A stretch of 64,000 nt of DNA from Novosphingobium huizhouense (GTDB lineage Bacteria; Pseudomonadota; Alphaproteobacteria; Sphingomonadales; Sphingomonadaceae): the NCBI RefSeq assembly GCF_020179475.1, contig NZ_JAILXZ010000002.1, positions 248,001 to 312,000 on the forward strand. Reading direction: 5' to 3'. Shown here piece by piece: positions 1 through 64,000 of the stretch. Each line of letters starts with the position of its first letter. The stretch's first letter is position 1. The notes below the pieces were generated by a model that searched no databases, was not told the origin of the DNA, and worked only from the letters and a program-made list of their open reading frames with translations. The position numbers and the translations under genes are program-made.

Positions 1-83
1 TCCTTGGGCTTGAGTTCGGACGCAACGCCGCGCCCGGTGCAGCACGGCAATGGATGACCCGACGGCGGGTTCCCGCCGACCGT

Positions 84-476
84 TCAGCGCAACGTGACGA
101 ATATCTCCGCAACGAGACGCCACACCCCGGCGCTTTCCCGCCATTTCGCGCTGTAGAGACCGCCGGCGAGCAGCGTCCCCTCCCCCGCCACGGTCCCCTC
201 CCAGGTCCCCTGTTCGAGCGCGATCGGCGCGATGGCGGAGGCCGTGACGCCCTGCGTGGTGCGGCGGTAGATCGTCCGCGGCTTCGCCGCGAACTCGCGC
301 TTCCAGGCGAGGAGCTGCGCCTTGCGCCCGGCGATGACCGCGCTGTCGCTGCCGGTGACGAGCACGACGCCATCGGTCAGCAGCGGGCCGATCGCCGCGA
401 GATCGCCCTGCTCGAGCGCGCGGTTGAACGCCGCTCGCGCGCTCCGCACCGCGAGTTCGACGGCCACTGCGCTCAT
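84..476 (-). CDS. SnoaL/DUF4440-like small protein
   Basis: A 130-residue protein with the look of the NTF2/SnoaL-like (DUF4440) fold. An N-terminal helix with a GDLAAIGPLLTDGVVLV-type stretch is followed by strands ending in W-x-E (GTWEGTVAGEG) and W-R-L-V-A-E-I near the C terminus. Such proteins are small cytoplasmic enzymes or ligand binders, and no specific reaction can be assigned. The ATG at 476 is preferred over an in-frame TTG three codons upstream. No partner gene is close by: the toxin gene upstream ends 213 bases away. Family assignment is by pattern memory only. Confidence 0.6.
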   Translation of the reverse strand: MSAVAVELAVRSARAAFNRALEQGDLAAIGPLLTDGVVLVTGSDSAVIAGRKAQLLAWKREFAAKPRTIYRRTTQGVTASAIAPIALEQGTWEGTVAGEGTLLAGGLYSAKWRESAGVWRLVAEIFVTLR

Positions 477-689
477 CGCTCGCAAACCCGATTCGGGTCA
501 GCGGGGTTGACGGGGTTTACACAGTCCAGGGACAAAATTCCGGGCCCGTCCCGGCCGCCTGCCGGCCTTCGGCAAAACCACGCGATTTCAGGGAGGAGCG
601 GACCAACCATGGCGCGCTTATAGCGCCGCTCCAGCCTGTAGGACAGCGCCGGTTTTTGTTGTGGGCGCAACATGCGTACGCAATATGCG
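477..689. other. Intergenic region, no gene seen
   Basis: This 213-base gap separates the SnoaL-like gene from the end of the Doc toxin gene. On the minus strand a TATAAG hexamer near 619 could be a -10 element for the SnoaL-like gene. A 10-bp palindrome TGCGTACGCA lies at 673-682 beside GCGCAACATGCGTAC (665-679), a 15-mer that recurs exactly at 19876-19890. No ORF with good coding character was seen. Confidence 0.5.
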
Positions 690-1091
690 TCAATCGGGCG
701 CATGGTGGACCCGCTGGCGAAACCAGTCGGCCAGTTCCTCCTCGGAAAGCTCCCCGGCGGCGAGCGCCTGCACCGCCGCCACGGCCTCGATCGCCACGAA
801 CGTGATCTCGACCCCGTTGAGAACAAGGAAAGTGCGCGCAATGACCCAAGCCGTACGCTTGTTGCCGTCGGTGAACGGATGGTTCCGAGCGATCCCGAAA
901 GCATAACCGGCGGCCAGCCTGCAGAAATCGTCTTCCCCGTAATCCCACTGGTTGCGCGGCCGCGCGAGCGCGGATTCCAGCGCCCCCATATCACGCACGC
1001 CGCTTGGGCCGCCATGCTCGGCAAGCTGCCGGTCATGAATGGCAAGCGCTATCCGGCCGTCAAGCCAGACCGGCTCCAGTCGTAAGGTCAC
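690..1091 (-). CDS. doc: Fic/Doc-type toxin (death-on-curing family)
   Basis: A 133-residue Fic-domain protein carrying the catalytic motif HPFTDGNKR (H-x-F-x-D-G-N-K-R) just after mid-protein. In this family the His activates the transfer and the Asp-Gly-Asn-Lys-Arg loop binds nucleotide phosphate; Doc phosphorylates EF-Tu, while other Fic proteins AMPylate targets. The length suits Doc rather than a large Fic protein. It starts with GTG at 1091, six bases after the stop of the AbrB-type gene, so the two form an antitoxin-toxin operon. The second codon pair includes a TTA leucine codon, rare in this GC-rich DNA. Target protein is unknown. Confidence 0.88.
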   Translation of the reverse strand: MTLRLEPVWLDGRIALAIHDRQLAEHGGPSGVRDMGALESALARPRNQWDYGEDDFCRLAAGYAFGIARNHPFTDGNKRTAWVIARTFLVLNGVEITFVAIEAVAAVQALAAGELSEEELADWFRQRVHHAPD

Positions 1092-1097
1092 GGGATA

Positions 1098-1325
1098 CTA
1101 CTTCGCCAGTTCACGCAGAATGTCGCGATCTTCGCGCATCACCCGCTCGGCCACTGCCATCTTCTCGGCAAAATCAGGATCGGCCGCGGTGATCCGGATA
1201 CCGTCCGGACTTTCGGTGACGTAAAGCGAGTCGCCCACCCCCACCCGCAGCCGCGCCAGCAGTTCCTTGGGCAGGACGACTCCGGCCGAGTTGCCGATCC
1301 TGGTGATCTTGAGAGGGGCGTTCAT
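1098..1325 (-). CDS. AbrB/MazE-type antitoxin
   Basis: A 75-residue SpoVT/AbrB-fold DNA-binding protein. The N-terminal half (KITRIGNSAGVVLPKELL) is the classic swapped-hairpin AbrB motif, followed by VGDSLYVTESPDGIRI. The C-terminal helix, rich in Glu, Arg and Asp, would wrap the toxin. Antitoxins of this type repress their own promoter and neutralise the toxin. It is the first gene of a two-gene operon with the Doc toxin. No ribosome binding site precedes the ATG, and a -10 element lies only six bases upstream, so the mRNA is probably leaderless. Confidence 0.87.
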   Translation of the reverse strand: MNAPLKITRIGNSAGVVLPKELLARLRVGVGDSLYVTESPDGIRITAADPDFAEKMAVAERVMREDRDILRELAK

Positions 1326-1360
1326 ACGGGCGTTATAACGCAGCGGGCGGGCGCGAGCAA
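1326..1360 (-). promoter_or_regulatory. Leaderless promoter with palindromic operator for the toxin-antitoxin operon
   Basis: On the minus strand TTGCTC (1360-1355) and TATAAC (1337-1332) are separated by 17 bases, a good sigma70-like layout. The -10 lies inside the perfect 12-bp palindrome GCGTTATAACGC (1330-1341). The expected start of transcription falls on or next to the A of the ATG at 1325, and no Shine-Dalgarno is present. The palindrome overlapping the -10 is a natural autorepression site for the AbrB-fold antitoxin. The motifs are seen directly; regulator and start site are inferred. Confidence 0.6.
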
Positions 1361-1435
1361 CCGGCAAGCTCGCGCGGACCGGCAGGCAACTGGGGGCGGC
1401 AACCATCGTCGTGGCGCCGCCCCGTGCGCCGTGCG

Positions 1436-3510
<2,075 letters not shown>

Positions 3511-3644
3511 GCCGCGGGCGCCGCAGGGGCAACTGCCTAGAAAGGCGAGGTGTGAATCCCTTTAATGAGAATGATTCCTAATTGCATTGACTCTTGAGAA
3601 TCACTCGCATTAAAGCCGCCGCCATCACCGACGGGAGTTCAATC
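3511..3644 (+). promoter_or_regulatory. Fur-like control region upstream of the TonB receptor
   Basis: The region between the divergent thiC leader and the receptor gene holds two copies of TGAGAAT (3566-3572 and 3595-3601), each resembling the left half of a Fur box. The arms 3561-3576 and 3599-3614 form an inverted repeat with 14 of 16 positions matching around a 22-base spacer. It is also clearly richer in A+T than its surroundings. A GGGAG ribosome site (about 3632-3637) precedes the GTG start at 3645. Iron-dependent repression by Fur is inferred from the motif and the gene downstream. Confidence 0.55.
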
Positions 3645-5732
3645 GTGCAGTTTCGTTCCAGCCTCCTTGTTACCGCCGCCCTCTCCGCCCTCGCGTCGTG
3701 GTCCGCCAGCGCCCATGCCGAAGAGGCGAGCGAGGCCGAGCGCATCACCGTGATCGGCCGCGCCGCGCAGCAGGTTTCGACCGGGGCAACGGGGCTGCCC
3801 CTCACCATCTTCGATACGCCGCAGGCGGTGACCGTGGTGGACCGCGCAGCGCTCGATACCTTCGGCCTCGACGAGACCAACGAGGTGCTGCGCTATGTCA
3901 CGGGCGTGAACGTCGAGCAGGCCGAGACCGACCGGACCTATTACAACGCGCGCGGCTTCGACATCAGCGACGCGATGGTCGACGGCATCGCGATCCCAAA
4001 TTTCTGGGGCCCGACGATTGGCGCGGTCGATACGGTGGCGTGGGATTCGATCGAGGTGATCCGCGGCGCCAATGCGATGATGGCGGGCGTGGGCAATCCT
4101 TCGGGCACGATCAACTACCACCGCCGCCACCCGACCGGCGAACGCCACGTTTCCACCGAACTCTCGGCAGGATCGTGGGGCAAGGTGCGCGGCGAGTTCG
4201 ACCTCGACACGCCGATCACCAGGGATGGGCGCTGGGCGATCCGCGTCACCGGCGCGGTGCAGAACGCGGATTCGTACCTGCGCGATTATCGGTCGAAGCG
4301 GTCGGTGGTGCAGGCCGTGCTCGACGGGCAGATCACCGAGACGCTCAAACTGTCGGCGGCTTATATCCGGCAGTCCGGCACCTCGCGCGGGGTGCTGTGG
4401 GGCGCTCTGCCGTTGCAGGATGCCGCTGGCAACCAGCTCGAATGGGACACCGGCGCTTCCACGACGCAGGACTGGACCTACTGGAAGCGCACCGACCAGA
4501 CCGCCTATGGCGAACTTTCGTGGGAATTCGCGCCGGGCTGGACCGCGCGCCAGCACGTGACCCGGCGCGTGTCCGACGAACCTTCGCGGCTGTTCTATGT
4601 CTATGGCGCGCCCGATGCGGAGACCGGCGCGGGGCTCTATGGCTATCCCGGCGGCTACCTTTCGACCGCGCGGGGCTGGATCTCGGACAGCTCGGTGCGC
4701 GGCACGTTCCGCCTGCTGGGGCGCGAACAGGCGATCAGCTTCGGCGCCCAATATACCGACGCGAGCTTCGGCTATCTCAGCTATCCGGTGCCGACGACCG
4801 ATCCGGCCTGGGGTGCGCTGCCGGGCGACGTCGACAGCTGGAACGGCACCGAAGTCCCCTACCCCGCGTTCGGCGATGCCGTGGTCAGCGCGCGGATCAA
4901 GGACCGCCAGTGGCGCCTGCGCGCGGCGACCGACCTGTCGCTGGCCGAGCGGCTCAACCTCGTGCTGGGGGTGAATTACCTGAACGTGCGGACCGACGGG
5001 TTCACCTTCGGGGTGAGCGCCGGGCGGCGCGAAAGCGGGGCCAATCCGTTCGTCGGGCTGACCTGGGGCGTGGTGCCGGGCGTCAACCTCTATGCGAGCT
5101 ACAGCGGGATCTTCTCGCCGCAGAAGGAAATCTCGACCGCGCTGACCCCGCTGGGATCGGCGAAGGGCAAGAGCTGGGAGGGCGGCGTGAAGGCGCAGAC
5201 CGCGGACAAGGCGCTGTTCGGCTCGATCGCGGTGTTCCGCTCGGAGCAGTCGAACCTTGCCGAAGCGGCCGGCTTCGACGCCACGCTCGGCCAGACGCTC
5301 TATCGCGGGATCGACGTGCGCAGCACCGGCGTGGAAGCGGAGGTAGGCGGCAACATCACCTCGAACCTCAGCGTGCAAGGCGGCGTGACCCACCTTTCGA
5401 TCAAGGACAAGGGGGGCAATGCCGTGCGCACCTATGTGCCGCGCACCACGGCCAACCTGCTGGTGCGCTGGAGCCCGGTGGAGAAGGTGCACCTGGGCGC
5501 GGGGCTGCGCTGGCAGGACGATGTCTCTATCACCAACGCGCTCGGCACGATCCGGCAGCCGTCCTATGCCACGGTGCAGTTGCAGGCGGGCTATGACCTG
5601 ACCGAAAACGTGGCGTTCAACGTCAATGTGGCCAATGCGACCAACCACAAGCACCTGACCAGCCTGTACTGGGACCAGGCGTTCTACGCCGCGCCGCGCA
5701 GCGTGCTGGGTTCGGTGCGGCTGTCGTTCTGA
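3645..5732 (+). CDS. TonB-dependent siderophore receptor
   Basis: An outer-membrane ligand-gated channel of the ferrisiderophore (FhuE/FecA-like) type, driven by TonB. Starting at the GTG at 3645 gives a clean signal peptide (hydrophobic LLVTAALSALASW, cleavage after SAHA), a mature N terminus EEASEAERITVIG that acts as TonB box and linker, and then the plug domain (TIFDTPQAVTVVD, VIRGANAMMAGVGNPSGTINY). The beta-barrel ends in the expected aromatic residue (SVLGSVRLSF). The length of 695 residues fits the family. An upstream TTG would add 17 residues ahead of the signal peptide and lies within the putative Fur region. The stop overlaps the start of the PepSY gene. Confidence 0.92.
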   Translation: MQFRSSLLVTAALSALASWSASAHAEEASEAERITVIGRAAQQVSTGATGLPLTIFDTPQAVTVVDRAALDTFGLDETNEVLRYVTGVNVEQAETDRTYYNARGFDISDAMVDGIAIPNFWGPTIGAVDTVAWDSIEVIRGANAMMAGVGNPSGTINYHRRHPTGERHVSTELSAGSWGKVRGEFDLDTPITRDGRWAIRVTGAVQNADSYLRDYRSKRSVVQAVLDGQITETLKLSAAYIRQSGTSRGVLWGALPLQDAAGNQLEWDTGASTTQDWTYWKRTDQTAYGELSWEFAPGWTARQHVTRRVSDEPSRLFYVYGAPDAETGAGLYGYPGGYLSTARGWISDSSVRGTFRLLGREQAISFGAQYTDASFGYLSYPVPTTDPAWGALPGDVDSWNGTEVPYPAFGDAVVSARIKDRQWRLRAATDLSLAERLNLVLGVNYLNVRTDGFTFGVSAGRRESGANPFVGLTWGVVPGVNLYASYSGIFSPQKEISTALTPLGSAKGKSWEGGVKAQTADKALFGSIAVFRSEQSNLAEAAGFDATLGQTLYRGIDVRSTGVEAEVGGNITSNLSVQGGVTHLSIKDKGGNAVRTYVPRTTANLLVRWSPVEKVHLGAGLRWQDDVSITNALGTIRQPSYATVQLQAGYDLTENVAFNVNVANATNHKHLTSLYWDQAFYAAPRSVLGSVRLSF

Positions 5733-6997
5733 TGACCGGGCTGCCGGGGCGCCCGTTCTGGGTCATCGCGCATCGCTGGGCCGGGCTGTCGCTGGCGCTG
5801 TTCCTGGCTGTGGCGGGCCTTACCGGCGCGCTGATGCCGTGGATCGAGGAGCTGGAGGCGCTGACCGCGCCCGAGCTGCACCTGTCGCAGACACCGGGCA
5901 CGCCCGATCCGCTGGAGATCCGGGCGCAAGTGCTGCGGCGCTATCCCGGCGCTGCGGTGGATTTCCTGCCGTTGACGGTGGAGCCGGGACATTCGTTGCG
6001 GCTGCACCTGCACTGGCTGGATCCCGTGACCGGTCTGGAGCGCGAACACGGGCCAGGCGTGCCCGATTGGGATGACCTGTTCCTCGATCCGGTGACCGGC
6101 ACCGAGCTGGGTCGCCGCGAATGGGGCGACATCGGCCAGGGCGCGAAGAACCTGATGCCGTTCGTCTATCGCCTGCACTACACGCTGGCGGCGGGCACGG
6201 CCGGGCTGCTGGTGATGGGGGTGGCGGCGATCGTGTGGACGATCGACTGCTTCGTCGGGTTCTTCCTCACCCTGCCGCCCCGCGCACCGGGCGCGCCGTT
6301 CTGGACGCGCTGGCGGCCGAGCTGGCAGGTGCGGCGGGGCAGAAACGCCTACAAGCTGAACTTCGACCTGCACCGCGCGGGCGGGCTGTGGCTCTGGCCG
6401 CTGCTGCTGGTGTTCGCGTGGTCGAGCGTGTCGTTCAACCTGCCGCAGGTGCACGCGCCGGTGATGAAGCTGTTCGGCGCCGAGGACGTGCGCGCGGTGT
6501 TCGTGCGCAACGCCCTGCCCGCGCCGCGCAACGCGCCGAGGCTGGACTTCAGCGCCGCGACGGCGCGGGGCGAAGTACTGGCGCGTGATCTGGCGAAAGA
6601 GCACGACCTGACCCTGCGCAACGATGGGGAGCGGTGGATCTGGCACGTGCCGACGAGCGGGCTCTATGTCTATGGCTTCACCACCAGCGCCGACATCGGC
6701 GAGCACGGCGGCGGCACCCGAATCGCCTTCGACAGCGACAGCGGCGCGGTGCGCGGCGTCGAACTGCCGAGCGGGGCGAATGGTGCCAACACCTTCACCA
6801 ATTGGCTGACCGCGCTGCACATGGCGCAGGTGTTCGGTCTGCCTTATCGCGTGTTCGTGAGCGTGCTAGGGCTGGCGGTGACGATGCTGTCGGTAACGGG
6901 CGTGGTGATCTGGATGAAGAAGCGGTCGGCACGGGCCGGACGGCGACGCAAAACCGTGCCGCGGTCTCGCCCGGCGCCAAAGCCCGCTGGACTTTAA
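5732..6997 (+). CDS. PepSY-domain membrane protein, siderophore-uptake partner
   Basis: A 421-residue inner-membrane protein of the PepSY-associated TM type. TM1 (WAGLSLALFLAVAGLTGALM) is near the N terminus and TM2 (AGLLVMGVAAIVWTIDCFVGFFLTL) follows about residues 153-180. TM3 lies in the conserved NFDLHRAGGLWLWPLLLVFAWSS region, and TM4 near residue 375. The start ATG overlaps the receptor stop (TGATG), indicating translational coupling. Proteins of this type commonly sit beside TonB siderophore receptors and are thought to reduce or release iron in the periplasm; that role is inferred from context. Confidence 0.85.
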   Translation: MTGLPGRPFWVIAHRWAGLSLALFLAVAGLTGALMPWIEELEALTAPELHLSQTPGTPDPLEIRAQVLRRYPGAAVDFLPLTVEPGHSLRLHLHWLDPVTGLEREHGPGVPDWDDLFLDPVTGTELGRREWGDIGQGAKNLMPFVYRLHYTLAAGTAGLLVMGVAAIVWTIDCFVGFFLTLPPRAPGAPFWTRWRPSWQVRRGRNAYKLNFDLHRAGGLWLWPLLLVFAWSSVSFNLPQVHAPVMKLFGAEDVRAVFVRNALPAPRNAPRLDFSAATARGEVLARDLAKEHDLTLRNDGERWIWHVPTSGLYVYGFTTSADIGEHGGGTRIAFDSDSGAVRGVELPSGANGANTFTNWLTALHMAQVFGLPYRVFVSVLGLAVTMLSVTGVVIWMKKRSARAGRRRKTVPRSRPAPKPAGL

Positions 6998-7063
6998 TTG
7001 GCCGATTAACGATAGTCCCGGTCAAGGCCGACCAGAATCGATGCGGCCCTGGGAGACACTGTC

Positions 7064-8299
7064 ATGGCATCTGTCGTTTCCTCGCAGGAAACCGCGCGCA
7101 ATCCCTACGACGTCAGCGTCAACGCGCTCTATACCGAGGACACCTGGCGCGAGCCCTTCGCCTGGCTGCGCGCCAACATGCCTGTCAGCCTGCGCGAGGA
7201 GAGCCCGTTCGGCGCCTACTGGTCGGTGGTCACGCACGACCTGATCCAGAAGGTCGAGCTCGACACCGAGACCTATTCCTCGTCGTGGGAGCGCGGCAAC
7301 ATCACGATTGCCGACAACGTCAACGACAACCCCTTCCCCAACTTCATCGCGATGGACCCGCCGGTCCACACCGCGCAGCGCAAGGTCATCGCGCCGGCCT
7401 TCGGTCCCAGTCAGATGGTCAAGCTGGAAAAGCTGGTGCGCGAGCGGGTGACGATGCTGCTCGACGCGCTGCCGGTGGGCGAGACGTTCGACTGGGTCGA
7501 CAGCGTTTCGATCCCGATGACGCTGGGCATGCTGCTGATCCTGTTCGACATGCCCTTCGAGGAATGGCCCGACATCAAGCGCTGGTCCGACTGGGGCAGC
7601 GGCGTTTCGGAAGACAACCTGAACGACGATTATCGCGCCGAGTTCCTGGTCCAGATGGGCCAGATGCTGGAACGCTTCGACCGCGAGCTGGAAGCCCGCC
7701 GCAAGGAAGCGCCGCGCGACGACCTGCTGAGCCGGATGGTCCATTCCGAGGCGATGGGCAACCTCACCCCGCCCGAGCGCATCGCCAACATCGCGCTGCT
7801 GATCGTGGGCGGCAACGACACCACCCGCAATTCGATGAGCGGCCTGGTCGAGGCGCTGCACAAGTATCCCGAGCAGCTCGACAAGCTGCGCGCCGACCCG
7901 ACGCTTGCGGTCAATGCCGCGCAGGAGATCATCCGCTGGCAATCGCCGGTGACCCACATGCGCCGCACCACCACGCGCGCGACCGAGCTTGCGGGGCAGC
8001 ACCTGCCCGAAGGCGCCAAGGTGGTGCTGTGGTACATTTCGGGCAACCGCGACGAGACGGTGTTCAAGGACGCCGAGCGCTTCGACGTGACGCGCGACAA
8101 TGCCCGCCGCCATGTCGCCTTCGGGCACGGCATCCATCGCTGCGTCGGCGCGCGGCTCGCCGAAGTGCAGATCACCGCGCTGATCGAGGAGATCGTCGCG
8201 CGGCGCTGGCGGATCGTGCCGCAGGCCGCGCCGACCCGCCTTGCGAGCCCCTTCCTCCACGGCTTCACCGCGATGCCGGTGAAGATCGAGACCGACTGA
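7064..8299 (+). CDS. Cytochrome P450, CYP153-like
   Basis: A soluble bacterial P450 of 411 residues. The heme-thiolate loop FGHGIHRCVGARLAE places the Cys ligand at about residue 360. The I-helix motif is IVGGNDTTRNSM, and the K-helix ExxR lies in EIIRWQSPVTHMRR. The TTRNSM(S)G, EIIRWQ-P and HMRRT signatures, together with YISGNRDE, recall the CYP153 family, which hydroxylates terminal carbons of alkanes and related chains, but the substrate cannot be read from sequence. GGGAG precedes the ATG. No ferredoxin or reductase gene is nearby, so electrons must come from elsewhere. The FMO gene follows after 34 bases, probably in the same operon. Confidence 0.88.
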   Translation: MASVVSSQETARNPYDVSVNALYTEDTWREPFAWLRANMPVSLREESPFGAYWSVVTHDLIQKVELDTETYSSSWERGNITIADNVNDNPFPNFIAMDPPVHTAQRKVIAPAFGPSQMVKLEKLVRERVTMLLDALPVGETFDWVDSVSIPMTLGMLLILFDMPFEEWPDIKRWSDWGSGVSEDNLNDDYRAEFLVQMGQMLERFDRELEARRKEAPRDDLLSRMVHSEAMGNLTPPERIANIALLIVGGNDTTRNSMSGLVEALHKYPEQLDKLRADPTLAVNAAQEIIRWQSPVTHMRRTTTRATELAGQHLPEGAKVVLWYISGNRDETVFKDAERFDVTRDNARRHVAFGHGIHRCVGARLAEVQITALIEEIVARRWRIVPQAAPTRLASPFLHGFTAMPVKIETD

Positions 8300-8333
8300 C
8301 AACCAGCCATAACGTTACGGGAGATTTGCGGCC

Positions 8334-9701
8334 ATGAGCCTGCCGAAAGTGTGCATCATCGGCGCCGGGTGTTCCGGCTTCACCACCGCCAAGCGGCTCA
8401 AGGACTACGGCATTCCGTTTGACATCTACGAAGCCTCGGACGACATCGGCGGCAACTGGTACTACAACAACCCCAACGGGGTTTCGTCCTGCTACCAGAG
8501 CCTGCACATCGATACCTCGAAGTGGCGGCTGGCGTTCGAGGACTATCCGGTGCCGGCCGACTGGCCGGACTATCCGCACCATGCACAGCTGCTGCAATAC
8601 TTCCACGATTACGTCGACCACTTCGGCCTGCGCCCGTCGATCCGCTTCAACACGCGGGTGGAGAAGGCAAAGCGGCTTTCGGGCGGCGGCTGGGAGGTGA
8701 CCCTGTCGACCGGCGAGACGTTACGTTACGACGCGTTGGTGGTGGCGAATGGCCATCACTGGGCGGCGCGGATCCCTGAGTATCCGGGGCACTTCGACGG
8801 GCCGCAGATCCATTCGCACCACTATCGCACCCCGTTCGAGCCGGTGAACTGCATCGGCAAGCGCGTGCTCGTGGTCGGGCTCGGCAATAGCGCGATGGAT
8901 ATCGCCAGCGAGCTGTCGCAGCGGCCGATGGCGCAGCGCCTGTTCGTTTCGGCGCGGCGCGGCGTGTGGATCTTCCCGAAGTACTATCGCGGGCAGCCGC
9001 TCGACAAGAACCCGGCCCCGGCGTGGATGCCCAAGAGCCTGCGCCAGTGGCTTGGATCGCGGATGATCAAGAACCTCGTCGGCCGGATGAGCGACTACGG
9101 CCTGCCCGAGCCCGAGATCGAACCGTTCGAGAGCCACGGCACCGTGTCGGGCGAGTTCCTGCTGCGCGCAGGATCGGGCGACATCGTGATGCGCCCCGGC
9201 ATCGAGCGGCTCGACGGCAACGCGGTGGTGTTCACCGACGGCACGCGCGAGGAGATCGACGTGATCGTCTGGGCGACGGGCTACGACATCAAGTTCCCGT
9301 TCTTCGACGAGCCTTCGTTCTGCGCCGATGCCGACAACCGTCCGCCGCCGCTCTACAAGCGGATCATGAAGCCCGAGGTGCCCGACCTGTTCTACATGGG
9401 CCTTGCGCAGCCGCTGCCGACGCTGGTCAACTTTGCCGAGCAGCAGTCGAAACTGGTCGCGGCCTACCTCGCGGGGCAATACGCGCCGCCGTCCGCCGAC
9501 GAGATGCACCAGGTGATCAAGGCGGACGAGGAATTCTACACCGGCAGCTATTACCAGGCGCGCCGGCACACCATCCAGCTGGACTTCGACCACTACGTCC
9601 GCGCGCTCAGGAAAGAGCTGGAACGCGGGGCGAAGCGGGCGGCGGCGAAAGGCAATGCGCTGCCCGTCCCAGCGCGGGCGGCGGTCGCCGAAGCGGCCTG
9701 A
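8334..9701 (+). CDS. Flavin-containing monooxygenase
   Basis: A 455-residue FAD/NADPH monooxygenase of the FMO class. The FAD-binding GxGxxG is at the N terminus (IIGAGCSGFTTAKRL). The FMO fingerprint F-x-G-x3-H-x3-Y occurs as FDGPQIHSHHY around residue 152, and the second nucleotide fold is VLVVGLGNSAMDIA. The ATG-type motif IVWATGYDIKFPF follows near residue 315. Such enzymes oxygenate N, S or ketone substrates. It follows the P450 by 34 bases with a GGGAG ribosome site, and the gap carries one CGTTACG heptamer. The substrate is unknown; pairing with a P450 suggests sequential oxidation of one compound. Confidence 0.9.
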   Translation: MSLPKVCIIGAGCSGFTTAKRLKDYGIPFDIYEASDDIGGNWYYNNPNGVSSCYQSLHIDTSKWRLAFEDYPVPADWPDYPHHAQLLQYFHDYVDHFGLRPSIRFNTRVEKAKRLSGGGWEVTLSTGETLRYDALVVANGHHWAARIPEYPGHFDGPQIHSHHYRTPFEPVNCIGKRVLVVGLGNSAMDIASELSQRPMAQRLFVSARRGVWIFPKYYRGQPLDKNPAPAWMPKSLRQWLGSRMIKNLVGRMSDYGLPEPEIEPFESHGTVSGEFLLRAGSGDIVMRPGIERLDGNAVVFTDGTREEIDVIVWATGYDIKFPFFDEPSFCADADNRPPPLYKRIMKPEVPDLFYMGLAQPLPTLVNFAEQQSKLVAAYLAGQYAPPSADEMHQVIKADEEFYTGSYYQARRHTIQLDFDHYVRALRKELERGAKRAAAKGNALPVPARAAVAEAA

Positions 9702-9717
9702 CCGCCTTCGCCAAAAA

Positions 9718-9756
9718 GAAGAGGGGCGAGCCTTGCGGACCGCCCCTTTTTTCTTG
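9718..9756. terminator. Terminator between the convergent monooxygenase genes
   Basis: AGGGGCG (9722-9728) pairs with CGCCCCT (9741-9747) around a 12-base loop. A run of T follows on the plus strand and a run of A precedes the stem. The hairpin sits between the stops of the FMO (plus) and the Baeyer-Villiger-type gene (minus) and could end transcripts from both sides. Confidence 0.8.
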
Positions 9757-9769
9757 CGTAACGTGACGG

Positions 9770-11293
9770 TTATTCGGCGGCTTCGAGCACCTCGGCCGCG
9801 GCGGGCTGGTTGTCGTACCAGAATTCCGGTCCATCGAGGTCGATCGCGGGGATCGCGTCCTTTTCGGCCCAGTAGTTCTGGTTGTGGCGCCACACTTCGT
9901 TGTCGCCGCGCTTGGGCAGCTTGTCGAGATCGCGGATCAGGTAGTTCGGGTTGAAGTTCTCGGTCTCGATCCAGGGCAGGATTTCCATGTCCTTGTCCTC
10001 CGGCCGCAGCTTGACTTCGACCTTGCGGGCGCCGCGTTCATCCATGTGGTGCAGCAGGCGGCAGACGAAATCGCCGAGCATGTCGACGCGCAGGGTCCAC
10101 GAGGCGCGGAAGTAGCCGAACACCCACAGCATGTTGGGAACGCCGGTGAACATCATGCCGCGGTACGTAACGGTGTCGCCCCAGTTGATCTTCTGCCCAT
10201 CGACCTCGAACGGGATGTCGCCCAGGACCTTGAGGTTGAAGCCGGTGCAGGCGACGATGATGTCGCCGTCGACCGCCTCGCCCGAGCTGACGACGAGGCC
10301 GGTCTCGGTGAAGTGGTCGATGGTGTCGGTGACCATCGTGACCTTGCCCTGCGCGGCGAGCTGGAACAGGTCGGCATCGGGGCAGAACGCGAGGCGCTGC
10401 TGCCACGGGCGGTACTTGGGCGTGAAGTGCGGCTCGAACTGGAAATCCTCGCCGACATAGGCGCGGACCAGCGCGCGCAGTTCCTCGACGACGACGTCGG
10501 GCTCCTCGACGCAGCGCTTGTCCATCACCGCCTGGTCATGCATCACCTGCATGCGCACGATGCGGTGCACGGTCGGCTCGTCGACCCCGATCTCGCGCAG
10601 CCGGTCGGCCAGTTCGTTCTGGTTGGGGTGGCAGAAGAAGTAGGTGGGTGAGCGCTGCACGACCGTTACGTGCGCCGCCTTCTGGGCGAAGGCGGGGACC
10701 ACGGTGGCGGCGGTCGCGCCCGAGCCGATCACGACGATGCGCTTGCCTTCGTAGTCGATGTTCGGATCCCACAGCTGGGCGTGGACGAAGCGGCCCTTGT
10801 AGGCATCGAGGTTCTTCGCTTGCCATTCGGGCGGAATGTAGGGCGTCTCGTGGTCGTAGTAGCCCTGGCACATCCACAGCAAGGTGGCGGTGAAGACGTG
10901 GGACTGCCCGTCTTCGGTGCGTGCCGTAACGGTCCACAGGTTGTCCGCGCTCGACCACGAACAGCCGGTGATGGTGTGGCCGTAGCGGATGTGCTGGCCG
11001 ATGCCGTTTTCCTCGATCACCTCGCCCATGTAGTCGAGGATCGCCTGCGCGCTGGCGATCGGCGCGTCGGTCCAGGGCTTGAAGCGATAGCCGAAGGTGT
11101 AGAGATCCGAGTCCGAGCGCACGCCGGGGTACTTGTGCGTTTCCCAGGTGCCGCCGAAGGTGTGCATCCGCTCGAGCACCGCGTAGGTCTTGCCCGGGCA
11201 CTGGTCCTGCAGGTGATAGGCCGATCCGATGCCGGAGATCCCTGCTCCGACGATCAGCACATCGAAATGCTGGGCCTGATCTGCTTGTGCCAT
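9770..11293 (-). CDS. Baeyer-Villiger-type flavoprotein monooxygenase (EthA-like)
   Basis: A 507-residue class B flavoprotein monooxygenase. It has an N-terminal FAD fold (VLIVGAGISGIGSAYHL) and GGTWETHKYPGVRSDSD, as in Baeyer-Villiger enzymes. The BVMO fingerprint appears as YKGRFVHAQLW, with Tyr in place of the first Phe. The NADP fold is RIVVIGSGATAATVVPA. It resembles EthA-like enzymes, which insert oxygen next to ketones or oxidise thio groups. It is convergent with the FMO and divergent from crtY, with which it shares a 225-base upstream region. Substrate unknown. Confidence 0.88.
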   Translation of the reverse strand: MAQADQAQHFDVLIVGAGISGIGSAYHLQDQCPGKTYAVLERMHTFGGTWETHKYPGVRSDSDLYTFGYRFKPWTDAPIASAQAILDYMGEVIEENGIGQHIRYGHTITGCSWSSADNLWTVTARTEDGQSHVFTATLLWMCQGYYDHETPYIPPEWQAKNLDAYKGRFVHAQLWDPNIDYEGKRIVVIGSGATAATVVPAFAQKAAHVTVVQRSPTYFFCHPNQNELADRLREIGVDEPTVHRIVRMQVMHDQAVMDKRCVEEPDVVVEELRALVRAYVGEDFQFEPHFTPKYRPWQQRLAFCPDADLFQLAAQGKVTMVTDTIDHFTETGLVVSSGEAVDGDIIVACTGFNLKVLGDIPFEVDGQKINWGDTVTYRGMMFTGVPNMLWVFGYFRASWTLRVDMLGDFVCRLLHHMDERGARKVEVKLRPEDKDMEILPWIETENFNPNYLIRDLDKLPKRGDNEVWRHNQNYWAEKDAIPAIDLDGPEFWYDNQPAAAEVLEAAE

Positions 11294-11518
11294 ATCGCTC
11301 TCTCCGGTCGGTTATCGCGTGATAGCGGCGTTGTGCCGTCTGCGTTGTCTAGGACACCTTGACCAATATCAAATCGAAACCGGATTCGGCAGGCATTTTC
11401 GTTGACCGAGTAAAAAACCGCATCGAGCCCTCGCCGGCCCTGCCCTTTGGTGCCCGCGCGCCACCCCGCGGCAAACCCGCAGTTGCGCACTTCGGCGCTT
11501 GTCCCTAACGCCGGGACG
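11294..11518. promoter_or_regulatory. Divergent control region between the BVMO and crtY
   Basis: This 225-base gap contains the upstream regions of the minus-strand monooxygenase and the plus-strand carotenoid operon. It is AT-richer than its flanks around 11355-11420. An imperfect palindrome TTGACCAATATCAA (about 11359) and a TTGACC at about 11402 are candidate promoter or operator parts. A reliable -10 cannot be placed. A GTG at 11447, in frame with crtY, is considered too far upstream. Confidence 0.35.
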
Positions 11519-12718
11519 ATGAGCGCGCGGCCCTGTGACATCGCCATTCTCGGCGGCGGCCTTGCCGGGGGCCTGATCGCGCTCGCGCTCGCGCGGCACC
11601 GCCCCGACCTTTCGCTGCTGCTGACCGAGCAGGACACCCATTTCGGCGGCAACCACGTCTGGTCGTTCTTCGGCAGCGACGTCGGCCGCGACGGGCGCGC
11701 GCTGCTCGCAGACGCGGTCGAGGCGGCCTGGCCCGGCTACGAGGTGCGGTTTCCCGCCTTCGAACGCGCGCTCGGCACCAGCTACTATGCGATGACCTCC
11801 GAGCGGTTCGACGCCGCCCTGCGCGCCGCCCTGCCCGCGAGCGCCCTGCTGACCGGCGCGCGGGTGCTTGCCGCCGATGCGCGCTCGGCAACGCTCGCCG
11901 ACGGCACGCAGATCGCTGCGCGCGCCGTGATCGATGCCCGCGGCATCCGCAATCTCGGTCATCTCACAGGCGGTTGGCAGAAGTTCGTGGGACGGCGCCT
12001 GAAATTGTCGGTGCCGCACGGGGTCGACCGCCCGATCATCATGGATGCGACGGTCGAGCAGCTCGACGGCTACCGCTTCGTCTATGTCCTGCCCTTCGCC
12101 GAGGACGAGATCTTCATCGAGGACACCTATTATTCGGACAGCGCGACGATCGACCAGGACGTCCTGAGCCAGCGGATCGACGACTATGCGCGGCGGCGCG
12201 GATGGACGATCGCCGGGGTCGTGTCCGAGGAGCAGGGCGTGCTGCCGGTGGTCTCGGGCGGCGACTTCGACGCTTTCTGGCGCTCGACCGGCAAGGACAT
12301 GGCCCGCGCCGGGGCGCGCGCCGGGCTGTTCCATGCGGTGACCAGCTATTCGCTGCCCGATGCGGTGCGCTATGCCCTGGCGGTGGTGCGCCGCGCCGAC
12401 TGCGGCGGCGAGGAGCTTGCCAGGTTTTCCGAAGATTACGCCCGAAAGCACTGGAAACGTTCAAGCTATCTGCGCCAGCTGACGGCCATGCTCTATGGCG
12501 CGGCGGCGCCGGTCGACCGCTACAAGGTGCTCGAGCGGTTCTACCGGCTCGACGAGAAGCTGGTCGAGCGGTTCTACGCCGGGCGCAGCACCGCCTTCGA
12601 CAAGATCCGCATTCTTTCCGGCAAGCCTCCCGTTCCCGTCCTCGCCGCGATGCGCGTGCTCGGCGGGTTCGGCGACAAGCCCCAGGCGCTCTCGCTCGCC
12701 GGCACACGCACGAAATGA
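11519..12718 (+). CDS. crtY: Lycopene beta-cyclase CrtY
   Basis: A 399-residue flavoprotein cyclase that closes the beta-ionone rings of lycopene, giving beta-carotene. The N-terminal dinucleotide fold (IAILGGGLAGGLIALAL) is followed by the HFGGNHVWSFF motif typical of CrtY. The catalytic-region motif FIEDTYYSDS occurs around residue 200. The ATG at 11519 places the GGGLAGG fold at the usual distance. An upstream GTG would add 24 unrelated residues. It is first in an operon with crtI 11 bases downstream. Confidence 0.93.
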   Translation: MSARPCDIAILGGGLAGGLIALALARHRPDLSLLLTEQDTHFGGNHVWSFFGSDVGRDGRALLADAVEAAWPGYEVRFPAFERALGTSYYAMTSERFDAALRAALPASALLTGARVLAADARSATLADGTQIAARAVIDARGIRNLGHLTGGWQKFVGRRLKLSVPHGVDRPIIMDATVEQLDGYRFVYVLPFAEDEIFIEDTYYSDSATIDQDVLSQRIDDYARRRGWTIAGVVSEEQGVLPVVSGGDFDAFWRSTGKDMARAGARAGLFHAVTSYSLPDAVRYALAVVRRADCGGEELARFSEDYARKHWKRSSYLRQLTAMLYGAAAPVDRYKVLERFYRLDEKLVERFYAGRSTAFDKIRILSGKPPVPVLAAMRVLGGFGDKPQALSLAGTRTK

Positions 12719-12729
12719 GGGACACGACG

Positions 12730-14208
12730 ATGAAGAAGGCCTGCGTGATCGGTGCAGGGTTCGGCGGGCTCGCGCTCGCCATCCGCCTGCAGTCGGCGGG
12801 GATCGAGACGACGGTGGTCGAGGCGCGCGACAAGCCCGGCGGCCGCGCCTACTTCTGGGAGCGCGACGGCTTCACCTTCGACGCCGGGCCGACGGTGATC
12901 ACCGATCCGCCGTGCCTCAGGGAACTGTGGGCGCTCAAGGGCCACCGTATGGAGGACGACATCGAACTGATGCCGGTGATGCCGTTCTACCGGCTCAACT
13001 GGCCCGACGGCACCAACTTCGACTATTCGAACGACGAGACCGGCCTGCGCGACGAGATCGCCAAGGTAAATCCGCGCGACGTTGCGGGTTACGAAGCATT
13101 CCTCGACTACTCCGCAGGTGTTTTCGAGGAAGGCTACGTCAAGCTCGGCGCGGTTCCGTTCCTCGATTTCGCGAGCATGATCAAGGCCGCGCCCGCGCTC
13201 GCCAAGTACCAGGCGTGGCGCTCGGTCTACTCGATGGTCTCGAAGTACATCGAGAGCGAGAAGCTGCGCGAGGCGTTCAGCTTCCACACGCTGCTGGTCG
13301 GCGGCAACCCGATGAAGACCAGCTCGATCTACGCGCTGATCCACAAGTTGGAGAAGGACGGCGGGGTGTGGTGGGCCAAGGGCGGCACCAATCGCCTGAT
13401 CGATGCGATGGTGCGCCATTTCCAGCGCCTCGGCGGCACGGTGCAGCTGGGCGATGCGGTGACGAAGATCCATTCGCTCGGCAACCGCGTCACCGGGCTC
13501 GAGACGAAGAGCGGCTGGCAGGGCAGCTTCGACGCGATCGCCTCGAACGGCGACCTGATCCACACCTACCGCGACCTGCTGGGCGACAACACCCATGCGG
13601 CGCGCCAGGCCAAGGCGTTGAAGCGCAAGAAGTTCTCGCCCAGCCTGTTCGTCGTCCACTTCGGCATCGAAGGCACCTGGCCGGGCATCCCGCACCACAT
13701 GATCCTGTTCGGACCGCGCTACAAGGGCCTGCTCGACGACATCTACAGCCACGGCGTGCTGCCCGAGGACTTTTCGATCTACCTCCACCATCCGACCGTG
13801 ACCGATCCGTCGATGGCGCCCGAGGGGATGAGCACGTTCTACGCGCTGGTCCCCGTCGCCAACATGGGCAAGCTGCCGGTCGACTGGAACGAGATCGGTC
13901 CGCTGCTCGAAAAGCGCATCCTCGACGAAGTCGGTCGCCGGCTGATTCCCGACATCCACAGCCGTATCGTAACGAAGTTCCACTACGCGCCCAGCGACTT
14001 CGCCACCGACCTTTCGGCGCACCTCGGCAGCGCCTTCAGCCTCGAGCCGGTGCTGACGCAGAGCGCCTGGTTCCGCGCGCACAACCGCGACGACGAGATC
14101 CCCAACCTCTACCTGGTCGGCGCGGGAACCCATCCAGGCGCCGGGATTCCCGGTGTCGTCGGCAGCGCCAAGGCGACCGCCAAGATCATGCTCGAGGACC
14201 TCTTGTGA
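12730..14208 (+). CDS. crtI: Phytoene desaturase CrtI
   Basis: A 492-residue FAD enzyme that desaturates phytoene to lycopene at the membrane. The N-terminal motif is VIGAGFGGLALAIRL, then GGRAYFWERDGFTFDAGPTVI. The C-terminal carotenoid-oxidase signature appears as YLVGAGTHPGAGIPGVVGSA. AGGGA lies just ahead of the ATG at 12730; an ATG five codons upstream is less well placed. The last codons overlap the GTG start of the LOG-family gene, so the two are translationally coupled. One CGTTACG heptamer (reverse orientation) lies at 13968. Confidence 0.96.
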   Translation: MKKACVIGAGFGGLALAIRLQSAGIETTVVEARDKPGGRAYFWERDGFTFDAGPTVITDPPCLRELWALKGHRMEDDIELMPVMPFYRLNWPDGTNFDYSNDETGLRDEIAKVNPRDVAGYEAFLDYSAGVFEEGYVKLGAVPFLDFASMIKAAPALAKYQAWRSVYSMVSKYIESEKLREAFSFHTLLVGGNPMKTSSIYALIHKLEKDGGVWWAKGGTNRLIDAMVRHFQRLGGTVQLGDAVTKIHSLGNRVTGLETKSGWQGSFDAIASNGDLIHTYRDLLGDNTHAARQAKALKRKKFSPSLFVVHFGIEGTWPGIPHHMILFGPRYKGLLDDIYSHGVLPEDFSIYLHHPTVTDPSMAPEGMSTFYALVPVANMGKLPVDWNEIGPLLEKRILDEVGRRLIPDIHSRIVTKFHYAPSDFATDLSAHLGSAFSLEPVLTQSAWFRAHNRDDEIPNLYLVGAGTHPGAGIPGVVGSAKATAKIMLEDLL

Positions 14209-14786
14209 AGCGCATCGCGGTCTATTGCGGCTCGGCCTCGCCCGCCGACGGGCGTTACGTGGCGCTGGCGCGGACGGTCGGCGCGACGCTGGCGGCGCGC
14301 GGGATCGGGGTGGTCTATGGCGGCGGCCGGCTCGGGCTGATGGGCGCGGTCGCGGCCGGCGCGCTCGAGGCGGGCGGCGAAGTGATCGGCGTGATTCCTG
14401 AGGCGCTCGACCGGGCCGAAGTCGCCAACCACGATTGCACGCAGCTCCACATCGTCGGCACGATGCACCAGCGCAAGCAGGCCTTCACCGACCTGTCCGA
14501 CGGATTCCTGACGCTGCCCGGGGGCGTTGGCACGATGGACGAGCTGTGGGAAGCGGTGAGCTGGGCGCAGCTCGGCTATCATGCCAAGCCGGTCGGCCTG
14601 CTCAACGCCTTCGGCTTCTACGACGAGCTGCTGGCGTTCAACCGGCGGATGATCGAGACCGGCTTCGTGCGCGAGGCGCACGCCGGGATCCTGATCGCCG
14701 AACCCGATCTCGACCTGCTGCTGGCGCGGATGGCGGCGCACGTGCCGCACCGACCGATCTTTGCGATGTCGCGCGACGACCTGTAA
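14205..14786 (+). CDS. LOG-family phosphoribohydrolase (TIGR00730 type)
   Basis: A 193-residue Rossmann-like protein with the LOG signatures GGGRLGLMG and PGGVGTMDELWE. Proteins of this family release free cytokinin-like bases from nucleoside 5'-monophosphates, or hydrolyse other nucleotides such as AMP. The GTG start overlaps the crtI stop (GTGA), and crtB follows after 11 bases, so it is embedded in the carotenoid operon. It has no known step in carotenoid synthesis. The position may be simple hitchhiking or reflect a nucleotide-salvage role. Confidence 0.9.
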   Translation: MKRIAVYCGSASPADGRYVALARTVGATLAARGIGVVYGGGRLGLMGAVAAGALEAGGEVIGVIPEALDRAEVANHDCTQLHIVGTMHQRKQAFTDLSDGFLTLPGGVGTMDELWEAVSWAQLGYHAKPVGLLNAFGFYDELLAFNRRMIETGFVREAHAGILIAEPDLDLLLARMAAHVPHRPIFAMSRDDL

Positions 14787-14797
14787 CGTCGCCGGCG

Positions 14798-15772
14798 ATG
14801 GAAGACCGAAGTAGCCTCGTCGCCGCGGCGCGCGATTCGATCCGCAAGGGCTCGAAAAGCTTTGCCGCGGCCAGCGCGCTGTTCGACCGGGAGACGCGCG
14901 AGCGGGTCTGGCTGCTCTACGCCTGGTGCCGGCGCTGCGACGACCTGATCGACGACCAGGACCATGGCGGCGCGCTCGGGTCCGCTGACGGCGTTACGGA
15001 ACGGCTCGCGGCGGTGCGCGAGAAGACTGCGCTCGCCTTTGCCGGCATGCCGGCGGGCGACCCGGCGTTCGACGCGCTCGGGCTGGTCGCGCGCGAGACC
15101 GGCCTCACGCTGGAGATGGCGGGCGCAGTGATCGACGGCTTCGCGCTCGATGCCGCCGACTGGCAGCCGCGCAGCGAAGCCGACCTGATGCGCTACTGCT
15201 GGCACGTTGCCGGCGCGGTCGGCGTGATGATGGCGGTGGTGATGGGCGTCGCCCCGCACGACGAAGACACGCTCGACCGCGCCTGCGACCTCGGCCTTGC
15301 TTTCCAGCTCGCCAATATCGCGCGCGACCTCGCCGAGGACGACGCCGCGCAGCGCTGTTACGTACCGCTCGAATGGCTGGCGGAAATGGACATTCCGCCG
15401 GGCGAGCAGATGAAGCCGGTCCACCGCAAGGCGATGGCCCTGCTCGCCCGGCGGATGTGCCGGATGGCGCAGGCGCACGAGTGTTCGGCGCGGATCGGCG
15501 CGGGGCGGCTGCGGCCGCGCCAGCGCTGGGCGATCCTCGCCGCGGCGGGGATCTACGGCGAGATCGCGCGCGAGGTCGAGCGGCGCGGAAGCGCGGCGTG
15601 GGACAGCCGCACCGTCGTGAGTAACGCGCGCAAGCTGCAGTGGATCGCGCGCGCCGGCCTGCGCGCGCTGCGCCCGGTGCCGCGCGGCTGCCACGAGGGC
15701 GCGCTGCTGCGACGGCACAACCGGCGTACGCTTGTTGCACATGCAACCCGCCAGGGCCTGCCCACGCCCTGA
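14798..15772 (+). CDS. crtB: Phytoene synthase CrtB
   Basis: A 324-residue prenyl-condensing enzyme that joins two geranylgeranyl diphosphates to phytoene. The two Asp-rich motifs are visible: CDDLIDD near residue 48, and DLAED in [15 protein letters not shown] around residue 175. The family pattern [12 protein letters not shown] is intact. The ATG at 14798 is 11 bases after the LOG stop. With crtI and crtY this gives beta-carotene; no crtE, crtZ or crtG is in the window, so later hydroxylation must be encoded elsewhere. The 3' end carries a GTTGC-N4-GCAAC inverted repeat (15734-15747) that may belong to the next gene's control region. Confidence 0.94.
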
Positions 15773-15860
15773 CCCCGCGGAGGCGATGCGGGGGCGATGC
15801 GGGTTCCTTGACCGGGCGGCGATTATTGGTTACATAAGAAACCAAATTGGGAGAGACGCG
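15773..15860 (+). promoter_or_regulatory. Candidate operator upstream of the dioxygenase gene
   Basis: The inverted repeat TTGGTT (15826-15831), N8, AACCAA (15840-15845) is followed at once by a third half-site in CCAAATTGG (15842-15850). The block is strikingly AT-rich and ends 11 bases before the ATG, where GGGAGAG gives the ribosome site. Such placement suits a repressor of the dioxygenase operon. The regulator is not encoded nearby. Confidence 0.45.
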
Positions 15861-16958
15861 ATGGCCGACCTGTTCGACAATCCGCTGGGGCTCGACGGCT
15901 TCGAATTCGTCGAGTTCTGCGCGCCCGAACCTGGCGTGCTCGAGCCGGTGTTCGCCGCGATGGGCTTCACGCTGGTCGCGCGGCATCGCTCGAAGGCCGT
16001 TACGTTGTGGCGGCAGGGCGGGATCAACCTGATCGCCAACTACGAGCCGAAGAGCCCGGCGGCCTGGTTCGCGGCCGAGCACGGCGCTTCGGCCTGCGGC
16101 ATGGGTTTTCGCGTGCGCGATGCCCGCGCCGCCTACGAGCAGGCGCTGGAGCGCGGGGCCGAGCCGGTCGAGGTGCGCACCGGGCCGATGGAGCTGCGCC
16201 TGCCGGCGATCCGCGGCATCGGCGGCTCGATCATCTACCTGATCGACCGTTACGATACCGGGGCCGGCGAGCTTTCGATCTACGACATCGACTTCGTCTG
16301 GGAGCCGGGGGTAGAGCGCCACCCGGTGGGCGCCGGGCTGCAGGTGATCGACCATCTGACGCACAACCTCTATGGCGGTCGCATGGCGCACTGGGCCGCG
16401 TTCTACGAGCGGATCTTCAACTTCCGCGAGATCCGCTACTTCGACATCAAGGGCGAATACACCGGCCTCACCAGCCGAGCGATGACCGCGCCCGACGGCA
16501 AGATCCGGATTCCGCTCAACGAGGAAGGAAAGGCAGGCGGCGGGCAGATCGAGGAATACCTGCGCGCCTACAACGGCGAGGGCATCCAGCACATCGCCTT
16601 TGCCTGCGACGACCTGCTGGCGACCTGGGACAAGCTGGCCGCGCTCGGCGCGCCGTTTGCCCCCGCCCCGCCCGTTACATACTACGAAATGCTCGAGGAG
16701 CGGCTGCCCGGCCACGGCGAGCCGGTCGAAGAGCTGCAGAAGCGCGGCATCCTGCTCGACGGCTCGACCGAGCAGGGCGATCCGCGGCTGCTGCTGCAGA
16801 TCTTCTCGCAGACGATGATCGGGCCGGTGTTCTTCGAATTCATCCAGCGTAAGAAGGACGAGGGCTTCGGCGAGGGCAACTTCACCGCGCTGTTCAAGTC
16901 GATGGAAGCCGACCAGATCCGGCGCGGCGCGCTCAAGGTCGAGGAGCCGGCGGCATGA
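15861..16958 (+). CDS. hppD: 4-hydroxyphenylpyruvate dioxygenase
   Basis: A 365-residue two-domain VOC protein, the normal length for bacterial HPPD, which converts 4-hydroxyphenylpyruvate to homogentisate with non-heme Fe(II). The C-terminal domain shows the iron ligands in their usual settings: His in [14 protein letters not shown], His in [11 protein letters not shown], and Glu in FFEFIQRK. The family tail is [22 protein letters not shown]. No homogentisate dioxygenase is in the window. The stop overlaps the start of the second VOC gene by four bases. Confidence 0.9.
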
Positions 16959-17512
16959 CCGCGGCGGCGCATCCGGTGCAGCTGGGCGGCATCCACCACG
17001 CCGCCTACCGCTGCCGCGACGCGAAGGAGACGGTGGACTGGTACGAGCGCATGCTCGGCATGCGTTACGTGACCGCCTTCGCCGAGGATCACGTGCCCTC
17101 GACCGGGGCCTACGATCCCTACATGCACGTGTTTCTCGATGCCGGGAACGGCAACGTGCTGGCTTTCTTCGAGCTGCCGAATCAGCCTGCGATGGGTCGC
17201 GATCCCAATACCCCCGAATGGGTCCAGCACCTCGCCTTCCGCGTCGCGGACATGGATGCGCTGCTCGCCGCCAAGGCACATCTCGAGGCGAACGGCGTCG
17301 ACGTGCTCGGCCCGACGCACCACGGGGTGTTCCAGTCGATCTATTTCTTCGACCCCAACGGCCACCGGGTGGAACTGGCGACGGACATCGGCACGAGCGA
17401 GCAGTACGCCGAGCTGGCCCGCGTCGCCGGCCCCATGCTCGAGGAATGGTCGCAGACCAAGAAGGCCCCGCGCCACGCCGACTGGCTCCACACGCATAAC
17501 CGCAAGGACTAG
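16955..17512 (+). CDS. VOC-family dioxygenase/glyoxalase-like protein
   Basis: A 185-residue single-domain VOC protein translated in overlap with HPPD (ATGA). Candidate metal ligands are His in [10 protein letters not shown], His in [11 protein letters not shown], and Glu in GHRVELATD, the arrangement of glyoxalase and extradiol enzymes. The short C-terminal tail ([22 protein letters not shown]) is unlike glyoxalase I. The substrate is unknown. Coupling to HPPD suggests action on a tyrosine-derived or related aromatic metabolite; this is inference. Confidence 0.8.
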
Positions 17513-17591
17513 GCGCAAGCACTGGGCGCAAGGACTAGGCTGGACACGCGTTACGTGGCATCTTCCGCGCCGGGCGACGGGAGATGACGCG

Positions 17592-18317
17592 GTGGACGGC
17601 AAGCTGATCTATCGGACGAAGCTGCCGGTGCGGATCTGGCACTGGCTCAACGCTTTCACCATCTTCGTCATGCTGATGAGCGGCATGATGATCCTCAACG
17701 CCCATCCCCGGCTCTACTGGGGCAAGTACGGCGCCAACCCCGACAAGGCCTGGCTCGAACTGCCCAAGTTCCCGGGCTATGACGACCCCTTCCCGCCGCT
17801 GGTCACGATCCCCAGCAGCTACGACCTCGCCGCCGCCCGGCAATGGCACTTCTTCTTCGCCTGGGTGCTCGGAATCGGGATCGTGCTGTTCCTCGCCTAT
17901 GCGCTCGCCTCGCGCCACTTGACGCGCGACTTGTGGCTCACCCGCGAGGAGCGGGCGCCGGCGCACCTGTGGCACGACATCAAGGAACATGCGCGGCTGC
18001 GCTTTCCCACCGGAGAGGCGGCGCGCCGCTACAATCCGCTGCAGAAGATCGCCTACCTGGGGGTGGTGCTGGTGCTGATCCCGCTGGTGATCCTGACCGG
18101 CCTGACGATGAGCCCGGCCATGAACGCGGCCTTCCCCGTCCTGCTCGACCTGTTCGGTGGACGGCAGTCGGCGCGCTCGATCCACTTCCTTTGCGCGGCG
18201 GGCCTTGCCCTGTTCATCGCGGTGCATCTGCTGATGGTGCTGCTGGCCGGGCCGGTCAACGAACTGCGTTCTATGGTCACCGGATGGTACCGCCTGCCCG
18301 AGGAGAAGGCACGATGA
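17592..18317 (+). CDS. Cytochrome b561-like membrane protein
   Basis: A 241-residue inner-membrane b-type cytochrome. It begins RIWHWLNAFTIFVMLMSGMM, the typical first helix with its heme His. Further helices lie at about residues 84-106 (WHFFFAWVLGIGIVLFLAYAL), 154-175 and 196-220 (IHFLCAAGLALFIAVHLLMVL, with two His). Start is GTG at 17592 with GGGAG upstream. It overlaps by four bases the YedY-like oxidoreductase and probably passes electrons between the quinone pool and that enzyme, as YedZ does for YedY. Confidence 0.87.
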   Translation: MDGKLIYRTKLPVRIWHWLNAFTIFVMLMSGMMILNAHPRLYWGKYGANPDKAWLELPKFPGYDDPFPPLVTIPSSYDLAAARQWHFFFAWVLGIGIVLFLAYALASRHLTRDLWLTREERAPAHLWHDIKEHARLRFPTGEAARRYNPLQKIAYLGVVLVLIPLVILTGLTMSPAMNAAFPVLLDLFGGRQSARSIHFLCAAGLALFIAVHLLMVLLAGPVNELRSMVTGWYRLPEEKAR

Positions 18318-19063
18318 CGATCGTCACCCGCCGCAACGCGCTGGTCGGCGGCGCCGGGCTGCTGCTCGCCGGATGCGACCGCATCGTCGCCTCGCCGACG
18401 GTGAAGGCGGTGCTCGGCTACGGCGAGAAGGCGACGATGAGCGCGCAGCGTCTCGTCACTGACCGCACCGCGCTGGCGCCCGAGTTCACCCGCGCCGACC
18501 TGTCGCCCAATTTCCGCGTCAACGGCACCCGCGTGCCGGGCGACGCCGCCTATCAGGCGCACATGGCCCGGGGCTTTGCCGACTGGCGCCTGGTCGTCGA
18601 CGGCATGGTCGCGCGGCCCGTGTCGCTGAGCCTGGCTCAGCTGCAGGCGATGCCCGCGCGCACCCAGATCACCCGCCACGATTGCGTCGAGGGCTGGAGC
18701 GCGATCGGGGAATGGACCGGGGTGCCGCTGATCCTGCTGCTCAAAGCCGCCGGGCTGTCAGCGAACGCCCGTTACGTGGTGTTCCACTGCGCCGACGACT
18801 ATCATGGCACGCCCTATTACGAGAGCATCGACCTCGTCGAAGCCTTCCACCCGCAGACCATCCTCGCCCACCACATGAACGGGCAGCCGCTCTCGGTCGG
18901 CCACGGCGCGCCGCTGCGGCTGCGGGTCGAACGGCAGTTGGGCTACAAGCAGGCGAAGTACGTGATGCGGATCGAGGCGGTCGCCACCCTCGCCGGCATT
19001 CACGGCGGGGGCGGCGGCTACTGGGAGGATCGCAAGGGCTACCAGTGGTGGGCCGGGATCTGA
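18314..19063 (+). CDS. YedY/MsrP-like molybdopterin oxidoreductase
   Basis: A 249-residue sulfite-oxidase-fold protein. The N terminus TRRNALVGGAGLLLAGC has a twin-Arg pair and a lipobox-like LLAGC, suggesting Tat export and perhaps a lipid anchor. The molybdenum-binding Cys is in ITRHDCVEGWSAIGEWTG, with YYESIDL and GAPLRLRVERQLGYKQAKYV further on, as in the family. It overlaps the cytochrome gene, its likely electron partner. MsrP repairs periplasmic methionine sulfoxide; whether this one does so is not shown. Confidence 0.88.
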   Translation: MTIVTRRNALVGGAGLLLAGCDRIVASPTVKAVLGYGEKATMSAQRLVTDRTALAPEFTRADLSPNFRVNGTRVPGDAAYQAHMARGFADWRLVVDGMVARPVSLSLAQLQAMPARTQITRHDCVEGWSAIGEWTGVPLILLLKAAGLSANARYVVFHCADDYHGTPYYESIDLVEAFHPQTILAHHMNGQPLSVGHGAPLRLRVERQLGYKQAKYVMRIEAVATLAGIHGGGGGYWEDRKGYQWWAGI

Positions 19064-19078
19064 GCCCCCGGCGCAACG

Positions 19079-20107
19079 TCACACCTTGACGATGCCGAGG
19101 TCGATCAGGCTGCGCGCGGTATCGACGATGGTGTCCTCGACCGGATGCAGCGTCCAGCCCACGCGCTGCTGGGCGTGGGCCGAGGAGCCGGCGCGAACCT
19201 TGCCCAGTTCGCCCGCGATCTGCTTGATCGAGCCGCTGAACGGCGCGGCCAGCCGCACGATCAGGTTGGGCAGGCGGCGCGTGGGCACCTTGCGCGCCTC
19301 GGCGCCGAGGCGGCGCTTGAGGATCGCGGCGATCTCGGCGAAGGTCAGGAACGGGCCGGTGGCGAGGAAACGTTCGCCGTCGAGCCCGGGCTGGGTCAGC
19401 GCGCGGACGTGGAGGTCCGCAACGTCACGGACGTCGACGATGCCGAAGCCGACGTCGGGCAGCGCCGGGATCGCCCCTTCGAGCAGCTGCTTGACCAGTT
19501 CGATCGAGGTCGACAGGTCGCCGCTCGTCACCGGACCGAGCACCGCGACCGGATTGACCGAGACGTACTCCATGCCTGCGCCCTCGGCGGCGATCCAGTC
19601 GCGCGCGGCGCGCTCGGCCACCGTCTTGCTGCGCATGTAGGGGGCGACATCGGGGTTTTCGAGCACGGTCCAGTCGGCCTCGGTGAACACCTGCCCCGCC
19701 ACGTAACGATTGGCGGGGTGCCCGTAGCCCACCGCCGCGAACGACGAGGTCTGGACGAAGCGCTTGACCCCGGCCTTCTTCGCCGCACGCAGCGCGCGGA
19801 GCGCCCCGTCGCGCGCCGGGCCGACCAGTTCCTCGGGATCCCTGGGGACGTGGAGCGGAAACGGCGAGGCGACATGCGCAACATGCGTACACCCGGCGGT
19901 CGCCTCGTCCCAGCCGGCGTCGGAGGTGAGGTCCGCAGCGAAGAAGCGCAGGGTTTCGGGCGTGCCGCCGAGCAGCGGGCGCAGCTCCGCCTCGCGCGCA
20001 AGGTTGCGCACGGTTGTGTGGACGGTCCAGCCGGCATCGAGCAGCTGGCGGATCAGGAAGCCGGCGATGTAGCCGCTGCCTCCACTGACGAGAACGGTCT
20101 GGCTCAT
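19079..20107 (-). CDS. NAD(P)-dependent epimerase/reductase, dihydroflavonol-reductase-like
   Basis: A 342-residue extended SDR. The nucleotide fold is VLVSGGSGYIAGFLIRQLLD, with VAHVASPFPL and the catalytic YMRSK (Y-x3-K) around residue 160. Sequence style matches dihydroflavonol-4-reductase-like or aldehyde-reductase enzymes. It lies 12 bases downstream of the classical SDR gene on the same strand, so the two form an operon. It is convergent with the molybdenum gene. Substrate unknown. Confidence 0.85.
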   Translation of the reverse strand: MSQTVLVSGGSGYIAGFLIRQLLDAGWTVHTTVRNLAREAELRPLLGGTPETLRFFAADLTSDAGWDEATAGCTHVAHVASPFPLHVPRDPEELVGPARDGALRALRAAKKAGVKRFVQTSSFAAVGYGHPANRYVAGQVFTEADWTVLENPDVAPYMRSKTVAERAARDWIAAEGAGMEYVSVNPVAVLGPVTSGDLSTSIELVKQLLEGAIPALPDVGFGIVDVRDVADLHVRALTQPGLDGERFLATGPFLTFAEIAAILKRRLGAEARKVPTRRLPNLIVRLAAPFSGSIKQIAGELGKVRAGSSAHAQQRVGWTLHPVEDTIVDTARSLIDLGIVKV

Positions 20108-20119
20108 CGATACTCCCCC

Positions 20120-20842
20120 TCAGAACGCGAGCATGATCCGGCGGGCGAGCGCCGGCGAAATCGAGTAGACCCGGCGCAGGAACTTGACCTGGCCGACATT
20201 GGCTTCATCGGCATTGCGCTCCATCGCCCGGACGATTTCGGCGGCGCAGGCTTCGGGCGCGAGCTTCTTGTTCGTGCGGTCGGCGGTCATCGCCGTATCG
20301 ACCACCGGAGGCAGCACCTCGAGCACGTGGATGCGGGTGTGCTCAAGTTGCTTACGCAAGGACATCGTATAGCTGCGCAGCGCGGCCTTGGTGGCGCAGT
20401 AGATGGCGCTGCCGGTGTTGGGCGCGATGGCGAGCCCGGAGGTGACGTTGACGATCATCGCCTCGGGCCGGCCGCGCAAGGTTTCCATCAGGCCGGCGAT
20501 CAGGCGGATCGGGGCATGGACATTGAGCTGAAGGATGCGTTCGTCGGCCGCCGCATCGGGAATGGCGGTGCGATAATCGTGCGTCACGCCCATCCCGGCG
20601 TTGTTGATGAGCACGTCGACCGGCCGCCCGGCCACCGCCGAGAGCAGCCCGGAGACGCCCTCGGGCGTCGCGAGGTCGGCGGCAAGCACTTCGAACCCTT
20701 CGGCCTTTGCGGCTTCGATGCGTTCGGGCGTGCGTCCCGTAACGAGGACTTGCGCCCCCTTGTCGCGCAATTGCCGCGCCAGGCGCAGGCCGATGCCGTC
20801 GGTGCCGCCGGTCAGCAGCACCAGTTTGCCTTCGAGCTTCAT
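20120..20842 (-). CDS. Short-chain dehydrogenase/reductase (DltE-like)
   Basis: A 240-residue classical SDR with the cofactor motif TGGTDGIGLRLARQL, the NNAG motif (VLINNAGMG), the catalytic Ser (VTSGLAIAPN) and YCATK (Y-x3-K). It resembles the DltE-like subgroup. The final residues SPALARRIMLAF form a hydrophobic or basic tail. It is followed after 12 bases by the extended SDR and preceded by a near-perfect inverted repeat that could be its operator. Substrate unknown. Confidence 0.87.
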   Translation of the reverse strand: MKLEGKLVLLTGGTDGIGLRLARQLRDKGAQVLVTGRTPERIEAAKAEGFEVLAADLATPEGVSGLLSAVAGRPVDVLINNAGMGVTHDYRTAIPDAAADERILQLNVHAPIRLIAGLMETLRGRPEAMIVNVTSGLAIAPNTGSAIYCATKAALRSYTMSLRKQLEHTRIHVLEVLPPVVDTAMTADRTNKKLAPEACAAEIVRAMERNADEANVGQVKFLRRVYSISPALARRIMLAF

Positions 20843-20910
20843 GCGACCATCTCCCCCACACGTGTCGGCGCGGGGGAGACTATCATGTAAGTTGCAAGAC
20901 GCAACCTTAC
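20843..20910 (-). promoter_or_regulatory. Inverted repeat upstream of the SDR operon
   Basis: GTAAGTTGC (20887-20895), AAGAC, GCAACCTTAC (20901-20910) form an inverted repeat with a single-base bulge, 45 bases upstream of the SDR start and overlapping the gor stop codon. No T-run follows on either strand, so a protein-binding site is more likely than a terminator. The core GTTGC-N5-GCAAC resembles GTTGC-N4-GCAAC at 15734-15747. Confidence 0.45.
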
Positions 20911-22265
20911 TTGAGCAGGACGAGTTCCTCGGCCATCGAGGGATGGAGCGCGACGGTATCGTCGAACGCCGCCTTGGTCAGCCCCGCCTTGACCGCCACT
21001 GCCGCCACCTGAAGGATTTCGGGCGCTTCGGGGCCGATCATGTGGATGCCGAGCACGCGGTCGGTGTTGGCGTCGACGACCATCTTGTAGAGCCCGCGCT
21101 CGGGCCGATGGCCGAACACGTTCTTCATCGGGCGGAAGTCCGAGGAATAGACCTTGACGTTGCCATAGCGATTGCGCGCCTGGCCTTCGGTGAGGCCGAC
21201 CGCGGCGAGCGGGGGCTGCGAGAACACCGCGCTCGGGATGCAGTCGTAGTCGACATGGGTGTCCTTGCCCGCGAACACGCGGTCGGCGAAGGCCTGGCCC
21301 TCGCGGATCGCCACGGGCGTGAGCTGCACGCGATCCGTTACGTCACCCACCGCATAGATGCTTTCGCAGGTCGTGCGGTTGTGGACGTCGACCCTGATCT
21401 CGCCCCGTTCGCCCAGTTCGACCCCGGCATTCTCCAGGCCAAGTCCTTCGACCTTGGGCTTGCGGCCCGTGGCCACGAGGATCACGTCGGCAATCAGCGG
21501 ATCGGGCTGGTTCTTGAGGTACGCCTCGAGGCAGCCATCCTCGCGCTTGACCACCTTTTCGAACGGGCAATTGAACTTGTACTCGATGCCGCGCGCCATG
21601 GTGATCTGCAGCAAGCGGTCGCGCAGGGTCTCGTCGTAGCCGCGCAGCAGCGTCTCGCTGCGGTTGACCACCGTTACGTGACTGCCGAGCGCATTGAAGA
21701 TCCCCGCAAATTCCAGCGCGATATAGCCGGCCCCGGCGATCACCACCTTGCGCGGCAGCTCGGGCAGATGGAACACCTCGTTCGAGGTGATGCAGTGCTC
21801 GGCGCCTTCGAAAGTGGGCGTCACCGGCCAGGCGCCGGTCGCGACGAGGATGTATTTCGCGGTGATCTCGCGGCCGGTGTCCGCCAGCCTGACCGAATGC
21901 GGCCCGGTGATCGTGGCGCGTTCGAGGAAGCGCTCGACCTTGTTGTTCTCGAGCGTGGAGGTGTAGGCCGCGTTCAGCCGGTCGACGTCCTTGGCTACCG
22001 CATCGCGCAGGGTCGGCCAGTCGAAGGTCATCTTGTCGACGGTCCAGCCATAGTTGGCCGCGTCCTGCAGTTCCTCGGCGAAGTGCGAGCCGTAGACCAG
22101 CAGCTTCTTGGGCACGCAGCCGCGGATCACGCAGGTCCCGCCGACGCGGAATTCCTCGGCGACCGCCACGCGCGCGCCGTGCGAGGACGCGATGCGGCTT
22201 GCGCGCACCCCGCCCGAGCCCGCGCCGATGACGAAGAGATCGTAGTCGTAGTCCTGCTCGGGCAT
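20907..22265 (-). CDS. gor: Glutathione-disulfide reductase
   Basis: A 452-residue FAD/NADPH disulfide reductase. The redox-active pair is in GGTCVIRGCVPKK near residue 43. The second nucleotide fold is KVVIAGAGYIALEFAGIF, and the C-terminal interface has ALHPSMAEELV with the active-site His; the usual Thr of HPT is Ser here. The enzyme keeps glutathione reduced. The ATG at 22265 is chosen because GGAGA stands seven bases upstream; an ATG at 22277 has no ribosome site. Two CGTTACG heptamers lie inside (21336, 21672). Confidence 0.94.
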   Translation of the reverse strand: MPEQDYDYDLFVIGAGSGGVRASRIASSHGARVAVAEEFRVGGTCVIRGCVPKKLLVYGSHFAEELQDAANYGWTVDKMTFDWPTLRDAVAKDVDRLNAAYTSTLENNKVERFLERATITGPHSVRLADTGREITAKYILVATGAWPVTPTFEGAEHCITSNEVFHLPELPRKVVIAGAGYIALEFAGIFNALGSHVTVVNRSETLLRGYDETLRDRLLQITMARGIEYKFNCPFEKVVKREDGCLEAYLKNQPDPLIADVILVATGRKPKVEGLGLENAGVELGERGEIRVDVHNRTTCESIYAVGDVTDRVQLTPVAIREGQAFADRVFAGKDTHVDYDCIPSAVFSQPPLAAVGLTEGQARNRYGNVKVYSSDFRPMKNVFGHRPERGLYKMVVDANTDRVLGIHMIGPEAPEILQVAAVAVKAGLTKAAFDDTVALHPSMAEELVLLK

Positions 22266-22340
22266 CGGATTCTCCATGGCGTGCGCATATTGTGGGCGCA
22301 CATTGCGTTTCCAAGAGCCGCCAAGGCCGGTGGCGGCGGG

Positions 22341-22673
22341 TCAGCGCTTCTTCTTGGCGATGGTCGCGGTGAAATCGGGGTCCTTGTTGGCCACCCAGTC
22401 GACGAACTTGCGCACCGTCGGGTTGGCGAGCAGCTGGTCGACGTCGAGCCCGGCGCGTTGCAGCTCCGAGTTGGTGAAGTTGGCGATCAGCGTCTGCTGG
22501 CAGATGCCGTGCATCGGCACGACGTCGCGGCCGCCGCGGCTCTTGGGGACCGGATGGTGCCAGACGATCGTGCTGCCGGTGGGCCGGCCGCAGAGCCAGC
22601 AGGGCACCGGCGGCGGCGCCTGCTCTTCGGGCTCGTCGTCGACGTAGGGGTCGTACTTGTTCTTGCGCGCCAT
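22341..22673 (-). CDS. Small HNH-domain protein
   Basis: A 110-residue protein with a charged N terminus followed by an HNH-like zinc nuclease core. The core comprises CWLCGRPTGSTIVWHHPVPKSRGG, written here as two pieces CWLC and WHHPVPKSRGG, then MHGICQQTL and an N-rich helix. The usual second Cys pair is incomplete (one Cys in GICQ). The C terminus is basic (IAKKKR). The ATG at 22673 is four bases past the pgi stop, so it is co-transcribed with pgi. HNH proteins cut DNA or RNA; the target here is unknown. Confidence 0.8.
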   Translation of the reverse strand: MARKNKYDPYVDDEPEEQAPPPVPCWLCGRPTGSTIVWHHPVPKSRGGRDVVPMHGICQQTLIANFTNSELQRAGLDVDQLLANPTVRKFVDWVANKDPDFTATIAKKKR

Positions 22674-22677
22674 AACG

Positions 22678-24198
22678 TTACGCCCCGATGCCGGCCGCCG
22701 CGAGCAGCGCTTCGGTCGACGGATCGAAGCCGTCGCCGCCGCCTGCATCGATCTGCTTGGCGATCGCCTTGCCCAGTTCGACGCCGAACTGGTCGAACGG
22801 GTTGATGCCCAGCAGCATCGCCGAAACGAAGGTGCGGTGCTCGTGGAACGCGATCAGCGCGCCGAGCGTGCCCGGCGTCAGGTCGTCGCACAGGATCGTC
22901 GCCGAAGGACGATCGCCCGGGTAAGCGCGCGCGCCATCTTCGCTCGCCTTGCCCGCCATCAGCGCCGCCCCTTGCGCGAAGCAGTTCGACAGCAGGATCT
23001 GGTGGTGGAGCGGATCGAGGTCGTGCCCCGGAACCTTGACCGCAAGAAAATCGACCGGGATCAGGTGCGTGCCCTGGTGGAGCAGCTGGAACACCGCGTG
23101 CTGGGCATCGGTTCCGACCCCGCCCCAGGTGATCGGCGCCGAGGGCCGCGCGAGCGGCTCGCCCTGTGCCGTAACGCGCTTGCCGTTCGATTCCATCTCG
23201 AGCTGCTGGAGATAGTCGGGCAGCAGCTTGAGCCGCTCGTCGTAGGCGAAGACCGCGCGGGTCTGGCACCGCTTCGCCTGGGTGTAGAACAGGTCGGCGA
23301 AGGCTGCGCGGACCACAACATTGGCGCCATAGGGGGCTTCGATGAAGTGCGTGTCGATCGCGGCGGCGCCGTCGAGGAATTCGGCGAAGGCGTCCCAGCC
23401 CAGTGCGAGCGCGACCGGAAAGCCGATCGACGACCACAGCGAGTAACGCCCGCCGACCGTTTCGCTGAACGGCAGCACGCGGGTTTCGTCGACGCCCCAT
23501 TCGACCGCCTTGTCGGGGCTCGCGGTGAGCGCCACCACGCGGCCGTAGGGATCGGCGACCCCGCCCTGGCGCAGCCAGTCGAGCGCGGAGGCGGCGTTGG
23601 TCATCGTCTCGGTGGTGGTGAAGGTCTTGGAGGCAAGCGCGACCAGCGTGGTTTCGGGATCGCACGCCTTCATCGCCGCTTCGAGCGCGCAGCCGTCGAT
23701 GTTCGAGACGACATGGACCGCGACCTTGGCGTCGTCGCGGGCGAGCGCGTCGATCGCCAGCGCGGGCCCGAGCGCCGAGCCGCCGATGCCGATGTGGATC
23801 AAGCTCTTCACCTCGCCGAGAAGGCCTTCGTGGATCGCCTCGACCAGCCCCTTCATCCGCGCGTGCAGCGCCTCGGCCTCGACCACCGCGGCAGGCGATC
23901 CGATCCCGCGTTCGGCGCTGTGCTGGGCGGCGCGGCCCTCGGTGTTGTTGATCGGCTCGCCGGCGAACAGCGCGTCGCGCTTGCCATCGAGGTCCATCGC
24001 CTTCGCAATGCGGCCCATGACGTCCTCGATCGCCGGCGTCAGATGGGTCTTGCTCCAGTCGAATCGAATCGGACCGCCGGGGACGGCAAGTTCCGAGCAG
24101 TAGCGCGACAGCCGGTCCGCCCCGCCGAAAAGCGCGGAAAGGCTTGGCGTTTCGAGGCTTTCGAGTTCGCGCCAGAGCGCCTGTGCCGGGTCCGCCAT
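22678..24198 (-). CDS. pgi: Glucose-6-phosphate isomerase
   Basis: A 506-residue PGI interconverting glucose 6-phosphate and fructose 6-phosphate. It has the family stretches IGIGGSALGPAL, VLPFSETVGGRYSLWSSIGF with the catalytic Arg-containing GGR, and GTHLIPVDFLAVK. The signature for the active-site Lys region is near the C terminus (FDQFGVELGKAIAKQI). The ATG at 24198 faces the lepB gene divergently. The HNH gene follows within four bases. One CGTTACG overlaps its stop codon. Confidence 0.97.
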   Translation of the reverse strand: MADPAQALWRELESLETPSLSALFGGADRLSRYCSELAVPGGPIRFDWSKTHLTPAIEDVMGRIAKAMDLDGKRDALFAGEPINNTEGRAAQHSAERGIGSPAAVVEAEALHARMKGLVEAIHEGLLGEVKSLIHIGIGGSALGPALAIDALARDDAKVAVHVVSNIDGCALEAAMKACDPETTLVALASKTFTTTETMTNAASALDWLRQGGVADPYGRVVALTASPDKAVEWGVDETRVLPFSETVGGRYSLWSSIGFPVALALGWDAFAEFLDGAAAIDTHFIEAPYGANVVVRAAFADLFYTQAKRCQTRAVFAYDERLKLLPDYLQQLEMESNGKRVTAQGEPLARPSAPITWGGVGTDAQHAVFQLLHQGTHLIPVDFLAVKVPGHDLDPLHHQILLSNCFAQGAALMAGKASEDGARAYPGDRPSATILCDDLTPGTLGALIAFHEHRTFVSAMLLGINPFDQFGVELGKAIAKQIDAGGGDGFDPSTEALLAAAGIGA

Positions 24199-24356
24199 TC
24201 GTCTTGTCCTTTCGCAACCGCGAGATGTCGCGCCTCAATGCCCGCTCCGCCTTCGTCCGCCAAGCACTGCCGTTGGTCGAAGCGGCCTGTGCGAAATCGT
24301 ATTTCGCGGCCACGCGTTCCGCGAAATCCCGCTTGACGAAGGCAAGGCCCCTCCAC

Positions 24357-25238
24357 ATGACCGCGACGATGACCGATCAGCCCCAACCTGGCCCGCTCGA
24401 CGAGAGCGCCGCGCCGGCCGAGCCGCTCCCCGGCGAACCCGTCGCGCCTGCGAAGAAGCAAAAGAAGGAGGACAGCTTCCCGGTCTTCCTGATCAAGCTG
24501 GTGCTGGTCGTCGCGATCTTCCGCAGCTTCATCTTCTCGCCGTTCAACATCCCGTCGGAATCGATGCTGCCGCGGCTGGAGAACGGGGACTACCTGCTCG
24601 CCGCCAAGTGGCCGTTCGGCTATTCGAGCTACTCGCTGCCGTTCAGCGCGCCGTTGCTGCCCAAGCGCATCTTCGCAGGCCAGCCCAAGCGCGGCGACGT
24701 GGTGATCTTCAAGGCGCCGCCGGGCAACGACGTCGACTACATCAAGCGCGTGATCGGCCTGCCGGGCGACACCATCCAGATGATCGGCGGCGTGCTGAAC
24801 ATCAACGGCAAGCCGGTGAAGAAGGAGAAGATCGCGGACTTCGTGATCCCGGTCTCGGCCAATACCAGCTGCGTCGCGCCCGAGTTCGAGGCGCTCGAGC
24901 CGGACGGCACCGCAAGCTGCCACTACCCGCAGTTCCGCGAGACGCTGCCCGAGGGCAAGAGCTACAACGTGCTCGACCTCGGCTATCGCCCGCAGGACGA
25001 CACCCCGCCGGTGATCGTGCCCGAAGGCCACCTGTTCCTGATGGGCGACAACCGCGACAACTCGATGGACAGCCGCTTCCCGGCGGTCGAAGGCGCAGGG
25101 ATCGGCCTCGTGCCGCAGGACAACCTCGTCGGCCGCGCGACGATCGTGATGTGGTCGACCGACGGCAGCGCCAACTGGTTCCTGCCCTGGACCTGGTTCA
25201 CCGCCGCCCGCTGGAGCCGCATCGGGGGCCTGTTCTGA
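24357..25238 (+). CDS. lepB: Signal peptidase I LepB
   Basis: A 293-residue membrane protease that removes signal peptides from exported proteins. An acidic Pro-rich cytoplasmic N terminus is followed by one TM segment (VFLIKLVLVVAIFRSFIF). The catalytic Ser is in NIPSESMLP and the general-base Lys in VDYIKRVIGLPGD. The family box MGDNRDNSMDSR follows. The ATG at 24357 is taken; another ATG four codons on is possible. It starts the lepB-rnc-era group, and its stop overlaps the first codon of rnc. Confidence 0.96.
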   Translation: MTATMTDQPQPGPLDESAAPAEPLPGEPVAPAKKQKKEDSFPVFLIKLVLVVAIFRSFIFSPFNIPSESMLPRLENGDYLLAAKWPFGYSSYSLPFSAPLLPKRIFAGQPKRGDVVIFKAPPGNDVDYIKRVIGLPGDTIQMIGGVLNINGKPVKKEKIADFVIPVSANTSCVAPEFEALEPDGTASCHYPQFRETLPEGKSYNVLDLGYRPQDDTPPVIVPEGHLFLMGDNRDNSMDSRFPAVEGAGIGLVPQDNLVGRATIVMWSTDGSANWFLPWTWFTAARWSRIGGLF

Positions 25239-25924
25239 GCAAGGCCCCTGCCCCCGCGCCCAGCGACGAGACGGCGACCTACCTGACCGACCTTACCGGC
25301 GCGCCGTTGCAGAACGGCGCGCTGTGGCACGCGGCGCTGACCCACGGATCGCTGGGCGAGCCATGCGACTACCAGCGGCTCGAATTCCTCGGCGACCGCG
25401 TGCTCGGCCTGGTGATCGCCGACTGGCTCTACGAGACCACCGGCGCGGCCGAAGGCAAGCTGTCGCAGCGGCTCAACGCGCTGGTCAGCCGCGAGACCTG
25501 CGCCGACGTCGCCCGCGCGCTCGGCGTGCCGCCGCACATCCGCATGGGCAAGCAGGCGCGCGACGACGGCGGCGCGAACAGCGACAACATCCTCGGCGAC
25601 GTGATGGAAGCGCTGATCGGCGCGCTGTTCCTCGAACGCGGCTTCGACGCGGCGCGCGCCTTCGTGCGCAAGGCCTGGGCCAGGCCGATGGCCGGTGGCA
25701 CCGGGCAGCGCAAGCACCCCAAGGCGGCGCTGCAGGAATGGGCCGCGGGCAACCGGCGCAAGCCCCCGGTCTATACGCTGGCGAGCCGCGACGGCCCGGA
25801 CCATGCCACGGTGTTCACCGTGCGCGTCAGCGTCGGCGGCGTGGGCGAGGCCGAGGCGCGCGGATCGAGCAAGCAGGAAGCCGAGACCGCAGCCGCGCGG
25901 ATGTTCATGGAGCGCTTCGGCTGA
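25235..25924 (+). CDS. rnc: Ribonuclease III, probable CTG start
   Basis: A 229-residue double-strand RNA endonuclease. It has the catalytic signature RLEFLGDRVLGLV (with E and D ligands) and the second acidic site DVMEALIGALFLERG. The C-terminal dsRNA-binding domain has HPKAALQEWA and GSSKQEAETAAARMF. No ATG, GTG or TTG is available in the correct frame that keeps the N terminus: the frame enters from lepB, and the only start-like codon before the domain is CTG at 25235, overlapping the lepB stop as CTGA, with GGGGG seven bases upstream. The next TTG (25306) would remove part of the first helix. Confidence 0.95.
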   Translation: MSKAPAPAPSDETATYLTDLTGAPLQNGALWHAALTHGSLGEPCDYQRLEFLGDRVLGLVIADWLYETTGAAEGKLSQRLNALVSRETCADVARALGVPPHIRMGKQARDDGGANSDNILGDVMEALIGALFLERGFDAARAFVRKAWARPMAGGTGQRKHPKAALQEWAAGNRRKPPVYTLASRDGPDHATVFTVRVSVGGVGEAEARGSSKQEAETAAARMFMERFG

Positions 25925-25972
25925 TATACCGGGCGCAGAACAGCTCCTCCAAAAGAACGGAATACACGTAAC

Positions 25973-26866
25973 GTGACGGAAAAGTGCGGCCTCGTCGCCG
26001 TGATCGGCGCCCCCAACGCGGGCAAGTCGACCCTCGTCAACGCGCTCGTCGGCCAGAAGGTCGCGATCGTCTCGGCCAAGGCGCAGACGACACGCGCGCG
26101 GTTGATGGGCATCGCGCTCGAAGGCGAGACGCAGATCATCCTCGCCGATACGCCGGGGCTGTTCGAGCCCAAGCGCCGGCTCGACCGCGCGATGGTCAAC
26201 GCGGTGTGGGAAGGCGCATCGGAAGCCGACGCGATCCTGCTGGTGGTCGATGCGCGCAAGAAGAAGCGCGACTATCTCGAACCGATCCTGGCGAGCCTGA
26301 AGGACCGGCCCGAGCGCAAGATCCTCGTGCTCAACAAGGTCGACGCCACCCCGAAGGAACCGCTGCTGGTCGCGGCTGAAGACCTCGTGCCGCTGGGCAA
26401 CTTCGACGAGGTGTTCTTCGTTTCGGCGCTGACCAACGACGGCGTGGCGGAACTCAAGACCCGGCTCGCCGCGCTGATGCCCGAAGGCGCGTGGCACTAT
26501 CCCGAGGACCAGGTGTCGGACGCCTCGGAGCGCCTGCTTGCCGCGGAGATCACCCGCGAGCAGATCTATCGCCAGCTCCACGACGAGCTGCCCTACGACA
26601 GCGCGGTGCGGCCCGAGAGCTACACGCACCGCAACGACGGCTCGGTCGAGATCCACCAGCAGATCGTCATCGCGCGCGACAGCCAGCGCGGGATCGTGCT
26701 CGGCAAGGGCGGGTCGAAGCTCAAGTCGATCGGCGAAGCGGCGCGCAAGGAGCTGGCCGAGCTGCTGGGCGTGAAGGTCCACCTCTTCCTCCACGTCAAG
26801 GTCGAGGAGAACTGGGCCGAGAGCAAGGAAATCTATGAGGAAATCGGGCTCGACTGGGTCAAGTGA
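25973..26866 (+). CDS. era: GTPase Era
   Basis: A 297-residue ribosome-assembly GTPase. It shows G1 (GAPNAGKST, residues about 11-19), G3 (DTPG), G4 (NKVD) and the C-terminal KH domain (IVLGKGGSKLKSIGEAARKEL), which binds 16S rRNA. The start is GTG at 25973; a CGTTACG heptamer in reverse orientation (25967-25973) ends on its first base. It follows rnc by 48 bases. recO, often next in other bacteria, is absent here. Confidence 0.97.
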   Translation: MTEKCGLVAVIGAPNAGKSTLVNALVGQKVAIVSAKAQTTRARLMGIALEGETQIILADTPGLFEPKRRLDRAMVNAVWEGASEADAILLVVDARKKKRDYLEPILASLKDRPERKILVLNKVDATPKEPLLVAAEDLVPLGNFDEVFFVSALTNDGVAELKTRLAALMPEGAWHYPEDQVSDASERLLAAEITREQIYRQLHDELPYDSAVRPESYTHRNDGSVEIHQQIVIARDSQRGIVLGKGGSKLKSIGEAARKELAELLGVKVHLFLHVKVEENWAESKEIYEEIGLDWVK

Positions 26867-26941
26867 GCCCGCCTTGGCAAACGCCCCGCGATTGACCCTG
26901 CCCGCGGCCTGCCGCAAGTTCGCGGCGGGGGGAACCGGACG

Positions 26942-27709
26942 ATGATCGACAATGCGCCCTTACTGCTGATCGGCTGCACGCTGCTGATCGCGATGATGGG
27001 CTGCTATGGCCTGGGCTTCGTGCTGCACGCGGTGCTGGCGCGCGGCCGCGAGGACACCTCGACCAGCGACGAGAGCTACGTCCTGTCGGGCGTGTTCGGC
27101 CTGCTCGCGCTGCTGATGGCCTTCGCCTTCAGCCTGGCGATCGGCCGTTACGAGACGCGTCGCCAGCTGGTGATCGACGAAGCCAATGCGATCAGCACGA
27201 TGGCGAGCCGGCTCGGCCTGCTCGACGAACGCCAGCGCGGCGCGCTGATGCTGCCGCTGGCGACCTATGCCCGCGCCCGCGCCGAAACCGGACTGATCGA
27301 CGACGAGGTGCGCTGGGAGAACGGCGTCCGTGCGGCAGCGAAGCTGTGCGACGGGTTCGGCGACCTGATGTTCGCAACGTTGCGGTCGATGCCGCCCGAT
27401 ACGCGCGGCCCCTCGCTGACGCAGGCCTACAACGAGATGTGCGATCTCGCGACCTCGCGCCACGCCGCGCGCAAGGCGCGCCTGCCGGTCGAAGTGCTGA
27501 TGCTGCTCGCGCTCTACTGCTGCGCCGGCGCGGCGATGCTCGGCTATACGCTGTCGGGCACGGGCAAGCGGCACCTGCTCGCCTCGACGATCTTCTTCGG
27601 TCTGCTCGCAAGCGCCTTCGTCACGATCCTCGACCTTGACCGGCCGCGCGGCGGGGCGATCCTGGTGCCGCAGGACGAACTCGAGACGGTCGCCAGGTCG
27701 ATTGCATGA
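26942..27709 (+). CDS. DUF4239 (bestrophin-like) membrane protein
   Basis: A 255-residue inner-membrane protein. Two N-terminal TM helices (LLLIGCTLLIAMMGCYGLGF and VFGLLALLMAFAFSLAIG) are followed by the DUF4239 hallmark RRQLVIDEANAISTMASR. A soluble helical part follows, then two C-terminal helices (VEVLMLLALYCCAGAAMLGY and TIFFGLLASAFVTILDL) ending in DRPRGG. The family is related to bestrophin channels, but function is unproven. It stands 75 bases after era. Confidence 0.82.
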   Translation: MIDNAPLLLIGCTLLIAMMGCYGLGFVLHAVLARGREDTSTSDESYVLSGVFGLLALLMAFAFSLAIGRYETRRQLVIDEANAISTMASRLGLLDERQRGALMLPLATYARARAETGLIDDEVRWENGVRAAAKLCDGFGDLMFATLRSMPPDTRGPSLTQAYNEMCDLATSRHAARKARLPVEVLMLLALYCCAGAAMLGYTLSGTGKRHLLASTIFFGLLASAFVTILDLDRPRGGAILVPQDELETVARSIA

Positions 27710-27785
27710 CGGCGCGAAGGGACCGGCCGGTTCGGACGTTGAACCCCGCGCCGCCCCGGGGCCCGGGCGGCCGATGGAGTATTCG

Positions 27786-29333
27786 ATGTCCGATCTTCGC
27801 CGCAGCGCCGCTGCGGTTCTGCGCCTTGCGGCCGACGACTTGAGACCCGCCGCCGGAGCGACCGCGCCTGCCCCCGGCGTCGCCCTGGTGCGGACCACGC
27901 TGGTTTCGGCGGCGCTGTTCGCGATCCTCGCGCTCGCCGTCCACGCGGTACAGCTCGGCAATCCGGTGCTGCACGTCGACGAGGAATTCTACCTGCTCGT
28001 CGCGCACGAGATGCGGGCCGGCGCGATCCCGTTCGTCGATATCTGGGATCGCAAGCCGCTCGGGCTGTTCCTGCTCTACCGCCTGTTCCTGCTCGCCCCG
28101 GGGGACGGCGTGCTGACCTACCAGCTGGCGGGGATCGCCAGCTGCGCGGCGACCGCGCTGGTGATCGAGCGGCTGGCGCGCGAGATCGCCGACCCGCCCG
28201 CTGCACGCCTCGCCGGCGTCGCCTACGTCCTGTTCATGCCGGTGTTCTGCTTCGGCATCGGCCACGCTCCGGTGTTCTACGACCTGCCGATAGCGCTGGC
28301 GGCGCTGTGCAGCCTGCGCGCCTGGCGGCGCCCGGACGCGACCGGACTGCTGGCCGAGGGCGCCAAGGCGATGGCGCTGGTCGGGCTTGCCGCCCAGATC
28401 AAGTACACCGTGGTGTTCGAAGGCGCCGGGTTCGGCCTCGTCCTGCTGTCGCGCGCCGCGGCGCTGCGGCTGCCGCCGGGCCGCCTGCTGCGTTACGCGA
28501 CGACCTGGTGCGGCCTCGCGCTCGCCCCGACGCTCGGCGTGTGCATCGCCTATGCCGCCACCGGGCACGAAGCGCAGTTCCTCCAGAGCAACTTCGTGTC
28601 GATCTTCGCCCGGCGCGCCGACGGCATGGCCTCGTGGACGCGCCTCGCCAGCGAGTTGGCGGCGCTGACGCCGTTCTGGATCGCGCTCGCGCTGGGCGCG
28701 AGGGCACGGCTTGCGGGCGATGGCCGCGAAGCGCTGGTGCTGTTTCGCTGGTGGGCGGCGGTCGCCTTCGCCGCGTTCCTCGCCTTTGGGTCGTGGTACG
28801 ACCATTACGTTACGCCGGTGCTGGTGCCGCTCTGCGTGCTGGTCGCGCCTTCGCTGTCGCGCACGATGCGGGGGGCGACCGTCTGGCGCATCGCCTTGCT
28901 CGGCTTCGGCCTTGCCGCCTGCATGGTCGTGCTGCTCGACAACATCCGCCGCCACGGCACGCGCGCGCAGGCCGAGCGGATCGCCGGCGCGATCGAGGAG
29001 GAGCTGCACGGCGGCTGCGCCTTCGTGTTCGACGGGGAGCCCGCGTTCTACCGGATGTCGGGGAGCTGCCTGCCGAGCCGCTATGCCTTTCCCAACCACC
29101 TCAACACCTGGACCGAGGCGGAGGCGCTCGACGTCGACCCGAACCTCGAGGTCGCGCGGATCATGCTGGCGCATCCCGATGTCGTGGTCACCGCCGAGTG
29201 GTGGCCGTTCTACCTGCCAAACTGGGAGACGCGGGCGATCGTCGCCGACTTCCTGCGGCGCGACTACGAGCACTATGCGAGCCTGAAGATGGGCACGCAC
29301 CAGTACGGGCTGTGGCGCCGCCGGCGGACGTGA
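27786..29333 (+). CDS. Polytopic GT39/ArnT-like glycosyltransferase
   Basis: A 515-residue membrane protein with around ten hydrophobic helices. A short cytoplasmic leader precedes TM1 (LVSAALFAILALAVHAVQL). The first periplasmic loop has HVDEEFYLLVAHEM, the Asp-Glu motif expected for a GT-C transferase using a polyprenyl-linked sugar, and then IWDRKPLGLFLLY. A soluble C-terminal part of about 130 residues follows. The ATG at 27786 is chosen because GGAG lies seven bases upstream. Sugar and acceptor are unknown. It is convergent with topA. Confidence 0.75.
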   Translation: MSDLRRSAAAVLRLAADDLRPAAGATAPAPGVALVRTTLVSAALFAILALAVHAVQLGNPVLHVDEEFYLLVAHEMRAGAIPFVDIWDRKPLGLFLLYRLFLLAPGDGVLTYQLAGIASCAATALVIERLAREIADPPAARLAGVAYVLFMPVFCFGIGHAPVFYDLPIALAALCSLRAWRRPDATGLLAEGAKAMALVGLAAQIKYTVVFEGAGFGLVLLSRAAALRLPPGRLLRYATTWCGLALAPTLGVCIAYAATGHEAQFLQSNFVSIFARRADGMASWTRLASELAALTPFWIALALGARARLAGDGREALVLFRWWAAVAFAAFLAFGSWYDHYVTPVLVPLCVLVAPSLSRTMRGATVWRIALLGFGLAACMVVLLDNIRRHGTRAQAERIAGAIEEELHGGCAFVFDGEPAFYRMSGSCLPSRYAFPNHLNTWTEAEALDVDPNLEVARIMLAHPDVVVTAEWWPFYLPNWETRAIVADFLRRDYEHYASLKMGTHQYGLWRRRRT

Positions 29334-29360
29334 CGTTACGCCCGCCGAAAGCGGCGCGGA

Positions 29361-31979
29361 TCAGGACTCGTCGCCTTTCGCAGCCTTGGCCGCGGCCTTG
29401 GGCTTGGCCGATGCCTTCTTCGCGGCGGGCTTCTTTGCCGCAGGCTTCTTCTCGGCTCCGTCCTTCGCGGCGGCCTTCTTGGCGGGCGCCTTCTTGGCCG
29501 GAGCCTTCTTCTTGCCCTTGGCCGGGCCCTTGGCGGCGCGCGCGTCGATCAAGGCGATGGCCTCTTCTGCCGTCAGCGCCTCGGGCTGCTTGTCGCGCGG
29601 AAGCGTCGCATTGGTGGTGCCGTCGGTGACGTAGGGACCGTAGCGGCCGGCCATCAGCTTGATCTCGCCGCCCGAGGTCGGATGAGGCCCCAGCAGCTTG
29701 AGCGGCTCGGCCGCGGCGCCGCGCGCCGGGCGTCCGCCGGCGGCGGCCTCGGCCAGCTTGACCACCGCGGCGTTCATCCCGGTCTCGAACACCTCGGCGG
29801 TCGCCTTGAGCCGCGCGTACTTGCCATCATGGGCGAGATATGGCCCGTAACGCCCTATGCTCGCGGTGATCGGCTTGCCACTTTCGGGGTGCATGCCGAT
29901 CTCGCGCGGGAGCGAGAGCAGCTTGAGCGCCCATTCGAGGTCGAGCTCGCCGATATCCTTTGGGATCGAGGCGCGCTTGGCCTCCTTGCCCTCGCCCAGC
30001 TGGATGTAGGGGCCGAAGCGGCCCGCGCGCCGGGTGACCTCGAGGCCGCTGACCGGATCCTTGCCGAGCCCCGCATCCTCGCCGCCGTCCTCCGCCCCGC
30101 CGGGCTGCGCGAACTTGCGGGTGTACTTGCACTCGGGATAGTTCGAGCAGGCGACGAAGGCGCCGTACTTGCCGCCGCGTAGCGCAAGGCGGCCCGCCTG
30201 GCACTTGGGGCACAGGCGCGGATCGCTGCCGTCGGCCTTGGGCGGGAACAGGTAATCCGAAAGGAACGCGTCGAGCTCGGCGGTGACCTCGCTCGGCTTC
30301 TTTTCCATCACCTCGTCGGACTTGGGCTTGAAATCGCGCCAGAAGGCTTCGAGCACCTGCTTCCACGCGGCGCGACCACCCGAGACGTCGTCGAGTTCGT
30401 CCTCCATGCCGGCGGTGAACTGGTATGCGACGTAACGCTCGAAGAACCGCTCGAGGAAGGCGGTCAGCAGGCGGCCGCTCTCTTCGGCGAAGAAGCGGTT
30501 CTTCTCGGTGCGGACGTAGTTGCGGTCCTTGAGCACCTGGAGCGTGGCGGCATAGGTCGAGGGCCGGCCGATGCCGAGCTCCTCGAGCCGCTTGACCAGG
30601 CTCGCCTCGGAATAGCGCGGCGGCGGCTGGGTGAAGTGCTGGGTGGCCTCGACGCCGCGCCTGGCCGGGACATCGCCCGCGACCATGGCCGGAAGCAGGC
30701 CGCTGTCGTCGTCGTCGCCCTCGGCCTTCTGGTCGCGGCCTTCCTCGTAGACCGCGAGGAAGCCGGGGAACTTGACCACCTGGCCGGTGGCGCGCAGCTC
30801 GTGCCGGCCGGTGCCCTCGCGCAGCGTGACGGTGGTGCGCTCGAGGCTGGCCGAAGCCATCTGGCTCGCCATCGCGCGCTTGTAGATCAGGTCGTAGAGC
30901 CGCGCCTCGTCGCCCGCGCCGTGCCGGTCCTTGGCGAAGTCGGTGGGCCGGATCGCCTCGTGCGCTTCCTGCGCGTTCTTGGCCTTGGTCTCGTAGTGGC
31001 GGGGCTTTTCGGGCAGGTAGTGGCCGTCGTAGCGGTCGCTGATCGCCTTGCGCGCCGCCGAGATCGCGCTCGGGTCCATCTGCACGCCGTCGGTCCGCAT
31101 GTAGGTGATCGCGCCCGCCTCGTAGAGCGTCTGCGCCACGCGCATGGTGTGGCTGGCCGAAAAGCCGAGCTTGCGCGCCGCTTCCTGCTGGAGGGTCGAG
31201 GTGGTGAACGGCGGCGAGGGGTTGCGACGGGTCGGGCGCGTCTCGACATCCTCGACGCGGAACGTCGCCGCTTCGACCACGGCCTTGGCGCGAAGGGCCA
31301 CGCCCTCCTCGCTCAGCGACAGCCTTTCAAGCTTTTGCCCGTCGAACTTCACGAGCCGGGCGAGGAATTCGGTGCCGCCCTTCTCCATCCTGGCGACGAC
31401 CGACCAGTATTCCTGCGCGGTGAACGCCTCGATCTCGCGCTCGCGCTCGACGATCAGGCGCAGCGCGACCGACTGGACGCGTCCCGCCGACCGCGCGCCG
31501 GGCAGCTTGCGCCACAGCACCGGCGAGAGAGTGAAGCCGAACAGGTAATCGAGCGCGCGCCGGGCGAGGTAGGCGTCGATCAGGTCCTGGTCGAGCTCGC
31601 GCGGGCGCTTCATCGCCTCGGTCACCGCCTGCTTGGTGATGGCGTTGAAGGTGACGCGCTCCACTTCCTTCGGAAGCGCGCGACGTTTGCCCAGCAACTC
31701 CCTGACGTGCCAGGAAATCGCCTCCCCTTCGCGATCGGGGTCGGTGGCCAGGATCAGGCGATCGGCCTGCTTCGCGGCGTCGGTGATCGCCTTCACCCGC
31801 GCCTGCTTGTCGCCGTAGAGCTCCCAGTCCATCGCGAAGTCCTCGTCGGGGCGGACCGAGCCGTCCTTGACCGGAAGGTCGCGGATGTGGCCGTAGGATG
31901 CGAGGACCTGGAAGCCGGGACCGAGATACTTCTCGATGGTCTTGGCCTTGGCCGGAGATTCGACGATGACAAGCTGCAT
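29361..31979 (-). CDS. topA: DNA topoisomerase I TopA
   Basis: An 872-residue type IA topoisomerase that relaxes negative supercoils. The Toprim domain starts at residue 2 (LVIVESPAKAKTIEKYLG) with the DPDREGEAISWH acidic motif. The active-site Tyr is in ITYMRTDGVQM. A zinc-finger repeat (CPKCQAGRLALRGGKYG, CSNYPEC) and further C-terminal repeats (GRFGPYIQLG, GRYGPYLAHDG, GRYGPYVTDG) follow. The last 55 residues are a Lys/Ala/Pro-rich tail with repeated PAKK, typical for sphingomonads. A perfect palindrome lies just upstream. Confidence 0.97.
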   Translation of the reverse strand: MQLVIVESPAKAKTIEKYLGPGFQVLASYGHIRDLPVKDGSVRPDEDFAMDWELYGDKQARVKAITDAAKQADRLILATDPDREGEAISWHVRELLGKRRALPKEVERVTFNAITKQAVTEAMKRPRELDQDLIDAYLARRALDYLFGFTLSPVLWRKLPGARSAGRVQSVALRLIVEREREIEAFTAQEYWSVVARMEKGGTEFLARLVKFDGQKLERLSLSEEGVALRAKAVVEAATFRVEDVETRPTRRNPSPPFTTSTLQQEAARKLGFSASHTMRVAQTLYEAGAITYMRTDGVQMDPSAISAARKAISDRYDGHYLPEKPRHYETKAKNAQEAHEAIRPTDFAKDRHGAGDEARLYDLIYKRAMASQMASASLERTTVTLREGTGRHELRATGQVVKFPGFLAVYEEGRDQKAEGDDDDSGLLPAMVAGDVPARRGVEATQHFTQPPPRYSEASLVKRLEELGIGRPSTYAATLQVLKDRNYVRTEKNRFFAEESGRLLTAFLERFFERYVAYQFTAGMEDELDDVSGGRAAWKQVLEAFWRDFKPKSDEVMEKKPSEVTAELDAFLSDYLFPPKADGSDPRLCPKCQAGRLALRGGKYGAFVACSNYPECKYTRKFAQPGGAEDGGEDAGLGKDPVSGLEVTRRAGRFGPYIQLGEGKEAKRASIPKDIGELDLEWALKLLSLPREIGMHPESGKPITASIGRYGPYLAHDGKYARLKATAEVFETGMNAAVVKLAEAAAGGRPARGAAAEPLKLLGPHPTSGGEIKLMAGRYGPYVTDGTTNATLPRDKQPEALTAEEAIALIDARAAKGPAKGKKKAPAKKAPAKKAAAKDGAEKKPAAKKPAAKKASAKPKAAAKAAKGDES

Positions 31980-32001
31980 GGCGGTGAAACGATAACCCTT
32001 A

Positions 32002-32017
32002 CACGTACGCGTACGTG
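32002..32017. promoter_or_regulatory. Perfect 16-bp palindrome upstream of topA
   Basis: CACGTACGCGTACGTG is a perfect palindrome centred 30 bases upstream of the topA start codon. It contains two overlapping CGTACG units, and TAAGGGTTATCG follows on the minus strand toward topA. It could be a repressor site or a supercoiling-sensitive element for topA. The neighbour upstream (end of a membrane-protein gene) is only about 30 bases away. No regulator is identified. Confidence 0.5.
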
Positions 32018-32045
32018 CGAGGGTGGGGACGGCAGGCCCTGCTCG

Positions 32046-32426
32046 TCAACCCGTCCCGTGGTTTCGCATCGCAACGACGACGAGAGCGACGAGGAACAAG
32101 GCGCCCAGGACGAGGTCGACGGCGGCGAAGAACGCCACCAGCGGCAGCACCCGCCCCTGGCCGAACAGCACCAGCGCCGGCACGCCGAAGACCAGCTTCT
32201 CGAACACCGCAGGCAGGATCAACGCGCGATAGCGCAGCGGATCGCCGCCGATGATCCAGAACACCGCCTGGAACACCAGCGCGCAGCCGACGAAGCCGAG
32301 GTAGGTTTCGGCCCCTTGCGCCGGCAGGGGGACCAGATAGAGCGGGGGCAGCACGACAAATCCCCAGATCGCCGCACCGCGGAAGATCCGGCGGGGCAGG
32401 CGCAGCGCATCGTTGTCCGCGGTCAT
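32046..32426 (-). CDS. Small four-helix membrane protein, unknown
   Basis: A 126-residue hydrophobic protein with about four TM helices: GAAIWGFVVLPPLYLVPL, LGFVGCALVFQAVFWII, FEKLVFGVPALVLFG and LVAFFAAVDLVLGALFLVALVVVA. I recognise no family with certainty. Start ATG 32426 has GGAGAGG upstream. It ends 67 bases before topA and follows dprA by about 80 bases, both on the same strand. Confidence 0.65.
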   Translation of the reverse strand: MTADNDALRLPRRIFRGAAIWGFVVLPPLYLVPLPAQGAETYLGFVGCALVFQAVFWIIGGDPLRYRALILPAVFEKLVFGVPALVLFGQGRVLPLVAFFAAVDLVLGALFLVALVVVAMRNHGTG

Positions 32427-32508
32427 GGCGGTTCCTCTCCGGGCATCGCGGCGATGCGCGCCCGCGCCGGATAGTCGCAGCTTTCGCCGGCGGTGCAAGG
32501 ACCTGCCG

Positions 32509-33630
32509 TCAGGCGAGCGAAATGCGCCCGGCGGCGTGGCGGACGATGCGCCCGCCCAGTTCGAGCTCGACCAGCGCCATCTGCACTGCCCCGGCCTCGG
32601 CGCCGCTCTGCCGGATGATCTCGTCGACCGCGACCGGCGCGTTGCTGAGCAGCGCGGCGATACTGGCGCTGTCGACCTCGCGGACCGGCGCGAGATCGTC
32701 GAACGGCTGGGGTTCGTCCTCGCGGAACCGCGAGCGCGGCGTGCCGGTGAAGCCGACGAGCAGTTCGATCACGTCCTCGGCGCTCTGCACCAGCACCGCG
32801 CCCTCGCGGATCAGGTGATTGCACCCCTGCGAGCGGCTATCGAGAGGCGAGCCAGGGATCGCCATGACCTCGCGCCCGGCCTCGGCGGCGAGCCGCGCCG
32901 TGATCAGCGAGCCCGAGCGGGGCGCCGCCTCGACCACCAGCGTGCCGGTCGCGAGCCCTGCGATGATCCGGTTGCGCCAGGGGAAGTGCCGCGCGAGCGG
33001 CTCGGTGCCCGGCGGCATTTCGGCAACGAGCAGGCCGCGGCTCGCCACGTCCTCCTGCAAGGCTTCGTTCTCCGGCGGATAGGCGATGTCGATCCCGCTG
33101 GCGATCACGCCGATGGTGCCGCCGCCTTCGGCCATCGCCGCGAGCGCGCCGGCGTGGGCGGCACTGTCGATCCCGCGGGCAAGCCCGGAGACCACGGCGT
33201 AGCCCGCCTCGGCCAACGATGCCGCAAAGGTCCGCGCGAGCCGAACCGCGCCGGCCGAGGCGTTGCGCGCGCCGACGATCGCCACCGACGGCCGTTCGGC
33301 GAGCGCGCCGTCGCCGCGCACGGTCAGGATCGGTGGCGGATGCTCGAGCTGGCGCAGCGCGGCGGGATAGCCGGGCGTGTCGTGGAACAGATAGCGCGCG
33401 CCGAGCTTGCGAACCGCGGCGATCTCGTCCTCGATCCGCCCGGGCACGGCGGGCTGGTACGGCTTGCCGCCGCGGGCGACGAGATCGGGCAGCGCGTCGA
33501 GCGCGGCCGACGCGGTGCCGAAGCGCCGCAGCAGCTGGAGGTAGCTGACCGGGCCGACATTGGGCGAGCGCAGCAGGCGGATCCGGGCGAAGGCTTCCTC
33601 GCGGGTCAGCGCTGCGCCCTCGCCGCTCAT
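32509..33630 (-). CDS. dprA: DNA-processing protein DprA
   Basis: A 373-residue DprA/Smf protein that loads RecA onto incoming single-stranded DNA during transformation. The Rossmann core shows [31 protein letters not shown], and [20 protein letters not shown], with RNRIIAGL and [10 protein letters not shown] further on. The C-terminal winged helix (residues about 310-373) is present. The start overlaps the plsY stop (ATGA). It suggests a capacity for natural transformation. Confidence 0.96.
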
Positions 33631-34238
33631 TCCTCGCCGCGGCTCCCGCCCTTGCCGATCCTGGGTTCGGTGCCGGCGCGCAGGCGGGCGATGTTCGCCC
33701 GGTGGAGCCAGACGACGAGCAGCGCGATCGCGGCAAGGACAAGCGCGGCCTCGCGATGGCCGAGCAGCAGCGCCGCGACCGGCGCGATGCAGGCGGCGGA
33801 CAGCCCGCCGAGCGAGGAGATGCGCGTCGCCGCCAGCACGCCCAGCCAGACCACCGCATAGGCAAGGCCGATCGGCCAGGCGAGCGCCAGCGCGACACCC
33901 ATCGTCGTCGCCACGCCCTTGCCCCCGCGGAAGCCGAGCCAGAGCGGGAAGCAGTGGCCGAGCACCGCGCCGAGCGCGGCGAGCGCCTCGCTGCCCGGCC
34001 AGAGGCTGCGCGCGATCGCCACGGCGGCGATGCCCTTGCCCATGTCGAGCAGCAGGGTCGCCGCGGCGATGCCCTTGCGCCCGGTGCGCAGCACGTTGGT
34101 GGCGCCGATGTTGCCCGAGCCGATCGCGCGCAGATCGCCCGCCCCGGTCATCCGGGTCAGGATCAGGCCGAACGGCACCGAGCCGCAGAGATAACCGAGC
34201 GCAAGCGCGAGAAGATGCTGTTCCACGCCCCTGCTCAT
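33627..34238 (-). CDS. plsY: Glycerol-3-phosphate acyltransferase PlsY
   Basis: A 203-residue membrane enzyme that acylates glycerol 3-phosphate with acyl-phosphate, the first step of phospholipid synthesis. It shows the three loops of the family: GSVPFGLIL with [30 protein letters not shown], and [14 protein letters not shown]. Five hydrophobic segments are visible. Start ATG 34238 is the first Met of the domain. It is coupled to dprA and divergent from murI. Confidence 0.96.
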
Positions 34239-34307
34239 ATCCGCCCTGCCCGACAAAAGGGAGAGGCGGCTTTCCTTTTTGCCGGGAGTGCCGATAGAAC
34301 GGCGCGC

Positions 34308-35174
34308 ATGAGGGCATCGAACTTCCCCGGAGTTGCATCCGAAACGGCGGCAAACGCCGCGCCGGTGATCGATCGGGAGGTCGATCCGGCCGCGCCGCTG
34401 CTGGTCTTCGATTCGGGTGTGGGCGGCCTCAGCGTTCTCGCCCGGATCCGCGAGCTGCTGCCCGACGCCCCGGTGATCTACGTCGCCGACAATGCCGGGC
34501 TCCCCTATGGCGACAAGACCGAGGCGCAGATCGCGGCACGGGTGTCGGGCCTGCTCGGCCGGATGACCGAGCGATTCCGTCCGCGGCTGGTGTGCATCGC
34601 CTGCAACACCGCCTCGACCATCGCGCTCGCGTCGGTGCGCGAAGTGCTCGAAGTGCCGATCGTCGGCACGGTCCCGGCGATCAAGCCCGCCGCGGCGCTG
34701 ACCCGCAGCGGCGTGATCGGCCTGCTCGGCACCAACGCGACGATCCGCCAGGGCTACGTCGACCGGCTCGAGGCCGAGTTCGCCGCCGACAAGCGCCTGC
34801 TCCGCCACGGCGCGCCCGAACTGGTGGCGGCCGCCGAGCAGAAGCTGCGCGGGCGGGCAGTGGACCCGGCGGTCTTCGCGCGCGCCGCAGCAGCGCTGCG
34901 CGCGATGCCCGAGGGCGAGCGGATCGACACCGTCGTGCTCGCCTGCACGCACTTCCCGCTGGTCGGCGACGAGCTCGCCCGCGCGTTCGGCAGCGAAGTC
35001 CGTCTGGTCGACGGCGCGCAGGGCATCGCACGTCGGGTCGCCGCGCTGACCGAAGGCCAGCAGTGGCGCCGCACCCGCGACGACATCGCGCTGTTCACTC
35101 GCGACGATCCGGCGCTGGGCGACCTCGCCCCGGTGCTCGCCGCGCACGCGCTAACGCAAACCGCAATCTTCTGA
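34308..35174 (+). CDS. murI: Glutamate racemase MurI
   Basis: A 288-residue racemase that makes D-glutamate for peptidoglycan. [11 protein letters not shown] starts the domain at about residue 33. The catalytic Cys pair is in [11 protein letters not shown] and [11 protein letters not shown]. The 32-residue leader before the domain is longer than usual; the ATG at 34308 is the only good start nearby, with GGGAG about 20 bases upstream, so an internal start is not excluded. The next gene starts 11 bases downstream. Confidence 0.95.
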
Positions 35175-35185
35175 AGAGGCGCCCC

Positions 35186-36103
35186 GTGGGACTGTTGTCG
35201 CGGATCTTCCTTGCGGTCATCGTGCTGGCGGCCGTGCCCTATTACTGGCTGCTGCTCGATACGGGATCAGGGCGGATCGCGCCGACGCCGATCGATGTTC
35301 CTGCGCTCCGCCGCCTTGCCGACAGCATGCCCGGACAACGGCCGGTCTCGATCGAATATGCGCCGGTCGCGGTGCGGCGGATGGCCGGGACGGTGCTGGT
35401 CGCGGGCGGCGGCCTGCGCACCGACCTGGTGGGCAAGATCGCGTTCCGGCTGGTGACGCCGGGCGGCGACACCGTGCTCGATGCCGGCCCGACGGCGGCG
35501 CAGGCGGCGGACGTGGGCTTCCGGACCTTCGACCCCGCCGCGCGCAGGCTCGTCGACGGCTGGATGGCGAACGCCAGGCGCGTCGTGTTCACGCACGAGC
35601 ACCCGGACTTCGTCGGCGCGCTGATCGGCGCCGATGCCTTTTCCGCGCTGGCGGGCAAGACCATCCTGTCGCGCCGGCAGGTCGAGGTGATGGACCGGAT
35701 GCGCCCCGGCGTGCGCGACGAAGTGGCGCAAGTCGTGCCATCGGACCGCGCCGTCGCGGTGGCGCCGGGGATCGTGCTGGTGCCGGCGCCGGGCCATTCG
35801 CCGGGATCGCAGCTGGTCTACGTGCGCCTGTCGGACGGGCGCGAGTACCTCTTCGCGGGCGACACCGCGGCGATGCAGCGCAACCTCGCCTGGCTCCGGC
35901 CGCGCTCGCGACTCGCCTCGAGCTGGCAGGGCGGCGAGGACCGCAACGCCGTGATCGGCCTGATCCGGGGCCTTGCCCAGGCCGCCGTGACCTACCCGGG
36001 GCTGACCGTCGTCCCCAGCAGCGACGTGCTGTGGCTGCAGGACCCGCGCCACGGTCCGGGCTTCTCCTCGGCCTTCCGCTACGGTGGCGGCGGGCGCGAC
36101 TGA
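35186..36103 (+). CDS. Membrane-anchored metallo-beta-lactamase-fold protein
   Basis: A 305-residue protein with an N-terminal anchor (IFLAVIVLAAVPYYWLLL) and then an MBL-fold domain. The metal-binding motif is FTHEHPDFVGAL (H-x-H-x-D), with a second His in APGHSPGSQL and an Asp in FAGDTAAM. The GTG at 35186 has GAAGAGG upstream and follows murI by 11 bases. The domain would face the periplasm. Substrate unknown; lactone or ester hydrolysis is possible. Confidence 0.8.
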   Translation: MGLLSRIFLAVIVLAAVPYYWLLLDTGSGRIAPTPIDVPALRRLADSMPGQRPVSIEYAPVAVRRMAGTVLVAGGGLRTDLVGKIAFRLVTPGGDTVLDAGPTAAQAADVGFRTFDPAARRLVDGWMANARRVVFTHEHPDFVGALIGADAFSALAGKTILSRRQVEVMDRMRPGVRDEVAQVVPSDRAVAVAPGIVLVPAPGHSPGSQLVYVRLSDGREYLFAGDTAAMQRNLAWLRPRSRLASSWQGGEDRNAVIGLIRGLAQAAVTYPGLTVVPSSDVLWLQDPRHGPGFSSAFRYGGGGRD

Positions 36104-36265
36104 ACCGTTCGGAATCTGACGAGGATTCGGGTCGATCTGCCCTCAATTGACGCTGGCAAAGCGGTTTTAACAGGCGTAAGAGCCGCGTCATACGCCGAGG
36201 GAGGGCCTTAGGGATCGGGCGCCTTCCTTGGAGACGGATGTCTCCATGCAGCAGAGGAGCGGCGG
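36104..36265 (+). promoter_or_regulatory. hemA leader and promoter region
   Basis: The 162-base gap ahead of hemA has a TTGACG at 36147-36152 and an AT-rich TTTTAACA following it, a weak promoter match. GGAGAC-N4-GTCTCC (36230-36245) forms a small perfect hairpin 20 bases before the start, just upstream of the GAGGAG ribosome site, and might influence translation. Confidence 0.35.
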
Positions 36266-37486
36266 GTGAATTACGATCAGGTTTTCGATTCCGCCATCGA
36301 GCGTCTGCATTCCGAAGGTCGGTACCGCGTCTTCATCGACATCCTGCGCAACAAGGGCGCCTATCCCAACGCGCGCTGCTTCGCCGGCCACAACGGCCCG
36401 AAGCCGATCACCGTGTGGTGCTCGAACGACTACCTCGCGATGGGCCAGCACCCCAAGGTGATCGCCGCGATGGAAGAGGCGCTGCACGACGTCGGCGCGG
36501 GCTCTGGCGGCACGCGCAACATCGGCGGCAACACGCACTACCACGTCGAGCTCGAGCGCGAACTCGCCGACCTGCACGGCAAGGACGGCGCGCTGCTTTT
36601 CACTTCCGGCTACGTCTCGAACGATGCCACGCTGTCGACGCTGGCCAAGATCCTGCCGGGCTGCGTGATCTTCTCGGATGAGCTGAACCACGCCTCGATG
36701 ATCGCCGGCATCCGCAATTCGGGCGCCGAAAAGCGCGTGTTTCGCCACAACGACGTCGCCCATCTCGAGGAGCTGCTTGCCGAGACCGATCCGGCGCTGC
36801 CCAAGCTGATCGCGTTCGAAAGCGTCTATTCGATGGACGGCGACGTCGCCCCGATCCACGCGATTTGCGACCTTGCCGAAAAGTACAACGCGCTGACCTA
36901 CATCGACGAGGTCCACGCGGTCGGCATGTACGGCCCGCGCGGCGGCGGCATCACCGATCGGGACGAGGCGGCGCACCGCATCGACATCATCGAAGGCACG
37001 CTGGGCAAGGCGTTCGGCGTGATGGGTGGCTACATCGCCGCCGACACCCGGATCATCGACGTGATCCGCTCCTATGCCCCGGGCTTCATCTTCACGACCT
37101 CGCTGTCGCCGGTGCTGGTCGCCGGCGTGCTGGCGAGCGTGCGCCACCTCAAGGCCTCGAGCGTCGAGCGCGAAGGCCAGCAGGCCGCCGCCGCGCGCCT
37201 GAAGGAGCTGTTCCGCGACGCCGGGTTGCCGGTGATGCCCTCGACCACGCACATCGTGCCGCTGATGGTCGGCGACCCGGTGCGCGCCAAGAAGGTCAGC
37301 GACATCCTGCTCGCCGAATACGGCGTCTACGTGCAGCCGATCAATTTCCCGACCGTGCCGCGCGGGACCGAGCGCCTGCGCTTCACCCCGGGCCCACAGC
37401 ACACCGAAGCGATGATGGTCGAGCTGACCCGCGCGCTCGTGGAGATCTGGGAGCGGCTCGAACTCGAGATGAAGAAGGCCGCCTGA
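36266..37486 (+). CDS. hemA: 5-aminolevulinate synthase HemA
   Basis: A 406-residue PLP enzyme that condenses glycine and succinyl-CoA to 5-aminolevulinate, the alphaproteobacterial route to heme. It has [27 protein letters not shown], the PLP-aspartate motif [12 protein letters not shown], and the PLP-Lys in [13 protein letters not shown], around residue 250. GTG start at 36266 with GAGGAG upstream. The gene ends in a strong hairpin terminator shared with katG, whose heme demand it supports. Confidence 0.97.
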
Positions 37487-37550
37487 CGGGCGCGTCCCTC
37501 CCGCCCGGCGGGGCAGCGGGAACGCTGCCCGAACGCCGGACCGCAACGAA

Positions 37551-37582
37551 AAAGGGGCCTGCCGCAGCAGGCCCCTTTCCGT
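37551..37582. terminator. Bidirectional terminator between hemA and katG
   Basis: AAAGGGGCCTGC (37551-37562) and GCAGGCCCCTTT (37567-37578) pair perfectly around CGCA. The flanking A and T runs allow termination of both the plus-strand hemA and the minus-strand katG transcripts, whose stops face each other here. Confidence 0.93.
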
Positions 37583-37598
37583 TTGTGGCGTCGGCGGA

Positions 37599-39833
<2,235 letters not shown>

Positions 39834-40146
39834 TGTTGGTCCTCCTTTTGATCGCGTTGCCGACGAAAGGAGAGGACCCGGCGCCGACGGCGCAGGCGAA
39901 ACGCGGCCTTGCGTCGTCGCACGCACGTGCATGCGCACCGATCCGGCTTCGGCACCCGGCCTCCCCTTGTCTGCAGCCAGAGTGAAGGCGGGTGGCGGAC
40001 AGGTGAAACCGATTTATAGCGATACTTTGATCGCCTGGATCGATCATTGAAGAAAAGCGATGGAATGTCAGGGAGTTGAAATCAAAAAGGCCCCGCCGTC
40101 TCCGGCAGGGCCTCTTCGAATTGCCTCTTGGTGCAGGCCTGTCGGC
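39834..40146 (-). promoter_or_regulatory. katG promoter region and ODC terminator, no gene
   Basis: This 313-base gap has no convincing gene. On the minus strand TATAAA (40018-40013) about 180 bases upstream of katG could be its -10. GATCG repeats beside it (about 40029-40045) might be part of a peroxide-regulator site, but a full OxyR box cannot be shown. The part at 40087-40116 is the terminator of the ornithine decarboxylase gene, listed separately. Confidence 0.4.
40087..40116 (-). terminator. Rho-independent terminator of ornithine decarboxylase gene
   Basis: On the minus strand AGGCCCTGCCGG pairs with CGGCGGGGCCT with one mismatch, followed by TTTTTG. It lies 31 bases after the decarboxylase stop codon. 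Confidence 0.85.
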
Positions 40147-41355
40147 TCAGCGCAGCGAGACCACGTTGTCCGAAACGCGCGGATCGCGGCGGTCGCCCCG
40201 ATACTGGCTCGCCATCGGTTCGTCCGACACGGTGTAGACCTGCGTGGCGTCGAAGCCGTTGAACGCAGTCTTCATCGCCGCGCCATAGGCCCCGAGCATG
40301 CCGATCTCGATGTAGTCGCCCGAGCCGATGTCCGACGGGAGTTCGAACGGACCGTCCATGTGGTCCATGTCGTCGCAGGTCGGCCCCCAGAACGAGAAGC
40401 CTTCGACGTCTTCCGAAGCACCGTCGCGCAGCAGGCGGACGGGGAAGCGCCAGCCCACGTGCGCCGCATCGAACAGCGCGCCGTAAGCGCCGTCGTTGAT
40501 GTACAGCTCCTCGCCGCGACGCTTTTCGACGCGGACGATCATCGAGTTGTATTCAGCGCAGAGCGCACGGCCCGGTTCGCACCACAGCTCGGCCGAGTAC
40601 GACACCGGCAGCGATTCATAGGTGCGGTCGATGACGCCGAAATAGTCCTCGAGCGGGGGCGGCTCCATGCCGGGGTAGATCGAGGGGAAGCCGCCGCCGA
40701 CATCGATGATGTCGACGAGCACCGAGGCATCGACGATCGCGGCGCGGGCCTTTTCGAGCGCCTGGACGTAAGCATGCGGGCTCATCGCCTGGCTGCCGAC
40801 GTGGAAGCAGATGCCCAGCGAGTCGGCGATCTGGCGGGTCGCCTGGAGCAGTTCGGCCGCGGTCGTAAGATCGCAACCGAACTTGCTGGCAAGGCTCAGC
40901 TCCGAATACTCCGACGAGACCCGGAGGCGCACGCAGAGCGTGAGGTCCTCGGGCTGGACGCCGTTGTTCGCTTCGGTCGTCGCCGCGGTGATCTTCTCCA
41001 GCTCCTCGAGCGAATCGAGGCTGAACACGCGAACGCCATGGACGCCATAGGCTTCCCGGATCGCGCTGGGCGTCTTCACCGGATGCATGAAGCACAGCGT
41101 GGCCTGCGGCAGCGTCGCGCGGACGAGCCGCACTTCGGCGATCGAGGCGACGTCGTAATGCGTCACGCCGGCGTCCCACAGGACCTTGAGCAGATCGGGC
41201 GACGGGTTCGCCTTGACCGCATAGAGCGAGCGGCCCGGGAAACTCTCGACAAAGAACTTCGCGGCCCGCGCCGCGGCGTGCGGGCGGTTGAGGATGGCGG
41301 GTTGGTCGGGCGCGAAGGTGCGCGCTACAGCCAGTGCGTCAGGATGAATGTGCAA
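40147..41355 (-). CDS. Ornithine decarboxylase (fold III)
   Basis: A 402-residue PLP enzyme of the alanine-racemase-fold decarboxylases, making putrescine from ornithine (some relatives also take lysine). PLP-Lys is in SLYAVKANPSPDLL, around residue 48. The glycine-rich PLP loop is DVGGGFPSIYPG, and the active-site Cys is in WGPTCDDMDHMDGP. The only usable start is TTG at 41355. It heads no operon with its neighbours for certain: 175 bases separate it from the serine hydrolase upstream. It has its own terminator. Confidence 0.92.
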   Translation of the reverse strand: MHIHPDALAVARTFAPDQPAILNRPHAAARAAKFFVESFPGRSLYAVKANPSPDLLKVLWDAGVTHYDVASIAEVRLVRATLPQATLCFMHPVKTPSAIREAYGVHGVRVFSLDSLEELEKITAATTEANNGVQPEDLTLCVRLRVSSEYSELSLASKFGCDLTTAAELLQATRQIADSLGICFHVGSQAMSPHAYVQALEKARAAIVDASVLVDIIDVGGGFPSIYPGMEPPPLEDYFGVIDRTYESLPVSYSAELWCEPGRALCAEYNSMIVRVEKRRGEELYINDGAYGALFDAAHVGWRFPVRLLRDGASEDVEGFSFWGPTCDDMDHMDGPFELPSDIGSGDYIEIGMLGAYGAAMKTAFNGFDATQVYTVSDEPMASQYRGDRRDPRVSDNVVSLR

Positions 41356-41530
41356 CTCAAGGGACCCCCAAACGGAACAGTTGAACGAAGCTGCCTTGCG
41401 GTTTGGAAGTCCCCATGGGGCAGCGAGAGGGCGCTAAATAGGACCCCCGCGCTGAACATCAAGTGAAAAAATGGGCGACTCAGATTTCCGTCACAAAACT
41501 GAAACGAAAATGGTTCGGCCCGCAGAAATC

Positions 41531-42751
41531 TTACACTTTCAAGGCGTGCGCGAGCGCCGCCCAGGCGGGTAGCGACCATGGATCATTCGCGCCGTTGGCC
41601 GCGGTCGGGTGCGAGGCGAATCGTGCCACCACCATCTGCGCCGCAGGGTCGATCCACAGGGTCTGACCATGGATGCCGCGGGCGCTGAACGCGCCGTTTT
41701 CATCGTGGCTGTGCCACCACTGGCTGCCATAGCTCCACCCGCCAAGCTGCGGATAGCGCACCGGATCGAACCGGGCCGGATCGCCGCCCTGCCGGATCGC
41801 GTCGATGGCGCCTGCCGGCAGGACCCCGGTGCGGATCGCCTCGCCGAACTTCGCCAGATCCTCGAGCCGCAGGTTGAGCCCCCCGCCCGCAAACGGCATG
41901 CCGATCTCGTCGACGATCAGGTCGGCATCGCCGAGCATCCCGCAAGGACGCCAGATCCGCTCCTCAAGCACTTGCGCGAAGGGCTTGTCCTCGATCCGCG
42001 CGATCATCCAGGCGAGCACTTCGGTATTGATCGTGCGGTAGGTGAAGCGCTCGCCGTGCGCGCTGCCGTCGCGCTGCACGGTGGCGAGAAAGCTGCACAG
42101 GTCGCGCGGGCCGGCATAGCCTTCGGGCCGTGGCGTCAGGCCGAGTGCAGCACTGTAGGCGCCGATGCCCGAGGAAGGATCGCCGTAGTCTTCCGAAAAA
42201 TCGAGCGCCGTCGTCATGTCGAGCACGTGCGCGACCGTGGCGTCGGCGTAGCCGCTCGACCCGAGTTCCGGGAGGATCGAAGAGACCGGCGCCGCCGGAT
42301 CGAGCCGCCCTTCCCTGATCAGCAGCCGCGTGATCGTGCCGACGAAGCTCTTGGTGACCGAAAAGGCGATGTGGCGCGTTTCCGGACCGGTGACGCCGAA
42401 CCAGCGCTCGAACACGACCTCGCCCCGGTGGACCACCATGATCCCGTCGGTAAAGCCTTCGACGAGCGAATCCTCGAAGCGGATCGCTTCCTGGTGGTCC
42501 GTTGGCACGAAGCGCACGTCCGCGAGGTCTGGCAAGGGCCGGCGCGGCAAGGGCCGCCCCTCGCCCGACGCGGCAATGCGCACCGTCGGCAGGAACTGGC
42601 GCATGTTCGAATAGGACCAGCGGATCATCGGAAAGCGCATGTGATCGGCGCGGGCAGGCAGGATGCGCCTGTCGGGTGGCGGCGGGCTGCCCTGCATCCA
42701 GCCCATCGCCACCGGATCGCTGCTGCGCCCGTCGAGCACTTCGCGCGTCAT
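41531..42751 (-). CDS. Class C beta-lactamase-fold serine hydrolase
   Basis: A 406-residue cytoplasmic hydrolase without a signal peptide. The nucleophile motif S-x-x-K is in AFSVTKSFVGTI, and the Tyr of the second motif probably lies in FTYRTINTEVLAW. A C-terminal ARGIHGQTLWIDP region replaces the KTG-type motif. It resembles 6-aminohexanoate-dimer hydrolases and esterases of this fold. ATG 42751 is preferred over a TTG at 42784 because GGAGAGA precedes it. It follows the carboxyspermidine decarboxylase by 42 bases, so a role on a polyamine conjugate is possible but unproven. Confidence 0.83.
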   Translation of the reverse strand: MTREVLDGRSSDPVAMGWMQGSPPPPDRRILPARADHMRFPMIRWSYSNMRQFLPTVRIAASGEGRPLPRRPLPDLADVRFVPTDHQEAIRFEDSLVEGFTDGIMVVHRGEVVFERWFGVTGPETRHIAFSVTKSFVGTITRLLIREGRLDPAAPVSSILPELGSSGYADATVAHVLDMTTALDFSEDYGDPSSGIGAYSAALGLTPRPEGYAGPRDLCSFLATVQRDGSAHGERFTYRTINTEVLAWMIARIEDKPFAQVLEERIWRPCGMLGDADLIVDEIGMPFAGGGLNLRLEDLAKFGEAIRTGVLPAGAIDAIRQGGDPARFDPVRYPQLGGWSYGSQWWHSHDENGAFSARGIHGQTLWIDPAAQMVVARFASHPTAANGANDPWSLPAWAALAHALKV

Positions 42752-42793
42752 CGCTCTCTCCTGTCCCTTATCGTTGTCGGACAAGAGGATGCC

Positions 42794-43990
42794 TCACGAA
42801 AGCCGGTCGCGGAAGTCCTGATAGGAGAAGCTGCGCACCCGTTCGAGCGCATCGGTCTCGCTGTCCCACAACCAGATCGAGGGCAGCGGCACGCCGTTAA
42901 ACGTCGTCGTCTTGACCATCGAATAGTGCGCCTGGTCGAGGAACGCGAAGCGCGCGCCCGGCTCGCACGGCACCGGCAGGCGATAGTCCCCGATGACGTC
43001 ACCGGCGAGGCACGACGGCCCGCCGAGGCGCACCGGGGGTTCTCCCTGCGAGTCCTCATACTCGTCGATCGGCAATTCGCCGAGCATCGCCGGGCGATAG
43101 GGCGCCTCGATCACATCGGGCATGTGGCAGGTCGCCGAGATGTCGGTGATCGCGAGCGGCATGCCGTTCCAGTGCGTGTCGAGCACCGTGCCGACGAGAA
43201 TGCCCGCATCGAGCGCCACCGCCTCGCCCGGCTCCAGATAAATCTGGCAGCCGGTCTCTTCGCGCACGTTCTTGAGAAAGCGGATGAGGTCATCGCGCTG
43301 GTAATCGGCGCGCGTGACATGATGACCGCCGCCGAAGTTCAGCCACTCGAGCTGCGGGAAGAACCGCTCGATGCGGGGCTTCAAGGCTTCCCAAGTGCGC
43401 TGCAGCGGCTCGAAATCCTGTTCGCACAGCGTGTGGAAATGGAGGCCCGTCACGCCTTCGAGATGCGCATCCTCGAGCTGGTCGACCGGAAAGCCAAGGC
43501 GCGAATGCGGCGCGCAAGGATCGTAACGCGGCACTTCACCTTCGGCGTGCAGGGGATTGATCCTGAGGGCAATGTCGAACCGCTGGCCCTGCGCGCGCGC
43601 CGCCTCGATCTGCGGCCGGAAGCGCGCATGCTGCCCGGGCGAGTTGAAGATCACATGATCCGACAGCCGCAGGATCTCCGGCAGGTCCTCGGCCTTGTAG
43701 GCGGCACAATAGGTCGCGATCTCGCCCTTGTAGTGCTCGGCCGCCAGCAGCGCTTCCCACAGGCCCGACGTGCACACACCGTCGAGGTATTCCCCGACGA
43801 CCGGCGCCACGCGCCACATACTGAACGCCTTGAGCGCGGCCAGCACCTTGATCCCCGCCGCATCACGGATATCGGCGAGGATCTTCAGGTTTTGCCTGAG
43901 CTTCTGGACGTCCACGACAAAGGCCGGGCTGTCCACCCGCGACAGGTCGAAATGCGCGAACGCGCCCGGATCGCCGGCCCTCGTTTCCAT
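42794..43990 (-). CDS. nspC: Carboxynorspermidine/carboxyspermidine decarboxylase
   Basis: A 398-residue PLP decarboxylase of the alanine-racemase fold that removes the carboxyl group from carboxyspermidine (or carboxynorspermidine). PLP-Lys is in LAALKAFSMW near residue 50. GLHFHTLCEQDF, NFGGGHHVTRADY and EPGEAVALDAG are family motifs. It is three bases downstream of the dehydrogenase gene and makes the final polyamine from putrescine and aspartate semialdehyde. In sphingomonads the product is likely spermidine; homospermidine is made by a different enzyme. Confidence 0.93.
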   Translation of the reverse strand: METRAGDPGAFAHFDLSRVDSPAFVVDVQKLRQNLKILADIRDAAGIKVLAALKAFSMWRVAPVVGEYLDGVCTSGLWEALLAAEHYKGEIATYCAAYKAEDLPEILRLSDHVIFNSPGQHARFRPQIEAARAQGQRFDIALRINPLHAEGEVPRYDPCAPHSRLGFPVDQLEDAHLEGVTGLHFHTLCEQDFEPLQRTWEALKPRIERFFPQLEWLNFGGGHHVTRADYQRDDLIRFLKNVREETGCQIYLEPGEAVALDAGILVGTVLDTHWNGMPLAITDISATCHMPDVIEAPYRPAMLGELPIDEYEDSQGEPPVRLGGPSCLAGDVIGDYRLPVPCEPGARFAFLDQAHYSMVKTTTFNGVPLPSIWLWDSETDALERVRSFSYQDFRDRLS

Positions 43991-43994
43991 CCGA

Positions 43995-45200
43995 TCAGAA
44001 CTCCAGCGGCCCGGCCAGTTCCCTGCAGCTCCACGGCAGGCCATGCTTATTGAGCATGTCCATGTAGGGATCGGGATCGAACTGTTCCATGTTGAACACG
44101 CCCTCGCCCTTCCACACGCCCTGCACCATCAGCGCCGCGCCGATCATCGCCGGAACGCCCGTGGTGTAGCTCACCGCCTGGTTGCCGGTTTCGCGATAGG
44201 CGTCCTCGTGGTCGCAGATGTTGTAGACGTAGAAGGTCTTTTCCTCGCCGTCCTTGAGGCCGGTGGCGATGTCGCCGATGTTGGTCTTGCCCTTGGTCGT
44301 TGGCCCCAGCGAAGCGGGCTCGGGCAGCACCGCCTTGAGGAACTGCAGCGGCACGATCTCCTTGCCCTCGTAGATCACCGGGTCGATCCGCGTCATGCCG
44401 ACGTTCTGCAGCACGGTCAGGTGGGTGATATACGCGTCGCCGAAGGTCATCCAGAAGCGGATGCGCTCGATCTCGGGCAGGTGATGCGCGAGGCTTTCCA
44501 GTTCCTCGTGGTACATCAGATACATGTTCTTCGGGCCGACCTGTTCGAAGTCGAACTGGTGGCGGATGGTCAGCGCCGGGGTCTCCACCCATTCGCCGTT
44601 CAGCCAGTGGCGCGCGGGCGCGGTCACTTCGCGGATGTTGATTTCCGGGTTGAAGTTGGTGGCGAAATGCTGGCCATGGTCGCCGCCGTTGCAATCGAGG
44701 ATGTCGAGCGTGCGGATCGTGTCGAGCTTGTGCTTCTTCAACCAGGTTGCGAAGACGCTGGTCACGCCCGGATCGAAGCCCGACCCGAGCAGCGCCATCA
44801 GCCCCGCTTCCTTGAAGCGCTCCTGATAGGCCCACTGCCACTTGTACTCGAACTTCGCCTCGTCGATCGGCTCGTAGTTCGCGGTGTCCATGTAGTTGAC
44901 GCCAGCGGCAAGGCAGGCGTCCATGATGTTGAGGTCCTGGTAGGGCAGCGCAAGATTGACCACCAGCACCGGCTTGACCTCGTTGATCAGCGCGGTCGTC
45001 GCGGCAACGTCGTCGGCGTCGATCTGGTAGGTCGCGATGTCGCGGCCGGTGCGCTCCTTGACCGAGGCGGCGATGGCGTCGCACTTGGCCTTGGTGCGGC
45101 TGGCGAGCGCGACATCGCTGAAGATGTCCGGGTTCATCGCCATCTTGTGAACGGCAACCGAGCCGACGCCGCCGGCGCCGATGACGAGGACCTTGGCCAT
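43995..45200 (-). CDS. Carboxyspermidine dehydrogenase (saccharopine dehydrogenase family)
   Basis: A 401-residue NAD(P) enzyme that reductively joins aspartate semialdehyde to a diamine. The N-terminal fold is VLVIGAGGVGSVAVHKMAM. Family motifs include VNLALPYQDLNIMDACLAAG, YMDTANYEP, and LLGSGFDPGVTSVFA. GGAG precedes the ATG at 45200. The decarboxylase follows after three bases. The pair plus ornithine decarboxylase gives a full S-adenosylmethionine-independent polyamine route. Confidence 0.93.
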   Translation of the reverse strand: MAKVLVIGAGGVGSVAVHKMAMNPDIFSDVALASRTKAKCDAIAASVKERTGRDIATYQIDADDVAATTALINEVKPVLVVNLALPYQDLNIMDACLAAGVNYMDTANYEPIDEAKFEYKWQWAYQERFKEAGLMALLGSGFDPGVTSVFATWLKKHKLDTIRTLDILDCNGGDHGQHFATNFNPEINIREVTAPARHWLNGEWVETPALTIRHQFDFEQVGPKNMYLMYHEELESLAHHLPEIERIRFWMTFGDAYITHLTVLQNVGMTRIDPVIYEGKEIVPLQFLKAVLPEPASLGPTTKGKTNIGDIATGLKDGEEKTFYVYNICDHEDAYRETGNQAVSYTTGVPAMIGAALMVQGVWKGEGVFNMEQFDPDPYMDMLNKHGLPWSCRELAGPLEF

Positions 45201-45287
45201 GGGATACTCCTGGTCGATCATGAAATGGGGTCGCGCGTGTCCACATCGGGGCGCGACAGGCATGGCGAGCGCCTTTAGGCTAAAGGA

Positions 45288-46286
45288 ATGACAAACCCAA
45301 GTCCTGTTGATCTGCCCGAGCCCGAGCGCGCACCGACCCGCGAGGGCGTACTGCGCGCCGCGGCGAAGATCGACGCGCTGCTGCCCGAAACGCCGCTGCT
45401 CCCGCTCGACCTGCCGGGCGGCGGCACGGTGCTGTGCAAGGTCGAAAGCCTGCAGCCGGTGGGCGCGTTCAAGATCCGCGGCGCCTGGCATCGCTTTTCC
45501 GACCTCGACGAGGCCGAACGCGCGCGCGGCGTCGTGGCCGTATCGAGCGGCAACCACGCGCAGGGCGTCGCCTGGGCCGCGCGCCGGCTCGGCACCGCTG
45601 CCACCATCGTGATGCCCTCGAACGCGCCCGAGGTGAAACTCGCCGCGACCCGCGCGATGGGCGCGGACATCGTCCTCTACGACCGTATGCGCGAATCGCG
45701 TGACGCCATCGCGCGCGCGCACTGCGCCGAACGCGGCGCGGTGCTGGTCCATGCCTATGGCGATCCCTGGGTGATCGAGGGCCAGGGCAGCGCCGGGATC
45801 GAGATCGCACGGCAGATGGAGCAACGCGCGCTCGGCGCGCCCTCGCGCATCGTCTGCCCCTGCGGCGGCGGCGGGCTTGCCAGCGGCCTCGCGCTCGCCT
45901 GTCCCGAAGCCGAGATCGTGCCGGTCGAGCCCGAAGGCTGGGATGACGTCACCCGCAGCCTGGCGAGCGGGCGGATCGAAGCCCTCGCCTCGTCCCCGCC
46001 TGCCACCGCCTGCGACGCGCTGCAGACGCCGTTCACGTTCCCGGTCAACTTCGCGGTGATGCAGGCGCACGGCATGCGCGGCGTGACCGTCAGTGAAGCC
46101 GAGGTGCGCGAGGCCCAGCGCCATGCCTTCAGCAAGCTGCGGCTGGTGATCGAACCGGGCGGCGCGGCAGCGCTGGCCGCGGTGCTGGCGGGCAAGACGC
46201 CGCACGACGAACGCACCGTCGTCGTCCTCTCGGGGGGCAACGTCGATCCCGCCGCCTTTGTTACGGTTCTGTCGAGTTTGGATTGA
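45288..46286 (+). CDS. PLP-dependent threonine/serine dehydratase-like enzyme
   Basis: A 332-residue fold-type II PLP protein, as in catabolic threonine dehydratase and serine racemase. PLP-Lys is in PVGAFKIRGAWHRF around residue 64. SSGNHAQGVAWAARRL binds the substrate carboxylate, and CGGGGLASGLAL binds the PLP phosphate. There is no C-terminal ACT regulatory domain, so feedback control by isoleucine is not expected. AAAGGA precedes the ATG. It is divergent from the polyamine operon. The exact substrate is open. Confidence 0.87.
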   Translation: MTNPSPVDLPEPERAPTREGVLRAAAKIDALLPETPLLPLDLPGGGTVLCKVESLQPVGAFKIRGAWHRFSDLDEAERARGVVAVSSGNHAQGVAWAARRLGTAATIVMPSNAPEVKLAATRAMGADIVLYDRMRESRDAIARAHCAERGAVLVHAYGDPWVIEGQGSAGIEIARQMEQRALGAPSRIVCPCGGGGLASGLALACPEAEIVPVEPEGWDDVTRSLASGRIEALASSPPATACDALQTPFTFPVNFAVMQAHGMRGVTVSEAEVREAQRHAFSKLRLVIEPGGAAALAAVLAGKTPHDERTVVVLSGGNVDPAAFVTVLSSLD

Positions 46287-46372
46287 GCGCCCGGCACTTT
46301 GCAACAATACCGCAACGCCACGGTCCTACTCGCGCCGGACAAGCACCGAACGCAAGGACTTGAGCCGCGCTT

Positions 46373-47608
46373 ATGCAGACCAGCAAGCCGCAATTCGCCG
46401 CAGAAACCCAGAAGAAGGTCAAGGGCGCCGTCGTCCGCAAGAGCGCAGGAGTCGGCAGCCGGCTGCTCGATCATGCTTTCGCCTTCGCCTTCCGCGGGCT
46501 CGTCTATGCGCAGATCTGGGAAGATCCCGAAGTCGACATGGAGGCGCTGCAGATCAAGCCGGACAGCCGGATGGTCGCGATCGCCAGCGGCGGCTGCAAC
46601 GTGCTGTCCTATCTCGTCGCCGATCCGGCGCAGATCACCGCGGTCGATCTCAACACCGCGCACATCGCGCTCAACAAGCTCAAGCTCGCCTCGGCGCGGC
46701 ACCTGCCCGACTACGCGCTGTTCCGCCGCTTCTTCGCCGAGGCCGACAGCAAGGCGAACATCGAGGCCTACCATGCCTTCGTCGCGCAACACCTCGACGA
46801 GCCGACCCGTCGTTACTGGGAAGGCCGCGACCTGACCGGCCGGCGCCGCATCGGCGGCTTCCGCAAGGGCATCTACAAGCGCGGGCTGCTCGGCAACTTC
46901 ATCGGCATCGCCCACCTGCTTGCCAAGATCTACCGGATCGACCTGTCGAAGATCCTCGCCGCGCGCTCGGTCGAGGAACAGCGCGCGGTGTTCGAGACCG
47001 AGATGGCGCCGGTGTTCGACAAGAAGTTCGTGCGCTGGCTGACCGAGCAGCCCGCCTCGCTGTTCGGGCTCGGCATTCCGCCCGCCCAGTTCGATGCGCT
47101 CGCCGGCGACCAGCCCATGGCCAACGTGCTGCGCCGTCGCCTCGAAAAGCTCGCCTGCGACTTCGATGTGTCGGACAACTACTTCGCCTGGCAGGCTTTT
47201 TCGCGCGGCTATGGCCGTGCGCCCGATTGCCCGCTGCCGCCCTATCTCCAGGCCGCGAACTGGCAGACCGTGCGCAACCGGGTCGACCGGGTCGACGTGC
47301 GCCATGCCAACATGACCGAATGGCTCGCGGCGCAGGGCGATGCCTCGCTCGACCGCTACGTGCTGCTCGATGCGCAGGACTGGATGACCGACGAGCAGTT
47401 GGGCGACCTCTGGCGTCAGATCACCCGCACCGCGCGGCCCGGCGCGCGCGTGCTGTTCCGCACCGCCGCCGAGCCGAGCCTGCTGCCCGGCCGGGTCGAT
47501 GACGCATTGCTGGCGCGCTGGACCTACCACGCCGAGGCGAGCCTCGACTACACGCGGCGCGACCGCTCCTCGATCTATGGCGGCGTCCACCTCTACGAGC
47601 TGGCGTGA
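46373..47608 (+). CDS. btaA: BtaA: SAM-diacylglycerol 3-amino-3-carboxypropyltransferase
   Basis: A 411-residue DUF3419 protein. It shows the BtaA pattern LVYAQIWEDPEVDMEAL, IASGGCNVLSYLVADPAQI (nucleotide-binding), VDLNTAHIALNKLKL, and a C-terminal half with VLFRTAAEPSLLPG. BtaA moves the aminocarboxypropyl group of SAM to diacylglycerol, giving diacylglycerol-homoserine. Its stop overlaps the start of btaB. The product lipid replaces phospholipids when phosphate is short in other bacteria; no Pho box was seen here. Confidence 0.92.
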   Translation: MQTSKPQFAAETQKKVKGAVVRKSAGVGSRLLDHAFAFAFRGLVYAQIWEDPEVDMEALQIKPDSRMVAIASGGCNVLSYLVADPAQITAVDLNTAHIALNKLKLASARHLPDYALFRRFFAEADSKANIEAYHAFVAQHLDEPTRRYWEGRDLTGRRRIGGFRKGIYKRGLLGNFIGIAHLLAKIYRIDLSKILAARSVEEQRAVFETEMAPVFDKKFVRWLTEQPASLFGLGIPPAQFDALAGDQPMANVLRRRLEKLACDFDVSDNYFAWQAFSRGYGRAPDCPLPPYLQAANWQTVRNRVDRVDVRHANMTEWLAAQGDASLDRYVLLDAQDWMTDEQLGDLWRQITRTARPGARVLFRTAAEPSLLPGRVDDALLARWTYHAEASLDYTRRDRSSIYGGVHLYELA

Positions 47609-48273
47609 TGGCGAGCGCAGTCCGGTCCGCGTCGCCCGCACAGGGCGGGCATGGCGCGCTGATGGACGCCGTCTACCGGCGCCAGAAGCACATCTATGAC
47701 GCCACGCGGAAGTATTACCTGTTCGGCCGCGACAGCCTGATCGGCGCGCTCGATGCGCCAGCCGGGACCAGCGTGCTCGAAGTCGGCTGCGGCACCGGGC
47801 GCAATCTCGCGCTGATCGGCAAGCGCTGGCCCGGCGCGCTGCTGCACGGGCTCGACATCTCGAGCGAGATGCTCTCGATCGCGGACGAGAAGCTGGGGCA
47901 CAAGGCGGTGCTCGCGCTGGGTGACGCCACCGACTTCGATCCGGCGAGCCTGTTCGGCCGCTCCACCTTCGACCGCGTGGTCATTTCCTATGCCGTGTCG
48001 ATGATTCCTGTCTGGCGCGAGGCGATTGCCCACGCGGCGACCCTGCTCGCCCCCGGCGGATCGCTCCATATCGTCGACTTCGGCGACCTCGGCGGGCTGC
48101 CCGGACCCTTGCGGGCCGCGCTGCGCGCCTGGCTGGCGAGCTTCCACGTCACGCCCCGCACCGACCTCGGCGCGGCGCTGACGGCGATCTGCGAAGATGG
48201 CCCGTTTTCGGCCACGACCACGCGCGGCGCGCTCGGCTACTTCCAGATCGGCGTGCTGACGCGCAACGCATAG
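47608..48273 (+). CDS. btaB: BtaB: SAM-dependent methyltransferase for betaine lipid
   Basis: A 221-residue class I methyltransferase. It carries the SAM motif VLEVGCGTGRNLALIG, then LHGLDISSEMLSIA and SLHIVDFGDLG. BtaB trimethylates diacylglycerol-homoserine to DGTS. The assignment rests on the BtaA partner immediately upstream (overlap TGATG) and on RRQKHIYDATRKYYLFGRD, which is typical for BtaB. Together the two genes are enough to make DGTS in other bacteria. Confidence 0.92.
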   Translation: MASAVRSASPAQGGHGALMDAVYRRQKHIYDATRKYYLFGRDSLIGALDAPAGTSVLEVGCGTGRNLALIGKRWPGALLHGLDISSEMLSIADEKLGHKAVLALGDATDFDPASLFGRSTFDRVVISYAVSMIPVWREAIAHAATLLAPGGSLHIVDFGDLGGLPGPLRAALRAWLASFHVTPRTDLGAALTAICEDGPFSATTTRGALGYFQIGVLTRNA

Positions 48274-48487
48274 GTTGCGTTTGACAATCTGTTGACCGCT
48301 GCGCAGTCTGCCCCCCGGGGAGCGGGGCCGATGAAGCACCGGGTTGCAACGGATCAGGAAGCGCGCGCACGGGCCGGCAATGCCGGGCCGGCGCTGTTCC
48401 GAACACGCGCGATCACGTCAGGCGCACCGCTCTGCGGGCAAGGGTCCCGCTGCCTCAGGCATTACGTGAACTAGGGGGAGAAAGACG
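48274..48487 (+). promoter_or_regulatory. Leader region of the MAPEG-type gene
   Basis: This 214-base region follows btaB. A perfect -35 TTGACA lies at 48281-48286, but the -10 match 17 bases later (CAGTCT) is poor. GCCGGC/GCCGGG near 48376-48392 can fold. No gene is seen. AGGGGGAG ahead of 48488 is a strong ribosome site. Confidence 0.35.
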
Positions 48488-48922
48488 ATGATTGGCATGA
48501 CGATCCTCAAGCCGGTGGTGGCGCTGGCGGCGTGGACCATGATCATGTGGCTGTGGATGTACGCAACGCGCATCCCGGCCATCGGCAAGCTGCCGAAGCC
48601 GACCGAGCCGGGCGCCGACCAGGGCTGGACCGGCGCGATGCTGGAAACCCTGATCCCGCGGGAAATCCAGTGGAAGGCCCACAATTACAACCACCTGCAC
48701 GAAGCACCTACCGTATTTTATGCGGTGTGCATCGTGCTTGCCATGATCGGACAGGGCGACGGGCTCAACACCATGATCGCCTGGGCCTACGTCGCGCTGC
48801 GCGTGGTGCACTCGATCTGGCAATCGACCGTCAACAAGGTCGGCGTGCGCTTCGGACTGTTCGCGCTGTCGAGCCTCGCGCTGATGGCGCTCATCGTGCA
48901 CGCCGCCATGGCGGTGTTCTGA
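48488..48922 (+). CDS. MAPEG-family membrane protein
   Basis: A 144-residue four-helix membrane protein. TM1 is LKPVVALAAWTMIMWLWMYA. The signature NYNHLHEAPTVFYAVCIVLA is the conserved MAPEG helix 2, and AYVALRVVHSIWQST the helix 3 motif. MAPEG proteins bind glutathione and act on lipid hydroperoxides or electrophiles. A strong AGGGGGAG site precedes the ATG. Confidence 0.9.
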   Translation: MIGMTILKPVVALAAWTMIMWLWMYATRIPAIGKLPKPTEPGADQGWTGAMLETLIPREIQWKAHNYNHLHEAPTVFYAVCIVLAMIGQGDGLNTMIAWAYVALRVVHSIWQSTVNKVGVRFGLFALSSLALMALIVHAAMAVF

Positions 48923-48968
48923 ATCGCCGCATGACGACACGGACCACCCGCCCGGGCCGCGGGTGGTC

Positions 48969-50170
48969 CTACTCTTCGCGCAGGAACAGGCTCGCCAGCT
49001 CGACGTGGGTCGACCAGCGGAACTGCCCGACCGCCCGCAGCGCCGCGAGCCGATAGCCGCCCGCAATCAGCGTCGCCGCATCCTTCGCCCAGCTCGCCGG
49101 ATTGCAGCTGACGTAGCAGACGCGTCCCGCCTTGCTCGCGGCGATCTGCGCGACCTGCTCCTTTGCGCCCGCTCTCGGCGGATCGAGCACGACGGCGGCG
49201 AAGCGATCGAGTTCCTCGGTGCGCAGCGGATTGCGGAACAGGTCGCGGTGGAGCGCGTGGACCTGCCGTCCGTTGGCGCGCGCCGCCGCCTGGCAGGCGA
49301 GATGCGCGTCGCGCGCGGCTTCCACCGCGAGCACTTTCGTGCCGCCCTCGGCGAGCGCGAAGGCGAAGGTGCCGAGGCCGGAGAACAGGTCGGCGATCGT
49401 CGCGCTTCCCGCCAACCATTCGCGCGCGGCGCCGGTCAGCGCCGCCTCGCCGTCGCGCGTCGCCTGGAGGAAGGCGCCGGGCGGCAGGCCGACGGGCGTC
49501 TCGCCAAGCGTGACCGTCACCGGATCGGGTTCCCAGGTCGCTTCGGGGCCGAAGCCGTTGTCGAGCGTCAGGCGGGCGAGCCCGTGGTCGCGCGCGAAGT
49601 CGAGCAGCGCTTCGGTGCGCGCGAGGTTGTCGGCGACGAGGCCATGGAGCCCGAGCGCAACCCCTTGATCGGCCAGCGTCATTTCGACTTCGACGACGAG
49701 CTTGCGCTCGTTCCAGCCTTCGAGCAGCCGCCGGATCGGGGCGACCAGGGCGAAGAGTTCGGGGGCAAGCACGTGGCATTCGCGCATGTCGACGATGCGA
49801 TGGCTGCCCTGTTCGCGAAAGCCGATGACCACGCGCTTGCCGATCGCCTGCGCATGGAGCGTGGTGCGGCGACGCGCGGCGGGCGGCGAGAGGTGCGCAG
49901 GCTCGGCGGGCGGCGGGGCGATCCCCTGCCCCAGCGCCGCGCCCTCGACGCGGCCGAACACGTATTCCTCGAGCGCGCGTTCGGACAGGTGCTGCAACTG
50001 GCATCCGCCGCAGGCCGGGAAATGACGACAGGGCGGATCGACATGGTCGGCCCCCCGGGTCAGGCTGCCATCGGCCTCGAGCACATCGCCGGGCGCGGCG
50101 AGCGGCACATAGCGGCCGTCGGCGGTCTGCCCCTCGCCCTTGGCGGCGATGCGGATGACGCGGCTGCCGG

Positions 50171-50174
<4 letters not shown>
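48969..50174 (-). CDS. RumA/TrmA-type RNA (uracil-5-)methyltransferase
   Basis: A 401-residue SAM-dependent 5-methyluridine methyltransferase of the RlmD/RumA group. The N-terminal Fe-S Cys set is CRHFPACGGCQ plus a Cys in MRECHV. SAM binding lies in DLFSGLGTFAFALAEGG. The catalytic nucleophile is in YVSCNPASW. The target is probably 23S rRNA. The start overlaps the nnr stop by four bases (ATGA), so they share a transcript. Confidence 0.9.
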
Positions 50175-51569
<1,395 letters not shown>

Positions 51570-51586
<17 letters not shown>

Positions 51587-51941
51587 CGGAGGGACCGGTA
51601 TCGCCTTTCAGGCTCGCGGGAAAGCGATAGCGGTCCTGTCCGACCGACACCTCGAGCACGCCGTCCGCCACCCAGTGCGCCAGCGACTCCTCGACGCCAT
51701 CGGCCGCGATCACGCCGCGTCCGTCTGCCACCTTCTCGAAGCGGCGGAACATCCCGTCGGGCGCGGCCACGACCAGCATGGTGCGGCCGTTCTGCATGAC
51801 TTCCTCGACCGTGCAGTCGGGCTTGAAGCCGGCCGCCCCGGCGAGCGCGCAGTCGATGTGTCGCAAGGGCGGTCCCGCCTCGCCCCCGCGCCCGCAGGCG
51901 GCGAGCGCGAGCAGCGGAAGCAGCGCCTCAGCCTTTCGCAT
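51570..51941 (-). CDS. Small predicted lipoprotein
   Basis: A 123-residue protein with a short signal and lipobox ([10 protein letters not shown], Cys near residue 16). The mature part has two more Cys ([15 protein letters not shown]) that could form a disulfide. No family is recognised with certainty. The gene overlaps ilvD at its 5' end by 14 bases and nnr at its 3' end by 17, so it is tightly coupled within the operon. Confidence 0.8.
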
Positions 51942-53778
51942 CGAGCTGCGAGATGTCGCGAATGGCGCCGCGCGCGGCGCTGGTGGTCATCGCGGCATAG
52001 GCCTTGAGCGCGGTCGAGACCTTGCGCGGGCGCTCCTTGGCGGGCTTCCACCCCTTCGCGTCCTGCGCGGCGCGGCGGCGGGCGAGTTCGTCGTCCGAGA
52101 CCTGCAGCGTGATCGTGCGCGCCGGAATGTCGATGGCGATGACATCGCCGTTCTCGACCAGGCCGATCGTGCCGCCTTCCGCCGCTTCGGGCGAGACGTG
52201 GCCGATCGAGAGGCCCGAGGTGCCGCCAGAGAAGCGGCCGTCGGTGAGCAGCGCGCAGGCCGCGCCCAGGCCCTTCGATTTCAGGTAGCTCGTGGGATAG
52301 AGCATTTCCTGCATACCGGGGCCGCCCTTGGGGCCTTCGTAGCGGATCACCACGACATCGCCCGCGACGACCTGCCCGGTGAGGATCGCGGTGACGGCGG
52401 CGTCCTGGCTTTCGTAGACCTTGGCCGGGCCGGTGAACTTGAGAATCTTCTCGTCGACCCCGGCGGTCTTCACGATGCAGCCGTCGAGCGCGATGTTGCC
52501 GGTCAGCACGGCGAGCCCGCCGTCCTGCGAGAAAGCGTTCTCCGCCGAGCGGATCACGCCCTTCTCGCGGTCGAGATCGAGCTCCTTCCAGCGGCGGTCC
52601 TGGCTGAAGGCGACTTGCGTCGGCACGCCACCGGGCGCGGCGCGGAAGAATTCCTGCACCGAAGGCGCATTGGTGCGCGCGATGTCCCACTGGGCGAGCG
52701 CATCGCCCATCGTGCGGCTGTGCACCGTGGGGAGGTCGGTGTGGAGCAGACCGGCCCGGTCGAGCTCGCCCAGGATCGCCATGATCCCGCCGGCGCGGTG
52801 GACATCCTCCATGTGGACGTCGGCCTTGGCCGGGGCGACCTTCGACAGGCACGGAACCTTGCGGCTCAGCCGGTCGATGTCGGCCATGGTGAAGTCGACG
52901 CCGGCTTCGTGCGCGGCGGCAAGCAGGTGGAGCACCGTGTTGGTCGACCCGCCCATCGCGATGTCGAGGCTCATCGCGTTCTCGAACGCCTTGAAGCTGG
53001 CGATCGCGCGCGGCAGCACGCTTTCGTCGTCCTGCTCGTAGTAGCGCTTGCACAAGTCGACCGCGAGGCGGCCGGCTTCGAGGAACAGGCGCTTGCGGTC
53101 GGCGTGGGTGGCCAGCGTCGAGCCGTTGCCCGGCAGCGACAGGCCCAGCGCTTCGGTGAGGCAGTTCATCGAATTGGCGGTGAACATGCCCGAGCACGAA
53201 CCGCAGGTCGGGCAGGCCGAGCGCTCGATCGTCTGTACTTCCTCGTCGCTGTAGGCCTCGTCGGCGGCGGCGACCATCGCGTCGACCAGGTCGAGCGCGA
53301 CTTCCTTGCCGCGCAGCACGACCTTGCCCGCTTCCATCGGCCCGCCCGAGACGAACACCACCGGGATGTTGATCCGCATCGCCGCCATCAGCATGCCGGG
53401 CGTGATCTTGTCGCAGTTCGAGATGCAGACCATCGCGTCGGCGCAGTGCGCGTTGACCATGTATTCGACGCTGTCGGCGATCAGGTCGCGGCTCGGCAGC
53501 GAATAGAGCATGCCGTCGTGGCCCATGGCGATGCCGTCGTCGACCGCGATGGTGTTGAATTCCTTGGCGACGCCTCCCGCCGCCTCGATCTCGCGCGCGA
53601 CCATCTGGCCGAGGTCCTTCAAGTGGACATGGCCGGGGACGAACTGGGTGAACGAGTTCACGACCGCGATGATCGGCTTGCCAAAGTCGCTGTCCTTCAT
53701 GCCGGTGGCGCGCCACAGGCCGCGCGCGCCTGCCATGTTTCGGCCATGGGTGGTGGTGCGGGAACGATAGGCGGGCAT
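51928..53778 (-). CDS. ilvD: Dihydroxy-acid dehydratase IlvD
   Basis: A 616-residue Fe-S dehydratase of branched-chain amino acid synthesis, converting dihydroxy acids to 2-keto acids. It has [32 protein letters not shown] and [19 protein letters not shown], all normal. Length fits the ~616-residue class. The gene begins a minus-strand run with the lipoprotein, nnr and RNA methyltransferase genes, all overlapping. Confidence 0.98.
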
Positions 53779-53884
53779 GCGGAGGACTCCGGTGTTCGGG
53801 TAATTTATGAGGTTTGCGACCGTGCGCTCCCTACCCCAGCAAACGTCACCGGTCGAAAGTTAATTTTGAGACGATCGCCGCGAT
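53779..53884 (-). other. Short gap upstream of ilvD
   Basis: About 106 bases between ilvD and the end of the amidohydrolase gene. It contains the ilvD leader and an AT-rich piece (GTAATTTATGAGG on the plus strand). No terminator hairpin or attenuator peptide rich in branched-chain residues was recognised. Confidence 0.4.
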
Positions 53885-54613
53885 TCAGCCTTCGATGGCG
53901 ATCGCGACCGTATTGGCGATACGCACCAGGCGCTCGGCCCATTCCTGCTGCCCGGCGAGGTCGCCGATCAGGTCCTGCCGGATCTCGATGCCGAGATACG
54001 GCCGGCCGTCGGCCTCGGCATGGCGGTTCATCGTCGCGTTGAGCAGCTTGCCCGAATAGGGCTGCTGGTCGCCGACGATCAGCCCCTCGGCCTCGAGCAG
54101 CGGGATTGCGAGGCGCGCGGCGCGCTCGTCCGCGTTGTAGAGCACGCCGACGTGCCAGGGGCGCGGTTCCGCGCTGGTGGCAAGGCGCGGCGTGAAGCTG
54201 TGCAGCGACAGGATCAGCGCCGGCGGCGCGGCCTCGATCGTGGCCGCGAGCGCTTGGTGATAGGGGCGGAAGAAGCGGGCGAGCCGCGCTTCGTGGCCCG
54301 CGTGGTCGAGCGCGTTGCCGGGGATCGCATGGCCGTCGCTGGCGACGGGGACGACCGTCGGCAGGTGCTCGTCGCGGTTGAAGTCGCAGACGAGGCGGCT
54401 GACGGCGCCCTGGAACGCGGCGATGCCCGGGCGCTGCGCCATGATCGCGCCGATCGCGCCGACGCCGATGTCGATCGCGACGTGCTGGTCGAGCAGTTCG
54501 GGCGCGATGCCGAGGTCGATGTCGGCGGGTACGCGGTTCGACGCATGGTCCGACACGACGAGGATGCCGCCGAAACGGGGCGTGCCGAGGATGCGGAAGG
54601 CTTCGTGCTCCAT
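53885..54613 (-). CDS. N-formylglutamate amidohydrolase-like protein
   Basis: A 242-residue protein of the HutG-type N-formylglutamate amidohydrolase family. It shows SDHASNRVPADI near the N terminus, VCDFNRDEHLP, and LSLHSFTP with likely metal ligands. Some members act on N-formyl amino acids at the end of histidine breakdown, but no hut gene is here. ATG 54613 overlaps the ispE stop (ATGA), so it is coupled to ispE. Confidence 0.85.
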   Translation of the reverse strand: MEHEAFRILGTPRFGGILVVSDHASNRVPADIDLGIAPELLDQHVAIDIGVGAIGAIMAQRPGIAAFQGAVSRLVCDFNRDEHLPTVVPVASDGHAIPGNALDHAGHEARLARFFRPYHQALAATIEAAPPALILSLHSFTPRLATSAEPRPWHVGVLYNADERAARLAIPLLEAEGLIVGDQQPYSGKLLNATMNRHAEADGRPYLGIEIRQDLIGDLAGQQEWAERLVRIANTVAIAIEG

Positions 54614-55410
54614 CAGCGCAAGGCCCCGGCAAGGCTCCACCAGGCGGGCGGGAGCGCGGCTTGCGCGGCATCGCGCTGGGCAGGGCTGTCGTAGACCGCA
54701 AAGCAGGTCGCACCCGATCCGCTCATCCGCGATGCCCAAGCACCGCTATTGCGCAAGGCTGCCAGAACGTCGCCGATCTGCGGCACCAGCGCGCGCGCCG
54801 GCGGTTCGAGGTCGTTGCGGCCTTCGAGAGCGATCGTGCGCAGGTCGCCCTGCGGCATGGGGCCGCGGTCGATTCCGTCCCAGCCCTGGAACACCGGGCC
54901 CGTGGCGAGCGGAATGCGCGGATTGACGAGCAAGACCGGGGTTCCGGCAAGGTCGTTGGCGACCGGCTCCAGTTCGGTCCCGGTGCCGCGCCCGATGCAG
55001 GCCAGGCTCTCGACGCAAGCCGGAACGTCGGCGCCGAGGCGGGCAGCGCGGGCATGCCAGTCCTCGGGCAGGCCATGGACGTCGCGCACCATGCGGAACA
55101 CCGCGCCCGCATCGGCCGAGCCGCCGCCCAGCCCCGCCGCGACGGGCAGGCGCTTGTCGAGGAGGACGTCCCAGCCCGGCCCATGCGGCAAGGAAGTCAG
55201 CGCCTTGGCGACGATATTTCCAAACGGGTCCGAAAGCGTGCCGGCGAACTCCCCGGTCACGCGCAACCGATCCGCGCCCGCCGGCGCGGCGCGCAGTTCA
55301 TCGCCCGCGTCGACGAACGCAAACAGCGTCTCGAGCTCGTGATAGCCATCCTCGCGCCGCCTGCGGACATGCAGCGCGAGGTTGATCTTGGCGTAGGCTG
55401 TTTCCCTCAC
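54613..55410 (-). CDS. ispE: 4-diphosphocytidyl-2-C-methylerythritol kinase IspE
   Basis: A 265-residue GHMP kinase of the MEP isoprenoid pathway. The N-terminal AKINLALHV, the ATP loop PVAAGLGGGSADAGA, and the C-terminal SRMSGSGATCFAVY are intact. It provides isopentenyl units for carotenoids and quinones. It lies 33 bases downstream of the ETF-quinone oxidoreductase gene and overlaps the amidohydrolase start. Confidence 0.97.
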   Translation of the reverse strand: MRETAYAKINLALHVRRRREDGYHELETLFAFVDAGDELRAAPAGADRLRVTGEFAGTLSDPFGNIVAKALTSLPHGPGWDVLLDKRLPVAAGLGGGSADAGAVFRMVRDVHGLPEDWHARAARLGADVPACVESLACIGRGTGTELEPVANDLAGTPVLLVNPRIPLATGPVFQGWDGIDRGPMPQGDLRTIALEGRNDLEPPARALVPQIGDVLAALRNSGAWASRMSGSGATCFAVYDSPAQRDAAQAALPPAWWSLAGALR

Positions 55411-55443
55411 CGTTCCTCCCCTTCCCCGTTCGGGGAGGAATTC

Positions 55444-57093
55444 TCACATGTTCGGATAGTTCGGGCCGCCGCCGCCTTCGGGCGTGACCCATTCGATGTT
55501 CTGGGTCATGTCCTTGATGTCGCAGGTCTTGCAGTGGACGCAGTTCTGCGCGTTGATCTGCAGGCGCGGGGTTCCTTCCTCGACGCCGACATATTCGTAG
55601 ACGCCCGCCGGGCAGTAGCGCTGCTCGGGCCCCGCATAGAGCGGCAGGTTGATCCGCGTCGGAACCGTCGGGTCCTTGAGCTTGAGGTGGCTCGGCTGGT
55701 CTTCCTCGTGGTTGGTGCCCGAAAGGAACACGCTCGACAGGCGGTCGAAAGTCAGCACGCCGTCGGGCTTGGGATAGACGATCGGGCGGAACAGGTCGGC
55801 GCGCTGCGTCGCTTCGCTGTCGCGGTGATGCTTCAACGGCTTGGCGATGCCGAACTTGAACAGCTGGCGCAGCCACATGTCGGCGCCGGCGAGCACGGTG
55901 CCGAGCTCGCCGCCGAACTTGGCGATCAGCGGCTGCGCGTTCTGCACCTTCTTGAGCTCGGTCGCGATCCAGCTGTCACGGACGGCGGCGTCGTACTCGA
56001 CCATGTCGTCCTTCTCGCGACCGGCAGCGATCGCGGCGCTGATCGCTTCGGCCGCGAGCATGCCGCTCTTCATCGCGGTGTGGCTGCCCTTGATCCGGGG
56101 CACGTTGACGAAGCCCGCCGAGCAGCCGATCAGCGCGCCGCCGGGGAACGACAGGCGCGGCACCGACTGCCAGCCGCCCTCGTTGATCGCGCGTGCCCCG
56201 TACGAGACGCGGCGCCCGCCCTCGAGGATCTTGGCGATCTCGGGGTGCGTCTTCCAGCGCTGGAATTCCTCGAACGGGTAGACGTAGGGGTTGGCGTAAT
56301 CGAGCGCCGTCACGAAGCCCAGCGCCACCTGGTTGTTGGCCTGGTGGTAGAGGAAGCCGCCGCCCCAGGTGTTGCTTTCCGAAAGCGGCCAGCCCTGCGT
56401 GTGCAGCACGCGGCCCGGCACGTGCTTTTCGGGATCGATGTCCCACAGCTCCTTGATGCCGATGCCATAGACCTGCGGCTGGCAATCGCGTTCGAGATCG
56501 AAGTGCGCCTTCAACCGCTTGGTCAGGTGGCCGCGGGCCCCTTCGGCGAACAGCGTGTACTTGGCATGGAGTTCCATGCCCGGCTGGTAGTCCGGCTTCT
56601 TCTCGCCATCCTTGCCGATGCCCATGTCGCCGGTGGCGACGCCCATCACCGCGCCGTTCTCGTCGAACAGCACTTCGGCGGCGGGGAAGCCGGGGAAGAT
56701 CTCGACGCCCAGCTCCATTGCCTGCTCGGCGAGCCAGCGGCACAGGCTGCCGAGCGAGCCGGTGTAGTTGCCGTGGTTCGACATGAACGGCGGCATCGGC
56801 CAGTGCGGGATGCTCATCTTGCCCTTGCTGGTGAGCACCCAGTGCCAGTTGTCGGTCACCGGGGTCTCGGCCATCGGACAGCCCATCGTCCGCCATTCGG
56901 GCAGCAGTTCGTCGAGCGCCTTGGGATCGACCACCGCGCCCGAAAGGATGTGGGCGCCGACTTCTGACCCCTTCTCGAGCAGGCAGACCGAGATGTCGGG
57001 GTTCACCTGCTTGAGGCGGATCGAAGCCGCCAGACCCGCCGGGCCGCCGCCGACGATGACGACGTCATAGGGCATCGATTCGCGTTCACTCAT
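55444..57093 (-). CDS. Electron-transfer flavoprotein-ubiquinone oxidoreductase
   Basis: A 549-residue membrane-associated Fe-S flavoprotein passing electrons from ETF to ubiquinone during fatty and amino acid oxidation. FAD fold is VVIVGGGPAGLAASIRL, with LEKGSEVGAHILSGAVVDP after it. The C-terminal [4Fe-4S] ligands are in NCVHCKTCDIKD with an upstream Cys (RYCPAGVYEY). ATG 57093 is used. etfA and etfB are not in the window. Confidence 0.96.
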   Translation of the reverse strand: MSERESMPYDVVIVGGGPAGLAASIRLKQVNPDISVCLLEKGSEVGAHILSGAVVDPKALDELLPEWRTMGCPMAETPVTDNWHWVLTSKGKMSIPHWPMPPFMSNHGNYTGSLGSLCRWLAEQAMELGVEIFPGFPAAEVLFDENGAVMGVATGDMGIGKDGEKKPDYQPGMELHAKYTLFAEGARGHLTKRLKAHFDLERDCQPQVYGIGIKELWDIDPEKHVPGRVLHTQGWPLSESNTWGGGFLYHQANNQVALGFVTALDYANPYVYPFEEFQRWKTHPEIAKILEGGRRVSYGARAINEGGWQSVPRLSFPGGALIGCSAGFVNVPRIKGSHTAMKSGMLAAEAISAAIAAGREKDDMVEYDAAVRDSWIATELKKVQNAQPLIAKFGGELGTVLAGADMWLRQLFKFGIAKPLKHHRDSEATQRADLFRPIVYPKPDGVLTFDRLSSVFLSGTNHEEDQPSHLKLKDPTVPTRINLPLYAGPEQRYCPAGVYEYVGVEEGTPRLQINAQNCVHCKTCDIKDMTQNIEWVTPEGGGGPNYPNM

Positions 57094-57192
57094 CACCAGG
57101 CTCCGCCTAATCGCTCGATTGAATTTCCCGACTGCCTTGAAAGCTGCGGCGTCCAAGGTCAATACCGCCTTCGTGACTGGATATAGCGACAG

Positions 57193-57954
57193 GTGAACGG
57201 GACCGATCCACGCGAAGGCGCGCGCCTGGCAGACGCGGTTGACGCCGCGCTCGGGTGGTGGCGCGACGCCGGGCTCGACTTCGCCTTCGGCGATGCGCCG
57301 CAGGACTGGCTGGCGAGCGCGGCGCCGGCCAAGGCGACGCGGGCGAAGGCGCCGGCCCCACCGGTCGAGGCCGTAGCGTCCGTGCCCCCGGCAGGCGGCG
57401 ATCGCGCCCATTGGCCGACCACGCTTGAAGCCTTTGCGGCCTGGTGGCTGGCCGAACCGTCCCTCGCGCCGCCCGGCCTGCTTCGGGTCGCGCCCTCGGG
57501 GTCCGCCGGCGCCCCGCTGATGATCCTCGTCGCAATGCCCGAAGCCGAAGACGGGACCACGCTGCTGTCGGGGCGAGGCGGCAGGCTGGTCGACGCGATG
57601 CTCGCGGCGATGGGGCTGCGGCGCGAGGACAGCTACCTCGCCTCGATCCTGCCGGCGCGAATCGCAGCGCCCGACTGGACCGAGTGGAAGGCGCGTCGGC
57701 TCGGCGACGTGTTGCAACATCATGTCGCACTGGCCCGCCCGCAGCGGCTGCTGGTCTTCGGCAAGACCCTCGTTTCGGCGCTGATCGACCACGATTCGCC
57801 GCATAAGCTTTCGGATTTACCGACGTTTAACCATGAGGGGGGCAGCACAGCCGCGATTTCGACGTACGACCTCGATGCCTTGCTGGCGCGACCCGCCTTC
57901 AAGGCAAGTCTGTGGAATCGCTGGCTGGAATGGACGGGGAACGAACCAACGTGA
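57193..57954 (+). CDS. Uracil-DNA-glycosylase-superfamily-like protein, degenerate
   Basis: A 253-residue protein. An N-terminal half rich in Ala and Pro is followed by a domain with the layout of family 4 uracil-DNA glycosylase (LSGRGGRLVDAMLAAMGLRREDSYLASILPARI and RPQRLLVFG, quoted in parts). The family GEAPG active-site motif is replaced by VAMPEAEDG, and the Fe-S cysteines are absent. It may therefore lack activity or act differently. GTG start at 57193; its stop overlaps the transglycosylase start. Confidence 0.6.
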   Translation: MNGTDPREGARLADAVDAALGWWRDAGLDFAFGDAPQDWLASAAPAKATRAKAPAPPVEAVASVPPAGGDRAHWPTTLEAFAAWWLAEPSLAPPGLLRVAPSGSAGAPLMILVAMPEAEDGTTLLSGRGGRLVDAMLAAMGLRREDSYLASILPARIAAPDWTEWKARRLGDVLQHHVALARPQRLLVFGKTLVSALIDHDSPHKLSDLPTFNHEGGSTAAISTYDLDALLARPAFKASLWNRWLEWTGNEPT

Positions 57955-59732
57955 TGATCGGGTGGCGAACCCGCGCTGGACTCTCGGCCGTGGCGGTCTG
58001 TCTCGCGCTCTGCGGCGCGGTTCCGGCCCAGGCCAACAGCGCTGCCGTCGATTACTTCCGCAGCCGCGCCGATCGCACCGTGGTGCCCGCGCTGCTCAGC
58101 CAGGACGACCGGACCTACTACAAGGGCCTGTTCGGCGCGATCGAACGCGAAGACTGGACGACGGTCCAGCAAATGCTCCAGCAGCGCAGCGACGGCCCGC
58201 TCCACGCCGTGGCGAAGGCGCAGTTCTACCTTGCCGCGACCTCGCCCAAGGTCGAATTGCAGCCGCTTGCCGACCTGCTGGCGCAGGCGCCCGACATGCC
58301 CTGGGCCGACCAGATCGGCCGCCTCGCGCTCAAGCGCGGGGCCACCGTCCTTCCCGCGACGCCGCCGGCCACGCAGGCGATGTTCAACGTGCCTTCGCTG
58401 TCGAAGCGGCTCAAGCCGCGCTCGGTGGCCGACGGCACGATGCCCGACAGCATCGCCGCCGCGATCACCGATCGCATCAAGAACGACGATCCGCTCGGCG
58501 CCCGCTTGCTGCTCGATGGCGTCGATGCCACGCTCTCGCCCGAGGCGCGCGCCGAATGGCGCCAGAAGGTCGGCTGGGCCTTCTACATCGAAAACGACGA
58601 CGCCAACGCCCGGCTGATTTCGTTGTCGGCGCTCGAGGCCGGCAGCGGCGCCTGGGTGCCCGAAGCCTTGTGGACCGCTGGCCTCGCCGCCTGGCGGATG
58701 GACGATTGCATGGCCGCGGGCGAAACCTTCGAACGCGCGGCGGGGATGGCCACCAATCCCGAACTCGCCGCCGCCGCGAACTACTGGGCGGGCCGCGCCT
58801 GGATGCGCTGCCGCAAGCCCGAGAAGGTCAGCGCCTCGCTGCGCGCCGCTGCGCGCAATCGCGATTCGCTCTACGGCCTGATGGCGGCCGAAGCGCTCGG
58901 CCTGCGCGAGGCGGTGCCCGCTGCGGCCCCCGATTTCTCCGAACAGGACTGGCAGCAACTGCGCACCGTCAGCAACGTCCGTCTTGCGGTGCAGCTTGCC
59001 GAGATCGGCGAGGACGGCCTTGCCGACGAAGTGCTGCGCTACCAGGCCCGCATCGGCGCGCCGGGCCAGTACGCCCCGCTCTCGCGCCTCGCGCGCGATC
59101 TCGGCCTTCCCTCCACCCAGCTGTGGATGGCCTACAACGCGCCCGCCGGGGCGCGCGCCGACGAAGCCGCACGCTTCCCCGCGCCCAAGTGGACCCCGGC
59201 CAATGGCTGGAAGGTCGACCCGGCGCTGCTGTTTGCGCACAGCTTGCAGGAATCGAACTTCCGCACTTCGGTGACGAGCCCCGCCGGCGCCAAGGGCCTG
59301 ATGCAGGTGCTTCCCGGCACCGCGCGCGATCTCACCCGCATCGATCCGGTCATGCTCGGGCGTGAAAAGCAGCTCGACCTGCCCGACGTCAATCTCGCCT
59401 TCGGCCAGACCTACCTCGCCCAGCTCAAGGCGCGGCCCGAGACGCAGGGCCTGCTGCCCAAGGTGATCGCCGCCTACAACGCCGGGCCGATGCCGATCGG
59501 CCGCTGGAACGTCGAGGTGCGCGACAAGGGCGATCCGCTGCTGTGGATGGAATCGATCCCCTATTGGGAAACGCGCGGCTATGTCGCCACGGTGATGCGC
59601 AACTACTGGATGTACGAAAAGCAGGCCGGTGGCCCGTCGGAAAGCCGGATCGGGCTAGTCCAGGGCATGTGGCCGAAGTTCCCCGGGCTCGATGGCGCCA
59701 GCAACGTCAGGATCGCATCGCGTGGCGATTGA
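57954..59732 (+). CDS. Soluble lytic murein transglycosylase
   Basis: A 592-residue periplasmic enzyme that cleaves peptidoglycan glycan strands. A signal peptide (LSAVAVCLALCGAVPAQA) is followed by a long alpha-helical superhelix of about 370 residues. The C-terminal SLT domain has the catalytic Glu in HSLQESNFRTSVTSPAGAKG, LMQVLPGTA, and AAYNAGPMPIGRW. Start ATG 57954 overlaps the previous stop; a GTG one codon earlier is also possible. moaB begins within its last codons. Confidence 0.93.
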   Translation: MIGWRTRAGLSAVAVCLALCGAVPAQANSAAVDYFRSRADRTVVPALLSQDDRTYYKGLFGAIEREDWTTVQQMLQQRSDGPLHAVAKAQFYLAATSPKVELQPLADLLAQAPDMPWADQIGRLALKRGATVLPATPPATQAMFNVPSLSKRLKPRSVADGTMPDSIAAAITDRIKNDDPLGARLLLDGVDATLSPEARAEWRQKVGWAFYIENDDANARLISLSALEAGSGAWVPEALWTAGLAAWRMDDCMAAGETFERAAGMATNPELAAAANYWAGRAWMRCRKPEKVSASLRAAARNRDSLYGLMAAEALGLREAVPAAAPDFSEQDWQQLRTVSNVRLAVQLAEIGEDGLADEVLRYQARIGAPGQYAPLSRLARDLGLPSTQLWMAYNAPAGARADEAARFPAPKWTPANGWKVDPALLFAHSLQESNFRTSVTSPAGAKGLMQVLPGTARDLTRIDPVMLGREKQLDLPDVNLAFGQTYLAQLKARPETQGLLPKVIAAYNAGPMPIGRWNVEVRDKGDPLLWMESIPYWETRGYVATVMRNYWMYEKQAGGPSESRIGLVQGMWPKFPGLDGASNVRIASRGD

Positions 59733-60249
59733 TCCTGCGCGGCCGTTCAAGCCGATCAACATCGCCGTCCTGACGGTCTCGGACACGCGCGGTCCGTCCG
59801 ACGACAGTTCGGGCGACATCCTGTGCGAACGGGTCAGGGCCGCGGGCCACAAGCTCGCCGCCCGGGCGATCGAGAAGGACGATGCCGACCGCATCGTCAG
59901 CCGGCTCAACAACTGGATCGACGACCGGGCGATCGACGCCGTGGTCGTGACCGGCGGCACCGGCCTCACCGGCCGCGACGTCACGCCCGAAGCGCTCGAT
60001 CGGGTCAAGACCCGCGATATCCCGGGCTTCGGCGAACTGTTCCGCTGGCTCAGCTTCAAGACCATCGGCACCAGCACGATCCAGTCGCGCGCCTGCGCCG
60101 TCGTCGCGCGCGGCACCTACATCTTCGCCCTGCCCGGCTCGAACGGGGCGGTGAAGGACGGCTGGGACGGCATTCTTGCCGAGCAGCTCGACAGCCGCAA
60201 CCGGCCCTGCAACTTCGTCGAACTGATGCCGCGCCTGCTGGAGACCTGA
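59722..60249 (+). CDS. moaB: Molybdenum cofactor biosynthesis protein MoaB
   Basis: A 175-residue MoaB/Mog-fold protein. It shows IAVLTVSDTRGPSDDSSGD, VVVTGGTGLTGRDVTPEAL and FALPGSNGAVKDGWDGIL, which bind molybdopterin. MoaB-type proteins adenylylate molybdopterin before metal insertion in some organisms. Start is GTG at 59722, inside the end of the transglycosylase gene. It may support the YedY-like enzyme encoded at 18.3 kb. Confidence 0.94.
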   Translation: MAIDPARPFKPINIAVLTVSDTRGPSDDSSGDILCERVRAAGHKLAARAIEKDDADRIVSRLNNWIDDRAIDAVVVTGGTGLTGRDVTPEALDRVKTRDIPGFGELFRWLSFKTIGTSTIQSRACAVVARGTYIFALPGSNGAVKDGWDGILAEQLDSRNRPCNFVELMPRLLET

Positions 60250-60275
60250 GGCGACACGCGCCGTCTTGCGCGAAT

Positions 60276-60290
60276 GTTCTACAAATGTTC
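60276..60290 (+). promoter_or_regulatory. LexA (SOS) box upstream of the radical SAM gene
   Basis: GTTC (60276-60279), seven bases, GTTC (60287-60290) is an exact match to the alphaproteobacterial LexA consensus GTTC-N7-GTTC. It lies 10 bases ahead of the ATG at 60301 in an AT-rich spot. No other exact copy was noticed in an intergenic region of the window. Confidence 0.7.
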
Positions 60291-60300
60291 TAATGCTGCG

Positions 60301-61377
60301 ATGTCGAGTCCCACCCTTCGCGGTCGCGGCGCGCCCAGCAGCGCCGTGCCGACCCGCTTCGGCCTTGCCTTGCGCGAGGCCGATGGCGACTGGCTGGACG
60401 GTCAAGAGGACATCGACGGGCCGGGGCCGAAACTGCGCACCACGGTGACGCAGGAATTCCCGAAGACCATCGTCAGCTTCAACCGCTCGCCCGACATCCC
60501 GTTCGACCGCTCGCTCAACGCCTATCGCGGCTGCGAGCACGGCTGCATCTACTGCTACGCCCGGCCGACGCACGCGTTTCACGATCTCTCGCCGGGCCTC
60601 GACTTCGAGGCCCGGCTGTTCGCCAAGCCGAACGCGGCCGAGCTGCTGCGCAAGACTTTCGCGGGGCGCGGCTACAGCCCCAAGCCGCTCGCGATGGGCA
60701 CCAACACCGATCCCTACCAACCGATCGAGCGCGACTACCGGATCACCCGCAGCGTGCTCGAGCTGTGCCTCGAAGTGCGCCATCCGGTGACGATCACCAC
60801 CAAGTCGGCGCGCGTGATCGACGACCTCGATCTTCTGGCCGAGCTCGCGCGTCAAAAACTCGTTGCGGTCGGCATCTCGGTCACCAGCCTCGACCCGCGC
60901 CTGTCCGGCCTGCTCGAGCCGCGCGCCTCGGCGCCGGCCAAGCGTCTCGACGCCTTGGCCAGTCTGGTCGAGGCCGGCGTTCCCGCGCACGTTTCGGTGG
61001 CGCCGGTCATTCCGTCGATCACCGACCAGTACCTCGAGGCCATCCTAGCCGAAGCGGGCGCACGGGGGGTGACCTCGGCGAGCTGGATCATGGTCCGTCT
61101 GCCGCACGAAGTCGCCCCGCTGTTCCGCGAATGGCTCGACGTCCATTTCCCCGAACGCGCGGGCAAGGTCATGGCGATCATCAACGACGTGCGCGGCGGC
61201 AAGGACAACGATGCGAACTTCTTCACGCGGATGAAGCCGCAGGGCGTCTGGGCCGACCTCATCCGCAGCCGTTTCCGCCTCGCCTGCCGCCGCGCCGGGA
61301 TCGGCCAGGTCAGGATCGACCTCGACTGCTCCCAGTTCCGCGCGCCGAGCGCCGACGGACAGCTGGCGCTGTTCTAG
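60301..61377 (+). CDS. Radical SAM protein (PA0069/Rv2578c, SplB-like)
   Basis: A 358-residue radical SAM enzyme. The cluster motif C-x3-C-x2-C is in GCEHGCIYCYARPTH near residue 80. AMGTNTDPYQPIE and ITTKSARVIDD are typical of the PA0069/Rv2578c group, which is related to spore photoproduct lyase. ATG 60301 is just after a LexA box, pointing to induction by DNA damage. Its stop overlaps that of the protease gene on the other strand (CTAG). Substrate unknown. Confidence 0.88.
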   Translation: MSSPTLRGRGAPSSAVPTRFGLALREADGDWLDGQEDIDGPGPKLRTTVTQEFPKTIVSFNRSPDIPFDRSLNAYRGCEHGCIYCYARPTHAFHDLSPGLDFEARLFAKPNAAELLRKTFAGRGYSPKPLAMGTNTDPYQPIERDYRITRSVLELCLEVRHPVTITTKSARVIDDLDLLAELARQKLVAVGISVTSLDPRLSGLLEPRASAPAKRLDALASLVEAGVPAHVSVAPVIPSITDQYLEAILAEAGARGVTSASWIMVRLPHEVAPLFREWLDVHFPERAGKVMAIINDVRGGKDNDANFFTRMKPQGVWADLIRSRFRLACRRAGIGQVRIDLDCSQFRAPSADGQLALF

Positions 61378-63275
61378 ACCTGCTTGCGCCCGAAGCCGCG
61401 CACGGGCGGCGAAACCGGGGTTTGCGGACGCGGCGCAGGGCGAGGCGTCTGCTCCGCAACGGGTCGTGCCGCAGGGCGCTCGACCGGCGCAGGCGAATGG
61501 ACCGCGCTGCCCTTCTGCTCGGCCTCGAGCTCGACCAGCGCACGCAACGTCCGCGTGCCGAGATCCTCTCCGTCGGCCTTCGAATTGCGGCGCGGCATCG
61601 AAGGAGCCTGCGACGGCGCGAAGAACCCCTGCGGCTCGGCTTGGTGCTTCTCCGGCTTGTGTTCGACCACTCCGACCAGCTGCTTCAGCCGATGGGGCGC
61701 AAAGATCCCGAGGCCGACCAGCACCAGCAGGAACAGGAACATCAGCATCGGGCCGGCGTCGATCGGCGGCGCGTCGCCGGTTTCGGCAGCGCGCGGCGCA
61801 TCCTTGGCCGACCACGGGTTGGCGTGGTTGGGGCCGTGCCGCCGCGTCGTCTCGTAAACCGGAGTCTGGCCCTGGCGACAAGTGCCATCGGGATAGGAGG
61901 GGCCCGAACAGAAGGTCGGATTGGCGTTGACGTCGTGGAACATCGCCACGACGCGCGCCGGGCTGAAGGTCTGGACGAACTTCGCCGGATCGTTGTCGGT
62001 CGGCCAGTGAAACACGAACAGGAACGCGGTGACCGACACCAGCGGGATAAGCATCCTGGGCGTCAGGCCGAGCAGGTTGCGCTGGTCGCTCGCGCGCCAT
62101 TCGAACCAGGCGATCGTCGCGTCGCGCCAGCGGTTGTACGCCGGGCGATCGGTGAACCACAGCGCCTGCAGCGCGAGCGTCGGGGTCGGCGGCTGCGTCA
62201 GCGGGCGTCCGTCGGCGTCGGTCGGGAAGTGCATCGCGCCCGACGGGACTGCGGCCGCCGCCGCTGCGCCACGCTGACCGAAGCGGGGACGCACGCGCTG
62301 TTCTGCGCGCGTGTCGCGGCGCGAACGGCCCGGCATCATCAGCGCCTTGCCCAGCGTCGCGATCGCGTGGAGCCGCTCGGCAACCGGCGGATGCGAGCCG
62401 TCGCCATCGCTCGGCCCGTCGAACAGCAGCGCCTCGATCCGGCGGCTGCCGGTGAACTGGCCGCGCCCGCCGACCTTGTTCAGCGCATCGATCAGCGCCT
62501 CGGGGTACTGCGTCACCCGCACCGCCTCGCCATCGGCGACATGGTCGCGCGACAGCTTGATCCCGCGCCGCGCGGCGAAGGCGAGCTTCATCGACAGCAT
62601 CGTCGCCATGCTGCCGGCGAGCAGGATCGGCAGGAACGGCGGCAGGAACAGCGGGATCAGCATCTGCCGCCAGTCCTCGAGCCGCAGCGGATTGTTGACC
62701 TGCAACTGCACGGCGGTGCGCATCAGCGCGTGATTGGCGGCGAGCATCCGCGTGTCGCCGTTGCGGATATGCGAAGCCTCGTGCGCGAGCACGGCGGCCA
62801 ACTCGTCGTCGTCGAGCCGGTCGAGCAGCCCGCGCGTCACCGCGATCAGGCCGCGCACCGGCCCCTCGCCCACCGTCAGGGCATTGGGGGCGTCGATCTC
62901 GATCACGCCGAAGCGCGGGAAACGCACGCCGAGCGCGGTGCACTGCGCCTCGACGATGGTCACGAAGCGCGGCTCGGCCGACCGGTCGACCACGCGGATG
63001 TCGAGCGCGCTGCGCACCGCTTCGGCATGGCCGCGATAGACGTGGCGGAACACCAGCGCGGCGAGCGCCGCCAGCGGCAGGGCATAGCGCAGCGCATAGC
63101 CCAGCGGATCGGTGAGGATCGTGTGCTGCTCGTCGAACATCAGCAGCGGCACGACCAGCGCGAAGGCGCCGATCAGCTCGAAGGCGAGGACATAGGCGGC
63201 AAGGTAGAACGCCACATGGCGCCGCGCTTCGGCGGCATGGGTGGTGTAGCCCTTGGCTCGGTCGATCGCGGCCAT
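61374..63275 (-). CDS. M48 metalloprotease with extended C terminus
   Basis: A 633-residue membrane protein of the HtpX/Ste24 class. Two TM helices at the N terminus (VAFYLAAYVLAFELIGAFALV and ALRYALPLAALAALVF) are followed by the zinc motif LAAVLAHEASHIRNGD (HExxH), then further hydrophobic segments. After the protease domain a C-terminal extension has two more TM segments, and a Pro/Ala-rich tail (VERPAARPVAEQTPRPAPRP) ending FGRKQV. It follows lemA by 42 bases, a frequent pairing. Confidence 0.88.
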   Translation of the reverse strand: MAAIDRAKGYTTHAAEARRHVAFYLAAYVLAFELIGAFALVVPLLMFDEQHTILTDPLGYALRYALPLAALAALVFRHVYRGHAEAVRSALDIRVVDRSAEPRFVTIVEAQCTALGVRFPRFGVIEIDAPNALTVGEGPVRGLIAVTRGLLDRLDDDELAAVLAHEASHIRNGDTRMLAANHALMRTAVQLQVNNPLRLEDWRQMLIPLFLPPFLPILLAGSMATMLSMKLAFAARRGIKLSRDHVADGEAVRVTQYPEALIDALNKVGGRGQFTGSRRIEALLFDGPSDGDGSHPPVAERLHAIATLGKALMMPGRSRRDTRAEQRVRPRFGQRGAAAAAAVPSGAMHFPTDADGRPLTQPPTPTLALQALWFTDRPAYNRWRDATIAWFEWRASDQRNLLGLTPRMLIPLVSVTAFLFVFHWPTDNDPAKFVQTFSPARVVAMFHDVNANPTFCSGPSYPDGTCRQGQTPVYETTRRHGPNHANPWSAKDAPRAAETGDAPPIDAGPMLMFLFLLVLVGLGIFAPHRLKQLVGVVEHKPEKHQAEPQGFFAPSQAPSMPRRNSKADGEDLGTRTLRALVELEAEQKGSAVHSPAPVERPAARPVAEQTPRPAPRPQTPVSPPVRGFGRKQV

Positions 63276-63317
63276 AGGTGAAGCCCTCGTTGCCGGGGGC
63301 GCGCGCCCCCGGAAGGA

Positions 63318-63962
63318 TCAGAGCGTGATCTGCGCCGGTTCCTCGAACTGCGCGCGGCGCTCCTCGCCGAGCGTGAACTTCTCGCGCAGCGGCGCCGACT
63401 TCGACGGAGCAATGAGGTTGCCCGGGAAGGCGCGGCGAACCGCGTTCACTTCCTCGACCGCGAGGTTGTAGAAGCGGCGGCTCGCGGTGAGGCGCTCCTC
63501 GACCCGGGTCAGTTCGCTGCGCAGCGAGGCGTAATGCCCTTCCGAGGCGAGGCGCGGATAGGCCTCGTCGAGCGAGACGAGGTTCTGCAGCAGGCCCGCG
63601 GTCTGCGACCCCACCAGCGCGTCGGCCTCGCTGATCGCGGCGAGCGCATCGATGCGGCCCTTGATGACATCACGGATGACATCGTGCTCGCGCGTGGCGA
63701 AAGCGCGCACCACCTCGACGAGGTTGCCGACCAGCGTCTTGCGTTCGAGCATCAGCGCGTCGATGTCGGCGAAGGCGGCCTCGGCCCGCTCGTCGAGCCT
63801 GGCGATCAGCGCATGTTGCGCCCGCACCTTCAAGCCCAGCCACAACGCCAGGCCCAGCACGAGCCAAAGCCACCAGTGGTCGAGCGCAAAATTGCTCACG
63901 CGGACCAGGCGGCCCTCGAGGTCGATCTGTTCGAAGAAACCGCCGCTCGGTTGAACCTGCAT
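63318..63962 (-). CDS. lemA: LemA-family protein
   Basis: A 214-residue membrane-anchored coiled protein. A TM segment (WWLWLVLGLALWLGLKV) follows a short N-terminal part. The LemA core then shows RLDERAEAAFADIDALMLER, LVEVVRAFATREHDV, and the C-terminal SRRFYNLAVEEVNAVRRAFPGN with the family YN motif. The protease gene lies downstream in the same operon. The window ends 38 bases past its start. Confidence 0.92.
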   Translation of the reverse strand: MQVQPSGGFFEQIDLEGRLVRVSNFALDHWWLWLVLGLALWLGLKVRAQHALIARLDERAEAAFADIDALMLERKTLVGNLVEVVRAFATREHDVIRDVIKGRIDALAAISEADALVGSQTAGLLQNLVSLDEAYPRLASEGHYASLRSELTRVEERLTASRRFYNLAVEEVNAVRRAFPGNLIAPSKSAPLREKFTLGEERRAQFEEPAQITL

Positions 63963-64000
63963 CGTACTCGTGCCCCATCTCGTGTGATGCGATGGGGCCG

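What the first reader, a model, noticed from the sequence alone, without database searches (positions are those of the whole stretch)
8313..30437. A 22-kb domain packed with CGTTACG heptamers
By eye, 28 copies of CGTTACG (either strand) lie between 8313 and 30437 and only about two lie elsewhere. They cross unrelated operons (oxygenases, carotenoid, pgi, era, topA), so they cannot be explained by one gene family. Six are intergenic, and two overlap at 8719-8730 where they force a rare TTA codon, hinting at selection on DNA rather than protein. In coding DNA most read CGTTACG on the coding strand. A chromosome-organising protein, a macrodomain or segregation signal, or a methyltransferase target are possible explanations.
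Basis: seen in the sequence. Interest (0 to 1): 0.78.

Follow-up and report, generated by a model that had tools for sequence, protein, structure and literature searches.

The report
Dense DNA motif cluster near terminus
A seven-letter DNA word is packed about 45-fold into one 22-kb stretch close to the replication terminus of a Novosphingobium chromosome, and the same cluster recurs in related species, which suggests docking sites for an unknown protein that handles this part of the chromosome.

Summary
Confirmed: 28 of the window's 30 CGTTACG copies lie in 8313-30437; the genome has 130, a 45-fold local excess. Synonymous-codon shuffling expects 1.6 in the cluster genes (largest 5 of 300) against 22. 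The word is a palindrome with an A/T centre, CGT-W-ACG, with a weak T-n-A-C-G after it; no one-letter variant is comparably enriched in this genome. Where carotenoid genes lie next to gor/pgi, 16 of 19 Novosphingobium-group genomes carry 6-38 sites in the fetched stretch and 3 carry 2; individual sites turn over. In four genomes the near edge is 9-77 kb from dif; one cluster-less relative has the locus about 600 kb away, another only 78-127 kb. Best reading: binding sites of an unidentified dimeric protein, probably organising or anchoring terminus-proximal DNA. The protein is not identified and no function was measured; MatP was not found (0 of 10). Methylation, local regulation and replicon coupling remain open.

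The parts
8313..30437 (.). CGTTACG cluster (28 sites)
9770..22277 (.). core block shared across species, g8 to g19 (FMO-like, crtY, crtI-like, LOG-like, crtB, glyoxalase-type dioxygenases, cytochrome b561-like, molybdopterin oxidoreductase, epimerase, SDR, gor-like); most of the highest site densities over 16 genomes
8313..8319 (+). site, between genes
8719..8725 (+). site, makes a TTA codon; overlaps the next
8724..8730 (+). site (kept in G047)
9757..9763 (-). site, between genes (kept in G047)
10166..10172 (-). site (kept in G003)
10664..10670 (+). site (kept in G014)
10925..10931 (-). site (kept in G047, G003, G014)
13968..13974 (-). site in crtI-like gene (kept in G009, L102, L108, L109, L110)
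14253..14259 (+). site in g11, the most widely kept (10 of the 11 cluster-bearing relatives compared)
14992..14998 (+). site in crtB (kept in G045, G014)
15998..16004 (+). site
16248..16254 (+). site (kept in G033)
17063..17069 (+). site
17549..17555 (+). site, between genes
18770..18776 (+). site (kept in G047)
19702..19708 (-). site (kept in G047)
20738..20744 (-). site (kept in G047)
21336..21342 (+). site in gor-like gene (kept in G014, L102, L108, L109)
21672..21678 (+). site in gor-like gene (kept in G047, G014, L102, L108, L109, L110)
22676..22682 (+). site, at a gene boundary
23170..23176 (-). site in pgi (kept in G014)
25967..25973 (-). site, just before the era start (kept in G047)
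27146..27152 (+). site (kept in G047, G033)
28491..28497 (+). site
28808..28814 (+). site
29334..29340 (+). site, at a gene end
29846..29852 (-). site in topA (kept in G003)
30431..30437 (-). site in topA (kept in G003)

Best explanation
The heptamers are binding sites of one sequence-specific, probably dimeric DNA-binding protein. The core is the palindrome CGT-W-ACG, with a weaker second contact T-n-A-C-G on one side. The protein loads along some tens of kb of chromosome near the terminus and forms a local nucleoprotein patch that organises, bridges or anchors terminus-proximal DNA, for example to the division machinery, in the manner of matS/MatP but compact and dense. Shown: the cluster, its strictness in this genome, its DNA-level excess, its recurrence in related species with partial turnover, and its place near dif in four genomes. 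Inferred: the existence of the protein, the dimer, and the role.
For: 45-fold local excess; top clustered 7-mer in own contig C22 and in 160 kb of N. nitrogenifigens (G014). Codon shuffles, cluster genes: 22 v 1.65 (G000), 30 v 3.15 (G014), 18 v 2.57 (G047), 8 v 0.64 (G045), against 6 v 5.1, 7 v 10.2, 8 v 6.4, 6 v 5.1 in the other genes fetched. Sites outside genes: 16 of 94 pooled over these four, 7.6 expected, P 0.0035, much of it from G000. No single-substitution variant comparably enriched in G000. Extended preference T43% n A52% C63% G48% over 188 sites from 12 genomes or loci, orthologous sites included. 16 of 19 genomes with crt and gor/pgi in one stretch carry the cluster; 20 of 20 genomes with pgi but no crt in the stretch have 0-3 sites and 13 of 13 loci with crt but no pgi in the stretch 0-5. 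Sites kept above the CGNNNCG control in 8 of 11 cluster-bearing relatives, G009 only marginally. For the 8-mer CGTTACGT one main cluster per genome in G003 (9 of 31 in 19 kb) and G033 (8 of 30 in 44 kb). dif at C22:198392, identical over the 25 bases searched in G047 and G045, supported by a KOPS-like flip at dif in 6 of 6 genomes tested. Near edge to dif: G047 9 kb, G000 58 kb (about 40 kb of it a prophage), G014 63 kb, G045 77 kb. G027 has the same genes about 600 kb from dif, if its main contig is a circle, and no site in them.
Against: No protein identified. The cluster is beside dif, not centred on it. G046 has the locus about 78-127 kb from dif and no cluster. The distance argument rests on few events and is tangled with descent. 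Retention is below the CGNNNCG control in G033, G045 and L103, and a second, small control (CGWWWCG, 7-13 words) exceeds retention in 5 of 11 cluster-bearing relatives, G047 among them. In G047 and G045 alone the unbiased scan does not set the word clearly apart. Unrelated heptamers used as rough controls reach 15 copies in the same 40-kb stretches of relatives, so the smaller counts (6-10) are weak taken singly; codon shuffles were run in four genomes only. An order-5 Markov expectation taken from the same stretch nearly equals the observed count, as it must when the word itself sets the 6-mer counts; order 2 gives 0.7-2.1. Regular spacing appears only in G000 and G014 and is reversed in G003.
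Confidence: 0.5

Rival explanations
1. The sites serve a regulator or silencer of the carotenoid/redox block; the protein coats the genes there and controls their transcription.
For: Density is high over much of g8-g19, the crt to gor block, in 16 genomes.
Against: 22 of 28 sites are inside coding sequence; sites also lie in pgi, topA and, in 5 of 14 genomes, thiC. G027 and G015 keep the block in order with no site, and G046 keeps crt beside gor with no site. No DNA-binding regulator family among the 20 proteins of the region scanned, of which 2 had no family at all.
Confidence: 0.15
2. CGTWACG is the target of an orphan DNA methyltransferase, and the cluster is a local epigenetic patch.
For: Strict 7-base palindrome with a W centre in G000, like many methylase targets (recalled).
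Against: Methylase targets are normally spread over the genome (recalled); the word is near expectation elsewhere on C22. The extra T-n-A-C-G preference suits a binding protein better. No methyltransferase gene was searched for.
Confidence: 0.1
3. The array is a partition, copy-number or timing element that couples a second replicon to the chromosome, in the manner of crtS in Vibrio (recalled).
For: Several relatives have further dif-like matches (up to 3 mismatches) on other contigs, so extra replicons are possible.
Against: No plasmid or chromid was tested for the motif.
Confidence: 0.08
4. Known type: an EbfC/YbaB nucleoid protein reading GTnAC.
For: The core contains GTWAC; Borrelia EbfC binds GTnAC (PMC8581549, passages).
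Against: The same paper finds Caulobacter YbaB not sequence-dependent; the strict outer C-G pairs and W centre in G000 exceed GTnAC.
Confidence: 0.05
5. No function: a historical accident of codon use, gene family or mutation.
For: Sites turn over and three genomes in two or more lineages lack them.
Against: Codon-shuffle controls in four genomes, excess outside genes, recurrence over sequences down to about 74% identity.
Confidence: 0.05

Closest known systems
matS/MatP Ter macrodomain (Escherichia coli)
   Same: Many copies of a short near-palindrome in the terminus region of the chromosome.
   Different: matS is a 13-mer spread over 800 kb (PMC7188993, passages; about 23 sites is recalled); here 28 sites in 22 kb, a different word, and no MatP found (0 of 10).
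ZapT of Caulobacter crescentus
   Same: Alphaproteobacterial terminus-associated DNA binding, peaks mostly in ORFs (PMC7188993, passages).
   Different: 10 ChIP peaks, all but one within 1.3-2.2 Mb of the chromosome, and no consensus motif found; whether ZapT binds CGTTACG is unknown.
parS/ParB
   Same: Clustered palindromic sites for a chromosome-handling protein.
   Different: The genome's parS-type sites are a different word, 5 copies on contig C33.
KOPS/FtsK
   Same: Short words acting near dif.
   Different: The KOPS-like word is polar and flips at dif here; CGTTACG has no strong strand bias (18/10, 18/16, 12/10 in the clusters of G000, G014, G047).
EbfC/YbaB GTnAC
   Same: Core contains GTWAC.
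   Different: Caulobacter YbaB reported non-specific (PMC8581549, passages).

Membership tests
matS/MatP | MatP protein encoded | tested here: not met
   PF06303: 0 of 10 genomes; control rings in E. coli
matS/MatP | sites confined to the terminus region | tested here: inconclusive
   near edge 9-77 kb from dif in 4 genomes, but offset from dif and missing in G046; background sites occur over the genome
matS/MatP | protein-DNA binding at the sites | not testable with these tools
   needs ChIP or EMSA
parS/ParB | parS consensus word at the sites | tested here: not met
   the 5 matches to GTTNCACGTGNAAC lie on C33, none on C22
KOPS-like polar signals | strand bias relative to dif | tested here: not met
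   both orientations in similar numbers in clusters that lie on one side of dif
ZapT binding sites | bound by the MerR-family protein encoded beside ihfA | not testable with these tools
   paper reports no consensus; the gene was not sought here
EbfC/YbaB sites | GTnAC alone suffices | tested here: not met
   in G000 changes of the outer C or G, or of the centre to C/G, are not comparably enriched
methyltransferase target | modified base in the word | not testable with these tools
   no methylation data
transcription-factor regulon | sites in promoters of regulated genes | tested here: not met
   22 of 28 inside genes, 6 at or between gene ends

The most novel reading that the evidence does not exclude
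A previously undescribed terminus-proximal 'centromere-like' array: a strict CGTWACG site, one main compact cluster per chromosome, bound by an unknown alphaproteobacterial protein that takes the place of MatP/matS and whose array decays when rearrangement carries the locus away from dif.
Probability: 0.4. Interest if true: 0.87.

Novelty: new variant of a known kind. Interest (0 to 1): 0.72.

Why it matters
How terminus DNA is organised and tied to division outside the enteric bacteria is open: for Caulobacter ZapT no motif was found (PMC7188993, passages). A strict, dense site array in culturable Novosphingobium would give a bait to fish the protein directly, and natural strains with and without the cluster give a ready comparison.

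Tried and rejected
Rejected: chance or base composition; codon bias or one gene family; strand-directed signal (orientation counts); parS; MatP; a known RNA element (Rfam, 0 matches at gathering score in the window); fork convergence at the cluster itself (the KOPS-like flip is at dif, not at the cluster). Led nowhere: an autoregulated partner gene sought through paired sites elsewhere; a substitute cluster in G027 and G046 (9 sites in 200 kb round dif of G027, 12 in 240 kb of G046; over the whole genomes only the 8-mer CGTTACGT could be listed in full and shows no main cluster, although in G046 10 of its 17 lie in 293-807 kb, seen after the fact); regular spacing (gaps under 150 bp too few in G000, P 0.035, and G014, P 0.0012, not in the other seven sets; G003 is clumped). 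Literature: for the word itself, (15 listed of 546 papers holding two of four terms, none of the 15 with the word; 10 papers, none on bacterial chromosome organisation by its listing); for terminus organisation, (for Novosphingobium only the dif survey). These papers were seen as listings, apart from the three named below.

Rows dropped: of the 59 genus genomes (own included), DNA of tens of kb at the locus was examined for 33; the short pgi loci that one search returned were not analysed. Of 80 loci, 6 shorter than 10 kb were left out (9 of the remaining 74 had 6 or more sites), and only 19 of the 80 went into. In one search, 14 genomes were compared, 11 with the cluster. Among the 13 loci without pgi, L114 shows g15-g18 at its right edge, so pgi may lie just beyond it.
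Full report
The observation. CGTTACG occurs 30 times in the window, 28 of them in 8313-30437, and 130 times in the 3.67-Mb genome, a 45-fold local excess. In an unbiased scan of all 7-mers for clustering in 15 kb it ranks first in the 791-kb contig (log10 P -22.4; next word that is not a shifted form -14.5) and in 160 kb of N. nitrogenifigens (-39.9; next unrelated about -9). In G047 it ranks first only narrowly (-7.7 against -7.6 for another word), and in G045 third, the first being a shifted form of the same word. Synonymous-codon shuffling expects 1.6 sites in the cluster genes and 22 are there. Six of 28 fall outside or across gene ends although such DNA is only about 1 kb of the 22.6 kb.

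The word. CGTTACG is CGT-W-ACG read from one strand, so its two orientations are one palindromic site; the coding-strand bias (18 of 22) is then at least partly a codon effect, since CGTAACG carries a stop in one frame. Among single-letter variants none is comparably enriched in G000 (the largest is 9.7-fold on 2 sites, against 30-fold on 28); in N. nitrogenifigens CGTCACG is 3.7-fold and two end variants are 40-fold on tiny counts (4 against 0.1), so the protein there may be a little laxer. Over 188 sites from 12 genomes or loci the flank prefers T-n-A-C-G after the heptamer (43, 52, 63, 48%); full 12-base forms are rare (0 to 5 matches per genome in 16 genomes). No strong directional bias is seen (18/10, 18/16, 12/10).

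The relatives. With crt genes and gor/pgi in one stretch, 16 of 19 genomes have 6-38 sites in the 20-45 kb fetched; N. nitrogenifigens has 34 in 14 kb. Three do not: G027, G015 and G046 have 2 each in 40 kb and 0 in the shared genes. Twenty genomes with pgi but without crt in the stretch have 0-3, and 13 loci with crt but without pgi have 0-5. Pairwise, the G000 sites are kept above the CGNNNCG control in G047 (10 of 23), G003 (5 of 18), G014 (7 of 17), L102 (4 of 11), L108 (4 of 8), L109 (4 of 11) and L110 (3 of 8), about at control in G009 (2 of 12) and below it in G033 (3 of 25), G045 (1 of 16) and L103 (1 of 11); 0 of 15, 0 of 17 and 0 of 8 in the three without the cluster. A second, small control (CGWWWCG, 7-13 words) exceeds retention in G047, G033, G009, G045 and L103. 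So a few sites are old (14253 above all) and most turn over while a cluster stays. On a six-protein tree of 25 genomes G027/G015 sit inside the cluster-bearing group (100 for that group, 81 for the branch joining them to seven cluster-bearing genomes), which reads as loss; the place of G046 is unresolved (supports 34-40).

The place. A dif element (TTCGATAATAATGATTATGTTAAAT) lies at C22:198392, 58 kb from the cluster; the published N. aromaticivorans dif is similar (PMC2731167, passages). GGGNAGGG words (KOPS, recalled) flip at it: 49:7 to the left; to the right 0:4, 1:10, 0:5, 0:5, 2:12, 3:27 in successive segments; five relatives flip at their dif too. About 40 kb between dif and cluster is a prophage (10 of 10 proteins scanned match phage families: integrase, portal, terminase, capsid, tail sheath and others), not seen in the 120 kb fetched of G047, where the cluster starts 9 kb from dif. 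In N. nitrogenifigens the cluster is 63 kb away, on the other side of the conserved dif neighbourhood, and in G045 77 kb. Two further loci (L108, L109) lie roughly 114 and 131 kb from candidate dif elements that were not checked by KOPS. G027 carries the block about 600 kb from dif if its 3.67-Mb contig is a circle. G046 carries it 127 kb from its dif, or about 78 kb from the far side of an insertion that splits the dif region, and has no cluster. In G003 and G033 the 8-mer CGTTACGT shows one main cluster in the genome; G033 also has a four-site group of CGTTACG about 22 kb from a dif element on another contig. In G027 and G046 the 8-mer shows none.

Reading. A strict palindrome, dense in one place, inherited with turnover and in excess over codon expectation, is what an array of protein sites looks like. 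Nearness to dif suggests a terminus role like matS/MatP, though MatP was not found (0 of 10) and the array is compact and off-centre. Steps shown: the array, its DNA-level excess, its recurrence, its place. Steps inferred: protein, dimer, function. The carotenoid block may only be where the array sits: G027 and G015 hold the block in the same order, and G046 crt beside gor, without sites.

Papers: PMC7188993, PMC8581549 and PMC2731167 were seen as passages only; the others only in search listings.

Noticed in passing
G000 C22:206984-246824 (left of the window; ends about 1.2 kb before it): A prophage with integrase, portal, terminase, capsid, sheath and tape-measure genes sits between dif and the cluster; relatives of its genes lie near the split dif region of G046.
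   Followed up: partly
window 690-1325: Fic-domain protein next to a MazE-type antitoxin, left of the cluster; both have relatives in G047.
   Followed up: partly
G027 C1:1798064-1798461 and 2308322-2308897: Two three-site micro-clusters of CGTTACGT, the second close to parS sites, in a genome that lacks the main cluster.
   Followed up: no
G046 C1:293-807 kb: 10 of 17 CGTTACGT sites lie in 0.5 Mb ending about at dif; a diffuse terminus-side excess seen after the fact.
   Followed up: no
G033 C28:158090-159156 (L238): Four CGTTACG in about 1.1 kb, some 22 kb from a dif-like element, apart from the main cluster on C31.
   Followed up: partly
G027 C1:329-344 kb: Another locally clustered word (AATTGTCG/GACAATTA) near the terminus; not examined, could be a repeat.
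   Followed up: no
G000 C33:400775-412835: Five parS-type sites all of the form GTTCCACGTGGAAC, presumably marking the origin side.
   Followed up: no
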